NCBI GenBank assembly: GCA_001438605.1
Contig: LIDE01000009.1
Location: forward strand, 1 to 64,000
Direction: 5' to 3'
From: SAR92 bacterium BACL16 MAG-120619-bin48
GTDB lineage: Bacteria; Pseudomonadota; Gammaproteobacteria; Pseudomonadales; Porticoccaceae
DNA length: 64,000 nucleotides
The position numbers and the translations under genes were made by a program. Numbering within the stretch: the stretch's first letter is position 1; every line of letters starts with the position of its first letter. The notes beneath the pieces are model-generated. The model did not search any database. It was not told where the DNA came from and saw nothing but the letters and a program-made list of their open reading frames with translations. This document shows positions 1 through 64,000 of the stretch, one piece after another.

Positions 1-1628
1 GTAACCACACCGCTGCCAGACTCGTCACAATAAATCGGCGAAAAATCGGTGATTTCAGTGGGTGCAATAACAACGCCACCGGCATGTTTGCCACAGTTGC
101 GCGATACGCCCTCGAGCTGCAGCGCCATGCTCCAGATTTCGGCGGCTTCATCGTCTTGAGCCAAAAAGTCTTTCAGCGTTTCTTCCTGTTCGACGGCCTT
201 TTCCAGCGTCATACCGACTTCAAAGGGGATTAGCTTGGATAGTTTATCGGCCAGACCGTAGGACTTTCCCTGCACGCGCGCAACATCACGAACAACGGCT
301 TTCGCTGCCATCGTTCCGAAGGTCACAATTTGCGACACCGCATTGCGCCCGTATTGCTCGGCCACATAGGCAATCACTCGGTCGCGCCCTTCCATACAGA
401 AGTCGATATCGAAGTCTGGCATCGACACGCGCTCAGGATTCAGAAAGCGCTCAAAGAGCAGGTCGTATTCGAGGGGATCAAGATCGGTGATTTTTAGCGC
501 GTAAGCAACCAGTGAGCCGGCACCCGAGCCGCGGCCGGGGCCCACTGGGATAAGATTGCTCTTGGCCCAGCGAATAAAGTCCATAACAATCAGGAAATAC
601 CCAGGGAAGCCCATCTGGATAATAATACCCAACTCAAACGCCAGCCGTTCTGAGTAGCGCTTTTGCACCTCTGGAAAGTCCGCCGCACTGGTGTCGTAGA
701 GCACTTCAAGACGCTCTTGCAGCCCTTTCTCTGACTCTAAGGTGAAGAACTGATCCACGGTCATACCCTCGGGAATCGGGTAGTCTGGCAGAAAATATTC
801 GCCTAAACGCAGCTCGAGAGAGCAGCGCACGGCAATTTCAACGCTATTTTGTAGGGCTTCAGGGATATCGGCAAAAAGCTCAGCCATCTCTTCTGCACTG
901 CGCAGATACTGCTGCTCAGAGTAGCGCCGCTCGCGCCGTGGATCGTCCAACGCGCGCCCTTCGTGAATACAAACGCGCGCTTCATGAGCTTCAAATTCAT
1001 TTGCAGCGATAAACCGCACATCGTTGGTTGCCACCACTGGGCACTGATACTTGGCCGCCAGCTCAACTGCGGCGTGAAGGTAGTCTTCCTCCTCGGCGCG
1101 CCCCGTGCGTTGGAGTTCCAGATAAAAACGATCCCCAAAAAGCTGCATAAATTCGCCGAGAATGCGCTCGGCATCGGCAGTGCGGCCAGAGACCAGAGCA
1201 ACTCCAATCTCACCGCCGCGCCCCCCAGACAGAGCGATAAGACCGTCACTGACGTCCGCCAGCCACGAACGCTTGATGTAGGGCACGCCTTGGCGCTGGC
1301 CCTCCTGATAGGCGCGGGAAATAAGTTTGGTTAGATTGCTGTAACCAGCCTGATCTTTGACCAGCAAGACCAGCTGCGTGGGACTGCCCTCACCCGACTC
1401 GTCCAAAACCAGCAGATCGGCACCAAGAATTGGCTTGACGCCAGCGGCCTGGGCGGCCTTGTAGAACTTTACCGCGCCAAAAAAATTATTAAAGTCGGTG
1501 AGCGCTACCGCGGGCATCGCCAGATCCGCGATTTTTTTAACCAGCGGCTTTATACGCACCAGTCCGTCGACTAACGAATACTCGGAATGCAGTCTCAAAT
1601 GGACAAAGGTGGGTGTGTTTATCGCCAT
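1..1628 (-). CDS. dnaE: DNA polymerase III alpha subunit, N-terminal part (runs off window)
   Basis: Replicative polymerase catalytic subunit. About 542 codons of a protein that is usually near 1160 residues are present; the 3' part lies beyond base 1. The N-terminus reads as a PHP domain ([13 protein letters not shown]), followed by the palm region with the PDFDIDF motif near residue 401, the position of the catalytic aspartates in the E. coli enzyme, and a [11 protein letters not shown] loop before it. The ATG at 1628 shares its A with the TAA stop of the upstream KAS III gene (TAATG), so the two are translationally coupled. In Pseudomonas-type genomes rnhB directly precedes dnaE; here a fabH-like gene intervenes. 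The reading frame is open throughout and identification is secure. Confidence 0.97.
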
Positions 1629-2722
1629 TAGCCTTTCGTTAATAAATGTTTCGCATCAACACCGTAGTGGACAAAACTGTCCGCCATTAGGTCAAAAACA
1701 GTGCCCTCAAAGTCAGGGATTGACGCATCGGACTCAGCAATCGGATCGACACGATCGCCCCAGCGAATAATACCCGCACCACAGGTTAACCCTGCGCCAA
1801 ACGTGGCCGTAAGAATGGTCATGCCAGGCTTCACTCTACCCGCTGCCAGCGCATCACAGAGCGCTAACGGTATCGAGGCCGCCGACGTGTTGGCATACTC
1901 CTCGATCGCCACAACGACCTTTTCCATGGGGAAATCGAGGCGTTTGGCCAGGGTTTGAATAATTCTGATATTGGCTTGGTGCGGAATAAATAAATCGATA
2001 TCACTCGCCGTCAAACCCTCTTTCTCGAGCACATCAACAATCGCGTCCGACATCCCCTTAACGGCACTTTTGAAAATTTCCTGCCCCTCAAAATTTAAAG
2101 AGACAAAAATATCACCCGTTAGATGCGCCGGTGACATACCCCAGTTGGGCAGATGCAAACATGCACGGCTGTCGGGCACGCAACTCATCTTTGCGCTCAA
2201 CAAGCCCACACGCTGATCAGCCGCCTCGATCACAACAGCACCCGCGCCATCGCCAAACAGAAAACACGACTCACGTTTGTTCCAGTCCATGGCTAACGAT
2301 ATTCTCTCAGACCCAATCACCAACGCCTTCGAAATCGAACCCGCACGAATCATATCAGTTGCCGCATTTAGGCCGTAAAACCAGCTTGTACAGGCAGAGT
2401 TGAGATCAAACGCTGCGGCTTTTTTAGCACCTAGTTTATTTTTAATATAGCTTGCTGTGTTCGGACATATCTCTTCTGGCGTAGTTGAGCCCAGCACCAC
2501 CAAATCGATATCATCGGCGTCCACACCGGCAGCAGCCAGAGCACGCTCAGCCGCCAACCATGCCATTTCACCCGTCGATACGTGACTGTAGTGACGTTGG
2601 CGAATACCGGAACGGGAATAAATCCACTCATCACTGGTATCCAACACCTTCGCCATATCATCGTTTGTCATTAACAGTGGCGGCGCGTATTTTCCCCAAC
2701 CTGTAATCTGTGCGTATCTCAC
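1628..2722 (-). CDS. 3-oxoacyl-ACP synthase III family protein (FabH-like)
   Basis: Condenses an acyl-CoA starter with malonyl-ACP, or makes a related ketoacyl product. 364 residues with the KAS III triad visible: Cys111 (NSACTSW), His248 (IPHQAN) and Asn278 (EYANTS). About 40 residues after the usual C-terminal end (IIRWGD, near 322) form an extension ending LLTKG that ordinary FabH (about 317 residues) lacks. The start is GTG, supported by GAGGGA six bases upstream. It lies 139 bases after rnhB and overlaps dnaE by one base. The placement in the rnhB-dnaE gap is unusual, so it could be an extra KAS III for starter selection or quinolone/alkene-type chemistry rather than the housekeeping FabH. 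The substrate cannot be read from the sequence. Confidence 0.88.
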
Positions 2723-2861
2723 AATAATTCCCTCAACATAAGCGTTTAAGCTGTTATTTTAGTTTTTCAGCAATCTCGACGCAGAGAGGACTGCGCAAAA
2801 AGGGCTGCAACGGCCGATAAAGTCGGCTCGTAGTATAGCTATTAACGTGGGGACACTCTAA

Positions 2862-3473
2862 TCAAAAAAGCGTGTCTTGTGTCAGAACCACTTGCTCTCT
2901 GACCGGCGCAAAAGAGCGCCGATGAATAGCCGTTGGCCCCTTGCGTGCAAGCGCCTCGAGATGCTGCGGCGTACCGTAGCCTTTGTTTGCGGCAAACCCA
3001 TAGCCAGGATACGTCACATCAAAGGCTTTCATTTCAGCGTCGCGAACAACCTTTGCAAGAATCGAGGCAGCGCTTATCACCTCGACCCGTCCATCACCCT
3101 TCACAACAGCCTCACCGCGGTATTCCCACTGGGGTAAACGGTTGCCATCAACAGCGACAAAATCGGGCTGCTGAGAGAGCCCCATCACGGCCCGACGCAT
3201 CGCCATTAGCGTTGCCTGCAAAATATTAAAACGATCAATTTCCTCAACGGTGGCGCGGGCAACCGACCAGCAAAGTGCGCGACCAACAATATCGAGATAG
3301 AGATTTTCACGCTGCCGACTTGATAGGACTTTCGAGTCAGCCAGCCCTTCGATACCGTGATTAGCCGGAAGAATAACCGCGGCCGTGACCACATCACCCG
3401 CCAAGGGGCCCCGCCCTACCTCATCAACGCCGGCAAGCCACTTTATACCAGCGGGTGGATGCCAAGGTTTCAT
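2862..3473 (-). CDS. rnhB: Ribonuclease HII
   Basis: Cleaves the RNA strand of RNA-DNA hybrids and starts ribonucleotide excision. 203 residues, normal length. The signature [11 protein letters not shown] near residue 16 supplies Asp and Glu ligands; VAVDGNRLP and [14 protein letters not shown] supply the other acidic residues. The ATG at 3473 overlaps the lpxB stop in an ATGA arrangement. It is the last gene of the lpxD-fabZ-lpxA-lpxB-rnhB block. After its stop, 139 bases separate it from the fabH-like gene; these contain a small GCCGA/TCGGC hairpin but no clear terminator. Confidence 0.96.
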
Positions 3474-4642
3474 GCTTGTATTAGCCGGTCGATCGCCTCA
3501 GCTGCGCGATCACCGGAGGCCAATTTTAGCTGGCTGTGTAATTCGTCGAAGCGCGGCGCAAGACGATCACGAGCCTCCGGTGCTAAAGCAGCAAGCGTTG
3601 CCTGAAAAAGATTCTCAACACTGGCATCCTGTTGAATCAATTCAGGAACTAACATCTCGCCGGCAAGCAAGTTAGGGATTGATGCATAGGGCGTCTTGAT
3701 AAAAGGCTTGACCAGTTTGTAGGTCCAATCACCCAGCCGATAACTGACTACCATCGGTTTTTTCAGCAGCATCGCTTCAAGGGCCGTAGTCCCAGATGTT
3801 AGCAGCACGGCATCAGCCGCTTCCATAGCCAATAAGGATTGCTGTTCAATAAGAACGGCGGGCAAGTCCGGATAGTCAGTCAAGAGCGTTACAAGCTGCT
3901 CATGACGGGCTTTATTCGCGGCGGGAATAACAAACTGAAGTGTGGAATCTAATGCGAACAATCGTCGCGCAACTTGCAGAAATAGTCCGCCCATTAACTC
4001 AACTTCCCCACCGCGGCTTCCTGGCATAATGGCCAACAGCGGTCGGCCTGTATCGAGTCCGAGCGTCTCGCGTGCCTCGAGTGTCGCGGGACATTGCGCT
4101 ATTTGACCTGCGAGAGGATGACCGACAAAAGCAACAGGAACTTGGTGTTGGCGATAAAACGCTTCTTCGAATGGCAACAACGTCAACATCAGATCAACAC
4201 AGCGTTTAATTTTCTTAATCCGACCCTGACGCCACGCCCAGACGGAGGGGCTAACATAATGAACAGTTTTAATGCCTTTAGCGTGCAGCGCTTTTTCAAT
4301 GCCCAGATTAAAATCGGGTGAATCGATACCAATAAACGCTCGCGGTGGCTTAGAGGTGTAGCGCTTGATAATATCTCGGCGGATACCGAGCAACTCTGGC
4401 AAGCGCTTCAAAGGTTCAACAAAGCCCATAACCGAGAGCCGATCCATCTCATGATGGGAAACAAGGCCTTCAGCGATCATTTTAGGGCCGCCGATGCCCT
4501 CAAATTGTGCATTGGGAAAACGGCGTCTTAGGGCACGGATCAGGTCCGCGCCGAGGGTGTCGCCAGAGGCTTCTCCCGCAAGCAGCGCAAACACGCAAGG
4601 CAAATCGTTGGCTACAGAGGCGTGGTCGGATTGGGCATCCAT
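3470..4642 (-). CDS. lpxB: Lipid-A-disaccharide synthase
   Basis: Joins UDP-2,3-diacylglucosamine and lipid X to form the lipid A disaccharide, at the inner face of the cytoplasmic membrane. 390 residues, typical length. Visible family motifs are [15 protein letters not shown] at the N-terminus, [17 protein letters not shown] in the middle, the nucleotide-binding loop MPGSRGGEV and [11 protein letters not shown]. It lies 3 bases after lpxA and overlaps rnhB by 4 bases, so the three are one transcript. An N-terminal leader of about 14 residues ([13 protein letters not shown]) precedes the conserved core. Confidence 0.97.
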
Positions 4643-4645
4643 GGA

Positions 4646-5413
4646 CTAGCGAATAATGCCGCGGGTGGAATGAGCTAGCGACGTCAAAAACATTTTAATC
4701 GCGGGATCGTCGCTAATCTCTGAAATCGATTTGATGGCCTCTTCCAGCTGCAGGCCGCGCCGATAGAGCAGCTTATAGGCCTGATTAATAAGGGCAATTT
4801 GATCTGCAGTAAAGCCTCTGCGTTTGAGACCCTCACGATTGATAGTGCGCGGTTCAGCGGGACTGCCAAACGCCGTTACGTAGGCGGGAATGTCGTGATA
4901 GACAAACGCCGCAGGGCCGACAAAACAGTGCGCGCCGATATGAACAAACTGATGGACTAATGAATAGCCTGAGAGAATAGCCCAATCTCCAACATGCACA
5001 TGCCCAGAGATACTAGCGTTATTTACCATAATCACATTGTCGCCAATTACGCAGTCATGGCCGATATGAGCATAGGCCATCAATAGATTATTGTTGCCTA
5101 TCACTGTCTCGCTGTTATCTTGCACCGTGCCACGATGGATGGTGACTCCCTCGCGGATGAGATTATCGTTGCCAATAATTAACTTGGTTGGCTCGCCATT
5201 GTATTTTTTATCGGGCGTGTCATCACCAATCGTCGAAAATTGGTAGATCTTGTTGCCTGAACCCATAACTGTGGGTCCTTTGATCACCACATGGGAGGCA
5301 ATATTACAGCCAGCACCAATTTCAACGTCCGCGCCAATAAACGTCCACGGACCGATGGTCACGTTGTCAGCGATCTTTGCTGAGGGATCAATAATGGCGC
5401 TGGGGTGAATCAC
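4646..5413 (-). CDS. lpxA: UDP-N-acetylglucosamine acyltransferase
   Basis: First step of lipid A synthesis: transfers a 3-hydroxyacyl chain from ACP to UDP-GlcNAc in the cytoplasm. 255 residues of left-handed parallel beta-helix with hexapeptide repeats (IDPSAKIADNVTIGPW onward) and the catalytic histidine in AYAHIGHDC, then a helical C-terminus ending STRGIIR. It starts with GTG at 5413, whose G is also the last base of the fabZ TAG stop (TAGTG). This is a one-base overlap expected to couple translation of fabZ and lpxA. Confidence 0.97.
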   Translation of the reverse strand: MIHPSAIIDPSAKIADNVTIGPWTFIGADVEIGAGCNIASHVVIKGPTVMGSGNKIYQFSTIGDDTPDKKYNGEPTKLIIGNDNLIREGVTIHRGTVQDNSETVIGNNNLLMAYAHIGHDCVIGDNVIMVNNASISGHVHVGDWAILSGYSLVHQFVHIGAHCFVGPAAFVYHDIPAYVTAFGSPAEPRTINREGLKRRGFTADQIALINQAYKLLYRRGLQLEEAIKSISEISDDPAIKMFLTSLAHSTRGIIR

Positions 5414-5856
5414 TACACTTTGTCTCTATCTTGGTATGCACACAATAGCGTCGCCTCGCAGGCGAGCTTGCCATTCACTGTCGCGCGTGTCTGAAAACGC
5501 CAGATATGGCGCTTGACTGCCAGAACCTGAGACTCAAGCATCAACTGATCGCCGGGCACTACAGGCATCTTGAAGCGCGCATTATCAACGCCAGCGAAGA
5601 GATACAGCTTGCCGTCATCAGCGGTTGTTCCGGTGGTTTTGAAGCCAAGGATACCTGACGCCTGCGCCAAGGCTTCAATCATTAATACACCGGGGAAAAT
5701 TGGCGCACCGGGGAAGTGGCCATTAAACACCTCTTCGTTTCCAGTGATATTTTTGTAGGCGAGAATGCGCTCACCTTCCACCAGCTCGAGCACGCGATCC
5801 ACGAGCAAAAACGGGTAGCGATGCGGAAGGATATTCATAATTTCATTGATGTTCAT
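5413..5856 (-). CDS. fabZ: 3-hydroxyacyl-[ACP] dehydratase FabZ
   Basis: Dehydrates 3-hydroxyacyl-ACP in fatty acid elongation and competes with LpxA/LpxD for the same hydroxyacyl-ACP pool, which fits its place between lpxD and lpxA. Hot-dog fold with [14 protein letters not shown] and the active-site helix [20 protein letters not shown] chose the ATG at 5856 (147 residues); an in-frame TTG at 5868 would add four residues but has no better ribosome site. The stop overlaps the lpxA GTG by one base. Confidence 0.96.
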
Positions 5857-5936
5857 TGCGTTGTCCAATGGCTCTACCCTGTAATCTCGTTTCGCAGCAA
5901 AAGCTGCTGTTCTCCAATAATTCTAGACGTAAATCC

Positions 5937-6986
5937 CTAGCCCTTGTCCTTTTCTAGCGATTTAACGCGACCTGCTAGGTCATCTAAATGGGACATCCTA
6001 ACAGCATTCTTACGCCACTCACGCGTGGGCATTAAAGGTGTGCCTGACGAATATGAGCCTGGCTCGGTAATCGACTTCGTCACCAGTGAGCGCGCTGTAA
6101 TAGTTACACCATCACATAGGGTCAGGTGTCCGACCACTGCCGCATCGCCAGCGAAAATACAGTTGCGCCCCACCGTTGAGCTGCCTGCAATCGCTGAATA
6201 GGCGGCCATCGCACTATTGTCTCCAAGCACTACGTTATGGGCAATCTGCACATGGTTATCTAAGATAACGCCGTTCCCGATACAGGTATCACCCAGCGCG
6301 CCGCGATCAATCGTAGTGCAGGCACCCACTTCAACATTGTCACCAATCTGGACACCGCCAATTTGATGAATTTTCTGCCATCCTCCGGCACCGTTTGGGG
6401 CAAAACCAAACCCGTCTGCACCAATCACTGAACCGCTGTGAATACGACTGTTTCTACCAATTCTCACATCGTGGTAAATCGAGACATTGGCAGAAATATG
6501 GGCGCCCTGCCCAATCACACTGCGCGCGCCAATAAAACAGCCCGCGCCAATAGTGGACCCAGCACCAATCACTACATCAGCGTCGATCACAGCGTTCGCC
6601 GCGATAGACACGTTTTCACCCACATTTGCCGTTGCGTCAATGATCGCTGTTGGATGAATACCTGCGCTTGGCTGTGGTGATCGATCGAACCAAGCGGAAA
6701 TTTTTGCGTACCCCAAATAGGGATTGGCCACGATCAGCAACGCGCCCTTGTAGTTTTTAACCGTCGCTCCAGACATCAGCACAACAGCGTGCTTTTGCGA
6801 CAGGATAACTGCCTCCGCGCGGCTTTCCCCCAAGTGGGCGACATACTTCTCATTGGCCAAAAAAGCTAATTCGCCTGCTTGCGCATCCTGAAGCGTGTTT
6901 AAGGCTCGGACACGCAGGTCGGGTTCGCCGTGCAGCTCAGCATCGAGATACGCAGCAATTTCGCCCAGCGAGAAGTCTCTCTTCAT
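5937..6986 (-). CDS. lpxD: UDP-3-O-acylglucosamine N-acyltransferase
   Basis: Third step of lipid A synthesis: N-acylation of UDP-3-O-acyl-glucosamine. 349 residues: an N-terminal uridine-binding domain (about 1-100), a hexapeptide-repeat beta-helix (about 105-300) with the catalytic histidine region DNHVQIAHNVVLG, and a C-terminal helix ending LEKDKG. The ATG at 6986 is 4 bases after the skp stop. An 80-base gap to fabZ contains an imperfect CAGCAGC/GCTGC hairpin. Confidence 0.97.
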   Translation of the reverse strand: MKRDFSLGEIAAYLDAELHGEPDLRVRALNTLQDAQAGELAFLANEKYVAHLGESRAEAVILSQKHAVVLMSGATVKNYKGALLIVANPYLGYAKISAWFDRSPQPSAGIHPTAIIDATANVGENVSIAANAVIDADVVIGAGSTIGAGCFIGARSVIGQGAHISANVSIYHDVRIGRNSRIHSGSVIGADGFGFAPNGAGGWQKIHQIGGVQIGDNVEVGACTTIDRGALGDTCIGNGVILDNHVQIAHNVVLGDNSAMAAYSAIAGSSTVGRNCIFAGDAAVVGHLTLCDGVTITARSLVTKSITEPGSYSSGTPLMPTREWRKNAVRMSHLDDLAGRVKSLEKDKG

Positions 6987-6990
6987 AGAG

Positions 6991-7515
6991 TTACTTGGTC
7001 TTTTTGTTCAGACGGTCGGCAACTTTTGATGTGATGTTGCTTTCGGGGCCCGCCAGCATCACAGCGTCAGCGCGCAGAAGAATCGTTACACCCTCTTCTG
7101 CTACCACTTCTTGCAGTGCTTCCTGAGCCTTTGGGCCCAATTCCTGCATAATTTTTTGCTGTAGTTGCTGCTGTTCCGCTTGGATTTTACGAGCGGCTAA
7201 CTCGGCGTCTGCTTTCGCATATTCCATTTTTTTCTGATGCTCTTGCGCCTGCTCTTGAGACCAGGTCAAACGCTTGCTTTCAGCTTCTTTGGCCAGCGCT
7301 TGCAAGTCGGCCGTGGAACTTTCATATTTCGCCTTCAATCCGACAAAATCTGCGCCAGTCTCGGCTTGCTGTAGGCGAGCCTGGGCGACGTTTGAACCGA
7401 AAATTGCTCGCGCAATATCAACCACGGCGATCTTGTCTGCTGCTACTGCAGAAAAGGACAAGGTGGCGGCCAAACTGGTTACTGCTACTAAAAAAAGTGT
7501 CTTGGAATTACGCAA
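6991..7515 (-). CDS. skp: OmpH/Skp family periplasmic chaperone
   Basis: Periplasmic holdase that keeps unfolded outer-membrane proteins soluble on their way to BamA. 174 residues. A Sec signal peptide (RNSKTLFLVAVTSLAATLSFSAVA, cleavage likely before ADK) is followed by the family start KIAVVDIARAIF and a long Gln/Lys/Glu-rich coiled coil around residues 70-125. The start codon is TTG at 7515, placed 8 bases after AGGGAG; no ATG gives a full signal peptide. Lies directly downstream of bamA, as in other gammaproteobacteria. Confidence 0.93.
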   Translation of the reverse strand: MRNSKTLFLVAVTSLAATLSFSAVAADKIAVVDIARAIFGSNVAQARLQQAETGADFVGLKAKYESSTADLQALAKEAESKRLTWSQEQAQEHQKKMEYAKADAELAARKIQAEQQQLQQKIMQELGPKAQEALQEVVAEEGVTILLRADAVMLAGPESNITSKVADRLNKKTK

Positions 7516-7535
7516 AATAAAGCTCCCTACTATAA

Positions 7536-9896
7536 TTAAAATTGATTACCCAGTGAGAATTGAAACACTTCGGTCTCATCGTTCTCATTTCCATTTAGCG
7601 GTTTGGCAATACTAAACGTAATTGGCCCAAATCCACTCAACCATGTTGCTCCTACACCTACCGAATAGCGCAACTCAGCGGCATCCGGCTTGTAACAATT
7701 CACCTGTGAATCGCCACATTTGGTGTTGAAGATATTTCCAGCATCAAAGAACAATGTCGACTGCACAGAGCGCTGATCTTTTAAGAATGGCAGAGGGAAA
7801 ATCACCTCAGCGCCAAACTCTACTTGCACATTGCCACCGATCGGATCCGGCTTGTCGACATAACCTGTTGTGCAAGGTGGTGTAATTAGATTACAGGGTG
7901 TGTCGCGCGGACCCAAAGTGTTGCGTTTAAAGCCACGTACCGACCCAAAACCACCGCCGTAGAAATTCTTGAAGAACGGCATTTGCGTGGTGTCACCGTA
8001 GGATTCCCCATAGCCAAGATCAGCTCTCAGCTTAAGGCTGAAGTTGCCAAACAGACCGCGCAAATACTGCGTTGCATAGGTAGCTTTGTAATACTCCAGA
8101 CCCGAGCCAGGCAATGCCACATCCAAACTAGCGCGCTGGGATGATCCACGCGTGGCAAACACACCGCGGTTTAGGGTTGACTTAATCCAGTTAATATTGG
8201 CGGTAAAGACATCGAACTGCGTGCCATTATCCCGCACAAAATCAGCAATCTCTTTGGACGCAAACGCACCGGTTTTCAAATCTAAGTTCTCGTAACCAAG
8301 GCCAAAGCCAATACGCTGAATTTCCGATACTGGATAGCTCCAGTTGACCGCCGCGCCGTAGGTGTTGGTTGAGAAACTGGCAACGTTAATACGGTCGTAA
8401 TCGGTTTCACGAGCAAAAACACTGTACCCAGCACTGACGCCATCGACGGTGAAATAAGGTTCTGTATAACTGAAGTTAATTGACGATTGGTATGTGCTGC
8501 GGTTGAGACCAACACCGATTTGCTTGCCCGTGCCTAGAAAATTGTTCTCGCTTAAGTTGGCACCCAAAATAAGGCCTGTTCCTTGGGCGAAACCGACGCT
8601 CGCGCCGATGGAGCCCGATGGCTGCTCTTCAACGGTGTAGACAACATCTATTTGATCATTGGTACCAGCAACGGGGACATTTTCAACCGTTGCTTCTTTG
8701 AAGTAGCCCAAACGCTCGAGGCGGACTTTCGACATTTCAATCAAGGCGCTATTGGCAGAACCCGCTTCCATTTGACGCATCTCACGGCGCAGCACTGGGT
8801 CCGCTGTCTTGGTATTACCGCGAAACTCGATACGGCGCACATAGGCGCGCATGCCAGGCTTGATCATGTAGGTGATCTTGGCGGTCTTATCCTCTTCATT
8901 GACTTCCGGATAGCCTGCCACCTCAGCAAAGGTGTAGCCTTCATTGCCAAGCCGCTGGGTAATATATTCACTCGAGGTGGTCATCAGGGTTTGTGAGAAC
9001 GTCATCCCTTCGCGCAGGATTATCATTGCTTTGACATTGTCTTCGGGAATGACCAGTTCACCGGCAAGCTCGACGTCACTGACGGTGTAGACATCGCCTT
9101 CGCTTATATTGATGGTGATATACACCGACTCTTTGTCGGGGCTAACCGAGACTTGAGTGGAGTTGATAGCAAACTGCAGGTAGCCGCGATCTAAATACCA
9201 AGATTCAAGGGTGTCGATATCACCGGACAGCTTCTCCTTAGCGTATTTGTCGTCACTGGTAATCCAAGATAACCATCCCGTGGTTTTTAATTCGAAGGTA
9301 TCAAGCAACTCGTCTTCACTAAACTTGCTATTACCGACGATATTAATGTGACGGATCTTGGCGACATCGCCTTCATCGATATCAATGTTGACCGCCACCC
9401 GGTTACGCGGCAACTGCTTAACCTCGGTTTTTACTAGGGCGCCATAGCGTCCCTGAGAGACATACTGCCGCTGCAACTCTTGAGTCATCCCTTCCAAAAT
9501 CACTTGACGGAAGATTTGCCCCTCGGCTAAACCATTATCCCGCAGCGCATCGAGCAGCTGATCAGTTTCAATAGCCTTGTTACCTTCAAGATTGATTTCG
9601 GTGACAGCAGGACGTTCAACCAGCGCAATCACCAGAATGGCATTTTCGCGGGCCATTATCACATCAGAAAAGTAGCCTGTGCGGAACAGCGACCGAGTGG
9701 CCTCACGAATAATGGTTTCATCGACAAGATCGCCCACACTAATTGGCAGTGCGGCAAATACTGTCCCGGCTGAGACGCGCTGCAGACCTTCAATACGAAT
9801 ATCATCGATTTGAAAGACGGCGGCGTAAGCGGATGCACTGGTTGTTGCACTAAAGGTGATAAGGGCTATAAAGATGCCGCGGAAAAGTCGCTTCAT
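7536..9896 (-). CDS. bamA: Outer-membrane protein assembly factor BamA
   Basis: Core of the BAM complex that inserts beta-barrel proteins into the outer membrane. From the ATG at 9896 it has 786 residues: a signal peptide (KRLFRGIFIALITFSATTSASAYA), five POTRA repeats to about residue 420 and a C-terminal 16-strand barrel ending FSLGNQF with terminal Phe, the usual beta-signal. VRGF in GFGSVRGFKRNTLGP is the conserved loop-6 motif. A further in-frame start at 9914 would only add MDSVNH in front of the signal peptide. Located between rseP and skp as expected. Confidence 0.97.
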   Translation of the reverse strand: MKRLFRGIFIALITFSATTSASAYAAVFQIDDIRIEGLQRVSAGTVFAALPISVGDLVDETIIREATRSLFRTGYFSDVIMARENAILVIALVERPAVTEINLEGNKAIETDQLLDALRDNGLAEGQIFRQVILEGMTQELQRQYVSQGRYGALVKTEVKQLPRNRVAVNIDIDEGDVAKIRHINIVGNSKFSEDELLDTFELKTTGWLSWITSDDKYAKEKLSGDIDTLESWYLDRGYLQFAINSTQVSVSPDKESVYITINISEGDVYTVSDVELAGELVIPEDNVKAMIILREGMTFSQTLMTTSSEYITQRLGNEGYTFAEVAGYPEVNEEDKTAKITYMIKPGMRAYVRRIEFRGNTKTADPVLRREMRQMEAGSANSALIEMSKVRLERLGYFKEATVENVPVAGTNDQIDVVYTVEEQPSGSIGASVGFAQGTGLILGANLSENNFLGTGKQIGVGLNRSTYQSSINFSYTEPYFTVDGVSAGYSVFARETDYDRINVASFSTNTYGAAVNWSYPVSEIQRIGFGLGYENLDLKTGAFASKEIADFVRDNGTQFDVFTANINWIKSTLNRGVFATRGSSQRASLDVALPGSGLEYYKATYATQYLRGLFGNFSLKLRADLGYGESYGDTTQMPFFKNFYGGGFGSVRGFKRNTLGPRDTPCNLITPPCTTGYVDKPDPIGGNVQVEFGAEVIFPLPFLKDQRSVQSTLFFDAGNIFNTKCGDSQVNCYKPDAAELRYSVGVGATWLSGFGPITFSIAKPLNGNENDETEVFQFSLGNQF

Positions 9897-9937
9897 GTGA
9901 TTTACTGAATCCAATTTTTGGTTATCTTTTAAAAGCC

Positions 9938-11296
9938 CTATAGCGGCCGCGTAACATCATTATACGTTGCGAATAACATCAATCCCACGAGCATAAACAT
10001 ACCCACTTTGTAGCCGATCAATTGGATCTTATCCGAGACCGGCGAGCCTTTAACTATTTCAATCACATAGTAGAGGAGATGCCCGCCATCCAACACTGGA
10101 ATCGGCAACAAATTCATGACCCCGAGCATTATACTGAGAATGGCAATAAAACGAATAAAATTGTCGAATCCCGATTTTCCTGTGTCGCCGGCAATTTTGG
10201 CGATGGAAATAGGACCGCTAAGGTTTTTGGGTGACAAGTCTCCAACGATCAGTTTGCCGATAGAATTGAGCACAAAAAAACTGTTGTCTTTTGTCTCTTG
10301 CAGCGCTCTTGAGATAGCGGTCAGCGGGTTGTATTCGACGCTGCGCAGCACCGACTCCGGATAGCGACCCACCGAGGACAATTGCACGGCCAACTGACCA
10401 ATCTGCTCTCCATCCCGCTCAGTCAATCGTGGAACAGCTTCAAAGTTAAGGGATTGGCCATCGCGCTCTATCGCGATATCGAGTGCTTTTCCAGCGCTGT
10501 CGGCAATAATCGAAATAAATTCATCAACGCTGGCGATAGCGACACCATCGACCGCAACAATACGATCACCCGCGCGAAGTCCTGCATTGTAAGCCGCACC
10601 GGTCTCGTCCACTGCGGCAAGGTTTAGCGACTCCAATTCGAAAGGTGGGCTGATGCCGAGCTCTCGCAGCGGTGACGGTTCTTGCGCTTCACGCAACCAA
10701 GCCTCAACAGGAACCGTGACCTGGTATTGAAGTGTCGATCCTGGATAGGTCAGAGTAAACGGAATCTCACCGGTAGTGCCAATATAGGCAAAGAGTTCGC
10801 GGGACACGGCACTCCAAGTCGCGGTGGGTTTTCCATTGACTGCTATAATTTCAGCGCCGGGTTCAAAACCCGCCTGAGCGGCAAGTGAGTCTTTTGCCAC
10901 TGTGCCTGAAATCGGTGCTATTCCTTTTTCGCCGGCGAGAAAAACAATCCAAAAAGCCACTAATGCCAACAAGAAGTTAGCGGCAGGACCGGCAGCTACA
11001 ATCGCTATGCGCTGCCAGACAGTTTTTTGTGTAAATGCCTGAGGCAAATCCTGAGGGTCAACATTGCCCTCGCGCTCATCCAACATTTTTACGTAGCCGC
11101 CCAGCGGTAACATCGCAATAACAAACTCAGTGTCGTGCGTGTCGCGCCAACGGAACAGTGGTTTACCAAAACCAATCGAAAAGCGCTGAACTTTGACGCC
11201 ACAGCGACGGGCCACCCAGAAGTGGCCAAATTCGTGAAAACTAACCAATACGCCAAGAGCAATAAATGTAAAAAATAGTGTCTGTAAAAAATCCAT
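9938..11296 (-). CDS. rseP: RIP metalloprotease RseP (site-2 protease)
   Basis: Inner-membrane zinc protease that cleaves anti-sigma factor RseA after envelope stress and clears leftover signal peptides. 452 residues. HEFGH at residues 21-25 supplies the zinc ligands and catalytic Glu in the first transmembrane segment; two PDZ domains occupy about residues 110-300; the third ligand motif LPIPVLDGGHLLYY lies in a C-terminal membrane segment. It sits 3 bases after dxr and about 40 bases before bamA, placing stress sensing next to the BAM gene it monitors. Confidence 0.96.
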   Translation of the reverse strand: MDFLQTLFFTFIALGVLVSFHEFGHFWVARRCGVKVQRFSIGFGKPLFRWRDTHDTEFVIAMLPLGGYVKMLDEREGNVDPQDLPQAFTQKTVWQRIAIVAAGPAANFLLALVAFWIVFLAGEKGIAPISGTVAKDSLAAQAGFEPGAEIIAVNGKPTATWSAVSRELFAYIGTTGEIPFTLTYPGSTLQYQVTVPVEAWLREAQEPSPLRELGISPPFELESLNLAAVDETGAAYNAGLRAGDRIVAVDGVAIASVDEFISIIADSAGKALDIAIERDGQSLNFEAVPRLTERDGEQIGQLAVQLSSVGRYPESVLRSVEYNPLTAISRALQETKDNSFFVLNSIGKLIVGDLSPKNLSGPISIAKIAGDTGKSGFDNFIRFIAILSIMLGVMNLLPIPVLDGGHLLYYVIEIVKGSPVSDKIQLIGYKVGMFMLVGLMLFATYNDVTRPL

Positions 11297-11299
11297 AGT

Positions 11300-12478
11300 T
11301 TACCTTTGTACCCTAGTTATGTAGTCGCTACTAACCGCTCGGCCACGGCGATCGGACTCTTGGACTGCCTCCAGCGAGTCTGGTTCAGTCAATGCCAAAC
11401 TATTCAACGTGTGCGATACCACTTCGGCAATTTGCGTAAACCCAATGCGCTCATCCAGAAATGCTTGCACGGCAATCTCATTGGCCCCATTCAGTATAGC
11501 AGCAGCATCTCGCCCTTCCCGCGCGGCCGCGCTGGCAACGGCCAAACAGGGAAAGCTCGTTAAATCAGGCTTTTCAAAATTGAGCTGGGCAATGCTGAAC
11601 AAGTCTAAATCAGCGACCCCCGACTCAATACGGCTCGGCCACGCCAGCGCGTGGGCAATCGGTGTTCGCATATCGGGGTTGCCGAGCTGCGCTAGCACAG
11701 AGCCATCGATATACTGAACCAGCGAATGGATAATACTCTGCGGATGCACCACAACTTCTACCTGACTCGCCGCGACATTAAAGAGCCAGCAGGCTTCGAT
11801 TAACTCTAATCCCTTGTTCATCAGCGTCGCTGAATCAACTGAAATTTTTCGACCCATGCTCCAGTTCGGATGGGCACAGGCTTGGTCGGGCGTAACAGCG
11901 CGCATCTGCTCCAGCGTTCTGCCTCTAAACGGGCCTCCCGATGCAGATAACAGTAATTTTTTCACGCCACCTTTATCGGTATTCTTAAAATCGCTAGGCA
12001 GGCATTGGAAAATAGCATTGTGCTCGCTGTCGATTGGCAGCAGCACTGACCCTGAGGCGGCTACAGCTTGCATAAACAAACCGCCAGCCATCACCAAGGC
12101 TTCTTTATTGGCGAGCAATATCTTTTTGCCCGCACGCACCGCTGCCATAGTGGGTTCAAGTCCTGCGGCACCCACAATAGCCGCCATAACTGTATCAACG
12201 CCCTCAGCGCTGGACACCGCGCAAAGCGCCTCGCGTCCAAAAAGCACTTCCGTCGCACTGCCTTGAGCCGAAAGCAACGCCTGTAGCGCAACAGCAGCCC
12301 CATCATCGGCGACAACGGCATAGGTGGGTTTGAATTGCAGACACTGGCCTGCCAGCTTCTCAATTTGACGATGGGCGGTGAGCGCGAAAACAGAATACTT
12401 GTCGGGGTGCCGCGCGATGACGTCTAGGGTGCTAACACCAATAGAGCCTGTTGCACCAAGCACCGTGATGGCTTGCAT
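11300..12478 (-). CDS. dxr: 1-deoxy-D-xylulose 5-phosphate reductoisomerase
   Basis: Second enzyme of the MEP isoprenoid pathway, converting DXP to MEP with NADPH. 392 residues. The Rossmann start [16 protein letters not shown], the [10 protein letters not shown] metal/substrate segment, [10 protein letters not shown] and [23 protein letters not shown] loop are all present. The product feeds UppS, encoded three genes upstream in the same operon. The ATG at 12478 is 3 bases after the cdsA stop. Confidence 0.97.
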
Positions 12479-12481
12479 GGA

Positions 12482-13312
12482 TTAAAACAAGTCCAGCAAG
12501 AGGATAATCAAACAAAATAGCGGCAGCGCCGCCATAAGACCGTCTATTCTGTCGAGCACTCCGCCGTGACCCGGCAGCAGTGCACCACTGTCTTTTACAC
12601 CACTTTGACGCTTGACCATACTCTCGAACAGATCGCCGAGAACAGAGTAGAGTGCGACTGGGAGCACTAGGATAACTAAATCAGATAGGCCAACACGCGG
12701 CGGCATTAAATAAGCCATCACCGCGATCAAAATGCACTGCATTAGCATGCCACCAAAGAAGCCTTCCCAGGTTTTCCCGGGACTCACTAAGGGGGCCAAT
12801 TTTGTCTTGCCAAACAAATTACCGGCGATGTAACCGCCAATGTCGGCGAACGCCACAATAACGACTGCGAATAACAACAACCACGCGCCATGAATCTGAT
12901 GCACGATGATAACAATCGCAAGCCAAGTGATTGTTAGCAATATTATCCCAAGGAGGGCCAAAACTGGGCGGGACGACCAGAGAATGGCGCTCGACGGATA
13001 ACCCTGCACCCATAAAAAAATAATCGCCCAGATCGCTGAGCCCAACATCATTATGTATTGGCCCGCCGCGACATCTATGCTTCCAGCCAACCCGATAGCG
13101 AGGCCAGACATTGTTAACACAGCCAGCAACAAGACGAGATAAAGCGCCCTATTTAGGGTCTGCTTTATTCCCACAAGATTCGTCCACTCCCATCCCGCCG
13201 CAAGCACCACTGGCGCGATGGCTAAGGAAAACCCGCGTGGTGTAAGGTCAAAAAGCAATGCCAAAAACCCCAACGCGAGAAGAACTGCGGTAATAACACG
13301 CTGTTTAAACAT
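12482..13312 (-). CDS. cdsA: Phosphatidate cytidylyltransferase
   Basis: Makes CDP-diacylglycerol for all phospholipids in the inner membrane. I chose the ATG at 13312 (FKQRVITAVLLALGF), giving 276 residues; the frame is open further upstream but that part lies inside uppS in another frame and is unlike CdsA. Eight or so hydrophobic segments. The CdsA signature is near the C-terminus: SMVKRQSGVKDSG then LPGHGGVLDRID. The start overlaps the end of uppS by 8 bases (ATGTTTAA). Confidence 0.96.
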   Translation of the reverse strand: MFKQRVITAVLLALGFLALLFDLTPRGFSLAIAPVVLAAGWEWTNLVGIKQTLNRALYLVLLLAVLTMSGLAIGLAGSIDVAAGQYIMMLGSAIWAIIFLWVQGYPSSAILWSSRPVLALLGIILLTITWLAIVIIVHQIHGAWLLLFAVVIVAFADIGGYIAGNLFGKTKLAPLVSPGKTWEGFFGGMLMQCILIAVMAYLMPPRVGLSDLVILVLPVALYSVLGDLFESMVKRQSGVKDSGALLPGHGGVLDRIDGLMAALPLFCLIILLLDLF

Positions 13313-14066
13313 GCTTTTGCTCCTCGTTTGAGGAGGACTCTTCTGCGCGAAGGCCAAATCGTCGCTGTCGCGCATTGTAGACTTTGACGGCAGCTTGGAA
13401 GGCTGCGGCATCAAAGTCGGGCCAGTAAACATCGGCAAAATAAAATTCGGTATAGGCCATCTGCCAGAGTAAAAAATTGCTAATGCGCTGCTCTCCCGCC
13501 GTGCGAATGCACAGATCGGGCTCAGGAAGACCATTAAGTTGTATGTAGCTGGCGACGGTTTCCTCTGTGATCTCTGAGGCCCGAAGGCGTCCCATCTGCA
13601 CGTCTGAAGCAATTTTCTGCGCCGCTTGCGTGATATCCCAACGACCACCGTAATCGACGCAGAGTACCAGTGTGCAGGTGCCGCTAGCGGTCATTTTTTC
13701 GGCGTCGTCTATCAGACGTTTTAAGCGATCACTGAAACGACTGCGACTTCCAATAACTTTTAATCGAACGCCATCGTCGCGCAGGGCTTTGGCTTCTTTT
13801 TTAAGGTATGAGGAAAACAGTGACATCAGGCCGCGCACTTCGAACTCGGGGCGGTTCCAGTTTTCACTGCTGAAAGTAAAGAGAGAGACGACCTCAATAT
13901 TGAGGTTTTTTGCGGTGCGAAGAATGTCGCGGATACGCTCAACCCCAGCCTGATGGCCGGCAATGCCGCCGAGGCCGCGCTGCGTCGCCCAGCGATTGTT
14001 GCCATCCATAATAATGGCAACGTGTTTCAACGGGTGCGCTGCGGGATCTGAGATAGAGTCGGTCAT
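13305..14066 (-). CDS. uppS: Isoprenyl (undecaprenyl diphosphate) synthase
   Basis: Cis-prenyltransferase that builds the C55 lipid carrier for peptidoglycan and O-antigen. 253 residues. Conserved regions: HVAIIMDGNNRWATQRG (catalytic Asp, near residue 21), TFSSENWNRP, LCVDYGGRWDI and PDLCIRTAGEQRISNFLLWQ. It overlaps cdsA by 8 bases and starts 18 bases after the frr stop. The C-terminal tail (EESSSNEEQKHV) is acidic and probably disordered. Confidence 0.97.
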   Translation of the reverse strand: MTDSISDPAAHPLKHVAIIMDGNNRWATQRGLGGIAGHQAGVERIRDILRTAKNLNIEVVSLFTFSSENWNRPEFEVRGLMSLFSSYLKKEAKALRDDGVRLKVIGSRSRFSDRLKRLIDDAEKMTASGTCTLVLCVDYGGRWDITQAAQKIASDVQMGRLRASEITEETVASYIQLNGLPEPDLCIRTAGEQRISNFLLWQMAYTEFYFADVYWPDFDAAAFQAAVKVYNARQRRFGLRAEESSSNEEQKHV

Positions 14067-14084
14067 GGTTGGGGAATGAGGAGA

Positions 14085-14642
14085 TTAGATCTCCATCAAA
14101 TCCTTTTCCTTAACTGCGAGGTTCTCATCCACTTTGGCAATGTAGCTATCCGTAATCTTTTGCACATCTTCCTGTGCCTTGCGCTCTTCGTCCTCACTAA
14201 TATCTTTGTCTTTTAATAGCGCTTTCAGGCCAGACAAGACATCGCGGCGAATATTGCGCACAGCGATGCGCGCGTTTTCAGCTTCCGCTTTCGCTTGCTT
14301 GCCGTACACTTTGCGGGTTTCTTCCGTGAGAGAGGGAAGCGGAATACGAATCACGGCACCCGTGGTCGAGGGATTTAAACCAAGATCCGATTTTAAAATT
14401 GCTTTTTCAATAACAGGCACCAAGCTCTTCTCCCAAGGAGTTACAGAGAGCGTGCGCGCATCATCAATCGAAATCGATGCAGCCTGCGACAGCGGTGTGG
14501 CCACACCATAATAGTCGACACTTATGCCATCCAGTAAGCTTGGATGAGCTCGACCTGTTCTAATTTTATTGAACGCATTCGCCAGCGCATCCAGCGCCTT
14601 AGACATGCGAACTTCAGCATCTTTTTTCAGTTCATTTATCAT
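14085..14642 (-). CDS. frr: Ribosome recycling factor
   Basis: Splits post-termination ribosomes together with EF-G. 185 residues, the exact family length. Recognisable segments are [19 protein letters not shown], the hinge region with [20 protein letters not shown] and [16 protein letters not shown]. Its ATG at 14642 lies inside the end of pyrH (11-base overlap), so translation is probably coupled. Confidence 0.97.
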
Positions 14643-15378
14643 TTACTGTGCCCTCTTCAATCAATGTCCCTTCATTGCCACCGACAACAAGGTTCAACAG
14701 CGCCCCCGGCTTAGACATGCGGAACACACGCAACGGCATGTTGTGCTCTCGGCACAAGCAGATAGCAGTGAGATCCATAACGCCCAATTTTTTGTTGAGC
14801 ACTTCGTCGTAGGTGAGATGTTCGTAGAGTTCGGCCGTTGGATCCAGCATAGGATCGGCAGAATAAACACCGTCAACCTTGGTCGCCTTTAATACAACGT
14901 CGGCATCGATTTCGATGCCGCGCAAACAGGCCGCAGAGTCAGTGGTGAAGAAGGGATTACCTGTACCAGCGGCAAAAATAACCACGTCGCCGTCTTTGAT
15001 ATAGCGAATGGCGCGACGTCTATCGTAATGCTCAACAACGCCACTCATTTGAATCGCTGACATCACGTGGGAAGAGATGTTGGTGCGCTCGAGCGCATCA
15101 CGCATCGCCAATGCGTTCATCACTGTCGCCAACATACCCATATGATCGCCGGTGACTCTATCCATGCCAACTGCGTTTAGCGCAGCGCCACGGAACAGAT
15201 TGCCACCGCCAATTACCAACCCCACCTGAATACCTATGCCCACTAACTGGCCAATTTCAAGAGCCATTCGATCGAGAACTTTGGGATCTATCCCAAAGCC
15301 CTCATCACCCATCAACTCTTCACCGCTCAACTTCAGAAGAATGCGTTTATAAGCTTTCTCTTTGGCCGTATTGGGCAT
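14632..15378 (-). CDS. pyrH: Uridylate kinase
   Basis: Phosphorylates UMP to UDP. 248 residues of the amino-acid kinase fold: [21 protein letters not shown] at the N-terminus, [10 protein letters not shown] glycine loop, and [22 protein letters not shown] for UMP binding. The ribosome site GAGGAA precedes the ATG at 15378. It sits between tsf and frr in the universal rpsB-tsf-pyrH-frr order and overlaps frr by 11 bases. Confidence 0.97.
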
Positions 15379-15399
15379 AGTTTTTCCTCTTATCGTTAA

Positions 15400-16263
15400 T
15401 TAAGCCTTGGCACCAGCAACCTGCGCGGCAACTTCCGCAGCAAAGTCAACTTCCTCTTTCTCAATGCCCTCGCCCACTTCAAAGCGAACAAACGCCGTGA
15501 TAGTCGCGCCTGCGGCTTTTACGAGCTTGCCAACAGTGGTGTCGGGGTCTTTGACGAATGGCTGATCAACCAAGCTGCTCTCTTTCAAGAACTTGCTTAC
15601 TCGCCCTTCGATCATCTTGTCGACGATCTCTTGTGGCTTGCCGCTATCTGCTGCCTGCGCTGCATAGATCTCGCGCTCTGCTGCAATAACCTCAGCGGGC
15701 ATTTGATCAGAGCTTACTACCGCTGGGTTAACCGCGGCAATATGCATCGCAACATCTTTTGCCAGCGCTTCGTCACCACCAGTCAAACCAACGATAACCG
15801 CAATACGGTTGTTGCTGTGAACATAACCGCCGACAACAGCTGCATCAATTGATTGCGCGCGGCGTGGAGAGATATTCTCACCGATTTTTTGAACAAGTGC
15901 CTGACGAGCAGACTCAAGATCACCTGCCATCACGGCTGCGATATCAGTTTGCTTGTCTGCATAAACCTTGTCTAACACTGACGCCACAAAGCCCTGGAAG
16001 CCCTCGTCGCGAGCAACGAAATCTGTCTCACTGTTCACTTCAAGAACAACGCCATAACCGCCTTCAACCTTGACCGCTACAAGGCCATCGGCTGCTGTAC
16101 GGCCGGCTTTCTTTGCTGCTTTCATGCCACTTGACTTACGCAGTTCTTCAATCGCTTTCTCAATGTCAGCGCCTGAATCGGCGAGTGCTTTTTTGCACTC
16201 CATCATGCCTAGACCTGTGCGATCGCGAAGCTCTTTAACTAAAGCTGCTGTTACCTGTGCCAT
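15400..16263 (-). CDS. tsf: Elongation factor Ts
   Basis: Guanine-nucleotide exchange factor for EF-Tu. From the ATG at 16263 ([26 protein letters not shown]) it has 287 residues. An in-frame start at 16284 would add an unconserved heptapeptide, so I reject it. The EF-Tu contact motif [13 protein letters not shown] is present near residue 80. A strong hairpin with a T-run lies between rpsB and this gene, so expression may be set below that of rpsB by partial termination. Confidence 0.97.
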
Positions 16264-16298
16264 TGTATTCCTCTCTAAAACCATAAATTTATTTTGAA

Positions 16299-16326
16299 AA
16301 AAGGGGGCAGCGGCCCCCTTTTAATT
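16299..16326 (-). terminator. Intrinsic terminator/attenuator between rpsB and tsf
   Basis: A perfect 10-bp stem: AAAAGGGGGC (16299-16308) pairs with GCCCCCTTTT (16313-16322) around a 4-base loop. Read on the minus strand the stem is followed by T residues, just after the rpsB stop and 35 bases before the tsf start. No separate tsf promoter was recognised, so partial read-through is the simplest reading. It would set the ratio of S2 to EF-Ts and to all downstream genes. Confidence 0.8.
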
Positions 16327-16350
16327 TTTTACTTGCCTGATGACTGCACC

Positions 16351-17115
16351 TTACTCAGCTGCAGCTTCCGGCGCGTCTGCTGGGGCTTCGTCAGCCACTT
16401 CAACAAACTCATCTTTGTTTGACACAGTCGCAGACTGCGCTTTGCCTTCAAGAATCGTGTCAGCAACAAAAGCCGCGTAAAGCTTCACTGCGCGAATTGA
16501 GTCGTCGTTGCCAGGAATAACGTAATCGACGCCATCTGGGTTGCTATTGGTATCAACAATACCCACGACTGGAATACCCAGTTTGTTGGCTTCATTGATG
16601 GCAATGCGCTCGTGATCAACGTCAATAACAAAAAGAATATCCGGCAAGCCGTTCATATCCTTGATACCACCGATTGAATTTTCGAGCTTATCCTTCATGC
16701 GCGTGCGCATCAGAACTTCTTTCTTGGTTAAACGAGCGAACGTGCCGTCCTGCTCCTGTGTTTCCAATTCGCGGAAACGACGGATAGAGGCGCGGATCGT
16801 TTTGTAGTTCGTCAGCATGCCGCCCAACCAGCGGTGGCTCACGTAAGGCATACCACAGCGTTCGGCTTGCTCTTTAACAATTTTTTGTGCGGCGCGCTTG
16901 GTGCCGACAAATAGAATTTGATTTCCCTTGGCCGCTTCAACACGCAGAATTTCTAGCGCTGCGTTGAAAGCTGGTACAGTTTGCTCAAGGTTAATAACAT
17001 GGACTTTATTGCGTGAGCCGAATATAAACTTGCTCATCTTGGGGTTCCAGAAGCGGGTTTGGTGACCAAAGTGAACACCAGCCTGCAACATTTCGCGCAT
17101 ACTTACAGAAGACAT
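16351..17115 (-). CDS. rpsB: 30S ribosomal protein S2
   Basis: Small-subunit ribosomal protein that recruits S1. The ATG at 17115 gives 254 residues starting [26 protein letters not shown], like other S2 proteins. AAAGGAAAATTT just upstream is the ribosome site. An in-frame codon at 17160 would add an unconserved 15-residue leader and is rejected. The acidic Ala/Glu-rich tail after residue 235 is normal. First gene of the long minus-strand supercluster, with a promoter candidate about 150 bases upstream. Confidence 0.97.
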
Positions 17116-17457
17116 AAATTTTCCTTTAGGGGTTAAGCCTCCACGTACCCCAGAGATCAACTATCCAAGACTTTGCAGACTTTTCAAGCACCCAGATCAC
17201 TGTGTCGGAACGTGTGTGTCGTTGAGTTAAATTAACGGTTGATGAGACATCCCAGCAACCGGCGCGCTTTATACCATAACCCCGAGCCCATTTAAAGAAA
17301 AAAGCACGAAAACAAACCGCCGCAGCGCTCAAAACAGTTTGCATGGCAAGGCCCGCCCCGCAGCGTTATCCATGCGCAGGATAAAAGGCGCGAAAGGCAC
17401 TCCCAGAACCGCGCGCAGACAGGTACAATGTGCCTCCAAATTGACCTAAGGCACACG
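17116..17457. other. Divergent intergenic region rpsB / map
   Basis: 342 bases without a gene. It holds the rpsB leader and promoter candidate on the minus strand (17268-17296). For map, a TACAAT box at 17424-17429 would start transcription about 23 bases before the ATG at 17458; its -35 region is weak. No open frame with family resemblance is present. Confidence 0.6.
17268..17296 (-). promoter_or_regulatory. Putative rpsB promoter
   Basis: On the minus strand TTTAAA (17291-17296) and TATAAA (17268-17273) are 17 bases apart, followed by a GC-rich stretch GCGCGCC. A GC-rich discriminator is typical of stringently controlled ribosomal promoters. The predicted transcript has a leader of roughly 145 bases before the rpsB ATG, long enough for the S2 autoregulatory structure known in gammaproteobacteria, although I could not fold it convincingly. 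Confidence 0.5.
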
Positions 17458-18237
17458 ATGACCATTCAACTACGATCAGAAGCTGATATTGCCAAAATGC
17501 GCGAAGCGGGACGTCTGGCCGCTGAGGTTCTAGAACTTATTGGTGATTATGTCGTACCCGGCGTAAGCACCGACGAATTAGATAGAATCTGTCACGAGCA
17601 CATCGTCAACGTTCAGAAAGCCATTCCTGCTTGCCTGGGCTACCGTGGATTTCCAAAATCGGTCTGTACATCGGTCAATCAAGTGGTCTGCCACGGCATT
17701 CCCTCTGCAAAGAAAATCCTCAAGAGCGGCGATATTATTAATATTGATGTCACCGTTATCAAAGATGGCTGGTATGGGGACACCAGCAAAATGTTCGCCG
17801 TTGGCACTGTTGCGCCCCACGCGCAGCGGCTAATCGACATTTCACAAGAGTGTCTCTATCAAGCCATCGCCATAGTTCGACCCGGCGTGCGCCTCGGCGA
17901 TATTGGGCATCTTATCCAGACCCATGCAGAAAAGAATTACTACTCTGTGGTGCGCGATTACTGCGGCCATGGCATTGGTACCGAGTTCCACGAAGAGCCA
18001 CAAATACTGCACTACGGCACCCCGAACACAGGTCTAACGCTGGTAAAAGGCATGACCTTCACCATTGAACCTATGGTCAACGCCGGCAAGCACGGCACAA
18101 AACTGAAGGGTGATGGCTGGACCGTTGAAACCCGCGACGGGCGACTTTCATCGCAGTGGGAGCACACGCTCGCAGTGACCGATAACGGCTGCGAGGTTCT
18201 AACCGCAAGGCGCGAAGAGCCTTTTAAGCAGCAGTAA
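17458..18237 (+). CDS. map: Methionine aminopeptidase type I
   Basis: Removes the initiator methionine from nascent proteins. I start at ATG 17458 (TIQLRSEADIAKMREAGRLAAEVL), 259 residues; an in-frame ATG at 17428 lies on the promoter box and adds an unconserved decapeptide. Metal ligands fall in the expected motifs: NIDVTVIKDGWYGDTSKMF (two Asp), GHGIGTEFHEEP (His), FTIEPMVNAG (Glu) and SQWEHTLAVT (Glu). Transcribed away from rpsB, and 3 bases before glnD. Confidence 0.97.
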   Translation: MTIQLRSEADIAKMREAGRLAAEVLELIGDYVVPGVSTDELDRICHEHIVNVQKAIPACLGYRGFPKSVCTSVNQVVCHGIPSAKKILKSGDIINIDVTVIKDGWYGDTSKMFAVGTVAPHAQRLIDISQECLYQAIAIVRPGVRLGDIGHLIQTHAEKNYYSVVRDYCGHGIGTEFHEEPQILHYGTPNTGLTLVKGMTFTIEPMVNAGKHGTKLKGDGWTVETRDGRLSSQWEHTLAVTDNGCEVLTARREEPFKQQ

Positions 18238-18240
18238 TTT

Positions 18241-20955
18241 ATGTCCGCAGAATCTTATGTCGTACCGCTGTTCTTTGATCAGAAGCGTTTCCTCGCCAAT
18301 TTAGAGAACAGCGATCCAGTTGAAGTCTTTCGCGACGCACTGAGCGCCGCATATCATCATTTCAATAATCGCTTCCACGAAGGCGACGAAGTTCATCGAC
18401 TGGTCAATGAGCAGGCCCAGTTCGCGGACCTTATCTTGCGTCACGCCTGGCAGCGTTTTAAATGGGACGGCGATATCAGTCTAGTTGCGGTTGGTGGCTA
18501 TGGTCGCGGCGAGCTGCACCCGCACTCTGATATTGATTTACTGATTCTCACAAAAAGCAGCAAAGCCGAAAAATATCGTGCCAGCATTGAAAAGTTTTTA
18601 ACCTTTCTGTGGGATATTCAGCTCACCATTGGCCACAGCACCCGCTCGGTGGAGCAATGTGTCGAAGAGGCGCGCGGCGATATCACCGTCGCCACCAACT
18701 TGATGGAAACGCGTTTAATTTGCGGCAACGAAGCGCTACTTGCAAAATTAATGGCAAAAACGGGGCCCGACAAAATCTGGCCGTCGGCAACGTTTTATCG
18801 CGGCAAAATTGACGAACAAAAGCAGCGCCACCGCAAGCACGACGACACCGAGTATAACCTCGAGCCCAATATCAAAGAGGCCCCCGGCGGGCTTCGTGAC
18901 ATTCAGGTGATCAACTGGACAGCCAAGCGCCACTTTCAGGTCTACCGCCGATCCCACTTGGTTCACAAAGGGTTCCTCTCCGAGGAGGAATACACCACGC
19001 TGCGCCGCGACGAGGAGTTTCTCTGGCGCGTGCGCTACGGGCTGCACCTGATTGCCGAGCGTGCGGAAGAGCGTCTGCTATTTGAATACCAGCGCAAGCT
19101 AGCATTGATGTTTGGCTACAGCGATACCGAGGATCGCCTTGGCGTTGAAAAGTTTATGCAGCGCTACTATCAGGTGGTCATGTCGATTCGAGAGCTCAAT
19201 GACGTGCTGCTGCAATACCTTGACGAGGCGATTTATCGCAAAGACAAAACCAAAGTCGTCACCAAGATCAACGAACGTTTTTTGGTTCGCGACGACTATC
19301 TCGACACCACTGATCGAAGCGTTTTTATCAAAACTCCGTCCGCGCTACTCGAACTTTTCGCTCTCCTCGGCGAAAACGAAAACATTAAGGGAATTCGTGC
19401 ATCCGCTATTCGGCAAATTCGTCTGCACAGAAATTTAATCAATGATGAGTTCCGCAGAGACCCGCAAAATCGTGAGCTGTTTATGCGCGTACTGCGGGCG
19501 CCCTACTTGCTGTCAGCACAGTTACAGCGTATGAATCGCTACGGCATTCTGGGTGGCTACTTGCCAGAATTCGGCAAAATTGTTGGCCAGATGCAGCACG
19601 ACCTGTTTCATATTTACCCCGTCGACGTGCACACCCTCGAAGTGGTTCGGCATATCCGACGCTTGGTGCGCCCGGAAATGGCCGCCCAATTTCCCGTCGC
19701 CTCGCATATTTATAAAAACTTCCCCAAACCAGAATTGATCACCATCGCCGCGCTCTATCACGATATTGCCAAAGGCCGTGGCGGCGATCACTCCAAGTTG
19801 GGCTCCGTTGATATTGAAGACTTTGCAATACGCCATGACCTGCAGCAGCAAGAGATCAATCTGCTGAAATGGCTGGTGGAAAATCATCTACTAATGTCCA
19901 GCGTGTCACAGCGGGAAGACACCTCTGACCCCGATGTGATTAATAAATTTGCCGCCCACGTTGGCAGCCAGATCTACCTAGACCATCTCTATGTGTTGAC
20001 GGTGGCAGATATTAACTCGACCAATCCGCGACTCTGGACCGACTGGAAGGGTTCGCTGATGCGCAACCTCTATTTTGAAACCAAGCGCGTATTGCAGCAG
20101 GATGGCAGTGAACAAAGAACACGGTCAGCGTGGGTCCAAGAAGCCAAAGAATCTGCCCTGCGTGCACTGTACACTCGCAACATCACTGAAGCGCAAGCGC
20201 TGAGTGTTTGGCGCGACGTCGATGAAGAGTTTTTTCTGCGCGAGCAGGCAGAGCACATTGCTAAGTTTACTCAGGCAATTATCGATAATACAGAACCCGA
20301 AAAGCCCGTGATCTTGCTTAATGACGTAGGCGTCGAAGTACCCACCGCTACGCAAATTTTTGTTCATTCGCAAAACCGCCAGCATATCTTCGCGATCACC
20401 GCGGCAACCCTCTCAAAGCTGCAGTTAAATATTCTGGATGCGCGCCTGCACACCACCGGCGATGGCTGCACCTTCGATGTGTTCTACGTGCTCGACGACA
20501 AAGATCGCCCGATTGGGGGCAATAACGCACTTGCCGCCAAAATCATAAAAACTTTAACGGAAGGCATTCTCAACCCCAGCGCCGTTAAATTTGATGTTCA
20601 GCGCCGGACACCACGGCAGCTGAAAAACTTCACCCTGTGCACCGTGGCAACACTGCGCAATGAGCCAGAATCTGTGGGCACTATTCTTGAAGTGGTAACC
20701 CCCGACAGGCCCGGGCTGCTCGCACATTTGGCGCGGATTTTTACGCGATTTGATCTACAGCTTTTAAATGCAAAAATCTCAACCCTCGGTGAGCGCGTAG
20801 AAGACGTTTTTTATCTTACAGACAGTGATTACCAGCCGATTACCGATCCAGACCTCATAGAGCTGCTGCAGGCAACCATTTGCAAAGAGCTCGATGAACG
20901 CAATCAAGAGGACGGGGCACAGTCACCGTCACGCAAAGTGAAGACTTGGGAGTAA
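18241..20955 (+). CDS. glnD: Bifunctional uridylyltransferase / uridylyl-removing enzyme GlnD
   Basis: Senses glutamine and uridylylates or de-uridylylates PII proteins. 904 residues in the classical order: nucleotidyltransferase domain with GGYGRGELHPHSDIDLLIL near residue 85, the GlnD-UTase segment with EAPGGLRDIQ, an HD domain with LYHDIAKGRGGDHS near residue 505, and two C-terminal ACT domains (about 695-780 and 810-890; VVTPDRPGLLAHLARIF). Follows map directly, as in Pseudomonas. Confidence 0.97.
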   Translation: MSAESYVVPLFFDQKRFLANLENSDPVEVFRDALSAAYHHFNNRFHEGDEVHRLVNEQAQFADLILRHAWQRFKWDGDISLVAVGGYGRGELHPHSDIDLLILTKSSKAEKYRASIEKFLTFLWDIQLTIGHSTRSVEQCVEEARGDITVATNLMETRLICGNEALLAKLMAKTGPDKIWPSATFYRGKIDEQKQRHRKHDDTEYNLEPNIKEAPGGLRDIQVINWTAKRHFQVYRRSHLVHKGFLSEEEYTTLRRDEEFLWRVRYGLHLIAERAEERLLFEYQRKLALMFGYSDTEDRLGVEKFMQRYYQVVMSIRELNDVLLQYLDEAIYRKDKTKVVTKINERFLVRDDYLDTTDRSVFIKTPSALLELFALLGENENIKGIRASAIRQIRLHRNLINDEFRRDPQNRELFMRVLRAPYLLSAQLQRMNRYGILGGYLPEFGKIVGQMQHDLFHIYPVDVHTLEVVRHIRRLVRPEMAAQFPVASHIYKNFPKPELITIAALYHDIAKGRGGDHSKLGSVDIEDFAIRHDLQQQEINLLKWLVENHLLMSSVSQREDTSDPDVINKFAAHVGSQIYLDHLYVLTVADINSTNPRLWTDWKGSLMRNLYFETKRVLQQDGSEQRTRSAWVQEAKESALRALYTRNITEAQALSVWRDVDEEFFLREQAEHIAKFTQAIIDNTEPEKPVILLNDVGVEVPTATQIFVHSQNRQHIFAITAATLSKLQLNILDARLHTTGDGCTFDVFYVLDDKDRPIGGNNALAAKIIKTLTEGILNPSAVKFDVQRRTPRQLKNFTLCTVATLRNEPESVGTILEVVTPDRPGLLAHLARIFTRFDLQLLNAKISTLGERVEDVFYLTDSDYQPITDPDLIELLQATICKELDERNQEDGAQSPSRKVKTWE

Positions 20956-20965
20956 GATCTACATT

Positions 20966-22174
20966 ATGTCAATGAACCCTCAGCTTGAGCGTCTCCACCC
21001 CTACCCCTTTGAACGTCTAAACCAGCTCAAGGCGGGGATAGTCCCACCCAGCCACCTTGCGCCCATTTCACTCTCGATTGGTGAGCCAAAACACCCCTCG
21101 CCCGCGTTTGTAAAACAGGTGCTTGTCGACCATATTGACGCCCTCGCTGTCTACCCAACCACAAAAGGTGGGCAACCATTGCGCGACGCCATTGCCACAT
21201 GGCTGCAAAAGCGCTTCAACTTGCCCTCTGGCAGCATAACGGCTGACCAGCACGTGTTACCGGTAACCGGCACCCGCGAAGCGCTTTTCGCCTTTACCCA
21301 AGCGGTGATCGACCGAGATACCAGCCCCCTGGTTGTCTCGCCCAACCCGTTTTATCAAATCTATGAGGGCGCGGCACTGCTGGCCGGCGCAGATGTGCAC
21401 TACCTCGACTGCACTGACGAGAACCAGTTTATTGCCGACTTAAACACCGTGCCCGAGGGCGTGTGGCAGCGCTGCCAGCTCTTGCACCTCTGCTCACCGG
21501 GTAATCCGACTGGCGCCGTCATGAGTATTGCTCAGCTGCAACAGGCGATTGCGCTGGCGGACAAATATGATTTCTTGATTGCCAGCGACGAATGCTACTC
21601 AGAGATTTATCTCGACGAAGACAACCCACCGCCAGGGTTATTGGACGCCTGCGCCCAGCTTGGCCGTACCGATTATGCCCGCTGTGTTGTGTTTCATAGC
21701 CTCAGTAAGCGTTCAAACTTGCCGGGGCTGCGCTCTGGCTTTGTCGCCGGTGATGCAACACTGCTGCAGCGTTTTTTGCAGTACCGCACCTATCACGGCT
21801 GCGCCATGTCGCTGTCGGTTCAAGCGGCGTCGACCGCCGCGTGGCGCGATGAGCAGCATGTCATCGAAAACCGCCGACTCTACGCCGATAAATTTGCCGC
21901 AGTAACCGATATTTTGCGCCCAGTTTTAAACTTCCCAACGCCTCAGGCAAGCTTCTATCTCTGGGCAGAGACGCCCATAGACGACAGAGACTTTGCCAAA
22001 GGCTTGTTTGCCCAAGAAAATGTCACGCTGTTGCCAGGACAGTATTTGTCGCGAGACTCGGCGCAGGGTAATCCTGGGCAAAACCGTGTTCGCATGGCGT
22101 TAGTTGCCGATATCGACGAATGTATTGACGCAGCGCAACGCATCAAACGCTTCGTGGAAAACTTAGTGAAGTAA
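20966..22174 (+). CDS. dapC: Succinyldiaminopimelate transaminase
   Basis: PLP-dependent aminotransferase of the succinylase route to diaminopimelate and lysine. 402 residues, fold type I; the PLP lysine is in FHSLSKRSNLPGLRSGF and the phosphate/substrate region in SPNPFYQIYEGAALLAG. The glnD-dapC neighbourhood and the nearby dapD support DapC over other aspartate-type transaminases. Two starts are close (20966 and 20972). The stop codon is the first of three TAA codons in a 12-bp tandem repeat. Confidence 0.92.
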   Translation: MSMNPQLERLHPYPFERLNQLKAGIVPPSHLAPISLSIGEPKHPSPAFVKQVLVDHIDALAVYPTTKGGQPLRDAIATWLQKRFNLPSGSITADQHVLPVTGTREALFAFTQAVIDRDTSPLVVSPNPFYQIYEGAALLAGADVHYLDCTDENQFIADLNTVPEGVWQRCQLLHLCSPGNPTGAVMSIAQLQQAIALADKYDFLIASDECYSEIYLDEDNPPPGLLDACAQLGRTDYARCVVFHSLSKRSNLPGLRSGFVAGDATLLQRFLQYRTYHGCAMSLSVQAASTAAWRDEQHVIENRRLYADKFAAVTDILRPVLNFPTPQASFYLWAETPIDDRDFAKGLFAQENVTLLPGQYLSRDSAQGNPGQNRVRMALVADIDECIDAAQRIKRFVENLVK

Positions 22175-22205
22175 CGAGCGCAGTAACAAGTGCAGTAACG
22201 AGGAC
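22170..22205 (+). repeat. 12-bp tandem repeat on the dapC stop codon (3 units)
   Basis: Units AGTAACGAGCGC (22170-22181), AGTAACAAGTGC (22182-22193) and AGTAACGAGGAC (22194-22205). Each carries TAA in the dapC frame (22172, 22184, 22196). The third unit also supplies the GAGGA ribosome site of the next gene, nth. See the matching structures after dapD, nhaC and the SCP2 gene. Confidence 0.85.
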
Positions 22206-22212
22206 ATTACGC

Positions 22213-22866
22213 TTGATCAAACAACAGCGCGCCAACTTTATATTGCAGCGGCTCAATCAGCTCTATCCCGAAACGCCGGTGCCGCTAAACCACCGCAACA
22301 ATTTTGAATTATTGGTTGCCGTGTTGCTCAGCGCCCAGTGCACTGACGAGAGGGTCAATCAAGTCACTCCAGCCCTATTTGCCCACGCCGACAATGCCTT
22401 CGATATGCAGCATGTGCCGCTTGAGACGATATACACCATTGTGCGTCCCTGTGGTCTGGCGCCGCAAAAATCGAAGGCAATTTCAAACTTGTCAAAAATC
22501 TTAGTTGAATCCTATGCCGGCGAAGTGCCTGAAGACATTAGCGCCCTTGAGACCCTGCCCGGCGTTGGCCACAAAACCGCCAGCGTGGTGATGTCCCAAG
22601 GCTTTGGCCAGCCAGCCTTTCCTGTTGATACCCATATTCACCGCTTGGCCCAGCGCTGGGGCCTGACGAAGGGGAAAAATGTGGTGCAGACTGAGCGAGA
22701 TTTAAAGAAAGTCTTTCCGCGAGATCAATGGAACAAGCTGCATCTGCAGATTATCTTTTATGGTCGTGAATATTGCTCGGCGCGGGGCTGCGATGGCCGT
22801 GTCTGTGATATTTGTAGAACCTGCTATCCGAATCGCAAAAAGCCGTTTATCGCTCATAAGCCGTGA
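22213..22866 (+). CDS. nth: Endonuclease III
   Basis: DNA glycosylase/AP lyase for oxidised pyrimidines. 217 residues. The helix-hairpin-helix LPGVGHKTASVV provides the catalytic Lys and FPVDTHIHRLAQRWGL the catalytic Asp. The start is TTG at 22213, 7 bases after GAGGAC, which belongs to the upstream tandem repeat. The iron-sulfur loop reads C-SARG-C-DGRV-C-DI-C-RT-C: five cysteines whose spacing differs from the usual C-x6-C-x2-C-x5-C. Confidence 0.95.
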   Translation: MIKQQRANFILQRLNQLYPETPVPLNHRNNFELLVAVLLSAQCTDERVNQVTPALFAHADNAFDMQHVPLETIYTIVRPCGLAPQKSKAISNLSKILVESYAGEVPEDISALETLPGVGHKTASVVMSQGFGQPAFPVDTHIHRLAQRWGLTKGKNVVQTERDLKKVFPRDQWNKLHLQIIFYGREYCSARGCDGRVCDICRTCYPNRKKPFIAHKP

Positions 22867-23000
22867 TCCGCCAAAGCCCTAATCCCCGGGGCCGGAAGTC
22901 GATTTTTAGCGGGCTTGTAAACCAGCAAGTGCAACGCGACAAACACAGCATTAAACAATCTTAGAAAGAGCGGCATTAATTGGCGGGGTTGTTTTTAACG

Positions 23001-23561
23001 CTACGATTTGCAGATAGTCTTTTCCAAGGCAATTAGCGCCTGCTTGCGCGCCAAACCCCACTTAAAACCGGCCAGTTGACCATCGCCGCGCACCACACGG
23101 TGACAGGGGATGGCGAGTGCGATTTTATTATTTCCACAGGCACTGGCGACTGCTCGCACTGCGCTGGGCTTGCCAATGCCGCGCGCCACATCTGCGTAGG
23201 ACTGCAGACAGCCGTAAGGCACTTCCATCAAATAACTCCAGACAATGCATTGAAAAGGCGTTCCGTGTATATCCAGCGGCAGGCGAAGCTGTTTTGTCTT
23301 GCCTGCCAGAAAGTCATTGATCTCGCTAATCCATAATTCAAAGGTTGGCAGATCCTCCGTTGGCATGGGTTTCCACGTGGCCATGGGATATTCTTTTACC
23401 AACTGTGTAAACAGTTTGTCGTCGCTATCATCAAATTGAAGAAAGCAGATCCCTCGATCAGTTGCGCCAACCATGACGCGGCCCAAACTTGTCGGCGCCG
23501 CAGCGTAGAAAATATCCTCGCAGGCACTCGCTTTGCGTTGAGTGTTTAACGTTGTATTCAT
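23001..23561 (-). CDS. ogt: Methylated-DNA--protein-cysteine methyltransferase
   Basis: Suicide repair of O6-methylguanine. 186 residues; the acceptor cysteine lies in IALAIPCHRVVRGDGQLAGFKWG and the DNA-binding helix region in GTPFQCIVWSYLMEVPYG. Only the Ogt-type catalytic part is present, without the Ada zinc or AraC-like domains. Monocistronic and convergent with nth; the 134 bases between them show no clear terminator. The gene could equally be called a truncated Ada C-terminal domain, but length fits Ogt. Confidence 0.93.
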   Translation of the reverse strand: MNTTLNTQRKASACEDIFYAAAPTSLGRVMVGATDRGICFLQFDDSDDKLFTQLVKEYPMATWKPMPTEDLPTFELWISEINDFLAGKTKQLRLPLDIHGTPFQCIVWSYLMEVPYGCLQSYADVARGIGKPSAVRAVASACGNNKIALAIPCHRVVRGDGQLAGFKWGLARKQALIALEKTICKS

Positions 23562-23785
23562 CGGCTTAATCCATTTTCCAATCAGTACAGAGACCGCACG
23601 CCACCTGAAGCGTGTTTAGCCTGCGGGACGTCTCAAGTAACCCTTCTCTTATCAGGTCTATCCTAGCAGTTATTGTATGCATTGAAATTTGCCGTTGCCA
23701 ATGATCGGAGGTCTCACAGCCTGTTTGTTGCATTCCATTCAATGAGATTAGGCTAAGGTTGGCCATCAATCTACTAAATCAACCG

Positions 23786-23814
23786 TTTTTTCATGGGGGG
23801 GTTTTAGTTATAAT
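23786..23814 (+). promoter_or_regulatory. Putative promoter of the yffB-dapD pair
   Basis: A perfect TATAAT box at 23809-23814 precedes the ArsC/YffB-like gene; the -35 position holds only a T-rich hexamer at 23786-23791. The leader of about 25 bases contains CCACCTT then AAGGGAGG, which can pair and partly hide the ribosome site. The activity is a sequence-based guess. Confidence 0.5.
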
Positions 23815-23843
23815 TCCCACCTTCAAAAAGGGAGGCAAGGTCG

Positions 23844-24188
23844 ATGGTCAGGCTCTACGGCATCAAAAATTGCGACACGATTAAAAAAGCCCGTAAATGG
23901 CTCAGTGACCACCGTGTAGAGTACACATTTTGCGACGTTCGTATCGACGGTATTGACGCCACTGCGATTGAGCATTGGATCGCCCAAGCGGGTTGGGAAA
24001 AAGTCCTTAACCGCAGCGGAACCACGTGGCGCAAGTTACCTGAAGATGTTCGAGAGACCACCCAAGCGAACAACGTCGTCGCCCTGCTCCTAGACCACCC
24101 AGCGATGATTAAACGTCCCGTGCTCGACGTCAACGGGACAATCCATATCGGCTTCAAGCCAGATCTCTATGAGACAATTTTTCATTAA
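23844..24188 (+). CDS. ArsC/Spx family thioredoxin-fold protein (YffB-like)
   Basis: Small 114-residue protein of the arsenate reductase-like family. The conserved start LYGIKNCDTIKKARKWL gives a single redox cysteine near residue 10; RPVLDVNG and GFKPDLYE are the family C-terminal motifs. YffB homologues are usually found beside dap genes and act, if at all, as glutathione-dependent thiol reductases; the true substrate is unknown. Seventeen bases separate it from dapD, so both share the TATAAT promoter candidate. Confidence 0.9.
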   Translation: MVRLYGIKNCDTIKKARKWLSDHRVEYTFCDVRIDGIDATAIEHWIAQAGWEKVLNRSGTTWRKLPEDVRETTQANNVVALLLDHPAMIKRPVLDVNGTIHIGFKPDLYETIFH

Positions 24189-24205
24189 ACGGAAAGAGTA
24201 GATTT

Positions 24206-25234
24206 ATGAGTCAGCTATACAGTTTTGCCATCGGTGTTGGCAGCAAAAACAGTCGCGGGGAATGGTTAGAAGTCTTTTATCCAGCGCCACTCTTGAACCC
24301 AGATGCAGCGCTGCAAGATATTATTCGTGTCAGTTTAGGACTTACCGCAGGTGAGATCGAACCCAGCACCGAACAGTTAGCTGCCCTCTGCTCGGCGCTG
24401 TCTCACAATGGCTTTGGCCAGTTCGCGCGCTCGATAGAGCAGCTGGCCACCTCGAGCCGCCCGGTCGTTGCCGTGGCTCTGGCCACTAACAGTGCGCCCA
24501 CCACAGTGCCGCAAGCCTATTTAAAGCTGCATCTTCTCAGCCATCGCCTCGTCAAGCCCCACGGCACAGATTTAACCGGTATCTTTGGTGTATTGAAAAA
24601 TGTTGCCTGGACTAGCGTCGGCGCAATCGATATCGACGAACTACCGAACCGCCTGTTGCAGGCGCGTTTAGCGGGCCAGCCACTCAGCGTTAACTGCGTG
24701 GATAAATTCCCTAAAATGGTCGACTACGTCGTCCCTAGCGGTATCCGTATTGCCGATACGTCAAGAGTGCGCCTGGGCGCTTATGTTGGCGAAGGCACCA
24801 CCGTGATGCATGAAGGCTTTATTAACTTTAATGCTGGAACCGAAGGCCCCAATATGATTGAAGGTCGCGTATCCGCTGGTGTTTTCTGTGGTGCCGGATC
24901 GGATATCGGCGGCGGCGCATCTATTATGGGTACCCTCTCAGGCGGCGGGAGCTTGGTTATTTCTGTCGGTGAAAAGTGTCTGCTGGGTGCAAATGCTGGA
25001 CTAGGCATTCCTCTCGGTGACCGCTGCACAGTTGAAGCTGGACTTTACATCACCGCGGGCACTGTGGTGACCATGCTCGATGCAAATAAAAAGGCCAGCG
25101 GTACTATGAAAGCAAGGGATCTAGCCGGTAAGAGTGATTTGTTGTTTAGACGTAATTCGGTCTCTGGGGCCGTTGAGTGTCTGACTAACAAGAGCGCCGT
25201 GGAGCTGAACAGCGAATTGCATACGGCCAACTAA
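24206..25234 (+). CDS. dapD: 2,3,4,5-tetrahydropyridine-2,6-dicarboxylate N-succinyltransferase
   Basis: Adds succinyl from succinyl-CoA to tetrahydrodipicolinate on the way to diaminopimelate and lysine. 342 residues, the long Pseudomonas-type form (FAIGVGSKNSRGEWLEVFYPAPLL). The left-handed beta-helix spans about residues 180-300 (RVRLGAYVGEGTTVMHEGFINFNAGT, GGGASIMGTLSGGG). Its substrate route continues with DapC encoded 2 kb upstream. The stop TAA at 25232 is the first of eight consecutive in-frame stops. Confidence 0.96.
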   Translation: MSQLYSFAIGVGSKNSRGEWLEVFYPAPLLNPDAALQDIIRVSLGLTAGEIEPSTEQLAALCSALSHNGFGQFARSIEQLATSSRPVVAVALATNSAPTTVPQAYLKLHLLSHRLVKPHGTDLTGIFGVLKNVAWTSVGAIDIDELPNRLLQARLAGQPLSVNCVDKFPKMVDYVVPSGIRIADTSRVRLGAYVGEGTTVMHEGFINFNAGTEGPNMIEGRVSAGVFCGAGSDIGGGASIMGTLSGGGSLVISVGEKCLLGANAGLGIPLGDRCTVEAGLYITAGTVVTMLDANKKASGTMKARDLAGKSDLLFRRNSVSGAVECLTNKSAVELNSELHTAN

Positions 25235-25348
25235 ACTTGCGCCAGCTAAGGCCGCTCCAGCTAGGTCCTTACAAGCTAGGTCCTTACAAGCTAGGTCCTT
25301 ACAAGCTAAGTCCACACAAGTTAAGTCCATACAAGCTAAACCCACACC
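25229..25348 (+). repeat. 15-bp tandem repeat on the dapD stop codon (8 units)
   Basis: Eight 15-bp units, the three central ones identical (AGCTAGGTCCTTACA at 25259, 25274, 25289) and the flanking ones degenerate. Because 15 is a multiple of three, each unit puts one stop in the dapD frame: TAA at 25232 and 25247, TAG at 25262, 25277 and 25292, TAA at 25307, 25322 and 25337. The first unit includes the last dapD codons. Confidence 0.93.
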
Positions 25349-25350
25349 AA

Positions 25351-25387
25351 CAGTGCCATATCTCTGATTAAAAGAGCCATGGCACTG
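25351..25387. terminator. Hairpin between convergent dapD and fabG4-type gene
   Basis: CAGTGCCAT (25351-25359) pairs with ATGGCACTG (25379-25387), and CTCT (25362-25365) with AGAG (25373-25376) inside the loop. No T-run follows on either strand, so it may be a transcript-end stabiliser or weak terminator. Confidence 0.4.
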
Positions 25388-25420
25388 GATTGGCGTGACC
25401 CACCGTCTCGCTGAAAGCCA

Positions 25421-26758
25421 TCAAGCGCCCAACAAACTCTGCCCGCACACGCGCAGGGTGTTGCCATTGATACCCGCCGCTTGAGGGCTGACAAAGAAGC
25501 CAATCACCTCGGCAACATCCACAGGTAACCCGCCCTGACCGAGGGATGAGAGACGACGACCCATTTGTCGGGTCATGAAGGGAATCGCAGCGGTCATCTG
25601 GGTTTCAATAAAGCCCGGTGCCACGGCATTAATGGTGATACCGCGCTTGGCACAGGGCTTGGCCAAGCTGTCCACCATACCAATCACGGCAGATTTGGAA
25701 AAACCATAATTTGTTTGACCGGGATTGCCGGCAATACCGCTTATCGAAGCCACACCAACAATTTTACCGCCATTATCCAATAGCTCCGTCGCCAGCAGCG
25801 CCTCGTTGATCCGCTGCGCGCTGCCAAGGTTAACCTGCATCAACAGGTCCCACTGCACGGAGGTCATACGACTAAGCGTTTTGTCCCGCGTAATACCGGC
25901 ATTGTGCACAATGCCATGCAGCGATGGTCCCTGTTGCTGGCAAAAACTCACGATAGTCTCAGGCGCATTCACTGAGGTAATATCGAGCGCCAATGGCAGG
26001 CCATTAATAGACCGCATGGCCTCATTCAGCGCGGCCTCTGCCTGTGGCACGTCGATACCAATAACCTTTGCTCCATCCCGCGCGAGCACTTGGCTGATGG
26101 CGAGCCCAATACCGCGAGCAGCACCGGTGACAACTACCGTTTTGCCTGCGAGCGGCCGCACCCAATCGGCCGTCATCTCTGCAATCGGTTTGGCTACCGT
26201 CAACACTTGCGCATTAAGGTAAGCGGACCCCGCGGAGAGCAAAAACCGCAACGGCGCCTCCAGAGCTGTATTGCCGCCGCGGTCGACGCAAATAAGGTTA
26301 GCTGTGGCCCCTTTGCGGCCAATTTCTTTTGCTACAGATTTGATAAAACCGACTAAACCACGCTGCACCGTTGCATAAGTGGTGTCCTTTAGCGCATCCG
26401 GTTTATGACCGATAACAATCACTCGCCCACTCTCTGCCAATGACTTTAGATGCCGACTAAAAAACTCATGCAGTTGACTGCTCTCTTCAGCACTACGAAT
26501 ACCGGATGCATCAAAAACAAGACTGCCCTTCACCGCGTCGTCCGTATTCGCTAGCTTAATATCTGTTGTTGCCAATGTATTGGCGATCTCTTTGGCAAAC
26601 ATTGCGCCTTGGCTGCTGCCAGAAAAAACATGGCCCGATACGCGATGAGGATGGGAGGCGTCTTCACGCTGCAGATGTACCGGGGTGGGCAGTCCGAGCG
26701 CATCAAAAATGGATTTGGTGAGGCTCGCATTGGCGAGTTCTAAATAGCGATCAGTCAT
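25421..26758 (-). CDS. High-molecular-weight 3-oxoacyl reductase (FabG4-type SDR)
   Basis: NAD(P)-dependent ketoacyl reductase with two Rossmann-like domains. From ATG 26758, preceded by AAAGGAC, it has 445 residues: an N-terminal degenerate flavodoxin-like domain (about 1-195) and a C-terminal SDR domain with TGAARGIG at 211-218, HNAG near 286, Ser340 and the catalytic pair Tyr351/Lys355 (TNYGFSKSA). This layout is that of mycobacterial FabG4, which acts on acyl-CoA substrates. It is divergent from a FadI-type thiolase, suggesting joint function in chain degradation or polyketide-like elongation. Confidence 0.88.
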   Translation of the reverse strand: MTDRYLELANASLTKSIFDALGLPTPVHLQREDASHPHRVSGHVFSGSSQGAMFAKEIANTLATTDIKLANTDDAVKGSLVFDASGIRSAEESSQLHEFFSRHLKSLAESGRVIVIGHKPDALKDTTYATVQRGLVGFIKSVAKEIGRKGATANLICVDRGGNTALEAPLRFLLSAGSAYLNAQVLTVAKPIAEMTADWVRPLAGKTVVVTGAARGIGLAISQVLARDGAKVIGIDVPQAEAALNEAMRSINGLPLALDITSVNAPETIVSFCQQQGPSLHGIVHNAGITRDKTLSRMTSVQWDLLMQVNLGSAQRINEALLATELLDNGGKIVGVASISGIAGNPGQTNYGFSKSAVIGMVDSLAKPCAKRGITINAVAPGFIETQMTAAIPFMTRQMGRRLSSLGQGGLPVDVAEVIGFFVSPQAAGINGNTLRVCGQSLLGA

Positions 26759-26836
26759 GTTTTTATGTCCTTTCAACGAGGTCGTCATAGCGCTTGTCAG
26801 CAGCGGCTGTAAAGTGTAACCGGAGACGTCACAACA

Positions 26837-26884
26837 CCATTGGCCGAGATGCCAAATTATAAGCAGTGAAGCGCCAATGGTCGC
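26837..26884 (-). promoter_or_regulatory. Promoter candidate with flanking inverted repeat, fabG4-type gene
   Basis: On the minus strand GCGACC (26879-26884) and TATAAT (26856-26861) are 17 bases apart. CCATTGGC (26837-26844) and GCCAATGG (26873-26880) are perfect inverted copies 28 bases apart that enclose the -10 box, one copy overlapping the -35. This would allow a repressor dimer or loop to control the operon and perhaps the divergent thiolase. Confidence 0.45.
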
Positions 26885-26972
26885 GCGCAGCGGGCTTGTT
26901 ATTGTGCCATATCAATACTGTTTGGTGTCATAATGCGCCTAACCTGAAACAACAAAACTCGGACTATTCCCT

Positions 26973-28253
26973 ATGAGCACAATACGCAGAGTTGCCATTA
27001 TTGGCGGAAACAGAATTCCTTTTATGCGCAGCAACACCGCTTACAGCGAGGCCAGCAATATGGATATGCTGTCAGCCACCCTTCAAGGGCTTGTTGAGCG
27101 CTTTAACCTTCATGGTGAGCGTCTGGGTGAAGTCGCTGCAGGTGCCGTAATGAAGCACTCGCGCGATTTCAATATGGCACGTGAGGCCACCCTAAACTCT
27201 GGATTATCGTTAGAAACACCCGCCTACGATGTCCAGCAGGCCTGTGGTACGGGTCTTGAAGCGGCTATTCTCGTGGCCAATAAAATCGCGCTAGGACAAA
27301 TTGATGCAGGTATTGCAGCGGGCACCGACACCGCCAGCGACGCGCCTATCGCGCTCAATGAAAAATTTCGTCGAATGATGCTTGACCTCAACAAGGCCAA
27401 AACCGCTGGTGAGCGACTGAAAATCCTACTGCGTTTCCGTCCCAGCTTTATTGTTCCAGCCATCCCGCAAAATGCTGAGCCACGCACGGGCTTGTCTATG
27501 GGCCAGCATTGCGAAATCATGGCAAAACATTGGCAGATCAGTCGAGAAGCGCAAGATGAGTTGACCTGGCACAGCCACCAAAATTTACTCGCCGCCTATA
27601 ATGAGGGCTTTTTTGACGACCTTATCAGCCCATTCAACGGTGTTGCCCGCGACGGCATTATGCGTGACACGCCATTGGAAAAATTAGCCAAACTCAAACC
27701 CGCTTTCGATAAGCAAAACGGCACCTTAACCGCGGCCAACTCCACCACGCTTACCGATGGCGCCGCCGCCGTGCTTCTGGCCAGTGAGGAATGGGCAGCA
27801 GCGCGCAACCTGCCGGTTCTGGCCTATTTGTCATTTAGCGAAGTGGCTGCCGTTGATTTCTATTCTCAGGGCGAGCAGAGCGAAGGTCTATTAATGGCGC
27901 CCGCCTATGCAGTGCCGCGCATGCTAAAGCGCGCCGGTATCAGCTTGCAGGATTTTGATTTCTATGAAATCCACGAGGCATTCGCTGCACAGGCGCTGTG
28001 TACTCTAAAGGCTTGGGAAGATGCAGATTTTTGTCAAAACAAACTGGGATTGGAGCAACCATTGGGCAGTATCGACCGCAGCAAACTCAATGTGAAAGGC
28101 TCAAGTGTCGCGACCGGACATCCATTTGCGGCGACTGGACCAAGAATAATTGCAACTTTAGCAAAAATATTGGAACAAAATGGCAAAGGCCGTGGTCTTA
28201 TCTCTATCTGCGCCGCAGGTGGCCAAGGTGTGACGGCCATACTCGAGATATAA
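26973..28253 (+). CDS. Acetyl-CoA C-acyltransferase, FadI type
   Basis: Thiolase for the last step of fatty acid beta-oxidation or its reverse. 426 residues. The nucleophile is Cys91 (QQACGTGLEAA); the general base His is in SSVATGHPFAATGPR and the second Cys in ISICAAGGQG. The N-terminal RIPFMRSNTAYSE resembles FadI rather than FadA. It stands alone on the plus strand, divergent from the FabG4-type reductase, a pairing common in proteobacterial lipid loci. A strong terminator follows at 28381. Confidence 0.92.
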   Translation: MSTIRRVAIIGGNRIPFMRSNTAYSEASNMDMLSATLQGLVERFNLHGERLGEVAAGAVMKHSRDFNMAREATLNSGLSLETPAYDVQQACGTGLEAAILVANKIALGQIDAGIAAGTDTASDAPIALNEKFRRMMLDLNKAKTAGERLKILLRFRPSFIVPAIPQNAEPRTGLSMGQHCEIMAKHWQISREAQDELTWHSHQNLLAAYNEGFFDDLISPFNGVARDGIMRDTPLEKLAKLKPAFDKQNGTLTAANSTTLTDGAAAVLLASEEWAAARNLPVLAYLSFSEVAAVDFYSQGEQSEGLLMAPAYAVPRMLKRAGISLQDFDFYEIHEAFAAQALCTLKAWEDADFCQNKLGLEQPLGSIDRSKLNVKGSSVATGHPFAATGPRIIATLAKILEQNGKGRGLISICAAGGQGVTAILEI

Positions 28254-28311
28254 GCTTGCAAGAAACAGTCTATGAAGCCTCAATGACAAGAGGTTTAGGG
28301 AAATAGATACA

Positions 28312-28416
28312 GAGCGACATTAACGCTCGAGGAGATCGGCGCAGTTCCCACGGTATAACGTGGGCCCGGTTCCTCCCCGAAGGGGTCTTACGATTGGATA
28401 TGTAAGACCCCTTTTT
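28312..28416 (+). ncRNA. Structured intergenic element, candidate small RNA or long 3' UTR
   Basis: Four helices in 105 bases between convergent genes: GAGCG/CGCTC (28312-28328); a basal helix GAGGA (28329-28333) with TCCTC (28371-28375) and CGG with CCG inside; a hairpin CCCACG/CGTGGG (28347-28364); and the terminator stem 28381-28412. CCCC (28375-28378) can also pair with GGGG (28382-28385), which would compete with the terminator stem. No known family was recognised and the upstream promoter is weak (ATGACA 28283, GATACA 28306), so it may simply be the thiolase mRNA end. Confidence 0.35.
28381..28416 (+). terminator. Rho-independent terminator after the FadI-type thiolase
   Basis: AGGGGTCTTAC (28381-28391) pairs perfectly with GTAAGACCCCT (28402-28412) around a 10-base loop, followed by TTTTT. 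The T-run is on the plus strand only, so it ends plus-strand transcription. Confidence 0.9.
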
Positions 28417-28457
28417 AATGTCCCAAGCTAAATACCAGCACCCTTTGTGACGCTAGT

Positions 28458-28505
28458 GCCAGTCGCTCAAGACACTAAAACTTAAGGCCACTAAAACTAA
28501 AGACC
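28458..28505 (-). repeat. 16-bp tandem repeat on the nhaC stop codon
   Basis: On the minus strand GGTCTTTAGTTTTAGT (28505-28490) is followed by GGCCTTAAGTTTTAGT (28489-28474) and a decayed third unit starting GTCTTGAG. Read in the nhaC frame this yields four stops within 11 codons: TAG (28499), TAG (28493), TAA (28484) and TGA (28469). Confidence 0.75.
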
Positions 28506-29843
28506 AATAACAACAAACAGCACAGCGGCCATCGCACCCGCGATCAGGGCATAGGGCAACTGGCTGAGCGCATGTTCCATAACGCCTGTGCCGGAACTCT
28601 GGGCCACCAAGACCGTTGAGTCACTGTAAAAACAGGCGTGGCTGCCAAAAGAACTTGCCGACAACAACGCACCAATCATCAACGGAATAGACACATCCAT
28701 GCTGACCGCTAAGGGAATAAAGATCGGAATGGCAATGGCAAAAATGCCCCATGACGAACCTGTCGCAAAGGCCAGCAGCGACATCACCACAAAGGTCATA
28801 AGCGGCAGCATCAAGGGCGACATAAGTGGGCGCAGCGATTCGATCACGTACTGAGGCAGGCCTAACTGATCATTTACGGCTTTAAACATAAAGGCACAAA
28901 TTACCGTTCCTAGGGGCGGCAACATTATCTTAAAGCCGTTCATCACCGCTTCGAGGGCCCCTTTTCCGGAAATTAATTTCTGCGCCACCAGGAAGGGAAT
29001 GGTTACTGCGAGAGTCACGATAATGCCCTTCAGCAGGTCTATATCGAAGTAGATTGAGAAGCCGATGAGAGAAATGAGTGGCAACAAGAAAGTCCAGAGA
29101 TTCGCATTGCCCGCTGGTTCATCTGCATGATCTTCAAAATCAACCACATCGGTAAGCGACAGCTGTCCTTTCTGAGCCATCGCTTCGGCGTGCTTCATCG
29201 GCCCGAGCAGAGGAAATCTTCCGGTGGCAACCAAGGGAACCAAAATCACCGCAATCCACGCATAAAACATGTAGGGAATACCGGAAATGTAGAGGCTCAA
29301 CCCACCGCCACTGCTCGCTGCGCCGGCATCTTCAAGCAGCGCAGCAAAATACACCGCCCAGGTTGAAATCGGCACAATCACACAGGTGGGGGCCGCGGTT
29401 GAATCCACCACATAGGACAACATGGAGCGCGACACTTTAAATTTGTCAGTCACTTTTTTCATCGATGAGCCGATGGCAATGGCATTGAGATAGTCATCAA
29501 TAAAAATCGCCATTCCCAAGAACCATGTGACCAGCAGGGATTTATTGCGCGTGTTGGCTTTTCGCGCCATGTTCTGAGCGAAAGCTGTTGCAGCCCCCGT
29601 TTGAATAAGCAGCATGATCAAACCGCCCATCAAGCCACAGACCATGATCACCCAACCAATAGTTTCATCTGCCATAATCTCAAGCGAAAGATCAGCAACA
29701 CCGCCGATAACGGCCGTCGGATCAATAAACAACAGACCCGACACCACACCCGCCAGCAGTGAGAAAATAGGACGGTGGGTAATCACCGCTAAGGCCACGA
29801 CAATCAACGTTGGTATTAGGCTTAAAGCACCGTAGGTTTCCAC
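28497..29843 (-). CDS. Na+/H+ antiporter, NhaC family
   Basis: Inner-membrane transporter with about eleven hydrophobic segments. 448 residues. Family hallmarks are FIDDYLNAIAIGSSMKKVTDKF near residue 115, VDSTAAPTCVIVPISTWAVY and ATGSSWGIFAIAIPIF. Such proteins exchange sodium for protons, or sometimes malate/lactate or amino acids, which fits a marine sodium-rich setting. GTG start at 29843 after GGGAG. Monocistronic, with its stop codon embedded in a tandem repeat. Confidence 0.88.
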   Translation of the reverse strand: METYGALSLIPTLIVVALAVITHRPIFSLLAGVVSGLLFIDPTAVIGGVADLSLEIMADETIGWVIMVCGLMGGLIMLLIQTGAATAFAQNMARKANTRNKSLLVTWFLGMAIFIDDYLNAIAIGSSMKKVTDKFKVSRSMLSYVVDSTAAPTCVIVPISTWAVYFAALLEDAGAASSGGGLSLYISGIPYMFYAWIAVILVPLVATGRFPLLGPMKHAEAMAQKGQLSLTDVVDFEDHADEPAGNANLWTFLLPLISLIGFSIYFDIDLLKGIIVTLAVTIPFLVAQKLISGKGALEAVMNGFKIMLPPLGTVICAFMFKAVNDQLGLPQYVIESLRPLMSPLMLPLMTFVVMSLLAFATGSSWGIFAIAIPIFIPLAVSMDVSIPLMIGALLSASSFGSHACFYSDSTVLVAQSSGTGVMEHALSQLPYALIAGAMAAVLFVVIGL

Positions 29844-29876
29844 ATCAACTCCCAGGTTGTTGTTTTTGTTGGCGCA

Positions 29877-29906
29877 ATAATACAGACAATTTACCGCGTC
29901 TGTCTC
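29877..29906 (-). promoter_or_regulatory. Putative nhaC promoter with inverted repeat
   Basis: On the minus strand GAGACA (29906-29901) and TATTAT (29882-29877) are 18 bases apart. ACAGAC (29882-29887) and GTCTGT (29898-29903) form a perfect inverted repeat with a 10-base gap lying between and touching both boxes, a good position for a repressor. Confidence 0.45.
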
Positions 29907-30039
29907 TACCCAATTTACGCCGTTTTGCGCAGATAACGCTGCAACAATAAGAGACTAAAATGAAAGGCTAAAAACAGTTGCCTCTCGCGGAAAAATAATC
30001 GCTACTGCGAGCACAAACAAGAATAGATACACTGCACCA

Positions 30040-30969
30040 CTAATGAGCCTGCGCCATATTTTCGATAATTAAATCGCAAAACCGCGACAGCAGCGGCTCT
30101 GGCAGCGTGTGCCCCATACCGTCGAACAGTTCGAGTCGCGCGTGGCGAATATGCTTGGCTGTATCGATACCTCCACTGACGGGCACAAGACAGTCTTGCG
30201 TGCCATGAATAATCAGCACAGGCACCTTGATCGACTTCAACAGCGCAACACGATTGGGCGCGGCACTAATCGCCGCCATTTGGCGCCTATAACCTGCGGG
30301 ATTGCTCGAGCGCTTATGCTCCGCTACAACCACGGCTCTAATTTCATCGTCGCTTTGCGGATACGCGGGGCTGCCAATCATCTGCCAAGTCTCAACGGCA
30401 ATATCCAAGGCTGTCTGCGACTTCGATCTGGGTTTCAGCATTTGCAGTATCACCTTGGTGGAAGCAGTGCCAACCCCGCGAACGCCGCTGGTCGACATAA
30501 TTGAGGTGAGTGACAGAATGCGGTCGGGATAGCGCGCTGCGGCGATTTGGCTGATCATGCCGCCCATGGACATACCGACAATATGGGCCGACTGAATACC
30601 CAGCGCATCGAGAAGCCCAATAGTGTCCGCCGCCATATCGTCGAGCTGATACGGTACCTTGAAGCGCCAGCCTAAGCGACGCATAAGGAAGAGCTTGAAC
30701 AATCCCGGGGCTGCCTGACCATCCATTTTGTCGGTTAACCCAATATCGCGATTATCAAACCGAATAACGTGAAACCCTCTATCGGCCAATTCTTGGCAAA
30801 ATGATAGAGGCCAGCGCACCAGCTGGTTGTAGAGCCCCGCCACCAACAATAGGGTTGGATTCTGCGCGTCGCCAAACGTCTCGTAGGCCATGCGCAGACC
30901 GTTAGAGTGCACAAATTGAGTGCTCGCCACGGTAACGCCGAGGCTCTTTGAGTTGTGTTCTGGAATCAT
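30040..30969 (-). CDS. Alpha/beta hydrolase
   Basis: Probable esterase or lipase-like enzyme. From ATG 30969 it has 309 residues; a GTG at 31023 would add 18 residues without similarity. The nucleophile is Ser134 in VGMSMGGMIS, the acid is in IIHGTQDCLVP and the histidine in DGMGHTLPEPL. FDNRDIGLTDK is typical of the TesA/EstB-like and aclacinomycin-methylesterase-like hydrolases. Last gene of the MaoC-SDR-thiolase-SDR-sulfatase series, suggesting ester hydrolysis of a lipid substrate. Confidence 0.85.
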   Translation of the reverse strand: MIPEHNSKSLGVTVASTQFVHSNGLRMAYETFGDAQNPTLLLVAGLYNQLVRWPLSFCQELADRGFHVIRFDNRDIGLTDKMDGQAAPGLFKLFLMRRLGWRFKVPYQLDDMAADTIGLLDALGIQSAHIVGMSMGGMISQIAAARYPDRILSLTSIMSTSGVRGVGTASTKVILQMLKPRSKSQTALDIAVETWQMIGSPAYPQSDDEIRAVVVAEHKRSSNPAGYRRQMAAISAAPNRVALLKSIKVPVLIIHGTQDCLVPVSGGIDTAKHIRHARLELFDGMGHTLPEPLLSRFCDLIIENMAQAH

Positions 30970-31033
30970 TATTTTTCCAACCGGTGTGACAGCATGAGCA
31001 GGTGCCCGCTCCGAGCAAAACACCGCGGCATCG

Positions 31034-33016
31034 CTAGGGCGTCACAATATTAAAGCTATCGTTCGATGCGCCCAGTAGCGAAAAGAACGTTATTAAGCGC
31101 AAGACGCTACCATCCACTTTTAATGCATCACTTTTGATCATATCGAGAACGCTAACCTGCCCGCCCACCAATCCGAGGAACATGGATTTTGTCAGGGTTA
31201 AACTGGCATCGGCCTTTGGATCGGTCGCCGCCTCGCGATAATAGAGTACGGAATTGCGCACTTGCAGAACGAAGTTTTGATCGAGATCGCTAAAGCGGAT
31301 ATTAATCACCAGCGCTTCACCCTCCGCCTTGTCCGCATCGAGCTTGACTGATAGCGCCTTCATAAATTCAAGCAATGGCACTTCGTTTAAAAACGCGGCT
31401 GACGATGCTACCGAACGCATTTTTGGCGGGCCGTTTTCCAATTCGTCAACGCCCATCAAATAGATATCGCGCCAGAGCGAAGATTCCGCCTGATAACCCA
31501 ACTGTCGATAAGCGTCTGCCAACATGGCCTTGGCTGCGCGGTTATCCGGATCGGCGAAAACCACATGGTTCAACACCTCAGCCACCCAGCGATATTCGCC
31601 GCGCGCTTGATAAGCCGCCGCTTTGCTCAAAATGGCATCTGCCCCACCCATAAATTCGACATAGTGTTCAGCAGCATGCAGCGGCGGCAGTGGATCTAAA
31701 TTCGCTGGATTGCCATCGTACCAGCCAAAATAGTGTTGATAGACTGCGCGACTGTTGTGACTCAATGTGCCGTAGTAACCGCGCAAGTGAAAATTACCTG
31801 CCAAACTTTTCGGGAGCTTGAGGGCTGCAGCAATCTCTCTAGGCGTGTAGCCAATATTGGCTAACCGCAGTGTCTGGTCGTGGGTGAAGCGATACATATC
31901 CTGCTGCTGTTGCATTTGCGTGATGATGCGCTCATGCCCCCAGGTCGGCCAGTGGTGAGAATTAAAGAACACCTCAACCTGATCGAGGCGATCAATGGCT
32001 TCGCCAATATAGTTGCTCCACAGCAGTGCATCGCGCACTTTAGCGCCGCGCAGCGTCAGCACATTGTGCATGGTGTGACTGAGAACTTCAGCGCCGCAGA
32101 AAGCCTTCCAGCGCGGTAAGTAAAAAGTCATTTCAGCGGGTGCTTCAGAGCTCGGCATGTTGTAAAACTCAAAATCAACACCGTCGACAACAAGATTGAC
32201 CTGACCTTTATCGATAACCACATTGGGCTGCAAAATCGAGGTGCTGCCGAAAATGACCTGCTTGCCTAAACCGGAATCCACATGACCGGTAGCAGACTTT
32301 TCTAAGGCGCTGCCATAGATGCTGGCTGCCCGCCGCATCATGGTCGGGCCGGCCATTACATTCTCGCTGGTCGCTTCAGCAATAAACCCCTCGGGGGCGA
32401 TGATTGGGATATTTTTTTCAGCGGCATCCTGTGCCGAGAGTATGCCGACAGCGCCGCCAAAGTGATCGACATGGCTGTGGGTGAAAACAATCGCCGAAAC
32501 AGTGATCTTACCCAACTGCTGCTCAGCAAAGGCCATCGCGGCCGTGACAGTTTCAATGGTGGTGAGAGGGTCGACAACAATCCAACCAGAGTCCCCTTTG
32601 ATTAACGTGAGGTTGGCAAGATCGAAGCCTCGCAACTGATAGATGCCCTCTTCAACCTGGAACAACCCGCGAATATTGTTCAGTTTCGCCTGTCGCCAGA
32701 GACTGGGATTGACCGTGGCCGGCGCATCTCCCTGCAAAAAATCGTAGTCGGAGGCATCCCACATTTTCTCGCCAGCGGCACTGACAACAACGTCCCCAGA
32801 GGCAGCGGCGATCAAACCGCGGCGAGCGTCATCAAAATCTTGCTGCGCCGCCAAATCCAGCGTTTCCGCCATCCGCTGATGACTCGCTACGGTGTGCTCA
32901 CTAGCCTGTAACTTATCACTAGTTGGCGTCGCAGAACGATCGCAGCCCGTGACAAACACCATGGTAGCAAGCACCAGTGCAGATACTCTTTTTTTGCTCA
33001 ATCCGATCTGAAACAT
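31034..33016 (-). CDS. Alkyl sulfatase, SdsA1/BDS1 family, lipoprotein
   Basis: Class III zinc sulfatase that hydrolyses alkyl sulfate esters such as dodecyl sulfate to alcohols. 660 residues. Lipobox VTGC places the lipidated Cys at 25; Asp at +2 is the inner-membrane retention signal of E. coli. The metallo-beta-lactamase domain has THSHVDH at 179-185, a central helical dimerisation domain follows, and the C-terminal SCP2-like domain (about 540-660) provides a hydrophobic cleft. The released alcohol could feed the neighbouring SDR and thiolase genes. Some homologues are secreted rather than membrane-anchored. Confidence 0.9.
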   Translation of the reverse strand: MFQIGLSKKRVSALVLATMVFVTGCDRSATPTSDKLQASEHTVASHQRMAETLDLAAQQDFDDARRGLIAAASGDVVVSAAGEKMWDASDYDFLQGDAPATVNPSLWRQAKLNNIRGLFQVEEGIYQLRGFDLANLTLIKGDSGWIVVDPLTTIETVTAAMAFAEQQLGKITVSAIVFTHSHVDHFGGAVGILSAQDAAEKNIPIIAPEGFIAEATSENVMAGPTMMRRAASIYGSALEKSATGHVDSGLGKQVIFGSTSILQPNVVIDKGQVNLVVDGVDFEFYNMPSSEAPAEMTFYLPRWKAFCGAEVLSHTMHNVLTLRGAKVRDALLWSNYIGEAIDRLDQVEVFFNSHHWPTWGHERIITQMQQQQDMYRFTHDQTLRLANIGYTPREIAAALKLPKSLAGNFHLRGYYGTLSHNSRAVYQHYFGWYDGNPANLDPLPPLHAAEHYVEFMGGADAILSKAAAYQARGEYRWVAEVLNHVVFADPDNRAAKAMLADAYRQLGYQAESSLWRDIYLMGVDELENGPPKMRSVASSAAFLNEVPLLEFMKALSVKLDADKAEGEALVINIRFSDLDQNFVLQVRNSVLYYREAATDPKADASLTLTKSMFLGLVGGQVSVLDMIKSDALKVDGSVLRLITFFSLLGASNDSFNIVTP

Positions 33017-33077
33017 GATGAGGAATCCTTTTTTCTTAATCTAATAATGGTGACAATTTTTTGGTTGGCGCTTCTCG

Positions 33078-33884
33078 CTAGGGGCGCAAAAACAGCGAGA
33101 ATTTCACCGGCAGCAGGCGACTCAAATAGTCCATCACATTAGAACCTTTACCCACTTTTATGCGCACCTTGCGCTTTCGCACACCGGTGAGAATGTCACT
33201 CGCCGCTTCGTCTGCGGTGGTCCAAAACCACGCTTCCGTCTTCGCCAACGCTTCCTCGGCCTCTTCGGGGCTCTGCTCTACCGCTGTGCGTCGCGCATTT
33301 TTCGCGATGGACGTTTTTATTCCAGAGGGAAAGGCGCAGGCAATATGCATATCTTTGCCGAGAAACTCAGCTTCATGACGCAGCGCATCGGTAAAGCCGC
33401 GGACAGCGAACTTTGAGCTGCAATAAGCTGTCTGAGTAGGCACGGTAAATAAACCAAACACACTGGAGACGTTGACGATACACCCGCGCTCAGATTGCGC
33501 CATGATGGGCCCAAACGCTTTGCAGCCGTGCACAACACCCCAGTAATTAATATCCATCACCCAACGCATATCCTCGAGAGACGCGTCCTTAAATAAAGCC
33601 CCTAGGGCAACGCCAGCATTATTTATCAGTAAATTAACCTGCCCGTGTTGGCTAACCACATCGCTGGCGAAAAGCTGCATAGCCTGCCAATTGGCGACAT
33701 CGACACAGTGCAGGGACACCGTCACATCGGACCGGAGGAGTGTTTTTGTCTCATCGAGACCCGCTCTGTTAATATCGGCGAGGGCAAGATGACAGCCTTG
33801 AGTGGATAACTGAATCGCCAGGGCGCGGCCAATACCGGAACCGGCACCTGTAATCACCGCGACTTTGTTGTTGAAATTTTTCAT
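33078..33884 (-). CDS. SDR family oxidoreductase
   Basis: Classical short-chain dehydrogenase, 268 residues. Cofactor loop TGAGSGIG near residue 12, NNAG at 88-91, catalytic Ser141, Tyr154 and Lys158 (AYCSSKFAV). The C-terminus has a basic hydrophobic tail (MDYLSRLLPVKFSLFLRP) seen in membrane-associated family members that act on retinol-like or fatty alcohols. Next to the alkyl sulfatase, oxidation of a released alcohol is a reasonable but unproven role. Confidence 0.88.
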   Translation of the reverse strand: MKNFNNKVAVITGAGSGIGRALAIQLSTQGCHLALADINRAGLDETKTLLRSDVTVSLHCVDVANWQAMQLFASDVVSQHGQVNLLINNAGVALGALFKDASLEDMRWVMDINYWGVVHGCKAFGPIMAQSERGCIVNVSSVFGLFTVPTQTAYCSSKFAVRGFTDALRHEAEFLGKDMHIACAFPSGIKTSIAKNARRTAVEQSPEEAEEALAKTEAWFWTTADEAASDILTGVRKRKVRIKVGKGSNVMDYLSRLLPVKFSLFLRP

Positions 33885-33904
33885 CTATCAGCCTTTTTTA
33901 TTAT

Positions 33905-33945
33905 TAGAAAACAGCCCCGAGTCTATTGCAGGCTCGAGGCTGTTC
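33905..33945 (-). terminator. Intrinsic terminator after the thiolase at 33979
   Basis: AACAGCCCCGAG (33911-33922) and CTCGAGGCTGTT (33934-33945) form a 12-bp stem with one G-T pair. On the minus strand it ends in TTTTC. It lies between the thiolase stop and the downstream SDR start, so the minus-strand cluster may be two transcription units with read-through. Confidence 0.65.
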
Positions 33946-33978
33946 TTTGATCGGCTTTCTATTTTTACGCTATCGTCT

Positions 33979-35160
33979 TTAGCACACTTCAAAGAGGCCC
34001 GCAGCACCCATGCCGCCACCCACACACATGGTGACAACCACGTACTTAACACCGCGACGCTTACCTTCCATCAAGGCGTGAATAACCATCCGCGCACCGC
34101 TCATGCCAAATGGGTGGCCAATTGAGATCGACCCGCCATTGACATTTAAACGCTCCATAGGAATGCCCAGCTTGTCGCGGCAGTAAATCACCTGTACGGC
34201 GAAGGCTTCGTTCAGTTCCCACAGGCCAATATCATCCATCTTCAATCCTGTACGCTGCAGCAACTTGGGGATTGCGTAGACAGGGCCGATACCCATTTCG
34301 TCGGGTTCGCAGCCTGCCACAGCCATACCGCGGTAGATACCCAGCGGCTCCAGATTGCGCTGGGATGCCAATGTGCTGTCCATCAAAATAACCGCAGCAG
34401 CACCGTCAGACAACTGAGAGGCATTACCGGCAGTAATGGTTCCACCATTGCGCACGGCTTTAAGGCCAGACAGATTTTCTAGGGTGGTACCTGGACGATT
34501 GCCCTCGTCTTTCGTCAGGGTAACTTCCTGTTGCGTCACTTCACCGGTTTCACGGTTGGTGACATTCATGGTCGCTGTCACGGGCACAATTTCGTTGGCA
34601 AATAAATCGGCTTCCTGTGCCGCTGCCGTGCGCGTCTGAGAAATCAGTGCATATTCGTCTTGGGCTTCGCGGGAAATATTGTAGCGCTTGGCGACCACTT
34701 CAGCCGTATCGAGCATGGGCATATGAATAGCGGGCGCATGTTTCATGGCTAAAGGGTCGGCGACGCGATAGGTGTTGAAATGTTCGTTCTGAATCAAGCT
34801 GATACTTTCACAACCACCCGCAAGCACAACAGGAGCGCCATCAAACATAATTTGCTTGGCACCGGTCGCGATTGACATCAGACCGGACGAGCACTGACGG
34901 TCAATAGTCATGCCCGAGACAGTCAAAGGCAACCCAGAGGCCAGTGCTACCTGACGGCCAAGGTTCATGGTCTGCGTGCCCTGCTGCATCGCGGCCCCCC
35001 AGATACAGTCGTCAATTTCGGCGGGGTCAATGCCGGCACGCTGCACCGCGGCAGTCACGGCGTAAGAGCTCATGGAGGGCGACTCAAGGTTATTAAATGC
35101 ACCACGGAAGGCTTTACCAATGGGCGTGCGAGCGGCTGATACAATTACGGCTTCTTTCAT
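33979..35160 (-). CDS. Acetyl-CoA C-acyltransferase (thiolase)
   Basis: Degradative-type thiolase, 393 residues from ATG 35160, which is preceded by AAGGAC. The in-frame codon at 35205 adds an unconserved leader. Nucleophile Cys90 ([10 protein letters not shown]), His in [16 protein letters not shown] and the C-terminal Cys in [16 protein letters not shown]. Part of the MaoC-SDR-thiolase series, so it likely performs the thiolytic step on the same acyl-CoA. Confidence 0.93.
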
Positions 35161-35237
35161 AACGGGGTCCTTAATCAATAATAATGTGATGAGGGCTGAA
35201 GGCAACCGCCGCCAGCCGTCGGAATTTACTCGATCAG

Positions 35238-36149
35238 CTACGCCTTAAGCGCAGCCATGGCTTTCATGACAAACTTTTCGGTCTGCTTGCCACCCGACTC
35301 CAGCGCCTGCTGGTTGGAACTGTCAGACAGCGCGTCCCAGTTGGCAACAATTTCATCGGGATTCTGCTGCTCGACGGGTAGAAAAATACCGTCGGTTTCG
35401 TACATGCTGGCCTTGGCGTAGCCGCCGGCACCCGCACATAAAATCGTTCTTGTTGGAGCACTCTCAGCACAGAGCACCAGCGCGCCGGCTGTTACCGACT
35501 CTGGCGTCATCACCGCTAACACAGGCGCTGGCAACAGGTCTTCCGTCATGCGCGTTCCGGCTGTTGGTGCCAGTGCGTTGACGTGAATATTATTTTTTCC
35601 ACCCTCGCGTACGAGGGTATTCATGAAACCCAGCACCGCCATTTTCGCGGCGCCGTAGTTACTCTGACCGAAGTTTCCGTACATACCACTTGATGATGTG
35701 GTCATGACGATGCGGCCGTAGTTTTGCTCCCGCATAATGTCCCAGACGGCTTTGGTGCAGTTGACTGAACCCATTAAATGCACGTCCATAACCAGCCGGA
35801 AATCTGCCAAATCCATCTTACTGAATGACTTGTCACGCAAAATTCCAGCGTTGTTGATCAAAATATCAACACGTCCCCACTTGGCCATGGCCTGCGCCAC
35901 CATATCGGCGACTTCGTCGTACACAGCGACGTTGGCACCGTGAGCGATGGCTTGGCCGCCGGCGGCTTCGATCAGTGACACCACTTCGAGTGCTGCAGCT
36001 GAAGAGGCGCCGGTGCCATCTCGCGCACCACCTAAATCGTTGACCACCACTTTTGCGCCGCGAGCGGCTAACGCCAACGCATGCGAGCGACCCAAACCGT
36101 TGCCGGCACCAGTCACAATGGCGACTCTTCCTTCAAAATTAATACTCAT
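35238..36149 (-). CDS. SDR family (3R)-hydroxyacyl-CoA dehydrogenase-like
   Basis: 303 residues, resembling the dehydrogenase part of peroxisomal multifunctional enzyme 2 (17-beta-HSD type 4). [29 protein letters not shown] at the N-terminus is characteristic of that group; NNAG at 99-102, Tyr165 and Lys169 (SNYGAAKM) are catalytic. Lying immediately after a MaoC-like hydratase, it would form the hydratase-dehydrogenase pair of a (3R)-type beta-oxidation cycle. Confidence 0.9.
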
Positions 36150-36189
36150 GATGTTCCTCGTTGTTCGTTAATAATGGCGTTTAAAAGGG

Positions 36190-36651
36190 TTAACGCGCCA
36201 TTTGCACGCTTAACCACTCAGCGATTAATGCGGGTTTTTCTTCGCCCTCAATCTCAACCGTAACTTCGATTTTAAAGTCGAACTGGCCGGGGCGCTTTTC
36301 GATAATCTCTAACACAGTTGCGTGACAGCGAATATTGCTGCCCACTTTAACGGGCGCTAAAAATCGGACTTTATCAAAGCCTTTATTGACGCCCATATAC
36401 ATGCCGTTAATCACGAGGCTGTACCTTTCTGAAAAATAGGAGAGCATCGACAGGGTTAAAAAACCATGGGCGATCGTGGTACCAAAAGGGGTTTTAGCTG
36501 CGGCCACGGGATCGACGTGGATAAACTGGCGGTCTAAGGTGCAGTCGGCAAATACGTTGATTTGATCTTGGGTGACGTTAAACCAAGCCGTGGGCTCAGC
36601 AACATAACCGATATACTTTTCAATTTCGCTTTTTTCAATAACCATTGGCAT
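36190..36651 (-). CDS. MaoC-like (R)-specific enoyl-CoA hydratase
   Basis: Hot-dog fold hydratase of 153 residues from ATG 36651, which follows GAGGGGAAATTCT. The frame is open another 300 bases upstream but that part is unlike the family. Hydratase-2 region: CTLDRQFIHVDPVAAA, with the catalytic pair at Asp40 and His45, then TTIAHGFLTLSMLSYF. First gene of the minus-strand lipid operon; an inverted repeat 33 bases upstream is a candidate operator. Confidence 0.9.
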   Translation of the reverse strand: MPMVIEKSEIEKYIGYVAEPTAWFNVTQDQINVFADCTLDRQFIHVDPVAAAKTPFGTTIAHGFLTLSMLSYFSERYSLVINGMYMGVNKGFDKVRFLAPVKVGSNIRCHATVLEIIEKRPGQFDFKIEVTVEIEGEEKPALIAEWLSVQMAR

Positions 36652-36683
36652 AGAATTTCCCCTCACATGACTGCATTTGTTAT

Positions 36684-36705
36684 CAATCCGTATTGAACTG
36701 GATTG
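36684..36705. promoter_or_regulatory. Inverted repeat upstream of the MaoC operon
   Basis: CAATCC (36684-36689) and GGATTG (36700-36705) are perfect inverted copies separated by 10 bases, about 33 bases before the MaoC start. Size and spacing fit a dimeric repressor site, for example TetR or FadR type. No clear -10/-35 pair was recognised next to it. Confidence 0.35.
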
Positions 36706-36886
36706 TTCTTTTATGGGTGACCAGAATACCCTGTTTTGACCGTGAAATGCTATGTCTAGTTGGCTTCTGTTCACTATCAGCAGGGTCAATATGCACTTTT
36801 TTTGCGGTTGCCCGTGCCCTTGTGCATAACGATTGCAAGCTACGAGCGATGCTCTGCTGTACTCATTAACATTCCAAGCGCGACGG

Positions 36887-37357
36887 TTAGGATTGCTCCG
36901 TCCCGTTGAGTAAATTGAGTTGTAGACGCAGACCGTCTTCGCCGTCCTCATAATAGGCGGGCAGTTTTTTCAACAGAGTAAAACCAAACTTTTGGTAAAG
37001 AGTGCGTGCGGGTGATGGCGATGCTCTCACCTCTAAACGCAGCCGCTGACACCCACGCTGTCGCAGTTGTTCGATCAGCGAAGTGAGTAACAGCGTTGAC
37101 AGACCCCTACCCTGACACTCAGGCATCACAGCGATGGAATAGAGCCGCGCCGGACGCTGCTGGCCGGGCACCAAACACACAGTGTAAGCGACTGGTTTGC
37201 CGTCCAATTCCGCTACTGTATTGAGCGCAACACCGCGACTCAGGAGGTAGCGCATCTGCCTCGGCGATATCTTGTCGCTGGTAAAACAACGCGACTCAAT
37301 CACCAGCAGTGCTTCGGTATCGGCAACGGTGGCTGGCCGCACCTTCGCATCGAGCAC
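36887..37357 (-). CDS. GNAT family acyltransferase, partner of RimK-like ligase
   Basis: 156 residues from a GTG at 37357, one base after the stop of the ATP-grasp gene (TAGCGTG). Acetyl-CoA site PECQGRGLSTLLL and the C-terminal RTLYQKFGFTLLKKLPAYYEDGEDGLRLQL are the same as in the GNAT halves of GNAT/peptidase-C39 fusion proteins that neighbour RLAN-type ATP-grasp genes; here the C39 peptidase half is absent. Such GNATs have been proposed to act as peptide ligases rather than acetylases. Function here is inferred from family and context only. Confidence 0.82.
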   Translation of the reverse strand: MLDAKVRPATVADTEALLVIESRCFTSDKISPRQMRYLLSRGVALNTVAELDGKPVAYTVCLVPGQQRPARLYSIAVMPECQGRGLSTLLLTSLIEQLRQRGCQRLRLEVRASPSPARTLYQKFGFTLLKKLPAYYEDGEDGLRLQLNLLNGTEQS

Positions 37358-37358
37358 G

Positions 37359-38813
37359 CTAGCGTCCCCGCAATTCAAGGCGACGGCAGAACTCTGCCAT
37401 GACTTGCATATAGAGTTCGTCACCCAAATAGGCGTCTTCCACTTTGTAGTCCATGCTGGGATTATCATTGACCTCGATCACGTAGGCTCGCCCATCGACC
37501 TCTTTGATGTCGACGCCATAAAGACCATTGCCAATAATTTTGCAGGCTTTGATAGCGGCATCGAGCACCACTTTTGGCACTTCAAAGGTTGGCAGCGTTT
37601 CAAAACCACCGGAAAAATAACGCTTTGAATTATGGTTGTAGATTTGCCAGTGGTTGCGTGCCATGCGGTATTTGCAGGCGAAGATAGCCCGGCCGTTGAG
37701 CACGCCTATGCGCCAGTCGTAGTCGGTAAACAGGTACTCTTGCGCCAGAACCAGTGCGCTGGTCTCGAATAAGCGATCTAAGCGCTCGACAAGTTCGCTG
37801 CGGGTGGTTGCTTTGAATACACCATTGGAAAAGGAGCCCTCGGGCATTTTCAGCACCATGGGATAGGAGAACTGCTGCTCCAGTTGCTCGAGAGTGGCAT
37901 CGCTGCGGTCAGTGATAACTTCAGTGCGTAAACTCGGGACATTTTGATAGCTAAAAGCGTCGTGCAAAAACACCTTATTGCAGCAGCGTAAAATCGATGC
38001 AGAATCATCCATCACCACAAGGCCGCTTTTCTCGGCCTTCAGGGCTAAACGATAGGTGTGATGGTCAATACCGGTGGTTTCGCGAATAAAGAGTGCATCG
38101 TAGTGGCTGATATTTTGCAGTTGGTCAATACTGAGAGCTTCCGCGTGAATGCCCTGCTTGGCCGCGGCTTTAATAAATCGCGCAATCGCTTCTTTGTCGC
38201 TCGGAGGGTTTTTCTCCTCAGGATTAACCAATATCGCCATCTCCCAGCGGTGGCGTTTCTGCGGTGCGCCGGTGCGCCAGACGGTTTGGATAAATTCGCC
38301 TAGCCTGACCATAAAATCAACGCGCTGTGCACTAGTGAGGGCGCCAAGGGGCCAGCGTTTGATATTGAAACTGAGTTTTCCTGCGCTGTCTTGCAAGGTT
38401 ATTTTTAAGATTGGAGCGGGATATTGTGCAAAGATCTTACCCGCGACTTTTTTCAGTGACGGTTCATCGATCTTGCCAAAGTACACTAAGTGCTCGCGAG
38501 GAATATCACTGACTTCAAGCTCTGGAACTGCGCCGGTGAAGTGCAGCATGCTGCCTGATTCACTGCTTAAAAAGCGCAGCTCGTTAATGGTTTTTACACT
38601 CGGCAGCGCGATGTGCGAGCGGGCTTCGGCAAGTAGGGAGCAGTAGTAGCCTTTACTCAAATAGGTCTCGGTATCACAGAGATTAATAATCCGTGTCTTG
38701 GGCTCGTTTTGTTGCGGAAAATCGTTTAAATACTGTCCAAAGGTGACCACCTCAGCGCCGTACCCGGCAAAATCCTCTTCACCACTATCGACTACAAGCA
38801 GGGTCTTAATCAT
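37359..38813 (-). CDS. RimK-family ATP-grasp ligase with RLAN N-terminal domain
   Basis: 484 residues. The N-terminal part (about 1-190, KTLLVVDSGEEDFAGYGAEVV onward) is the RimK-like ATP-grasp N-terminal domain; the C-terminal half is an ATP-grasp carboxylate-amine ligase with MVLKMPEGSFSNGVFK, the LAQEYLFTDYDWRIGVL strand and the metal site GVDIKEVDGRAYVIEVNDNPS. It differs from ribosomal RimK in length and domain layout. The family is predicted to make peptide bonds on amino acids or small peptides with its GNAT neighbour; the product is not known. Confidence 0.88.
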   Translation of the reverse strand: MIKTLLVVDSGEEDFAGYGAEVVTFGQYLNDFPQQNEPKTRIINLCDTETYLSKGYYCSLLAEARSHIALPSVKTINELRFLSSESGSMLHFTGAVPELEVSDIPREHLVYFGKIDEPSLKKVAGKIFAQYPAPILKITLQDSAGKLSFNIKRWPLGALTSAQRVDFMVRLGEFIQTVWRTGAPQKRHRWEMAILVNPEEKNPPSDKEAIARFIKAAAKQGIHAEALSIDQLQNISHYDALFIRETTGIDHHTYRLALKAEKSGLVVMDDSASILRCCNKVFLHDAFSYQNVPSLRTEVITDRSDATLEQLEQQFSYPMVLKMPEGSFSNGVFKATTRSELVERLDRLFETSALVLAQEYLFTDYDWRIGVLNGRAIFACKYRMARNHWQIYNHNSKRYFSGGFETLPTFEVPKVVLDAAIKACKIIGNGLYGVDIKEVDGRAYVIEVNDNPSMDYKVEDAYLGDELYMQVMAEFCRRLELRGR

Positions 38814-38896
38814 GTTTTATCTCTGTTAGTTGCGCGTAACGCGCGATTGTTTCTCTGGGGGCTGGCAAGACAATAAATCTGCCCACTCAGGAGTGC

Positions 38897-38925
38897 TATA
38901 TAGGCTTAATTTTGCTCGACAGCAA
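38897..38925 (-). promoter_or_regulatory. Putative promoter of the ATP-grasp/GNAT pair
   Basis: On the minus strand TTGCTG (38925-38920) and TATATA (38902-38897) are 17 bases apart, about 85 bases before the ATG. The leader contains the palindrome GCGCGT-A-ACGCGC at 38832-38844, a possible operator or RNA hairpin. Confidence 0.45.
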
Positions 38926-39030
38926 CTTTAGTTTTACGCCTTATACAGAGCGCCAACGGTGTCCTGCTCAAACAGTGGCGGCACAGCGCAAAACTGTGGC
39001 CTCAGTTACGGGAGTGCCATAAAAGTGCCA

Positions 39031-39064
39031 TAAAAAAACCCCATTCAACAGTCTGAATGGGGTT
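39031..39064 (-). terminator. Rho-independent terminator of the peptidase gene
   Basis: AACCCCATTCA (39037-39047) and TGAATGGGGTT (39054-39064) form an 11-bp perfect stem with a 6-base loop. Read on the minus strand it runs into seven further T residues (39038-39032 complement). It follows the peptidase stop by about 70 bases. Confidence 0.9.
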
Positions 39065-39135
39065 TCCTATAAGTCGCTGTATCAGCTTGCGTTATAACCT
39101 GCCTGCCCAGCGCTGCACGCCTGTTACAGAATCCT

Positions 39136-40929
39136 TTACCAACCGCAGGCGCGGTCTTTGTTCTGATCCTTTAGCCAGCTATTAAGCGGCGCAAAGTAGT
39201 CAATAATCGCGCTGCCGTCCATTTGGCGCTGCCCTGTTAACGCTTCCATTGCATCTGGCCAAGGCTTGCTCTGACCCATCGCTAGCATCGCGCCCAGTTT
39301 GGCACCGGCGACTTTGTTGTTGTAGATGGAGCATTCATTGAGCGGGCCTTCATAGCCTGCCGCGGCGCAGAGTGCTTTGTGAAATTGAAACTGCATAATA
39401 AACGACAAGAAGTAGCGGGTATAAGGCGTGTTGCCCGCAACATGGTACTTGGCGCCTGCATCAAAATCGGCCTCACTGCGAGCCACTGGGGCACGCAAAC
39501 CTTGGTACTCTTCGCGCAACTTCCACCAGCTGGCATTGTAATCTTCCGGCGCAATTTCACCGGAGAAGACCTTCCAGCGCCACTCGTCAATCATCTTACT
39601 GAACGGCAGGAAGGCAATCTTGCTCAGCGCCAGTTTCATCTGCTTGTTGATGGTGGCTTCGTAGCTGTCGGTAACTGCTCCGATTAATCCTTTCTGCTGC
39701 AGATAGCTCGGTGTCATAGAGAGCTGAATGGTGTCGCCAATGGCTTCATGGAAGCCATCATGGGCACCGCCTTTGAAATACGAAGGCTGATCTTTGTACA
39801 TTTGGTAGTAGTAGATGTGCCCGAGTTCGTGATGCAGGGTGCCGAACTGCTCTTCGTTAATTTCGACGCACTGCTTGATGCGCGGATCGCTGCCACCGCC
39901 CATATCCCACGCGCTGGCATGACAAACCACATTGCGATCGCGGGGCTTTTTAATCATTGAGTTTTGGTAAAAACTCTCAGGCAATGACGGCAGTCCCAGC
40001 GAGGTGAAGAATCCCTCTGCGGTTTTGGTCATCTTCATCTCATCATAGCCTTGATCCACTAAGGCTTTGGTGACATCTAACTGCCCAACCCCTTTGTAGG
40101 GCTCCATAATGTCGTAAATATTGTCCCAGGTCTGAGACCACATATTGCCCAGCAGATGCGCTGGAATCGGCTGATCTAACGGCACGCGATCGGCACCATA
40201 GGTCTCGCTGAGTTTAGCCCGCACATGGCAGTGTAGCTCTTCGTAGAACGGCTTGACCTGCTCCCACAGACGACGCGCTTCCACAACAAACTCTTCGCTC
40301 GGCATGTCGTAACCGCCGGTCCAGAGCTCAGCTAAGTTTTTAACGCCAAACTCCTTGGCGCCCTCATTGGCAATTTCGACAAAACGCTGGTAGTCCTTGC
40401 GATAAGGTGGCGACACTTCACGCCAGCCCTTCCACACATCGAGCAGCTCATCGTAATCGCGGGACTGCGCGAGAACGGCTTCAAGCTCCTGCAGTTCACG
40501 GCATACGCCCGCCTCATTACAGTATTTTCCGGCGCCGTATTGGCCTTCCATATTGGTGAGGATTTCCGACAATTCCGTGCGTAGCGCAGCATCGTCTGGT
40601 GCTGGGGCCGAGGACCCACGCAACATTAACTCGATGGCGCGAGCGGTACGCTCGTCCATCTCTGCACCCTTATACTGTTTTGCCTGCTTGACCACGGCGC
40701 TCTCAAAGGCAAGACCGCGCTCGCCGGCCTTCGCTGCCAGGACGGCCGTATCCTGAGTAATGTAAGTGCTGCGCACCCAGGCTGCGGCATAACTCTCTTT
40801 CGCCAGCTCATTGCCCTCGCGCTCAATACGCGAGACGAAATCGGCGGGCGATTCAGCAGGCGCCTTGGCCTGATCACAGGCGCCCAGTAATAGTGCGCCC
40901 ATTAAGGGCACGATAAATTTATGTTTCAT
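39136..40929 (-). CDS. M2 family (ACE-like) peptidyl-dipeptidase lipoprotein
   Basis: Zinc dipeptidyl carboxypeptidase that releases C-terminal dipeptides. From ATG 40929 it has 597 residues; a TTG three bases upstream only adds one Met. Lipobox LLGAC puts the lipid on Cys18 with Asp at +2. Zinc ligands His367 and His371 (HHELGH) and Glu395 (HEAIGD) lie 24 residues apart, exactly as in ACE. The start overlaps the stop of the peptide transporter by one base (TGATG), so dipeptide release and uptake are co-expressed. Confidence 0.93.
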   Translation of the reverse strand: MKHKFIVPLMGALLLGACDQAKAPAESPADFVSRIEREGNELAKESYAAAWVRSTYITQDTAVLAAKAGERGLAFESAVVKQAKQYKGAEMDERTARAIELMLRGSSAPAPDDAALRTELSEILTNMEGQYGAGKYCNEAGVCRELQELEAVLAQSRDYDELLDVWKGWREVSPPYRKDYQRFVEIANEGAKEFGVKNLAELWTGGYDMPSEEFVVEARRLWEQVKPFYEELHCHVRAKLSETYGADRVPLDQPIPAHLLGNMWSQTWDNIYDIMEPYKGVGQLDVTKALVDQGYDEMKMTKTAEGFFTSLGLPSLPESFYQNSMIKKPRDRNVVCHASAWDMGGGSDPRIKQCVEINEEQFGTLHHELGHIYYYQMYKDQPSYFKGGAHDGFHEAIGDTIQLSMTPSYLQQKGLIGAVTDSYEATINKQMKLALSKIAFLPFSKMIDEWRWKVFSGEIAPEDYNASWWKLREEYQGLRAPVARSEADFDAGAKYHVAGNTPYTRYFLSFIMQFQFHKALCAAAGYEGPLNECSIYNNKVAGAKLGAMLAMGQSKPWPDAMEALTGQRQMDGSAIIDYFAPLNSWLKDQNKDRACGW

Positions 40930-42665
40930 CAATCTGCTCCACGCATCATTTTTGTAATTATGGGTGACACTAACAACATCAGAACGGCAATACCCAGGGC
41001 GATATAACCGACCTGAGTGTAAACTTCCACATACCCCGCCTTGGCAGCTGCGACGTTAGTCATCTGCCCGCCGATAGTCTCTGCGCCAGTGGTGCGCGCA
41101 ATCATACCCGCGAGGAAATTCGATAATCCCGAGTAGAGAAACCATGCACCCATGGTCATGCCGACAATTCGTGCAGGTGCCAGTTTGGTCACCGCAGACA
41201 ACCCCACAGGCGATACCATCAACTCACCCATGGTGTGAATCCAGTAAATCGCGAAAATAAAGAACACGGGTGTATAACCCATGGGGCCAGAGCCTTTCAT
41301 ACCCGCAACTAAGGCGAGGAAGCCGAGACCCGCCAAGGCAACACCCAAGGCAAACTTGACCGGTGTCGAGGGGTTTAGTTTGCGCTTGGCCAGCCACACC
41401 CAGAGCCATGCCATCAGCGGGGCGAAAATAAAGATAAAGCCTGCGTTTAGGGATTGGAATACGGGACCGGGAACAGACCAACCAAACATTTCTCGATCAA
41501 CCAAGCGCGCCGTAAACAGATTCAATGATGATCCAGCCTGTTCAAACAGTGCCCAAAAGGGAATCTGCGCAAGAATAAAGTAAATCGCCGCGAACATACG
41601 CGAGCGCTCGTCACCCTTCAGCGCTACAAACCCATAACCCACAAGGCCGACAAACATAATAATGCCCAGCGGCCCAAGAATGCCGCCAACCAACTCTTCG
41701 TTCATGACCAAAAACATCGACACAGCGATAATCGCCACACCAATGAGGTAGCAGAGCCATTCGACATTAATAAACAAAAAGACCTTTTGCTGAAGTTTTT
41801 CCAGTGATGGTGGCTCGGCTCTGCCTTCCAACCAGCTTTGGTGTGAGAGGAAAATAAGCAGCCCGCCGAGCATGCCAATACCGGCCAAGCCAAAACCATA
41901 TTTCCAACCGTAGACGATACCAAGGTAGCCGCAGAAGATTGACGACAAGAAGGAGCCTAAATTAATCCCCATGTAAAAAATGGTAAACCCAGAGTCACGC
42001 CGGGTATCGCCAAAACCATAGAGCGAGCCGACAATGGTCGAGATATTGGCTTTCAAAAATCCGCAACCGGCAATCAGCAGCGCCAGCGAGAGGTAGAGCA
42101 TGTTCAGGTAAAACGGCTCGGTGACAACCGTCATATGGAAATCTTCGCGCTGAATAGTTGCTGGCAGCCCAACCGCTTCTGGCTCAGCGATATCCATGGT
42201 CGTCTCGGTAAACGTCACGTAGGAGGAACCGAGAGGGGAAATAATCTGCTGTTTCGCATCGCCACCGCGGCCGTCCAGCGCAATCTGGTACTCACTGTCT
42301 GCATAGTGCAGCAATTGCTTTGAGCCACTGCCCTCAAAGGTCATACCAAAGTGCCCCAAGGTCAGCAAAATCGCGCCGAAGGTCACCGCTTTTCTGGCGC
42401 CCAAGTACCGATCGGCCAGCGAGCCGCCAATAATCGTCATAACATAGACCAGCGCGGTGTAAGCGCCGTAAAGCAGGCTCGATTTTTCATCGGAAAATAA
42501 GAAGTGTTGGGTGAGATAGACAATTAACAGTCCACGCATCCCGTAGAAGGAAAAACGCTCCCACATCTCGGTTAGGAATAAAATTAACAGCCCTCTTGGG
42601 TGGCCAAGAATCGTGCGCTCACCCGCCGCGCCGTGGTCTGTGAGCGGATTAGTGGTAGTACTCAT
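40929..42665 (-). CDS. Peptide MFS transporter (POT/PTR2 family)
   Basis: Proton-coupled di-/tripeptide importer of the inner membrane. 578 residues with about 14 hydrophobic segments. The N-terminal ExxER-type motif appears as TEMWERFSFYGMRGLLIVYL; GGSLADRYLGARK is the motif A loop. A hydrophilic insert (about 120-180) follows the third helix. Overlaps the M2 peptidase by one base. The ribosome site AAAGGA precedes the ATG by 9 bases. Confidence 0.92.
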   Translation of the reverse strand: MSTTTNPLTDHGAAGERTILGHPRGLLILFLTEMWERFSFYGMRGLLIVYLTQHFLFSDEKSSLLYGAYTALVYVMTIIGGSLADRYLGARKAVTFGAILLTLGHFGMTFEGSGSKQLLHYADSEYQIALDGRGGDAKQQIISPLGSSYVTFTETTMDIAEPEAVGLPATIQREDFHMTVVTEPFYLNMLYLSLALLIAGCGFLKANISTIVGSLYGFGDTRRDSGFTIFYMGINLGSFLSSIFCGYLGIVYGWKYGFGLAGIGMLGGLLIFLSHQSWLEGRAEPPSLEKLQQKVFLFINVEWLCYLIGVAIIAVSMFLVMNEELVGGILGPLGIIMFVGLVGYGFVALKGDERSRMFAAIYFILAQIPFWALFEQAGSSLNLFTARLVDREMFGWSVPGPVFQSLNAGFIFIFAPLMAWLWVWLAKRKLNPSTPVKFALGVALAGLGFLALVAGMKGSGPMGYTPVFFIFAIYWIHTMGELMVSPVGLSAVTKLAPARIVGMTMGAWFLYSGLSNFLAGMIARTTGAETIGGQMTNVAAAKAGYVEVYTQVGYIALGIAVLMLLVSPIITKMMRGAD

Positions 42666-42965
42666 CGGTTGATATCCTTTTAGAATAGGTTCCGGTGTCT
42701 CACAGTACTGGCGAACTGCAGCAGGACTGACGACACTCTTTATTTTGGGATGCGCTGTGTGGCGTCAGACTTGACCGGCCAAACAGCAACAGTGCTGGCC
42801 AGTATAGACAAACCGCTCGAAAAACAAACCTTTTATCGCTCGCCCAAGATAACGACTCGGCTCAGGCGAAAATTGGCATCTGTTCAGCGATAAATGGCAC
42901 CCATTACTAAGACAGTTACACCCTGCGCAGATAGTGTAGAGCGCAACCTAACAGAGTGCCGATCT
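42666..42965. other. Divergent intergenic region, peptide transporter / acyl-CoA dehydrogenase
   Basis: 300 bases without a gene. It holds the minus-strand promoter candidate (42801-42828) and GGCC-N16-GGCC-like inverted sequence near 42777-42800. For the plus-strand dehydrogenase I see no convincing promoter and only a weak ribosome site before 42966. An upstream in-frame ATG at 42894 exists but the added 24 residues are not dehydrogenase-like. Confidence 0.5.
42801..42828 (-). promoter_or_regulatory. Putative promoter of the peptide transporter operon
   Basis: On the minus strand TTTGTT (42828-42823) and TATACT (42806-42801) are 16 bases apart, about 135 bases before the ATG at 42665. The GGCC-rich stretch just downstream (TGGCC and GGCCA copies) could be an operator. 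Prediction only. Confidence 0.4.
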
Positions 42966-44186
42966 ATGACTATTGCCAACGCTCCGAAAGAACTACCCGA
43001 ACACGCCGAATTTCGCAAAGAAATCGCCGCTTGGTTGCGCGCCAACACACCGGCAGACCCAGGCTTTCTGTTGCCGCAAACCTTTATGGAAGTCGGCTCC
43101 GACCAAGTCCTCGATTTTCTCCGCGAATGGCAGTTCAAAGTCTGGTCTGCAGGGTATCTCGGCATGGCCTGGCCCAAGCAATACGGCGGTCAGGGTGCAG
43201 CGCCCATTTATCAATCCATCGTCGACCAAGAGATGAAACGTCTGCGCGTGCCGATCTGCTTTAACGTGATCGGTTTGGGCTGGGCCGGCCCACTGATTCT
43301 CGATATTGGCAGCGACATTGAAAAAGAGAAGTATCTCAAAGGTATTCTCAATGCCGATGATATCTGGGCGCAGGGCTTCTCCGAACCCAATCACGGCTCA
43401 GATCTCGGCAGTATTCAAACCCGGGCCGAGCGCGACGGTGACGACTACGTCATCAATGGCAGCAAAATTTGGACGACTATGGGCAACTATGCCAAATACA
43501 TGATTTTACTGGCCCGCACCGACCCACAGGCAGAACGCCGCTACAACGGTCTATCCTTTTTCCTCGCACCCATGAAAACCGCAGGCATCACCACCCAACC
43601 GATAAAAAAATTGACCGGCGAATATGGCTTTACCGAAACCTTTTTCACCGATGCACGCATTCCCGCCAATTGCATTATGGGTGACGAGGGTCAGGGCTGG
43701 CGCATTGCCATGAAGACTCTGCAGTATGAGCGCGGCGCTGAAGCAGGCGCGGCCGGTGGTATTTCGATTCTATCGATTGCGATGAATGATTTACTGAACA
43801 TGGCGCAAGATATCGAGCGCGACGGCCAGCCTCTGCTAAAAGACCCCATTACCCGTGACAACTTGGTTAAGTTTTTGATTGAAGAACAGGCTCTCTATCT
43901 CGCCGAGCAGCGCGGCGCCATCCCCGCCCTCACCCGCGACTATCCCAACTCAATCGCCTTGTCAGGCAAGCTTCGCGGCACCGAGTTTTTCCGCCGCATG
44001 CGCCAGTACGCCCTGACCCTGCAAGGAGCCAATGGCGCGCTATACGTCGGCGACAGCGAGGCGACCGACGGCGGTTTCTGGCAGCGCGCCTATCTCAACA
44101 ATTTCTCGACCACCATCGGTGGCGGCACGAGCCAAGTCCAGGCCAATATTATTGGCGAACATGTACTCGGCCTACCAAAGGATTAA
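42966..44186 (+). CDS. Acyl-CoA dehydrogenase, catalytic-type subunit of a pair
   Basis: FAD-dependent acyl-CoA dehydrogenase, 406 residues from ATG 42966. GFSEPNHGSDLGSIQTRA is the FAD/substrate loop and GGGTSQVQANIIGEHVLGLP the C-terminal FAD motif. The likely catalytic base is Glu255 in LQYERGAE, the position used by isovaleryl-CoA and long-chain dehydrogenases. It is followed after 11 bases by a second, divergent dehydrogenase gene that lacks this Glu, an arrangement known for heterotetrameric enzymes of steroid side-chain degradation. Substrate unknown. Confidence 0.92.
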   Translation: MTIANAPKELPEHAEFRKEIAAWLRANTPADPGFLLPQTFMEVGSDQVLDFLREWQFKVWSAGYLGMAWPKQYGGQGAAPIYQSIVDQEMKRLRVPICFNVIGLGWAGPLILDIGSDIEKEKYLKGILNADDIWAQGFSEPNHGSDLGSIQTRAERDGDDYVINGSKIWTTMGNYAKYMILLARTDPQAERRYNGLSFFLAPMKTAGITTQPIKKLTGEYGFTETFFTDARIPANCIMGDEGQGWRIAMKTLQYERGAEAGAAGGISILSIAMNDLLNMAQDIERDGQPLLKDPITRDNLVKFLIEEQALYLAEQRGAIPALTRDYPNSIALSGKLRGTEFFRRMRQYALTLQGANGALYVGDSEATDGGFWQRAYLNNFSTTIGGGTSQVQANIIGEHVLGLPKD

Positions 44187-44197
44187 GGGAAAAAATC

Positions 44198-45325
44198 ATG
44201 CGAAAAACCAATCTAGCAATGGCCTTTAGCTACGAACAAGCAATGATTTTGGACAGTGCAAAAGCCTTTTGCAGTGACAAATCAACCATCGCAGCCGTGC
44301 GCAATTTACTCGACGGCGAAACTGGGTTTAACCCACAGGTGTGGCAAGAGATGGTTGCCCTCGGCTGGACCGGCATTGCCATCCCCGAAGAGTATGGCGG
44401 CTTAAATCTTGGCGTGGGCGCCCTGGTGCCACTGGCTGAAACTATGGGTCGCCATCTGCTGGGCACGCCGCTTATCTCTAGCGCGCTGACCGCACAAGCC
44501 ATTCTGCGCAGCGGCACTGAGTCCCAGCGCGCTGCTTGGTTGCCTGCGTTGGCCGACGGTGCTGCAGGTGCCCTCGCCCTGCTCGATAACGAAGACTGGG
44601 GCGGCGACTTTAGTGGCTGCACAGTGAGCGGCAGTGGCGACAACTTAACCCTCACGGGGCGCAAGTTAATGGTTGCCGATGGCGCTGTTGCGGATCTTTT
44701 TGTGGTGTCAGCCAGCCATGCGGGGCAGCCGGTTCTGGTTTTGGTCGAAGCCAAGCAATTGCCGGCTGGCGCACTTGAGTCTAAAACACTCATTGATGAG
44801 ACAAAACGCGCCTGCAATGTCGATTTCAGTGGCGTGACAGTGACCTCAAGCGCTCTGCTCACACCATCCGCAAGCACGCTGCATGAGCTTCGCCTGATCG
44901 GCGCGCTGCTCACAGCCGCGGAGGCTACCGGCACTGCCGCAGCCGCTCTCGACTTGATTGTCAGCTACCTCACCACTCGAGTGCAGTTTGGTCGCTTAAT
45001 TGGTTCTTATCAGGCATTAAAGCACCCCACTGTCGAGATTTTGTTACAGATGGACGCTGCTCGCTCCCTGATTTACCACGCGGCAACCTTAATTGGCGAC
45101 GGCCCCATCGACAGCGACACTGAAATTGCCTGCCGTATGGCAAAAGCGCAAGCCACCGAGGCACTCTTGTTCGCCGGCGACCGCGCCGTGCAGTTTCACG
45201 GCGGCATGGGCTTTACCTATGATTGCGATGCTCAGCTCTATATCCGCCGAGCGCAGTGGGCGCAGCATCAATACGGTGACGCTCAGCATCACCGGCGCAA
45301 ACTTGCAGACTTGTTGTTGGATTGA
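44198..45325 (+). CDS. Acyl-CoA dehydrogenase, non-catalytic-type partner
   Basis: 375 residues from ATG 44198, preceded by AAGGGA. Middle and C-terminal domains are present (TTRVQFGRLIGSYQALKHPTVEI and AVQFHGGMGFTYDCDAQLY), but the helix that carries the catalytic Glu in its neighbour reads LTAAEATGTAA without the ER pair, and the C-terminal GGxxEVQRN motif is missing (ends HHRRKLADLLLD). This fits the beta subunit of an alpha2beta2 acyl-CoA dehydrogenase formed with the gene just upstream. Confidence 0.9.
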   Translation: MRKTNLAMAFSYEQAMILDSAKAFCSDKSTIAAVRNLLDGETGFNPQVWQEMVALGWTGIAIPEEYGGLNLGVGALVPLAETMGRHLLGTPLISSALTAQAILRSGTESQRAAWLPALADGAAGALALLDNEDWGGDFSGCTVSGSGDNLTLTGRKLMVADGAVADLFVVSASHAGQPVLVLVEAKQLPAGALESKTLIDETKRACNVDFSGVTVTSSALLTPSASTLHELRLIGALLTAAEATGTAAAALDLIVSYLTTRVQFGRLIGSYQALKHPTVEILLQMDAARSLIYHAATLIGDGPIDSDTEIACRMAKAQATEALLFAGDRAVQFHGGMGFTYDCDAQLYIRRAQWAQHQYGDAQHHRRKLADLLLD

Positions 45326-45587
45326 GCCAGCTAACACGAGGGCAGTCTCAATGCTGCTACCCTGTGACGCGCAGCGCAATGCCAGCAAGATCTGTACTTG
45401 CGGCAATCTAGTCTGACAACAAAACCGTAGAACGCTGTAAGCTGGTCTTGAGGGTGCCAGTGAGACGTCGGGGCGTGCTAAAGTATGGCATTGTCCGGAC
45501 TGCTAAATAGTTCAAAAGTGCGGCGACATCTGCAAAGGGATATGCGATAGCCTCCGTGCACTATCGTCACAACGAGAATAATAAAAA

Positions 45588-46460
45588 ATGAAAAAAGCAC
45601 ACACTATTATCGGAATTGTCATCTCTCTGGTTATTGGCGCGTTGGTCATACTCGCCGGCAGCCACGGCAGTATTCCAGTTGCTGGCCTGCCTCTGTTCGC
45701 CCTGTGTGGCGTCATTGGCTTCGCGCTCCACTGGTCGGTATTTGTCCCATCTTATATTTTCCAAACAGAGCACTACTTCGATTTAACCGGTTCCATCTCC
45801 TATATCAGCACGGTGGCCGTGGCTGCGGCACTGAACCCCCAACTGGACGCCCGCGACATTATTATTTGTGCGATGATTTTTATCTGGGCTGCGCGACTCG
45901 GCTCGTTTCTGTTTTGGCGAATCAAGAAGGACGGTCAAGACAAGCGTTTCACCGTGATGAAAACCCAGCCGATTTGGTTTCTCATGACCTGGACCCTCGG
46001 CGGACTGTGGGTGCTGGTAACCATGGCGGCCGGCCTTGCCGCCATCACCTCAAGCACAACCGCAGAGATGGGCCCGCTATCTTGGCTGGGCTGTGCCCTG
46101 TGGCTGTTCGGCATGACTGTAGAAGTGATGGCTGACCGCCAGAAAACCCAGTTCCGCGCTGTGCCTGAAAATCGCTCACGCTTTATCACCACCGGTCTCT
46201 GGGCCTGGTCGCGACACCCCAACTACTTTGGCGAGATCACCCTCTGGCTCGGCCTCTCATTAGTGGCTTTGCCCGTGCTCTCTGGCTGGCAGTTGGCGAC
46301 CATGATTTCGCCGGTGTTTGTCTATCTGCTACTGACAAGGGTCAGTGGTATTACGCTGCTGGAGGCAATGTCGAACAAAAAGTGGGGTGATGACCCCGCC
46401 TACATCGCCTACCGCGATTCCACGCCAGCACTGATGCTGCGCAAACCGCGGGGGCGTTGA
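45588..46460 (+). CDS. DUF1295 / steroid 5-alpha-reductase-like membrane protein
   Basis: 290 residues with about seven hydrophobic helices. The C-terminal part has FITTGLWAWSRHPNYFGEITLWLGL, the NADPH-binding-type signature shared by DUF1295 proteins, isoprenylcysteine methyltransferases and steroid 5-alpha-reductases. The biochemical role of bacterial DUF1295 proteins is mostly unknown; lipid or steroid reduction is an inference from fold and neighbours. The 262 bases before it hold no recognised gene or clear promoter. It converges on the hydrolase at 46473 with a 12-base gap. Confidence 0.8.
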   Translation: MKKAHTIIGIVISLVIGALVILAGSHGSIPVAGLPLFALCGVIGFALHWSVFVPSYIFQTEHYFDLTGSISYISTVAVAAALNPQLDARDIIICAMIFIWAARLGSFLFWRIKKDGQDKRFTVMKTQPIWFLMTWTLGGLWVLVTMAAGLAAITSSTTAEMGPLSWLGCALWLFGMTVEVMADRQKTQFRAVPENRSRFITTGLWAWSRHPNYFGEITLWLGLSLVALPVLSGWQLATMISPVFVYLLLTRVSGITLLEAMSNKKWGDDPAYIAYRDSTPALMLRKPRGR

Positions 46461-46472
46461 GAAGAGATTGCT

Positions 46473-47534
46473 CTAGGCTGAGTGGCGTTGTAAAAACAGT
46501 TTGATCTGCTCAAACGACGCCTCAGCTTCGGGAAGCTCTGGATAGAAAATTTGCCATACATGGGGCACGTGCTGCCAGCGTTGCAGTGTGGCGTCAGTGC
46601 CCGCTGCCACAGCCTTGTTCACATAGCGGCGACCATCGTCGCGCAACATCTCATGGTCACTCACCTGCACCAAAATCGGCGGCAAGCCAGACAGGTCGCC
46701 TAATAATGGCGAAATCGCTGGCGCTGTAGGTTTAGCTTTACCCGACCACCACTGCACCGCAAACAACAGCCATCGAGGCACTTTATTTAGCCCTTTGGCC
46801 AGCGGTTTGAGAATAATATCGGTATCCATATTAGTGCTAAGGCTTGGGCTGACCATGCGCGCATCAGTGACGGGAGAGAGCGCCACGGCCGCATTCGGCG
46901 CCCGCCGGCCACTATCCCGCACCCAAGCGAGCAGAGACAACGTTAAATTACCTCCGGCAGAATCCCCGGCAACGTAGACCGTGGTCGCAGGTGCTGCGCC
47001 ATCAGGACCCTGCTGCAGCATCCAGTCGTAAGCAGTGCGGCAGTCTTCCACCGAGGCCATGCGGTTGTGCTCAGGCATCAGGCGATAATCAATTGCCAGC
47101 ACCGCTGCATTGCTGATTTCAGATAATTTACTGGTAATCACACGATGGCTTTTCGGGCTGCCAAAATAAAATGCACCGCCATGAATATAGAGCAAGCGAC
47201 GGTCGCTATTGACGCCAGGAGCAACAACCCACTCTGCGGGAACGCCGCCAGCATCAACGGCCGTGACAGCACTGACAATCGGCGCGTTGGCAAACATATT
47301 GTTAATAATGTCGCGGGTAGCCACTAACCGCTCAGTCACGCCCATATGCGCTGTTGCGCGATGACTGCCGCCGATGCGCTCCATGATGGCATCGAGCGCG
47401 GCAGCAGAATCCATCGCATCAAATTGATGCCCCTCCGGCAGATCAAATTCTGCCATCGGGTCTTTCCGAGTGACAGCATACGCCGTCACAGCGGCCCCCA
47501 CTGCCACAGCACCGCCGATTATTAGTGCACTCAT
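46473..47534 (-). CDS. Alpha/beta hydrolase, hormone-sensitive lipase (HSL) family
   Basis: 353 residues. An N-terminal hydrophobic segment (SALIIGGAVAVGAAVTAYAV) probably anchors it in the membrane. The oxyanion motif YIHGGAFYFGS (HGG at 118-120) and the nucleophile Ser192 in VAGDSAGGNL define the HSL family; SDHEMLRDD and HVPHVWQIF give Asp and His. ATGA overlap with the preceding acyl-CoA dehydrogenase puts it in that operon, where it may release an acyl or ester substrate. Confidence 0.9.
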   Translation of the reverse strand: MSALIIGGAVAVGAAVTAYAVTRKDPMAEFDLPEGHQFDAMDSAAALDAIMERIGGSHRATAHMGVTERLVATRDIINNMFANAPIVSAVTAVDAGGVPAEWVVAPGVNSDRRLLYIHGGAFYFGSPKSHRVITSKLSEISNAAVLAIDYRLMPEHNRMASVEDCRTAYDWMLQQGPDGAAPATTVYVAGDSAGGNLTLSLLAWVRDSGRRAPNAAVALSPVTDARMVSPSLSTNMDTDIILKPLAKGLNKVPRWLLFAVQWWSGKAKPTAPAISPLLGDLSGLPPILVQVSDHEMLRDDGRRYVNKAVAAGTDATLQRWQHVPHVWQIFYPELPEAEASFEQIKLFLQRHSA

Positions 47535-48694
47535 AAGCTGCTGTAACTCAGGTGGTTAAACTTTTTCTGGTGATAATCACCGTCACCAAAGGTCACATTG
47601 ATAGTCATTAAGCGCTTTACATAATGGCCAATATTCAGCTCGTCGGTCATGCCAATACCGCCATGTAGCTGTATGGCCTCCTCGCCCACTTTGCGGCCAA
47701 ACTTGGCAACGGTGGCTTTGAGGGCGTGCACAGACTTGAGCAGCTCGGTGTTGTCCATTTCCGGGTTGGCAGCGATATCGTTGGCGTCGCAAAGACCGCG
47801 GTAGAGCATCGATTTGGTTTGCTCGCAAGCGATAAACATATCCACCATACGATGCTGCAGCGCTTGGAAAGAGCTGATCGGCGTACCAAACTGCTGGCGC
47901 GTTTTTGAGTACTCAACCGTCAGACTGTTAAGCATCGACATAATGCCCAGCGCCTCAGCGCTGAGCGCCATCAGTACCGTAGGCATAACGCCATCAACAA
48001 GATCTAAGCCTTCACCCACACCTTTTAACAGCTGGTCTGCAGCGACAATAACATTGTCAAAGGTGACGGTCGCTGCGCGCTGGCCATCCATTGTTTTGTA
48101 GCTTTTAACCGTGACACCAGCTGCTTTGGAATCCACTAAAAAGAGACTGATACCCTGACGATCAAACTGAGAGCCACTGGTGCGGGCAGTCACGACAAAC
48201 TTATCCGCAATTCCACCATTAAAGACCACGGTTTTTTCACCAGTGATGCTGTAGCCGCCGTCGCAGGCAGTCGCTGTGGTGGTGACATCGGCCATTTCAT
48301 AGCGCGATTGCCGCTCTAAAAAGGCAAAGGAGCCCAGACAGCTGCCGTCGATCACCGACGGAATAATGGCTTCTTTCAAGGGCTCATTAGTGGACGCTGA
48401 GAGCAAGCCGCCAAATACAACCACGGTGGAGACAAAAGGCTCGACCACTATGCCTTTGCCGAGTTCTTCCATAATTGCGGCGAGATCTTCTGCCGTGCCG
48501 CCGAAGCCGCCGTACTCTTCCGCGAAGGGCACTGAAAGCCAGCCTAACTCGGCAAATGTTGCCCAAAAGTCGCGGCTCATGCCCTCTTCCGAGTCGATAA
48601 TTTTACGGCGGGTGTCAAAGTCGTACTCGTCGCGAACAAAGCGCGCAACGCTGTCTTTGATCATGGTTTGTTCTTCTGAAAAATCAAAATTCAT
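47531..48694 (-). CDS. Acyl-CoA dehydrogenase, non-catalytic-type partner
   Basis: 387 residues starting NFDFSEEQTMIKDSVARFV. The C-terminal half contains YSKTRQQFGTPISSFQALQHRM and AIQLHGGIGMTDELNIGHYVKR but no catalytic ER dipeptide (helix reads VLMALSAEALGIMS) and no GGxxE FAD motif. With the dehydrogenase at 48728, 33 bases upstream, it repeats the pair architecture seen at 42966-45325. It overlaps the HSL-type hydrolase by 4 bases. Confidence 0.9.
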   Translation of the reverse strand: MNFDFSEEQTMIKDSVARFVRDEYDFDTRRKIIDSEEGMSRDFWATFAELGWLSVPFAEEYGGFGGTAEDLAAIMEELGKGIVVEPFVSTVVVFGGLLSASTNEPLKEAIIPSVIDGSCLGSFAFLERQSRYEMADVTTTATACDGGYSITGEKTVVFNGGIADKFVVTARTSGSQFDRQGISLFLVDSKAAGVTVKSYKTMDGQRAATVTFDNVIVAADQLLKGVGEGLDLVDGVMPTVLMALSAEALGIMSMLNSLTVEYSKTRQQFGTPISSFQALQHRMVDMFIACEQTKSMLYRGLCDANDIAANPEMDNTELLKSVHALKATVAKFGRKVGEEAIQLHGGIGMTDELNIGHYVKRLMTINVTFGDGDYHQKKFNHLSYSSL

Positions 48695-48727
48695 CTGTGT
48701 AAACTCCGAAAATCTGTTGTCTGTCGC

Positions 48728-49912
48728 TTAGAGGCCAAGTACGGCTTTGGCGATCACGTTGCGCTGAACTTCGTTAGAACCACCGTAGATGGTTGCGGCT
48801 CGTCCATACATGTAATTTCTGCGCGCTTCGTTGGCAAAGTTGTGTCCCAGCTCGGTATTGTCCAAGTCGCCTTGCAGCGCACCGCCGTAGTAGGAAGCCA
48901 ACTGCAACTGCAGCTCTTGAATCGCTTGGGTAATTTCAGTGCCTTTGATCTTCAGCAGCGACGACTCGGGACCGGGCTGGCCGCCAGCGGCCATCGAGGC
49001 GAATACGCGCAGCTCGGTGTATTCCAGAGCCATTAGCTCCATCTCAATATCGGAAAGACGCAGTTGGAAAATAGGATCTTTAATCATCGCTTGACCACCG
49101 TTAACTTCCGCAGCGGCGCGCAACTTTAGCTCACGAAGCGCACGCTTCGAGTCCGCGACTTCCGCCATACCGGTGCGCTCGTGGGCCAACAGCGCCTTGG
49201 CGTAGGTCCAGCCCTTGTCCTGCTCACCAATTCGATTAGCTACAGGCACCAGAACGTCTTCAAACAGCACTTCGTTCAGGCTGTGCTTACCGTCGATACT
49301 GACAATGGGCTTAACCGTAATGCCGGGAGTTTTCATATCGATCAGCAAAAAGCTAATGCCTTGCTGGCGACGAATATCTTTGGTGGTGCGAACTAAGCAG
49401 AAAATCCAATCAGCGTACTGAGCGAGCGTGGTCCAAATTTTGCGGCCATTGACGATATAGTTATCACCGGCATATTCAGCCGTCGTGCTCAGCGCCGCGA
49501 GGTCAGAGCCAGCGCCTGGCTCAGAGTAACCCTGACACCACCAGTCATCGCTGGACAAAATGCGCGGCAGAAACTTAGCTTTTTGCTCCTGGGTGCCGAA
49601 GGTATAGATCACCGGCGCCACCATTTTTAAGCCAAAAGGCACAACATCAGGGATACCGGCGGCACCGCGCTCTGTCTCGTAAATAAACTTTTGTGTGACG
49701 GTCCAACCGGTACCGCCGTATTCCTTTGGCCAACCCGGCGCAATCCAGCCCTTGGCATAGAGTTTTTTCTGCCAGCGAATCATAGCGTCTTTATAGTCGT
49801 CTTCGGGCTTAACACCCTCCGGGCTCACCTGTGTTGGCTTGTATTCGTTGGCAAAAAATTGACGCACTTCATCTCTAAATTCAAGATCCTGTGCTGAGAA
49901 ATTAATATCCAC
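48728..49912 (-). CDS. Acyl-CoA dehydrogenase, catalytic-type subunit
   Basis: 394 residues from a GTG at 49912, placed 8 bases after GGGGAG; upstream GTG (49921) and ATG (49963) codons exist but fit the ribosome site less well. QGYSEPGAGSDLAALST is the FAD loop, Glu245 in LLAHERTG the likely catalytic base and YGGSNEVQRNVIAKAVLGL the C-terminal FAD motif. First gene of a three-gene operon with the partner dehydrogenase and a hydrolase, controlled by a good promoter that overlaps an inverted repeat. Confidence 0.92.
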   Translation of the reverse strand: MDINFSAQDLEFRDEVRQFFANEYKPTQVSPEGVKPEDDYKDAMIRWQKKLYAKGWIAPGWPKEYGGTGWTVTQKFIYETERGAAGIPDVVPFGLKMVAPVIYTFGTQEQKAKFLPRILSSDDWWCQGYSEPGAGSDLAALSTTAEYAGDNYIVNGRKIWTTLAQYADWIFCLVRTTKDIRRQQGISFLLIDMKTPGITVKPIVSIDGKHSLNEVLFEDVLVPVANRIGEQDKGWTYAKALLAHERTGMAEVADSKRALRELKLRAAAEVNGGQAMIKDPIFQLRLSDIEMELMALEYTELRVFASMAAGGQPGPESSLLKIKGTEITQAIQELQLQLASYYGGALQGDLDNTELGHNFANEARRNYMYGRAATIYGGSNEVQRNVIAKAVLGL

Positions 49913-50231
49913 GTGGTTCACTCCCCGGTTGTAGTATTGTTGCCACAGCATAAGTTGTGGCATTTAGTGTGTCAATACGATAGAACTCGCCGGTCAGCGA
50001 TCGAAAACCTTGGCTGCAAAAGTCGGAGCACATGGCCTGGACCGAAGGCTGATGGCACTGCGGCGGCTGACGCGCAAAGCGAGATACCATACCGCCAGAA
50101 CGTATATCACCCTCAGAGGGCCGGAACGCAGTCTAAGTTTTACAAACAATTGTTTCGGTGAATGGAGGGATTACATTTACCCATAATTCTGGCGCGTATG
50201 TTGGTTATAAAAAAAGGAAAGTGAACTATCT
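49913..50231. other. Intergenic region upstream of the dehydrogenase operon
   Basis: 319 bases without a gene. The part near 49942-49975 is the promoter/operator of the minus-strand dehydrogenase operon. At 50144-50155 there is a perfect 12-bp palindrome AAACAATTGTTT. The stretch beyond it, toward the YczE-like gene, is A/T-rich and contains nothing I recognise. Confidence 0.6.
49942..49975 (-). promoter_or_regulatory. Strong promoter with operator-like inverted repeat
   Basis: On the minus strand TTGACA (49975-49970) and TATGCT (49952-49947) are 17 bases apart, close to consensus. GCCACA (49942-49947) and TGTGGC (49956-49961) are perfect inverted copies with an 8-base gap that cover the -10 box. 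A bound dimer would block the polymerase, so a repressor of the acyl-CoA dehydrogenase operon is predicted; its gene is not in the window. Confidence 0.65.
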
Positions 50232-50906
50232 TTATAAAAACCGCCTTACAAACAGTATCCCAATGGCGACGCAGGGGCCAATGCCAAAAGCGAAAAACAG
50301 TGTACCTACTCCGACCACACCACCAAGATACCAGCCAATTGAAACCACCGTGACTTCAATCCCTATTCGGATAGTTGCGATAGGCATTCCCGTTTTTGCC
50401 TGCAAGCCGGTCATGAGACCATCACGAGGTCCTGCACCCAGATTCGCGGTAAGATAAATTCCTGACGCTAGCCCCACAACCAACACACCAATTGCTGCTT
50501 GTATAAGCTGCCACCGCAAGGTTTCCGGATAAGGCAGTAATACCAATGAAAAATCTATCATGAAAGCTATAATTAAAGCGTTCAACAGCGTGCCCATACC
50601 TGGTTTTTGCCGCAATGGAATCCATAACACTAAAATAGCAAAACTTACGATCATGGTAACAAAACCAATACTCCATCCGGTTTTTCCGCTTATTCCCTGA
50701 GCGAGCACCGTCCACGGACTTACACCCGCTCCGCTGGCAATTAAGATCGATTCCCCCAATCCAAATAAAACCAAACCAAGGTTCAGGTAAAAGAACGTGA
50801 GCAGTTTAGGTCGCATGTTGTAGGGGGTTGATGAACTCCAATGCAAACGCGGTACTTTTTTGACAGAAAAAATTTTTAACACCGGCCATAGCGCTTCGAG
50901 CAACAT
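50232..50906 (-). CDS. YczE/YyaS-like integral membrane protein
   Basis: 224 residues with about five hydrophobic helices. LVLFGLGESILIASGAGVSPWTVLAQGIS and GIYLTANLGAGPRDGLMTGLQAKTG are the two related glycine-rich repeats of the YczE family. The ATG at 50906 follows AAAGGA by 8 bases; an alternative start at 50816 would remove a basic N-terminal stretch. Function of the family is unknown. It is monocistronic between 160-320 base gaps and looks more A/T-rich than its neighbours, so it may have been acquired separately. Confidence 0.8.
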   Translation of the reverse strand: MLLEALWPVLKIFSVKKVPRLHWSSSTPYNMRPKLLTFFYLNLGLVLFGLGESILIASGAGVSPWTVLAQGISGKTGWSIGFVTMIVSFAILVLWIPLRQKPGMGTLLNALIIAFMIDFSLVLLPYPETLRWQLIQAAIGVLVVGLASGIYLTANLGAGPRDGLMTGLQAKTGMPIATIRIGIEVTVVSIGWYLGGVVGVGTLFFAFGIGPCVAIGILFVRRFL

Positions 50907-51072
50907 GGGTGTAATCCTTTTCGGTAGTAAGAAACGAGCATTCAGTCCAACAATCTGCCAGAAATATTTATTTCATGCAGATATCGAACTCGTCGAGAAA
51001 ATTTGGCTCTCACACCACAATCACAGACTGGTAAGCCAATCGAAGATTAGACGAGGGAACCACAAAAAACAA

Positions 51073-55151
<4,079 letters not shown>

Positions 55152-55178
55152 CGATAACATTCCTAAACTCGTTGTTCG

Positions 55179-56003
55179 CTAGCGGTGGTCAGCCGCCCAA
55201 TAGGGCTTACGCTTTTCAACAAAGGCGGCGACACCCTCGCGCCCTTCGTCACTCAGCATGCAGTGGGCGAAGCCTTGAGACGCAAAATCCAAAGCCTCTG
55301 GCCGCGGTCGGCGTAGGGTTTCGAAAAGAATACTTTTGGTCACGGCATTCGCCCCTGGCGCACAGGCGGCAACTTGGCCTAAAACGGTCTGGCATTGCGC
55401 CTCAAGCTCTTTAATAGTCTCAGCCACAGCGTGTGCGATACCCAGCGCAACAGCCTCAGTGCCACTAAAACGGGCGCCTGTGAGCATTAAACGCCGCGCT
55501 TGGGTAAGACCGACACGCTCGGTGACAAAAGGGGCGATTTGTGCCGGCGGAATACCGAGACTGGTCTCGCTGAGACGAAAGCGCGCATCGGCCATCACGA
55601 GGGTGATGTCGGCAACACAGGCCAACCCTAGACCGCCGCCAATGGCAGCGCCCTCAACGAGAATAATCACCACCTGCGGCTGTTCATTGAGCTTAATCAG
55701 CAGATCGCCAAAGCTGCGGTTGCTTTGCGCCACTTCTTCAGCGCTGATCACCTGCATGCCTGATTTGAAGCCTTTGATATCGCCACCGGCGCAAAACACG
55801 CCGCCTTTGCCGCGCAGCACAATCGCCCGCAGACTCCGGTCGTTATGCACGGCGTCGAGCACTGCGGAAAGCTCGTCGCTCATCTCTGCGGATAATGCAT
55901 TCTTGGCCTCGGGGCGGTTTAGCCAGATGGTCAACACGGCGCCCTGCCGCTCTAGCAGCAGTGCTTTGGTATCGGGTAATACTGTTTTTGCTAAGTCTGT
56001 CAT
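55179..56003 (-). CDS. Enoyl-CoA hydratase family (AtuE/LiuC-like glutaconyl-CoA hydratase)
   Basis: Crotonase-fold hydratase of 274 residues. Oxyanion-hole segments are LRGKGGVFCAGGDIKGFKSG and EGAAIGGGLGLACVADITL; RLSETSLGIPPAQIAPFVTERVG carries a catalytic-site Glu. Placed between the carboxylase alpha and beta genes, as in atu and liu operons, it should hydrate the glutaconyl-CoA product of the carboxylase. 22-27 base gaps on both sides show co-transcription. Confidence 0.9.
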   Translation of the reverse strand: MTDLAKTVLPDTKALLLERQGAVLTIWLNRPEAKNALSAEMSDELSAVLDAVHNDRSLRAIVLRGKGGVFCAGGDIKGFKSGMQVISAEEVAQSNRSFGDLLIKLNEQPQVVIILVEGAAIGGGLGLACVADITLVMADARFRLSETSLGIPPAQIAPFVTERVGLTQARRLMLTGARFSGTEAVALGIAHAVAETIKELEAQCQTVLGQVAACAPGANAVTKSILFETLRRPRPEALDFASQGFAHCMLSDEGREGVAAFVEKRKPYWAADHR

Positions 56004-56025
56004 GGTTTATCTCACTAGAAAGCGG

Positions 56026-57648
56026 TTAGAGGCGTGCCACGCCAAAGCTATTTGGCCGCACCACGCGATGGCGCCCTTCGCGGACGGTCTCAAGCAGCAT
56101 ACCGAGCGTCTTGCGCAAATTGCGCGGATCAATCATGCCGTCGTCCATCATGTGACCCGAGGTATAAAAAGCATCAGACTGAGAGTCGAAAATATGCGCC
56201 AATACCTGCTCCTGCTGGGCGAGCATTTCCTCATCCGGCGCCACACCCATAGCCGCAGCCTTGCCGCGGGCTACCATCGACATGGTTTTAGCGGCCTGCT
56301 CTCCACCCATCACACCCATTCGCGCATTGGGAAAGGTGTAGAGGAAATCTGGATTGTAGCCGCGACCACACATGCCGTAGTTACCCGCACCGAAACTGGC
56401 GCCCGTCATCACAGTGATGCGCGGCACGTCGATATTGCGCACGGCTTGAATCATTTTCGAGCCGTGTTTGATCATGCCCGCCTGCTCAGATTTCGTGCCA
56501 ACGATATAGCCGGTGGTGTTTTGGAAAAACAGGGCTGGAATATTGGCCTGATCGAGTAGCTGCAAAAACTGCGTGGCTTTGTTGGCACCCTGAGGGTCAA
56601 TCGGACCATTGTTGCCAATAATACCAACCGATTGACCAAAGATTTCTGCCTTCAAACAGACAGTAGAGACTCCGAAGCGGGGTTTAAAGTCGAGGAAATC
56701 CGAGCCATCCACTACACGCGCCACGAGCTCACGCATGTCGTAAGGCGTGCGATAGTCTGTTGGAATCACCCCCGCCAGTTCGTCTGGGTCATAAATTGGC
56801 TCGAGAAAATCACGTTTTGGCGGTAATGGGCAGTTGTCATTCCACTGCAATCGATTGATCAGCTCACGGCATATCTGAATACCGTGGCCATCGTTTTCCG
56901 CGAGATATTCGGCAAGACCCGAGACTGTGGCATGCATCTCCGCCCCGCCCAACTCTTCCTCTGTGGCTATTTCGCCGGTTGCCGCTCGCAGCAGAGGTGG
57001 GCCCGCCAAGAATGCGCGCCCTGTGCCTTTTATGGCAATCACATAGTCGCTTAAGCCCGGCATATAGGCACCGCCCGCGGTGGAAGAGCCATGCAAAATA
57101 GAAATCACCGGTATTCCCGCTTTACTCAGCTTCGCCAGAGAGCCAAAAAGTGCCCCACCGCTGCTAAATCCTTCGACGGTATAATTCATCAGGTCACCGC
57201 CAGCGCTCTCAACCAGATGCACAAAGGGCAACTTCTGTTCCAGTGATATCTCTTCTGCGCGACTGATCCGATAGCCACCCGCGGTGGTTAACGATCCCGC
57301 CAAAATGCCACTGTCGTCAACCACGACGGTGCAGCGCACGCCCGAAATAAAGCCAATACCGGCAATAACCGTTGACCCGGGAATGGATTTGTCAGGATTT
57401 TTTGCATCAACCAAATACCCAGCAAGGTTGCCGATTTCAAGAAACGGCATGCCGGGATCGAGCAGGCGCGCCAAGCGCTCACGAGGCGTTAGCTGACCCC
57501 GTTCATCAAACCTTGGCTTGCGCTTTTCAGAGATCTCGCGGCCTCTCGCGTTAAGCATATTAAGCTTATCGACAAGGGCGAGCATCTCCGCACGTTGACG
57601 CAGAAACGTCTCTGAGTTGGTGTTTATCTTTGAGGCAAATACTGCCAT
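56026..57648 (-). CDS. Acyl-CoA carboxylase carboxyltransferase beta subunit (AtuC/LiuB type)
   Basis: Transfers carboxyl from biotin to the gamma carbon of an unsaturated branched acyl-CoA. 540 residues in two crotonase-like halves: RLLDPGMPFLEIGNLAGYL and HGSSTAGGAYMPGLSDYVI in the first, PALFFQNTTGYIVGTKSEQ and MTGASFGAGNYGMCGRGYNPDF in the second. Either methylcrotonyl-CoA or geranyl-CoA could be the substrate; family and length do not decide, but AtuA directly upstream points to geranyl-CoA. Confidence 0.92.
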   Translation of the reverse strand: MAVFASKINTNSETFLRQRAEMLALVDKLNMLNARGREISEKRKPRFDERGQLTPRERLARLLDPGMPFLEIGNLAGYLVDAKNPDKSIPGSTVIAGIGFISGVRCTVVVDDSGILAGSLTTAGGYRISRAEEISLEQKLPFVHLVESAGGDLMNYTVEGFSSGGALFGSLAKLSKAGIPVISILHGSSTAGGAYMPGLSDYVIAIKGTGRAFLAGPPLLRAATGEIATEEELGGAEMHATVSGLAEYLAENDGHGIQICRELINRLQWNDNCPLPPKRDFLEPIYDPDELAGVIPTDYRTPYDMRELVARVVDGSDFLDFKPRFGVSTVCLKAEIFGQSVGIIGNNGPIDPQGANKATQFLQLLDQANIPALFFQNTTGYIVGTKSEQAGMIKHGSKMIQAVRNIDVPRITVMTGASFGAGNYGMCGRGYNPDFLYTFPNARMGVMGGEQAAKTMSMVARGKAAAMGVAPDEEMLAQQEQVLAHIFDSQSDAFYTSGHMMDDGMIDPRNLRKTLGMLLETVREGRHRVVRPNSFGVARL

Positions 57649-57730
57649 GTCGTCTCTCCACTCGGGGCTAATGCGTTGTTAGTCAATTCTCCGCGCAGGG
57701 CACGGGTGTTAGTTCAAGGGATCGCCTAGG

Positions 57731-59545
57731 TCATAACTGCCGAAGTATCTCGGCACTGACTGGAATCTGTGCGTCGAGCAGCAACTGGCCAAATCCTTTT
57801 CCTTGGGCATCGTTGCGAATACTGGCCATGCCACCGCCGCCCAGTGCCTCGTGCAGTAAAAAATTGATGCCATTGATGCCAGGCATCAAAAAGCGCTGCA
57901 CATAACAGCTGCTGTTGGTCGCCGCGGCATCGGGCAGGAAGTGCGCAAAGCGCAAAGCCACCGCCTGCTCGGTCAGGGCTGCATAAATGTAAGGAAGGTA
58001 TTCAGGCTTGCGAGCAATAATGCCAATATTCGACTTGTCGCCCTTATCACCGCTGCGCGCCCAAGCCAACTTGACTAAAGGCACCGGTGTCAGGACGTCC
58101 CCATCGGTGATAGACGGCGGCACCGGCCGATCGATTGACCGCGAACTATGAGATATGCCGCACGGATCGGCACAGTCAATAAAAACGCCCTCAAGTTCAA
58201 CCTGAATGGCCAGCGCGCCTTTGGGTAAGGCGAAGGAAAATAGCCGCACAATGGGAGAGGGTTTCGGGCGTCCCCCAGCAAAACCTGAAAGGCCCGGTGG
58301 CGTTGCCAAGCCAAGCCCCGTCATTTCTTTTAATAAAATGCCCACTCCGGCAGCGTCGGGATGTTTTACTGCAATCTTCATCGCTACTTCGCGAGATTCA
58401 CGCTGCTGCGCGGCAGCGCCATACTGGCTTTCACAGCCAATCAACTCAACGCTGGTCTCGCTGAAGTCCGCCAACCCAAACTGTTTAAACGTGCGCCGGG
58501 AGGCTGCAAAAACTGCATCGGCAAACTTCCGCGCCTTTTTATCTGCATCTATACCGTACAGCGTCATAGTATGCCCGCCGCGCCACTGATCTGCGTAGGT
58601 GGTGCAGACTTTGTAACTATCCGGTGCAGGTGATCCAGTTGCGCCGCGAACAGCGACTTTGTTCTCACCCACCTGTTCAATCTGCACCTGAGAAAAGTCG
58701 CAGACTACATCGGGTAACAGATAGTCTTGAGGATCGCCGATTTCATAAACCATCTGCTCCGCCACTGTCCCCACGGAGACAAGACCGCCCGTCCCCTCTG
58801 GCTTTGAGCAGACAAATCTGCCATCTCGGCTGATCTCAGCAATCGGGTAGCCAATGCTCTCGAGGTTATTCACCAACGTCCAATCGGTAAAATTGCCGCC
58901 GGTAGCCTGAGGGCCACATTCCAAAATATGTCCCGCGAGAGAGCCCATGGCCAGACAGTCGAGATCGTCACGCCCCCAACCAAAGGCGTGGATACAGGCA
59001 CCTAGAGTCACAGCACTGTCGACACAGCGGCCCGTCACAACAATATCGGCGCCTGCCGTTAGCGCAGCAGCGACGGGAAATGCACCAAGATAGGCGTTAA
59101 CACTGGCAATTTTTTCGGTCGCAGGAAAGGCGTCGTCGCTAAACATTTCGCGATAGCCCTGGGCGGCAAGTGCATCGCGCTGGTCGAACAAGTCGTCGCC
59201 CAGCACACACGCGACGTTGAGATCGAGTCCAAGATTGGCGATAACCTCGCGCAGAGCATTCGCACAGGCCTGCGGATTAACACCGCCGGCATTGGAGACA
59301 ATCTTCACCCCTTGGCGCGCAATTTCACGTAAATTGGGCTTCATGGCCGCTGTCACAAAGTCCAGTGCATAGCCCGCATCGGGACTCTTAGCGCGGGCGC
59401 GGGCCATAATCGACATGGTTATTTCAGCGAGATAGTCGTAGACAATAACGTCTAAGCTGCCGTCTTTGAGCAGTTGCGCGGTGGCATGCTGTGCATCACC
59501 CCAAAACCCACTGGCACCGCCGATACGAATTGTTTTATCCGACAT
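57731..59545 (-). CDS. AtuA-family protein (acyclic terpene utilization, DUF1446)
   Basis: 604 residues. The N-terminal part (TIRIGGASGFWGDAQHATAQLLKDG, GADIVVTGRCVDSAVTLGAC) is DUF1446; the C-terminal part (WARSGDKGDKSNIGIIARKPEY) is a second conserved domain that is part of the long AtuA form. AtuA is required for citronellol/geraniol growth in Pseudomonas but its reaction is not established. First gene of the carboxylase operon, with an operator-like inverted repeat 70 bases upstream. The symbol is left empty because orthology to Pseudomonas atuA is not proven. Confidence 0.87.
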   Translation of the reverse strand: MSDKTIRIGGASGFWGDAQHATAQLLKDGSLDVIVYDYLAEITMSIMARARAKSPDAGYALDFVTAAMKPNLREIARQGVKIVSNAGGVNPQACANALREVIANLGLDLNVACVLGDDLFDQRDALAAQGYREMFSDDAFPATEKIASVNAYLGAFPVAAALTAGADIVVTGRCVDSAVTLGACIHAFGWGRDDLDCLAMGSLAGHILECGPQATGGNFTDWTLVNNLESIGYPIAEISRDGRFVCSKPEGTGGLVSVGTVAEQMVYEIGDPQDYLLPDVVCDFSQVQIEQVGENKVAVRGATGSPAPDSYKVCTTYADQWRGGHTMTLYGIDADKKARKFADAVFAASRRTFKQFGLADFSETSVELIGCESQYGAAAQQRESREVAMKIAVKHPDAAGVGILLKEMTGLGLATPPGLSGFAGGRPKPSPIVRLFSFALPKGALAIQVELEGVFIDCADPCGISHSSRSIDRPVPPSITDGDVLTPVPLVKLAWARSGDKGDKSNIGIIARKPEYLPYIYAALTEQAVALRFAHFLPDAAATNSSCYVQRFLMPGINGINFLLHEALGGGGMASIRNDAQGKGFGQLLLDAQIPVSAEILRQL

Positions 59546-59613
59546 CTAACCCTCCCCCTAACCGCAAACACAGGGCACAAAACATGCCCTTTACGCGGAG
59601 ATAGTACTGGGTT

Positions 59614-59635
59614 ATTCCCAGCCGCTCTTGGGAAT
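59614..59635. promoter_or_regulatory. Inverted repeat upstream of the atuA-type operon
   Basis: ATTCCCA (59614-59620) and TGGGAAT (59629-59635) are perfect inverted copies 8 bases apart, 69 bases before the atuA-type start. In Pseudomonas the atu operon is repressed by the TetR-type AtuR at inverted repeats, so this is a candidate site of similar design; no such regulator gene is present in the window. Confidence 0.45.
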
Positions 59636-59684
59636 GGATGCCATCAATCGCAGCGGAGATGCCAAATAGCACCCGTCAGACAAA

Positions 59685-60989
59685 TTACGCAGCAACTTCC
59701 GATGCCTGCTCGCTAACGCGCCGCTGTAAGTAATAGGAGGCGACAAAAAATGCCGGAGCCGTGAAAATACCAAAGAAATCGCCCACCAGCAGTGACTTGG
59801 TCAGAGGCTCCGCCACCTGCGCCGCAAACAACAGGTCACTGATAAAACCAATCATCAATGCGCCCAAACCGAGCCCAAACAGATTGCAGGCAACTAACAA
59901 CAAACCCGTCATTAATCCTCGCAGGCGCACAGGGGTAATATCCTGAACGGTCGAAAAAGCCGGCCCATAGAACGAGCTCACGCTGAACAGCGCTGTCGCC
60001 AACCCAATATAAAAGAACGGCGAACTAGGGTCTGCAAAGCGATAACCAATGGTCAAGGGTGCAATAACCACCATCATTATGGCCAAAAACCGAATGCGCC
60101 CGCCGGGCCAGCGCGCTTGATACCAATCACTGAGAATACCGCCCAAAAACGTGCCTGCGGTGCCGCAGACAATATAAATAAGCCCGTACAGCGTCGCCAT
60201 TTCGCCGGGCGCAAAGCCGCGCTCGCGCTCCATCCAAACCATTACAAAGTTGCCAGCGCCTATCGGAATATGCAGCAAAATCGCGCCGATCATCGTCCAC
60301 GCCAGCGCCGGGTTCGCGCGAATGACAGCCCATAGGTCGCGAACCGTATTGCGCAGTCCAACAGGGGCAATGGGTGGCGCTGCTGGCGCAAGCGAAGGCG
60401 GCTCCATAGCACCGCGGACAGGGTCCCGCATCAGCAGCAATCCAACAGCCAAGACAACCCCCAAACCGCCCATCAGATAAAAACAGTTGCGCCAGCCAAT
60501 CATCGGCCCAAGTATACCGGCGACAATAAAACTTCCCCCCGCCCCTAACGGCACCCCAAGATAGTAAAGCCCGCTGGCTGTACCGCGCTGCGACTGCGGG
60601 AAAATATCTGAAATAATCGACATTGACGCAGGCGTCATAGCCGACTCACCGACACCAATAAATAACCTCGACACGCCGATCTGAAGGAAATTTTTCGCCG
60701 CCCCAGACACTGCCGTCAGCACACTCCATAAAATAAGCCCCGCAGCAATAAGCCGCGGACGGTGGACACGATCGGCCAATGCGCCCATAAACAGACCCAT
60801 AATCGCGTAGAAGAATACAAACACCAGCCCCGTCAACAGACCGAACTGCGCATCAGTAAGCTGCAAATCCTCAATAATTCGCGGGCCAAAGCTGGCGATA
60901 AGATTGCGATCCACCATATTGAGGATATTTAACAACATTAAAAAGACGAGAATCCCCTTGGCTCTCGGTGCGGCTTTAATCGTACTCAT
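59685..60989 (-). CDS. MFS transporter, spinster-like
   Basis: 434 residues, 12 hydrophobic segments. NMVDRNLIASFGPRIIEDLQLTDAQFGLLTG and the motif A loop GALADRVHRPRLIAAG are typical of spinster-type and aromatic/lipid-linked MFS carriers of proteobacterial degradation clusters. Codirectional with the atu-type operon, 139 bases upstream of atuA, so import of a terpenoid or carboxylate substrate is plausible. The actual substrate cannot be read from the sequence. Confidence 0.88.
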   Translation of the reverse strand: MSTIKAAPRAKGILVFLMLLNILNMVDRNLIASFGPRIIEDLQLTDAQFGLLTGLVFVFFYAIMGLFMGALADRVHRPRLIAAGLILWSVLTAVSGAAKNFLQIGVSRLFIGVGESAMTPASMSIISDIFPQSQRGTASGLYYLGVPLGAGGSFIVAGILGPMIGWRNCFYLMGGLGVVLAVGLLLMRDPVRGAMEPPSLAPAAPPIAPVGLRNTVRDLWAVIRANPALAWTMIGAILLHIPIGAGNFVMVWMERERGFAPGEMATLYGLIYIVCGTAGTFLGGILSDWYQARWPGGRIRFLAIMMVVIAPLTIGYRFADPSSPFFYIGLATALFSVSSFYGPAFSTVQDITPVRLRGLMTGLLLVACNLFGLGLGALMIGFISDLLFAAQVAEPLTKSLLVGDFFGIFTAPAFFVASYYLQRRVSEQASEVAA

Positions 60990-61166
60990 GAATAGACGTC
61001 ACTTTTTGTTGTTATAGAGAATTGCCCCACTGTATAGAGGCTCAGCGCAAATGTCAGCCCCGCTGTGCCAGCCACGGTTAGGCCTAGCCGCTTTTTCAGT
61101 GCCTCGCACTGGTGCGACTAAATACGCTTCCCCGTGCGATTAAAATATTATGGCAGTGTTTATGTC

Positions 61167-61195
61167 TTGATTTTCTGAGCAGACATTTCTACAGT
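61167..61195 (+). promoter_or_regulatory. Putative promoter of the SCP2 gene
   Basis: TTGATT (61167-61172) and TACAGT (61190-61195) with a 17-base spacer. Transcription would start near 61202, just before the inverted repeat at 61214-61232. Confidence 0.5.
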
Positions 61196-61213
61196 AACAG
61201 TAAGCGGTCTCAA

Positions 61214-61232
61214 GCCTAGGCATGACCTAGGC
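61214..61232. promoter_or_regulatory. Inverted repeat in the SCP2 leader
   Basis: GCCTAGG (61214-61220) and CCTAGGC (61226-61232) are perfect inverted copies with a 5-base gap. They lie between the predicted transcription start and the ribosome site GAGG of the SCP2 gene. Could be a repressor operator or an mRNA hairpin. Confidence 0.5.
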
Positions 61233-61262
61233 ACCATAAAAATTCAAAACGAGGTAGATGCT

Positions 61263-61562
61263 ATGTCATTGGATGCAGTAACAGCAGGCTTAAGAGAAAA
61301 AGTTGGGGAAGATTGCGGATTGGGCGCCGTGCTCAAATTCGATTTCGGCACCGATGGAATATTAACCTTAGATGCTTCACAGGTGCCCAACGTTGTCAGC
61401 AACGATGATATCCCTGCGAAATGTACTGTCATTATCAGCATGGACAACTTTATGCTCATGGCCGACGGCAAGCTTGATGGCACCTCAGCCTTTATGTCTG
61501 GCAAGCTCAAAATTCAAGGCGATATGGGTATGGCGATGAAGTTAGGCCCGCTGTTGGCGTAA
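61263..61562 (+). CDS. SCP2 sterol-binding domain protein
   Basis: Stand-alone SCP2 protein of 99 residues, a hydrophobic-tunnel carrier for acyl-CoA, fatty acids or sterols in the cytoplasm. Characteristic segments are GLGAVLKFDFGTDGILTLDAS, DNFMLMADGKLDGTSAFMSGKLKIQGDMGMAMKL. GAGGTAGATGCT precedes the ATG. In a region full of acyl-CoA dehydrogenases it probably shuttles lipid ligands. Monocistronic, with tandem stop-bearing repeats and a strong terminator after it. Confidence 0.93.
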   Translation: MSLDAVTAGLREKVGEDCGLGAVLKFDFGTDGILTLDASQVPNVVSNDDIPAKCTVIISMDNFMLMADGKLDGTSAFMSGKLKIQGDMGMAMKLGPLLA

Positions 61563-61634
61563 CATTCTAGCGTAAAATTCTAGCGCAAGAGTTTAGCTCA
61601 AGATTTTGGTCTAAGATTTTGCGCTAAGGTTGTA
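61557..61634 (+). repeat. 13-bp tandem repeat on the SCP2 stop codon (6 units)
   Basis: Six 13-bp units beginning GCGTAACATTCTA (61557), GCGTAAAATTCTA (61570), GCGCAAGAGTTTA (61583), GCTCAAGATTTTG (61596), GTCTAAGATTTTG (61609) and CGCTAAGGTTGTA (61622). The first contains the stop TAA at 61560. As 13 is not a multiple of three, successive stops close all frames: frame 0 at 61560 and 61581, +1 at 61573, 61594 and 61612, +2 at 61568 and 61625. Confidence 0.85.
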
Positions 61635-61645
61635 CTAGCGAAACA

Positions 61646-61683
61646 AAAACGCCCCGCGGTTGCTAAACAGCGGGGCGTTTTTT
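61646..61683. terminator. Bidirectional rho-independent terminator
   Basis: AAAACGCCCCGC (61646-61657) and GCGGGGCGTTTT (61670-61681) form a perfect 12-bp stem with a 12-base loop; T-runs occur on both strands. It separates the SCP2 gene (+) from the convergent GST gene (-). Confidence 0.92.
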
Positions 61684-61757
61684 ATGTGTCTCTGTTTTCT
61701 TCTGTCTCCCTGCTTCTTCTGTCGGTCCATCACGCTTTCCTTGCCCTGGCTCGCACA

Positions 61758-62411
61758 TTACTTAAGAAAACTGCTCTCCGTGCCAATAGAAACGCTTTTT
61801 ACAAACGCTGGGCGCGCTTTTAACCGTGCCAGATAATCCTTCACCTGAGGCGTATAACGCTCGGAGAAGCCGTTTAACTCGCCAAAGTAAAGCGCATAGC
61901 CCACGGCAATATCAGCAATAGTGAACCGGTTGTCACAAAGAAACTCACGATTTTCCATATGCGCATTCAGCCGCCGCAACCGCGCAATATACCAGTTGGC
62001 ATAGTCCTCAGCCGCCTGCGGCAATTTGCGCTCAGCCGGCTCTAGAAATGTGTATCTCAGGTAGATGGTCTGTGGAAATGTCAGCGTGGCATCGCTGTGA
62101 TACAGCCAGTTAAGATAATCACCAAACTCCGCATGATCCACCTGCAAGCCAAAATCATAGCGCTGATAACGCTCCACCAAGTAATGACAAATACCCGATG
62201 ACTCTGTCATATGTGTCTCGCCATCGACAAAGTAAGGCACCGTCCCCAAGCTATTTATCGACAAAAAGTCTTTCTGAAAGACGCGCGGGGGAAAAGGAAG
62301 TTCGACCAAGTCATAGTCCATCCCCATCTCTTCGAGTGCCCACAACGCGCGCAGTGAGCGTGAATTGTGGCAGTGCCAAAGGGTTGGTTTCGTCATAATT
62401 GCAATACTCAT
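61758..62411 (-). CDS. Glutathione S-transferase family protein
   Basis: 217 residues: an N-terminal thioredoxin-like domain (LWHCHNSRSLRALWALEEMGMDYDLVELPFPP; TVPYFVDGETHMTESSGICHYL carrying the cis-Pro and glutathione-binding Glu-Ser) and an all-helical C-terminal domain (DNRFTIADIAVGYALYF). Eight bases downstream of an acyl-CoA dehydrogenase gene, so both are one unit. Role could be detoxification or isomerisation of a catabolic intermediate. An ATG at 62396 is an alternative start. Confidence 0.9.
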   Translation of the reverse strand: MSIAIMTKPTLWHCHNSRSLRALWALEEMGMDYDLVELPFPPRVFQKDFLSINSLGTVPYFVDGETHMTESSGICHYLVERYQRYDFGLQVDHAEFGDYLNWLYHSDATLTFPQTIYLRYTFLEPAERKLPQAAEDYANWYIARLRRLNAHMENREFLCDNRFTIADIAVGYALYFGELNGFSERYTPQVKDYLARLKARPAFVKSVSIGTESSFLK

Positions 62412-62419
62412 TGTTGTTT

Positions 62420-63592
62420 TTAAAGGCCGTACTGGCGCGCCGCAAGGTCGCGCATAATTTCTTCAGAACCACCGCCAATTGCATTAACGCGCACTTCGCG
62501 ATAAATACGCTCAACGCGGCCACCGCGCATATAACCCATACCACCGAGAATCTGCATCGCCTCGCGCGCACAAAACTCCATGGTCTGACTGCACTGAACT
62601 TTCAACAGCGCAATATCACCGGCATGCTCTGTACCCGCTTGAATCTGTTCAGAGAGAAGCTGCAAATACGCCTGAGTTGCATTAATACGCTGTTTCATCT
62701 CCGCGATCTTATGGCGAATCACCTGATGATCTGCGAGCCGCTGGCCAAACGTTTGCCGCTCACGGGCCCACTGTACAGCATCTTCCAGACAGACCCGAGA
62801 AAACGCCTCCATCGCAGCCGACATACCCATACGTTCGGCATTAAAGTTATTCATAATCACTTTAAAACCACGGTTCTCTTCGCCAATCAAATGGCTCACC
62901 GGAACGCGCACATTATCAAAATAAATCGTCGCCGTGTCTGAACACCACCACCCCTGCTTTTTATCCAGCGCAGTGCGGGAAACCCCCGGCGCGTCCGCCG
63001 CAATAAGTAATGTCGAGACACCGCCGGCGCCCTCACCACCGGTGCGTACTGCAGTGGTAAACCAATTAGCATTCATACCGCCGGTAATATAGGTTTTCGC
63101 GCCATTGACCACGTAATGGTCTCCGTCCAAGCGCGCCGTTGTGCTCAGATGCGCCACGTCAGAACCAGCACCAGGCTCCGTAATCGCCAGCGAAATACGT
63201 TTTGTACCCGCCAAAACTTGAGGTGCCACTTCGCTCTTAATCGCCTCGCTGGCAAAGTTAATCACCGGCGGCAAGCCAATGCCGTGCACCATCAACGTCG
63301 CACTCACACCGCCGACGGCAATGCGCGCCAGCTCCTCGTTGAGAATATTTTTGTGCCAAATATCAATACCGTCCGAAACACCGCCATAGGCCTCCGGATA
63401 CCCCAGCCCTAAAATTCCCACTGCCGCGGCCTTTGGCCACAGCTCGCTCGGTATACTGCCGTCCTCATCCCACTGCGCAGCAAATGGAATCACCTCGCGA
63501 TCAAAAAAGCGCCGCAGTTGAGCGCGCCATTCGTGGTGTTCTGACGTTAAGTTTCGGTTGGGGAGGCGCGCGCTATCAAAGTCTAAAGACAT
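62420..63592 (-). CDS. Acyl-CoA dehydrogenase
   Basis: 390 residues. FAD loop ITEPGAGSDVAHLSTTARL, catalytic Glu253 in NAERMGMSA, then VQWARERQTFGQRLADHQVIRHKIAEM and the C-terminal AIGGGSEEIMRDLAARQYGL. Unlike the other four dehydrogenases in the window it has no adjacent partner and keeps both Glu and FAD motifs, so it is a normal homotetramer candidate. Cotranscribed with the GST gene; an AraC regulator lies upstream on the same strand. Confidence 0.93.
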   Translation of the reverse strand: MSLDFDSARLPNRNLTSEHHEWRAQLRRFFDREVIPFAAQWDEDGSIPSELWPKAAAVGILGLGYPEAYGGVSDGIDIWHKNILNEELARIAVGGVSATLMVHGIGLPPVINFASEAIKSEVAPQVLAGTKRISLAITEPGAGSDVAHLSTTARLDGDHYVVNGAKTYITGGMNANWFTTAVRTGGEGAGGVSTLLIAADAPGVSRTALDKKQGWWCSDTATIYFDNVRVPVSHLIGEENRGFKVIMNNFNAERMGMSAAMEAFSRVCLEDAVQWARERQTFGQRLADHQVIRHKIAEMKQRINATQAYLQLLSEQIQAGTEHAGDIALLKVQCSQTMEFCAREAMQILGGMGYMRGGRVERIYREVRVNAIGGGSEEIMRDLAARQYGL

Positions 63593-63707
63593 CAGCTGTT
63601 CTCAGGAAGTCATTGAGTGAGGTTTACTTGATAGTATGGACAGCCGTCAGCACCAGCAAGCGAATCGGCGCCAATCTTTTCGGAATCAACGCCAAGTCAT
63701 ACAGCAC

Positions 63708-64000
63708 TTATTTCTTGCGCCGAAAATCGCGCGGTGACACGCCCTGCCAACTTTTGAACGCACTGGAAAAGGAACCCTGATCAGCGTAACCCAGCAGAAA
63801 CGCAATCTCAGTAATACCCAAACGATCGTCTGCCAAATAGCGCAAAGCCATGCGCGAGCGAACATCCTGCAGCACATGTAAGAAGTTGGTATTGCGGTCG
63901 GCCAAACGACGCTGCAGCGTGCGACGAGAAATATTCATCTGGCTCGCTAAATTATCAATCGTCACCTCACCCTCAGGTAAATGGCGAATGATAAATGACT
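63708..64000 (-). CDS. AraC-family transcriptional regulator, C-terminal part (runs off window)
   Basis: About 97 codons to the right edge; the N-terminal part is outside. The two helix-turn-helix motifs are visible: VTIDNLASQMNISRRTLQRRLADR and ITEIAFLLGYADQGSFSSAFKSWQGVSPRDFR. Located 115 bases before the acyl-CoA dehydrogenase start on the same strand, it is a likely regulator of that gene and the GST. The ligand domain is not visible. Confidence 0.93.
   Translation of the reverse strand, partial: SFIIRHLPEGEVTIDNLASQMNISRRTLQRRLADRNTNFLHVLQDVRSRMALRYLADDRLGITEIAFLLGYADQGSFSSAFKSWQGVSPRDFRRKK

What the first reader, a model, noticed from the sequence alone, without database searches (positions are those of the whole stretch)
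22170..61634. Recurring class of stop-seeded tandem repeats at 3' ends
Four genes (dapC, dapD, nhaC, SCP2) carry arrays with different unit lengths (12, 15, 16, 13) and unrelated sequences, all containing the true stop codon. Independent sequences in the same position suggest a mechanism or selection acting on 3' ends, rather than spread of one repeat family. I know of no named element with this definition. Three of the four lie between convergent genes, where read-through could matter.
Basis: partly seen in the sequence, partly recalled or inferred. Interest (0 to 1): 0.7.

Follow-up and report, generated by a model that had tools for sequence, protein, structure and literature searches.

The report
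Repeat arrays between converging genes
In this marine SAR92-clade bacterium, short stretches of non-coding DNA have repeatedly been copied head-to-tail, above all in the gaps between genes that point toward each other; some arrays take in a stop codon because copying across it leaves the protein unchanged, and nothing found here shows that the stop codon starts or needs them.

Summary
The four arrays are real, rare in shuffled sequence, unrelated to each other, and placed as described; only the dapD array includes its stop by loose register. Among 975 called genes, 20 arrays span a stop and none a start (TRF: 22 and 0). But inside convergent gaps, arrays begin no more often at the stop than downstream of it (2.66 versus 3.10 per 1000 positions), so the stop is not a seed. 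The stronger signal is gap type: 24 of 94 convergent gaps carry an array, against 32 of 461 co-directional and 18 of 123 divergent. Units centre on 12-16 bp; stop-spanning periods are not enriched in multiples of three; hairpins persist beside arrays. Samples of five other genomes of the genus hold 5 stop-spanning arrays in 821 genes; yet four relatives carry their own stop-spanning duplications at dapD, probably from three events. Best reading: lineage-variable birth of locally templated minisatellite-like arrays, kept where they do no harm, stop overlap being an edge effect. Whether convergent gaps are mutational hot spots is open. Closest known case: Borg tandem repeats.

The parts
22170..22202 (+). 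12-bp tandem array spanning the dapC stop (22172-22174); three in-register TAA; co-directional gap, ends 10 nt before the next ORF (22213)
25232..25347 (+). 15-bp tandem array after dapD: strict part 25259-25339; degenerate leading units reach the stop 25232-25234; eight in-register TAA or TAG triplets; convergent gap of 186 bp
25351..25387 (+). hairpin between dapD and the convergent SDR-family gene, outside the array (MFE -20.2, z -4.9; no clear T run)
28469..28510 (-). 16-bp tandem array spanning the nhaC stop (28497-28499); convergent gap
28380..28413 (+). hairpin ending in a T run in the nhaC/thiolase gap, outside the array (MFE -22.1, z -2.9)
61557..61628 (+). 13-bp tandem array spanning the SCP2 stop (61560-61562), units drifting along the array; convergent gap
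61645..61682 (+). terminator-type hairpin ending in a T run, downstream of and separate from the SCP2 array (MFE -25.9, z -5.5); five of eight relatives show by eye a similar hairpin closer to the stop
39013..39035 (.). 11-bp two-copy array about 100 nt beyond the stop of the ORF at 39136-40929: an example not touching a stop

Best explanation
These are minisatellite-like arrays born on the spot by short tandem duplication of local DNA (units mostly 12-16 bp), then extended and eroded by point mutation. They persist where an insertion breaks nothing. A duplication that spans a stop always leaves the first copy, with its stop, attached to the gene, so the protein is unchanged; one spanning a start or inside a gene usually does harm. 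Stop-spanning arrays are thus the gene-side edge of a population of intergenic arrays that is densest between convergent genes, where no promoter or ribosome-binding site is at risk. The birth rate differs between lineages and is high in this species. Shown: unrelated units that include local gene-end sequence; recurrence; absence at starts in the sample; no density peak at the stop in convergent gaps; convergent-gap excess; fewer arrays in samples of five relatives. Inferred: duplication by slippage, a high birth rate (not slow loss), and relaxed constraint as the main cause of the distribution.
For: Units are unrelated, so no mobile family (13 of 4278 pairs share a 9-mer). Of 169 arrays in 1.083 Mb, 20 span a stop and 0 a start (TRF 22 and 0). 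Convergent-gap density shows no peak at the stop. Periods are multiples of three in 62 of 75 coding arrays but in 9/20 stop-spanning, 8/22 convergent and 5/22 divergent ones, as expected if frame is filtered inside genes. Shuffled convergent gaps give about 0.3 arrays against 22 observed there besides the stop-spanning ones. At dapD, relatives L240, L243, L258 and L039 carry stop-spanning duplications (periods 14, 14, 13, 20); L240 and L243 share period and register and may be one event, so these are probably three events. 20 fetched ends of nhaC (4), SCP2 (8) and dapC (8) in relatives show no array over the stop. The SCP2 array lies between the stop and a terminator-type hairpin of which five of eight relatives show a similar one by eye.
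Against: Constraint alone predicts that the first 60 nt after a stop in long co-directional gaps should be as rich in arrays as convergent gaps; it is poorer (10 of 147 stops in co-directional gaps of 120 nt or more, versus 20 of 128 in convergent gaps of 60 nt or more; p = 0.02), although arrays themselves lengthen gaps, an array in a short convergent gap can count from both stops, and convergent gaps of 250 nt or more gave 0 of 14. Co-directional gaps hint at an excess at the stop itself (p = 0.06; 0.023 one-sided with the narrower zone). In co-directional gaps 13 of 23 arrays have periods that are multiples of three, more than I expected; some may lie in uncalled coding DNA. Extra in-frame stops are commoner in stop-spanning arrays (16 of 20) than after genes at large (444 of 972 within 33 nt; p = 0.002), which tandem copying of a stop also produces. 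Start-spanning arrays do exist in relatives (L036/L037; one by TRF in G004). No repair loss was found to explain the high density: MutL, ExoI, ExoVII and RecJ families are present.
Confidence: 0.6

Rival explanations
1. Convergent transcription itself causes the duplications: head-on RNA polymerases or trapped supercoils in convergent gaps produce nicks or stalled ends whose repair copies about 12-16 bp, so convergent gaps are hot spots of array birth and not just tolerant places.
For: Convergent gaps exceed both other types: 24/94 versus 32/461 (p = 1e-6) and 18/123 (p = 0.056); with TRF and only strong flanking genes 16/73 versus 25/360 (p = 0.0003) and 12/99 (p = 0.10). The 3' zone of co-directional genes is not equally rich. 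The match rate in convergent gaps peaks at lags 12-15.
Against: Samples of five other genomes of the genus show no clear convergent bias (3/61 versus 17/448 gaps, p = 0.72), nor does array-rich G018 with my detector (2/19 convergent, 8/67 co-directional, 3/19 divergent; TRF 4/19, 8/67, 3/19), though a transcription mechanism should be general; their counts are small. The excess over divergent gaps is not significant per gap. No expression data.
Confidence: 0.2
2. The arrays are selected as 3'-end parts: spacers, transcript insulators or Rho-type termination regions between convergent genes.
For: Concentration in convergent gaps; the SCP2 array region folds better than most shuffles (z -2.6).
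Against: Among convergent gaps of 60-400 nt, terminator-like hairpins are as frequent with arrays (11 of 19) as without (21 of 41); the dapD array has no structure beyond shuffles (z -0.5); stop-spanning arrays are not C-rich over G on the coding strand (C 153, G 170); 27 relatives with a measured dapD gap have -4 to 107 bp, and most of them no array.
Confidence: 0.1
3. Selection for backup stop codons keeps arrays at stops.
For: 16 of 20 stop-spanning arrays hold a further in-frame stop; in those of genes with score 25 or more, 22 of 26 downstream copies keep a stop triplet.
Against: Periods are not enriched for multiples of three (9/20, p = 0.19); stop columns are not significantly better conserved in the first copy pair (p = 0.25; over all copy pairs 2/54 against 41/298 downstream and 8/141 on the coding side, untested and confounded by copy order); no stop-specific density in convergent gaps. 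A survey of eubacteria reports no compelling evidence for selection of additional stops (PMC6764699, abstract and outline seen).
Confidence: 0.05
4. Artefact of assembly, gene calling or chance.
For: The genome is in 111 contigs; genes were called by my own script, so some short ORFs may be false (several stop-spanning arrays sit at ORFs under 110 codons).
Against: Copies within many arrays differ from each other; shuffles rarely give such scores; two detectors agree; restricting to strong flanking genes keeps the convergent bias.
Confidence: 0.03

Closest known systems
Tandem repeats of archaeal Borg elements (PMC9879509; passages and section 2.1.3 read)
   Same: Head-to-tail units unique to each locus, inferred there to arise from local sequence; in ORFs periods divisible by three, in intergenic DNA mostly not; [quoted passage not shown]
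   Different: Borg repeats are perfect, strongly A-enriched (48.4% of units) and sit in extrachromosomal elements; here copies are often degenerate, the arrays are chromosomal, A is 29.6% in non-coding arrays against 27.4% in non-coding DNA (33.6% on the coding strand of stop-spanning arrays), and convergent gaps are favoured.
Bacterial minisatellites / VNTR loci (recalled; xanthomonad typing papers seen in the listing only)
   Same: Short units in head-to-tail arrays.
   Different: Copy-number variation among strains could not be tested here; the concentration in convergent gaps is the added feature.
REP/BIME palindromic repeats (PMC3733652 seen in the listing; placement at 3' ends recalled)
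   Same: Found outside genes, at 3' ends.
   Different: REPs are dispersed copies of palindromic families; these units are mutually unrelated.
Mycobacterial MIRU elements (recalled, no call)
   Same: Repeats that can overlap stop codons.
   Different: MIRUs are a related sequence family of larger units; here no shared family was found.
Tandem (additional) stop codons (PMC6764699 abstract and outline; PMC1088959 in the listing)
   Same: Extra in-frame stops after the true one.
   Different: Here they can come as a by-product of copying a 9-18 bp stretch; no significant frame preference.

Membership tests
Minisatellite-like tandem repeat arrays | Adjacent head-to-tail copies of one unit beyond chance | tested here: met
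Minisatellite-like tandem repeat arrays | Copy number varies between strains | not testable with these tools
   No second genome of the species was met: among 50 genomes of the genus searched the best other DNA match in the dapD region was 83%; the ends fetched from relatives lack the same arrays
Borg-type tandem repeats | Perfect copies | tested here: not met
   Copies differ in the four window arrays and many others
Borg-type tandem repeats | Units unique to each locus, drawn from local sequence | tested here: met
   13 of 4278 pairs share a 9-mer; stop-spanning units include gene-end sequence
Borg-type tandem repeats | Strong A enrichment | tested here: not met
   A 29.6% in non-coding arrays, 27.4% in non-coding DNA; 33.6% on the coding strand of stop-spanning arrays
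REP/BIME or other dispersed repeat family | Shared sequence among copies at different loci | tested here: not met
   a 131-base query over the dapD array has one match in the genome
   Convergent gaps 2.66 versus 3.10 per 1000 positions, p = 0.74; co-directional gaps 1.08 versus 0.51, p = 0.06; narrower zone p = 1.0 and 0.023
   20 versus 0 in 975 genes; TRF 22 versus 0; starts were called by script and are less certain than stops
Known RNA family | Match to an Rfam model at gathering score | tested here: not met
   0 matches in window 20000-63000

The most novel reading that the evidence does not exclude
Convergent gene pairs are birth places of minisatellites in this lineage: collision of converging transcription (or the supercoils trapped between such genes) triggers templated duplication of about 12-16 bp, so that the DNA between convergent genes is partly built by serial short duplications, some starting inside the gene end.
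Probability: 0.2. Interest if true: 0.7.

Novelty: new variant of a known kind. Interest (0 to 1): 0.38.

Why it matters
If the convergent-gap bias is mutational, it would tie head-on transcription to the birth of repeat DNA in bacteria and help explain where new intergenic sequence comes from in compact genomes. If it is only tolerance, it is still a natural map of where short duplications do no harm, and a warning that extra stop codons and stop-overlapping repeats need no selective explanation.

Tried and rejected
One repeat family spreading: rejected, units unrelated. Backup-stop selection: not supported. Array as terminator: hairpins coexist with arrays. Rho-type C-rich region: no excess of C over G in stop-spanning arrays. 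Known RNA: no Rfam match at gathering score in window 20000-63000. Loss of repair genes as cause: MutL_C, Exonuc_X-T_C, Exonuc_VII_L and RecJ_OB matches present in 8 of 8 genomes searched, G000 among them; other repair genes were not searched. Clustering of several arrays in one convergent gap: 5 gaps with two or more, 5.1 expected, so no clustering.

Dropped before counts: arrays of simple 1-5 bp periods and periods outside 8-25; gaps under 20 nt in gap statistics; gaps over 400 nt in the terminator and lag tests (90 of the 94 convergent gaps kept); 7 arrays at stretch ends; three of 20 stop-spanning arrays by the 15-nt zone (kept); genes with score under 25; identical dapD ends. In one search the period line headed co mixes convergent, co-directional and coding arrays; one search gives them apart. 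In one search the reading frame of some relatives was one base off; one search replaces it. The genome sample is contig beginnings and runs of stretches, not a random draw. While checking this report I withdrew a claim of four independent dapD events among relatives (now probably three).

Literature: eight searches; two searches returned 0 papers; the others were capped lists (15 of 1449, 15 of 25, 15 of 49, 20 of 1293, 10 of 47, 3 of 4) seen as titles and abstract beginnings, in which I saw none on stop-spanning or convergent-gap arrays in SAR92 or bacteria. This does not show that none exists.
Full report
Source and genes. The window lies in a 2.53 Mb genome in 111 contigs. The nearest dapD relatives in named records are SAR92-clade or Porticoccaceae bacteria, among them HTCC2207, MOLA455 and H231.

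The four arrays. All are present. Unit by unit, dapC reads as three 12-bp copies each starting with TAA; dapD as eight 15-bp units each starting with TAA or TAG, the first two degenerate; nhaC as about 2.7 copies of 16 bp; SCP2 as five to six 13-bp copies that drift along the array. Shuffles of each region reached the observed score in 1, 0, 1 and 0 of 2000 trials for dapC, dapD, nhaC and SCP2.

Genome-wide test. Genes were called with a script trained on the sample. Arrays were found with a match-run detector, periods 8-25, and independently with TRF. In 1,082,860 bases with 975 called genes the detector gave 169 arrays: 20 spanning a stop, 0 a start, 75 coding, 22 in convergent, 23 in co-directional and 22 in divergent gaps, 7 at stretch ends. 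TRF gave 22 stop-spanning, 0 start-spanning, 57 coding and 60 other non-coding arrays. Shuffled non-coding DNA (mean of three shuffles) gave 0.3, 4.0 and 0.0 arrays for convergent, co-directional and divergent gaps. So there is an excess over chance and over starts; start positions are less certain than stops.

Is the stop special? In convergent gaps 10 arrays begin within 20 nt before the stop (3760 positions), and 47 over 0-180 nt after it (15172 positions), p = 0.74; in co-directional gaps 10 in 9220 against 19 in 37137, p = 0.06. A 15-nt zone, which loses three stop-spanning arrays, gives 8 in 2820 (p = 1.0) and 9 in 6915 (one-sided p = 0.023); with only genes of 100 aa or more and score 30 or more the co-directional figure is 6 in 6105 against 16 in 31738 (sums of its rows). 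An array in a convergent gap is counted from both stops. The stop is therefore covered much as any other position of a convergent gap is, with at most a modest excess in co-directional gaps. Periods are multiples of three in 9 of 20 stop-spanning (p = 0.19), 8 of 22 convergent, 13 of 23 co-directional, 5 of 22 divergent and 62 of 75 coding arrays; the co-directional figure is higher than I expected and may reflect uncalled coding DNA.

Gap type. For gaps of at least 20 nt, 24 of 94 convergent, 32 of 461 co-directional and 18 of 123 divergent gaps carry an array (convergent versus co-directional p = 1e-6, versus divergent p = 0.056), or 2.73, 0.59 and 0.69 arrays per kb. With TRF the densities are 2.46, 0.62 and 0.41 per kb; with strong flanking genes only, 16 of 73, 25 of 360 and 12 of 99 gaps (p = 0.0003 and 0.10). 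Array sequence makes up 9.8% of convergent-gap DNA (1096 of 11135 bases). Among convergent gaps of 120-249 nt, 13 of 22 carry an array, partly because arrays lengthen gaps.

Other genomes. Samples of five other genomes of the genus, 945,162 bases and 821 genes in all, had 5 stop-spanning arrays (20/975 versus 5/821, p = 0.014) and arrays in 3 of 61 convergent gaps (24/94 versus 3/61, p = 0.0009). G017 and G018, of the same order, had 0 stop-spanning arrays in 314 genes with my detector; TRF gave 2 in G018. G018 is rich in intergenic arrays, with arrays in 2 of 19 convergent, 8 of 67 co-directional and 3 of 19 divergent gaps (TRF 4, 8 and 3). In 61 dapD loci of other gammaproteobacteria there were 2 stop-spanning arrays in 485 genes; in 19 loci of the nearest relatives 2 stop-spanning and 2 start-spanning arrays in 142 genes, the latter two being the same site in L036 and L037. 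So start-spanning arrays are rare but not impossible; TRF also found one in G004.

Orthologous ends. Among 35 distinct dapD ends from relatives, four carry clear stop-spanning duplications (L240, L243, L258, L039; periods 14, 14, 13, 20) and one a weak one (L244). L240 and L243 share period and register, so they may be one event; the periods and registers suggest three events besides the window's own array. Of 27 relatives with a measured gap, five have 10 bp or less. For the other three genes, 20 ends from relatives were fetched; none has an array over its stop, although for dapC the protein match ends 1-8 codons before the stop that was used.

Function. Hairpins ending in T runs lie beside the SCP2 and nhaC arrays, and a hairpin without a clear T run beside the dapD array. 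In the sample, terminator-like hairpins occur in 11 of 19 convergent gaps of 60-400 nt with arrays and in 21 of 41 without. The dapD array itself has no structure beyond shuffles (z -0.5), while the SCP2 array region folds better than most shuffles (z -2.6; 3 of 200 as good). Stop columns show 2 mismatches in 42 against 16 in 139 elsewhere in the first copy pair (p = 0.25). Extra in-frame stops are frequent in arrays (16 of 20 against 444 of 972 in the background, p = 0.002), which copying a stop would give by itself.

Mechanism. The data fit locally templated short tandem duplication with later decay, filtered by where it does harm. The size range is narrow: of 55 non-coding arrays with score 12 or more, 40 have units of 12-16 bp, and in convergent gaps the match rate peaks at lags 12-15; the detector under-reports two-copy arrays of units below 9 bp, so only the fall above 16 bp and the lag peak should be relied on. 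Constraint does not fully explain the convergent excess (10 of 147 versus 20 of 128 stops with an array within 60 nt, p = 0.02). The cause of the high density in this species is unknown; four repair families checked are present.

Comparison. [quoted passage not shown] Those are perfect and strongly A-rich; these are often degenerate and only slightly richer in A than their surroundings. A survey of eubacteria found no compelling evidence for selection of additional stops (PMC6764699, abstract and outline seen). I saw no earlier description in the listings, most of which were capped.

Noticed in passing
window 22200-22215: The last degenerate 12-bp unit after dapC contains GAGG 9 nt before the TTG start of the next ORF (22213), so the array may supply that gene's ribosome-binding site; by eye, relatives have ATG at the matching place.
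   Followed up: no
window 61557-61628: By eye the two halves of the SCP2 array are partly inverted copies of each other (GCGTAAAATTCT against AAGATTTTGCGC), so the array can fold into a long hairpin (z -2.6).
   Followed up: partly
L036 and L037, 2917-2956: A 20-bp tandem duplication spanning a called start codon, the rare counterpart of stop-spanning arrays.
   Followed up: no
L165-L174 (genome G018): Intergenic arrays are about as dense here as in the window's genome (0.67 and 0.49 per kb of non-coding DNA), without a convergent bias by my detector; some are 6-7 bp repeats seen at double period.
   Followed up: partly
L074:2684-2861: Two degenerate arrays with a 23-bp unit near dapD in a gammaproteobacterial record.
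   Followed up: no
dapD/SDR gap in relatives: By eye, some relatives carry a hairpin flanked by runs of A and T in this gap, others only about 5 bp and no room for one, so the layout of this convergent gap differs within the genus.
   Followed up: no
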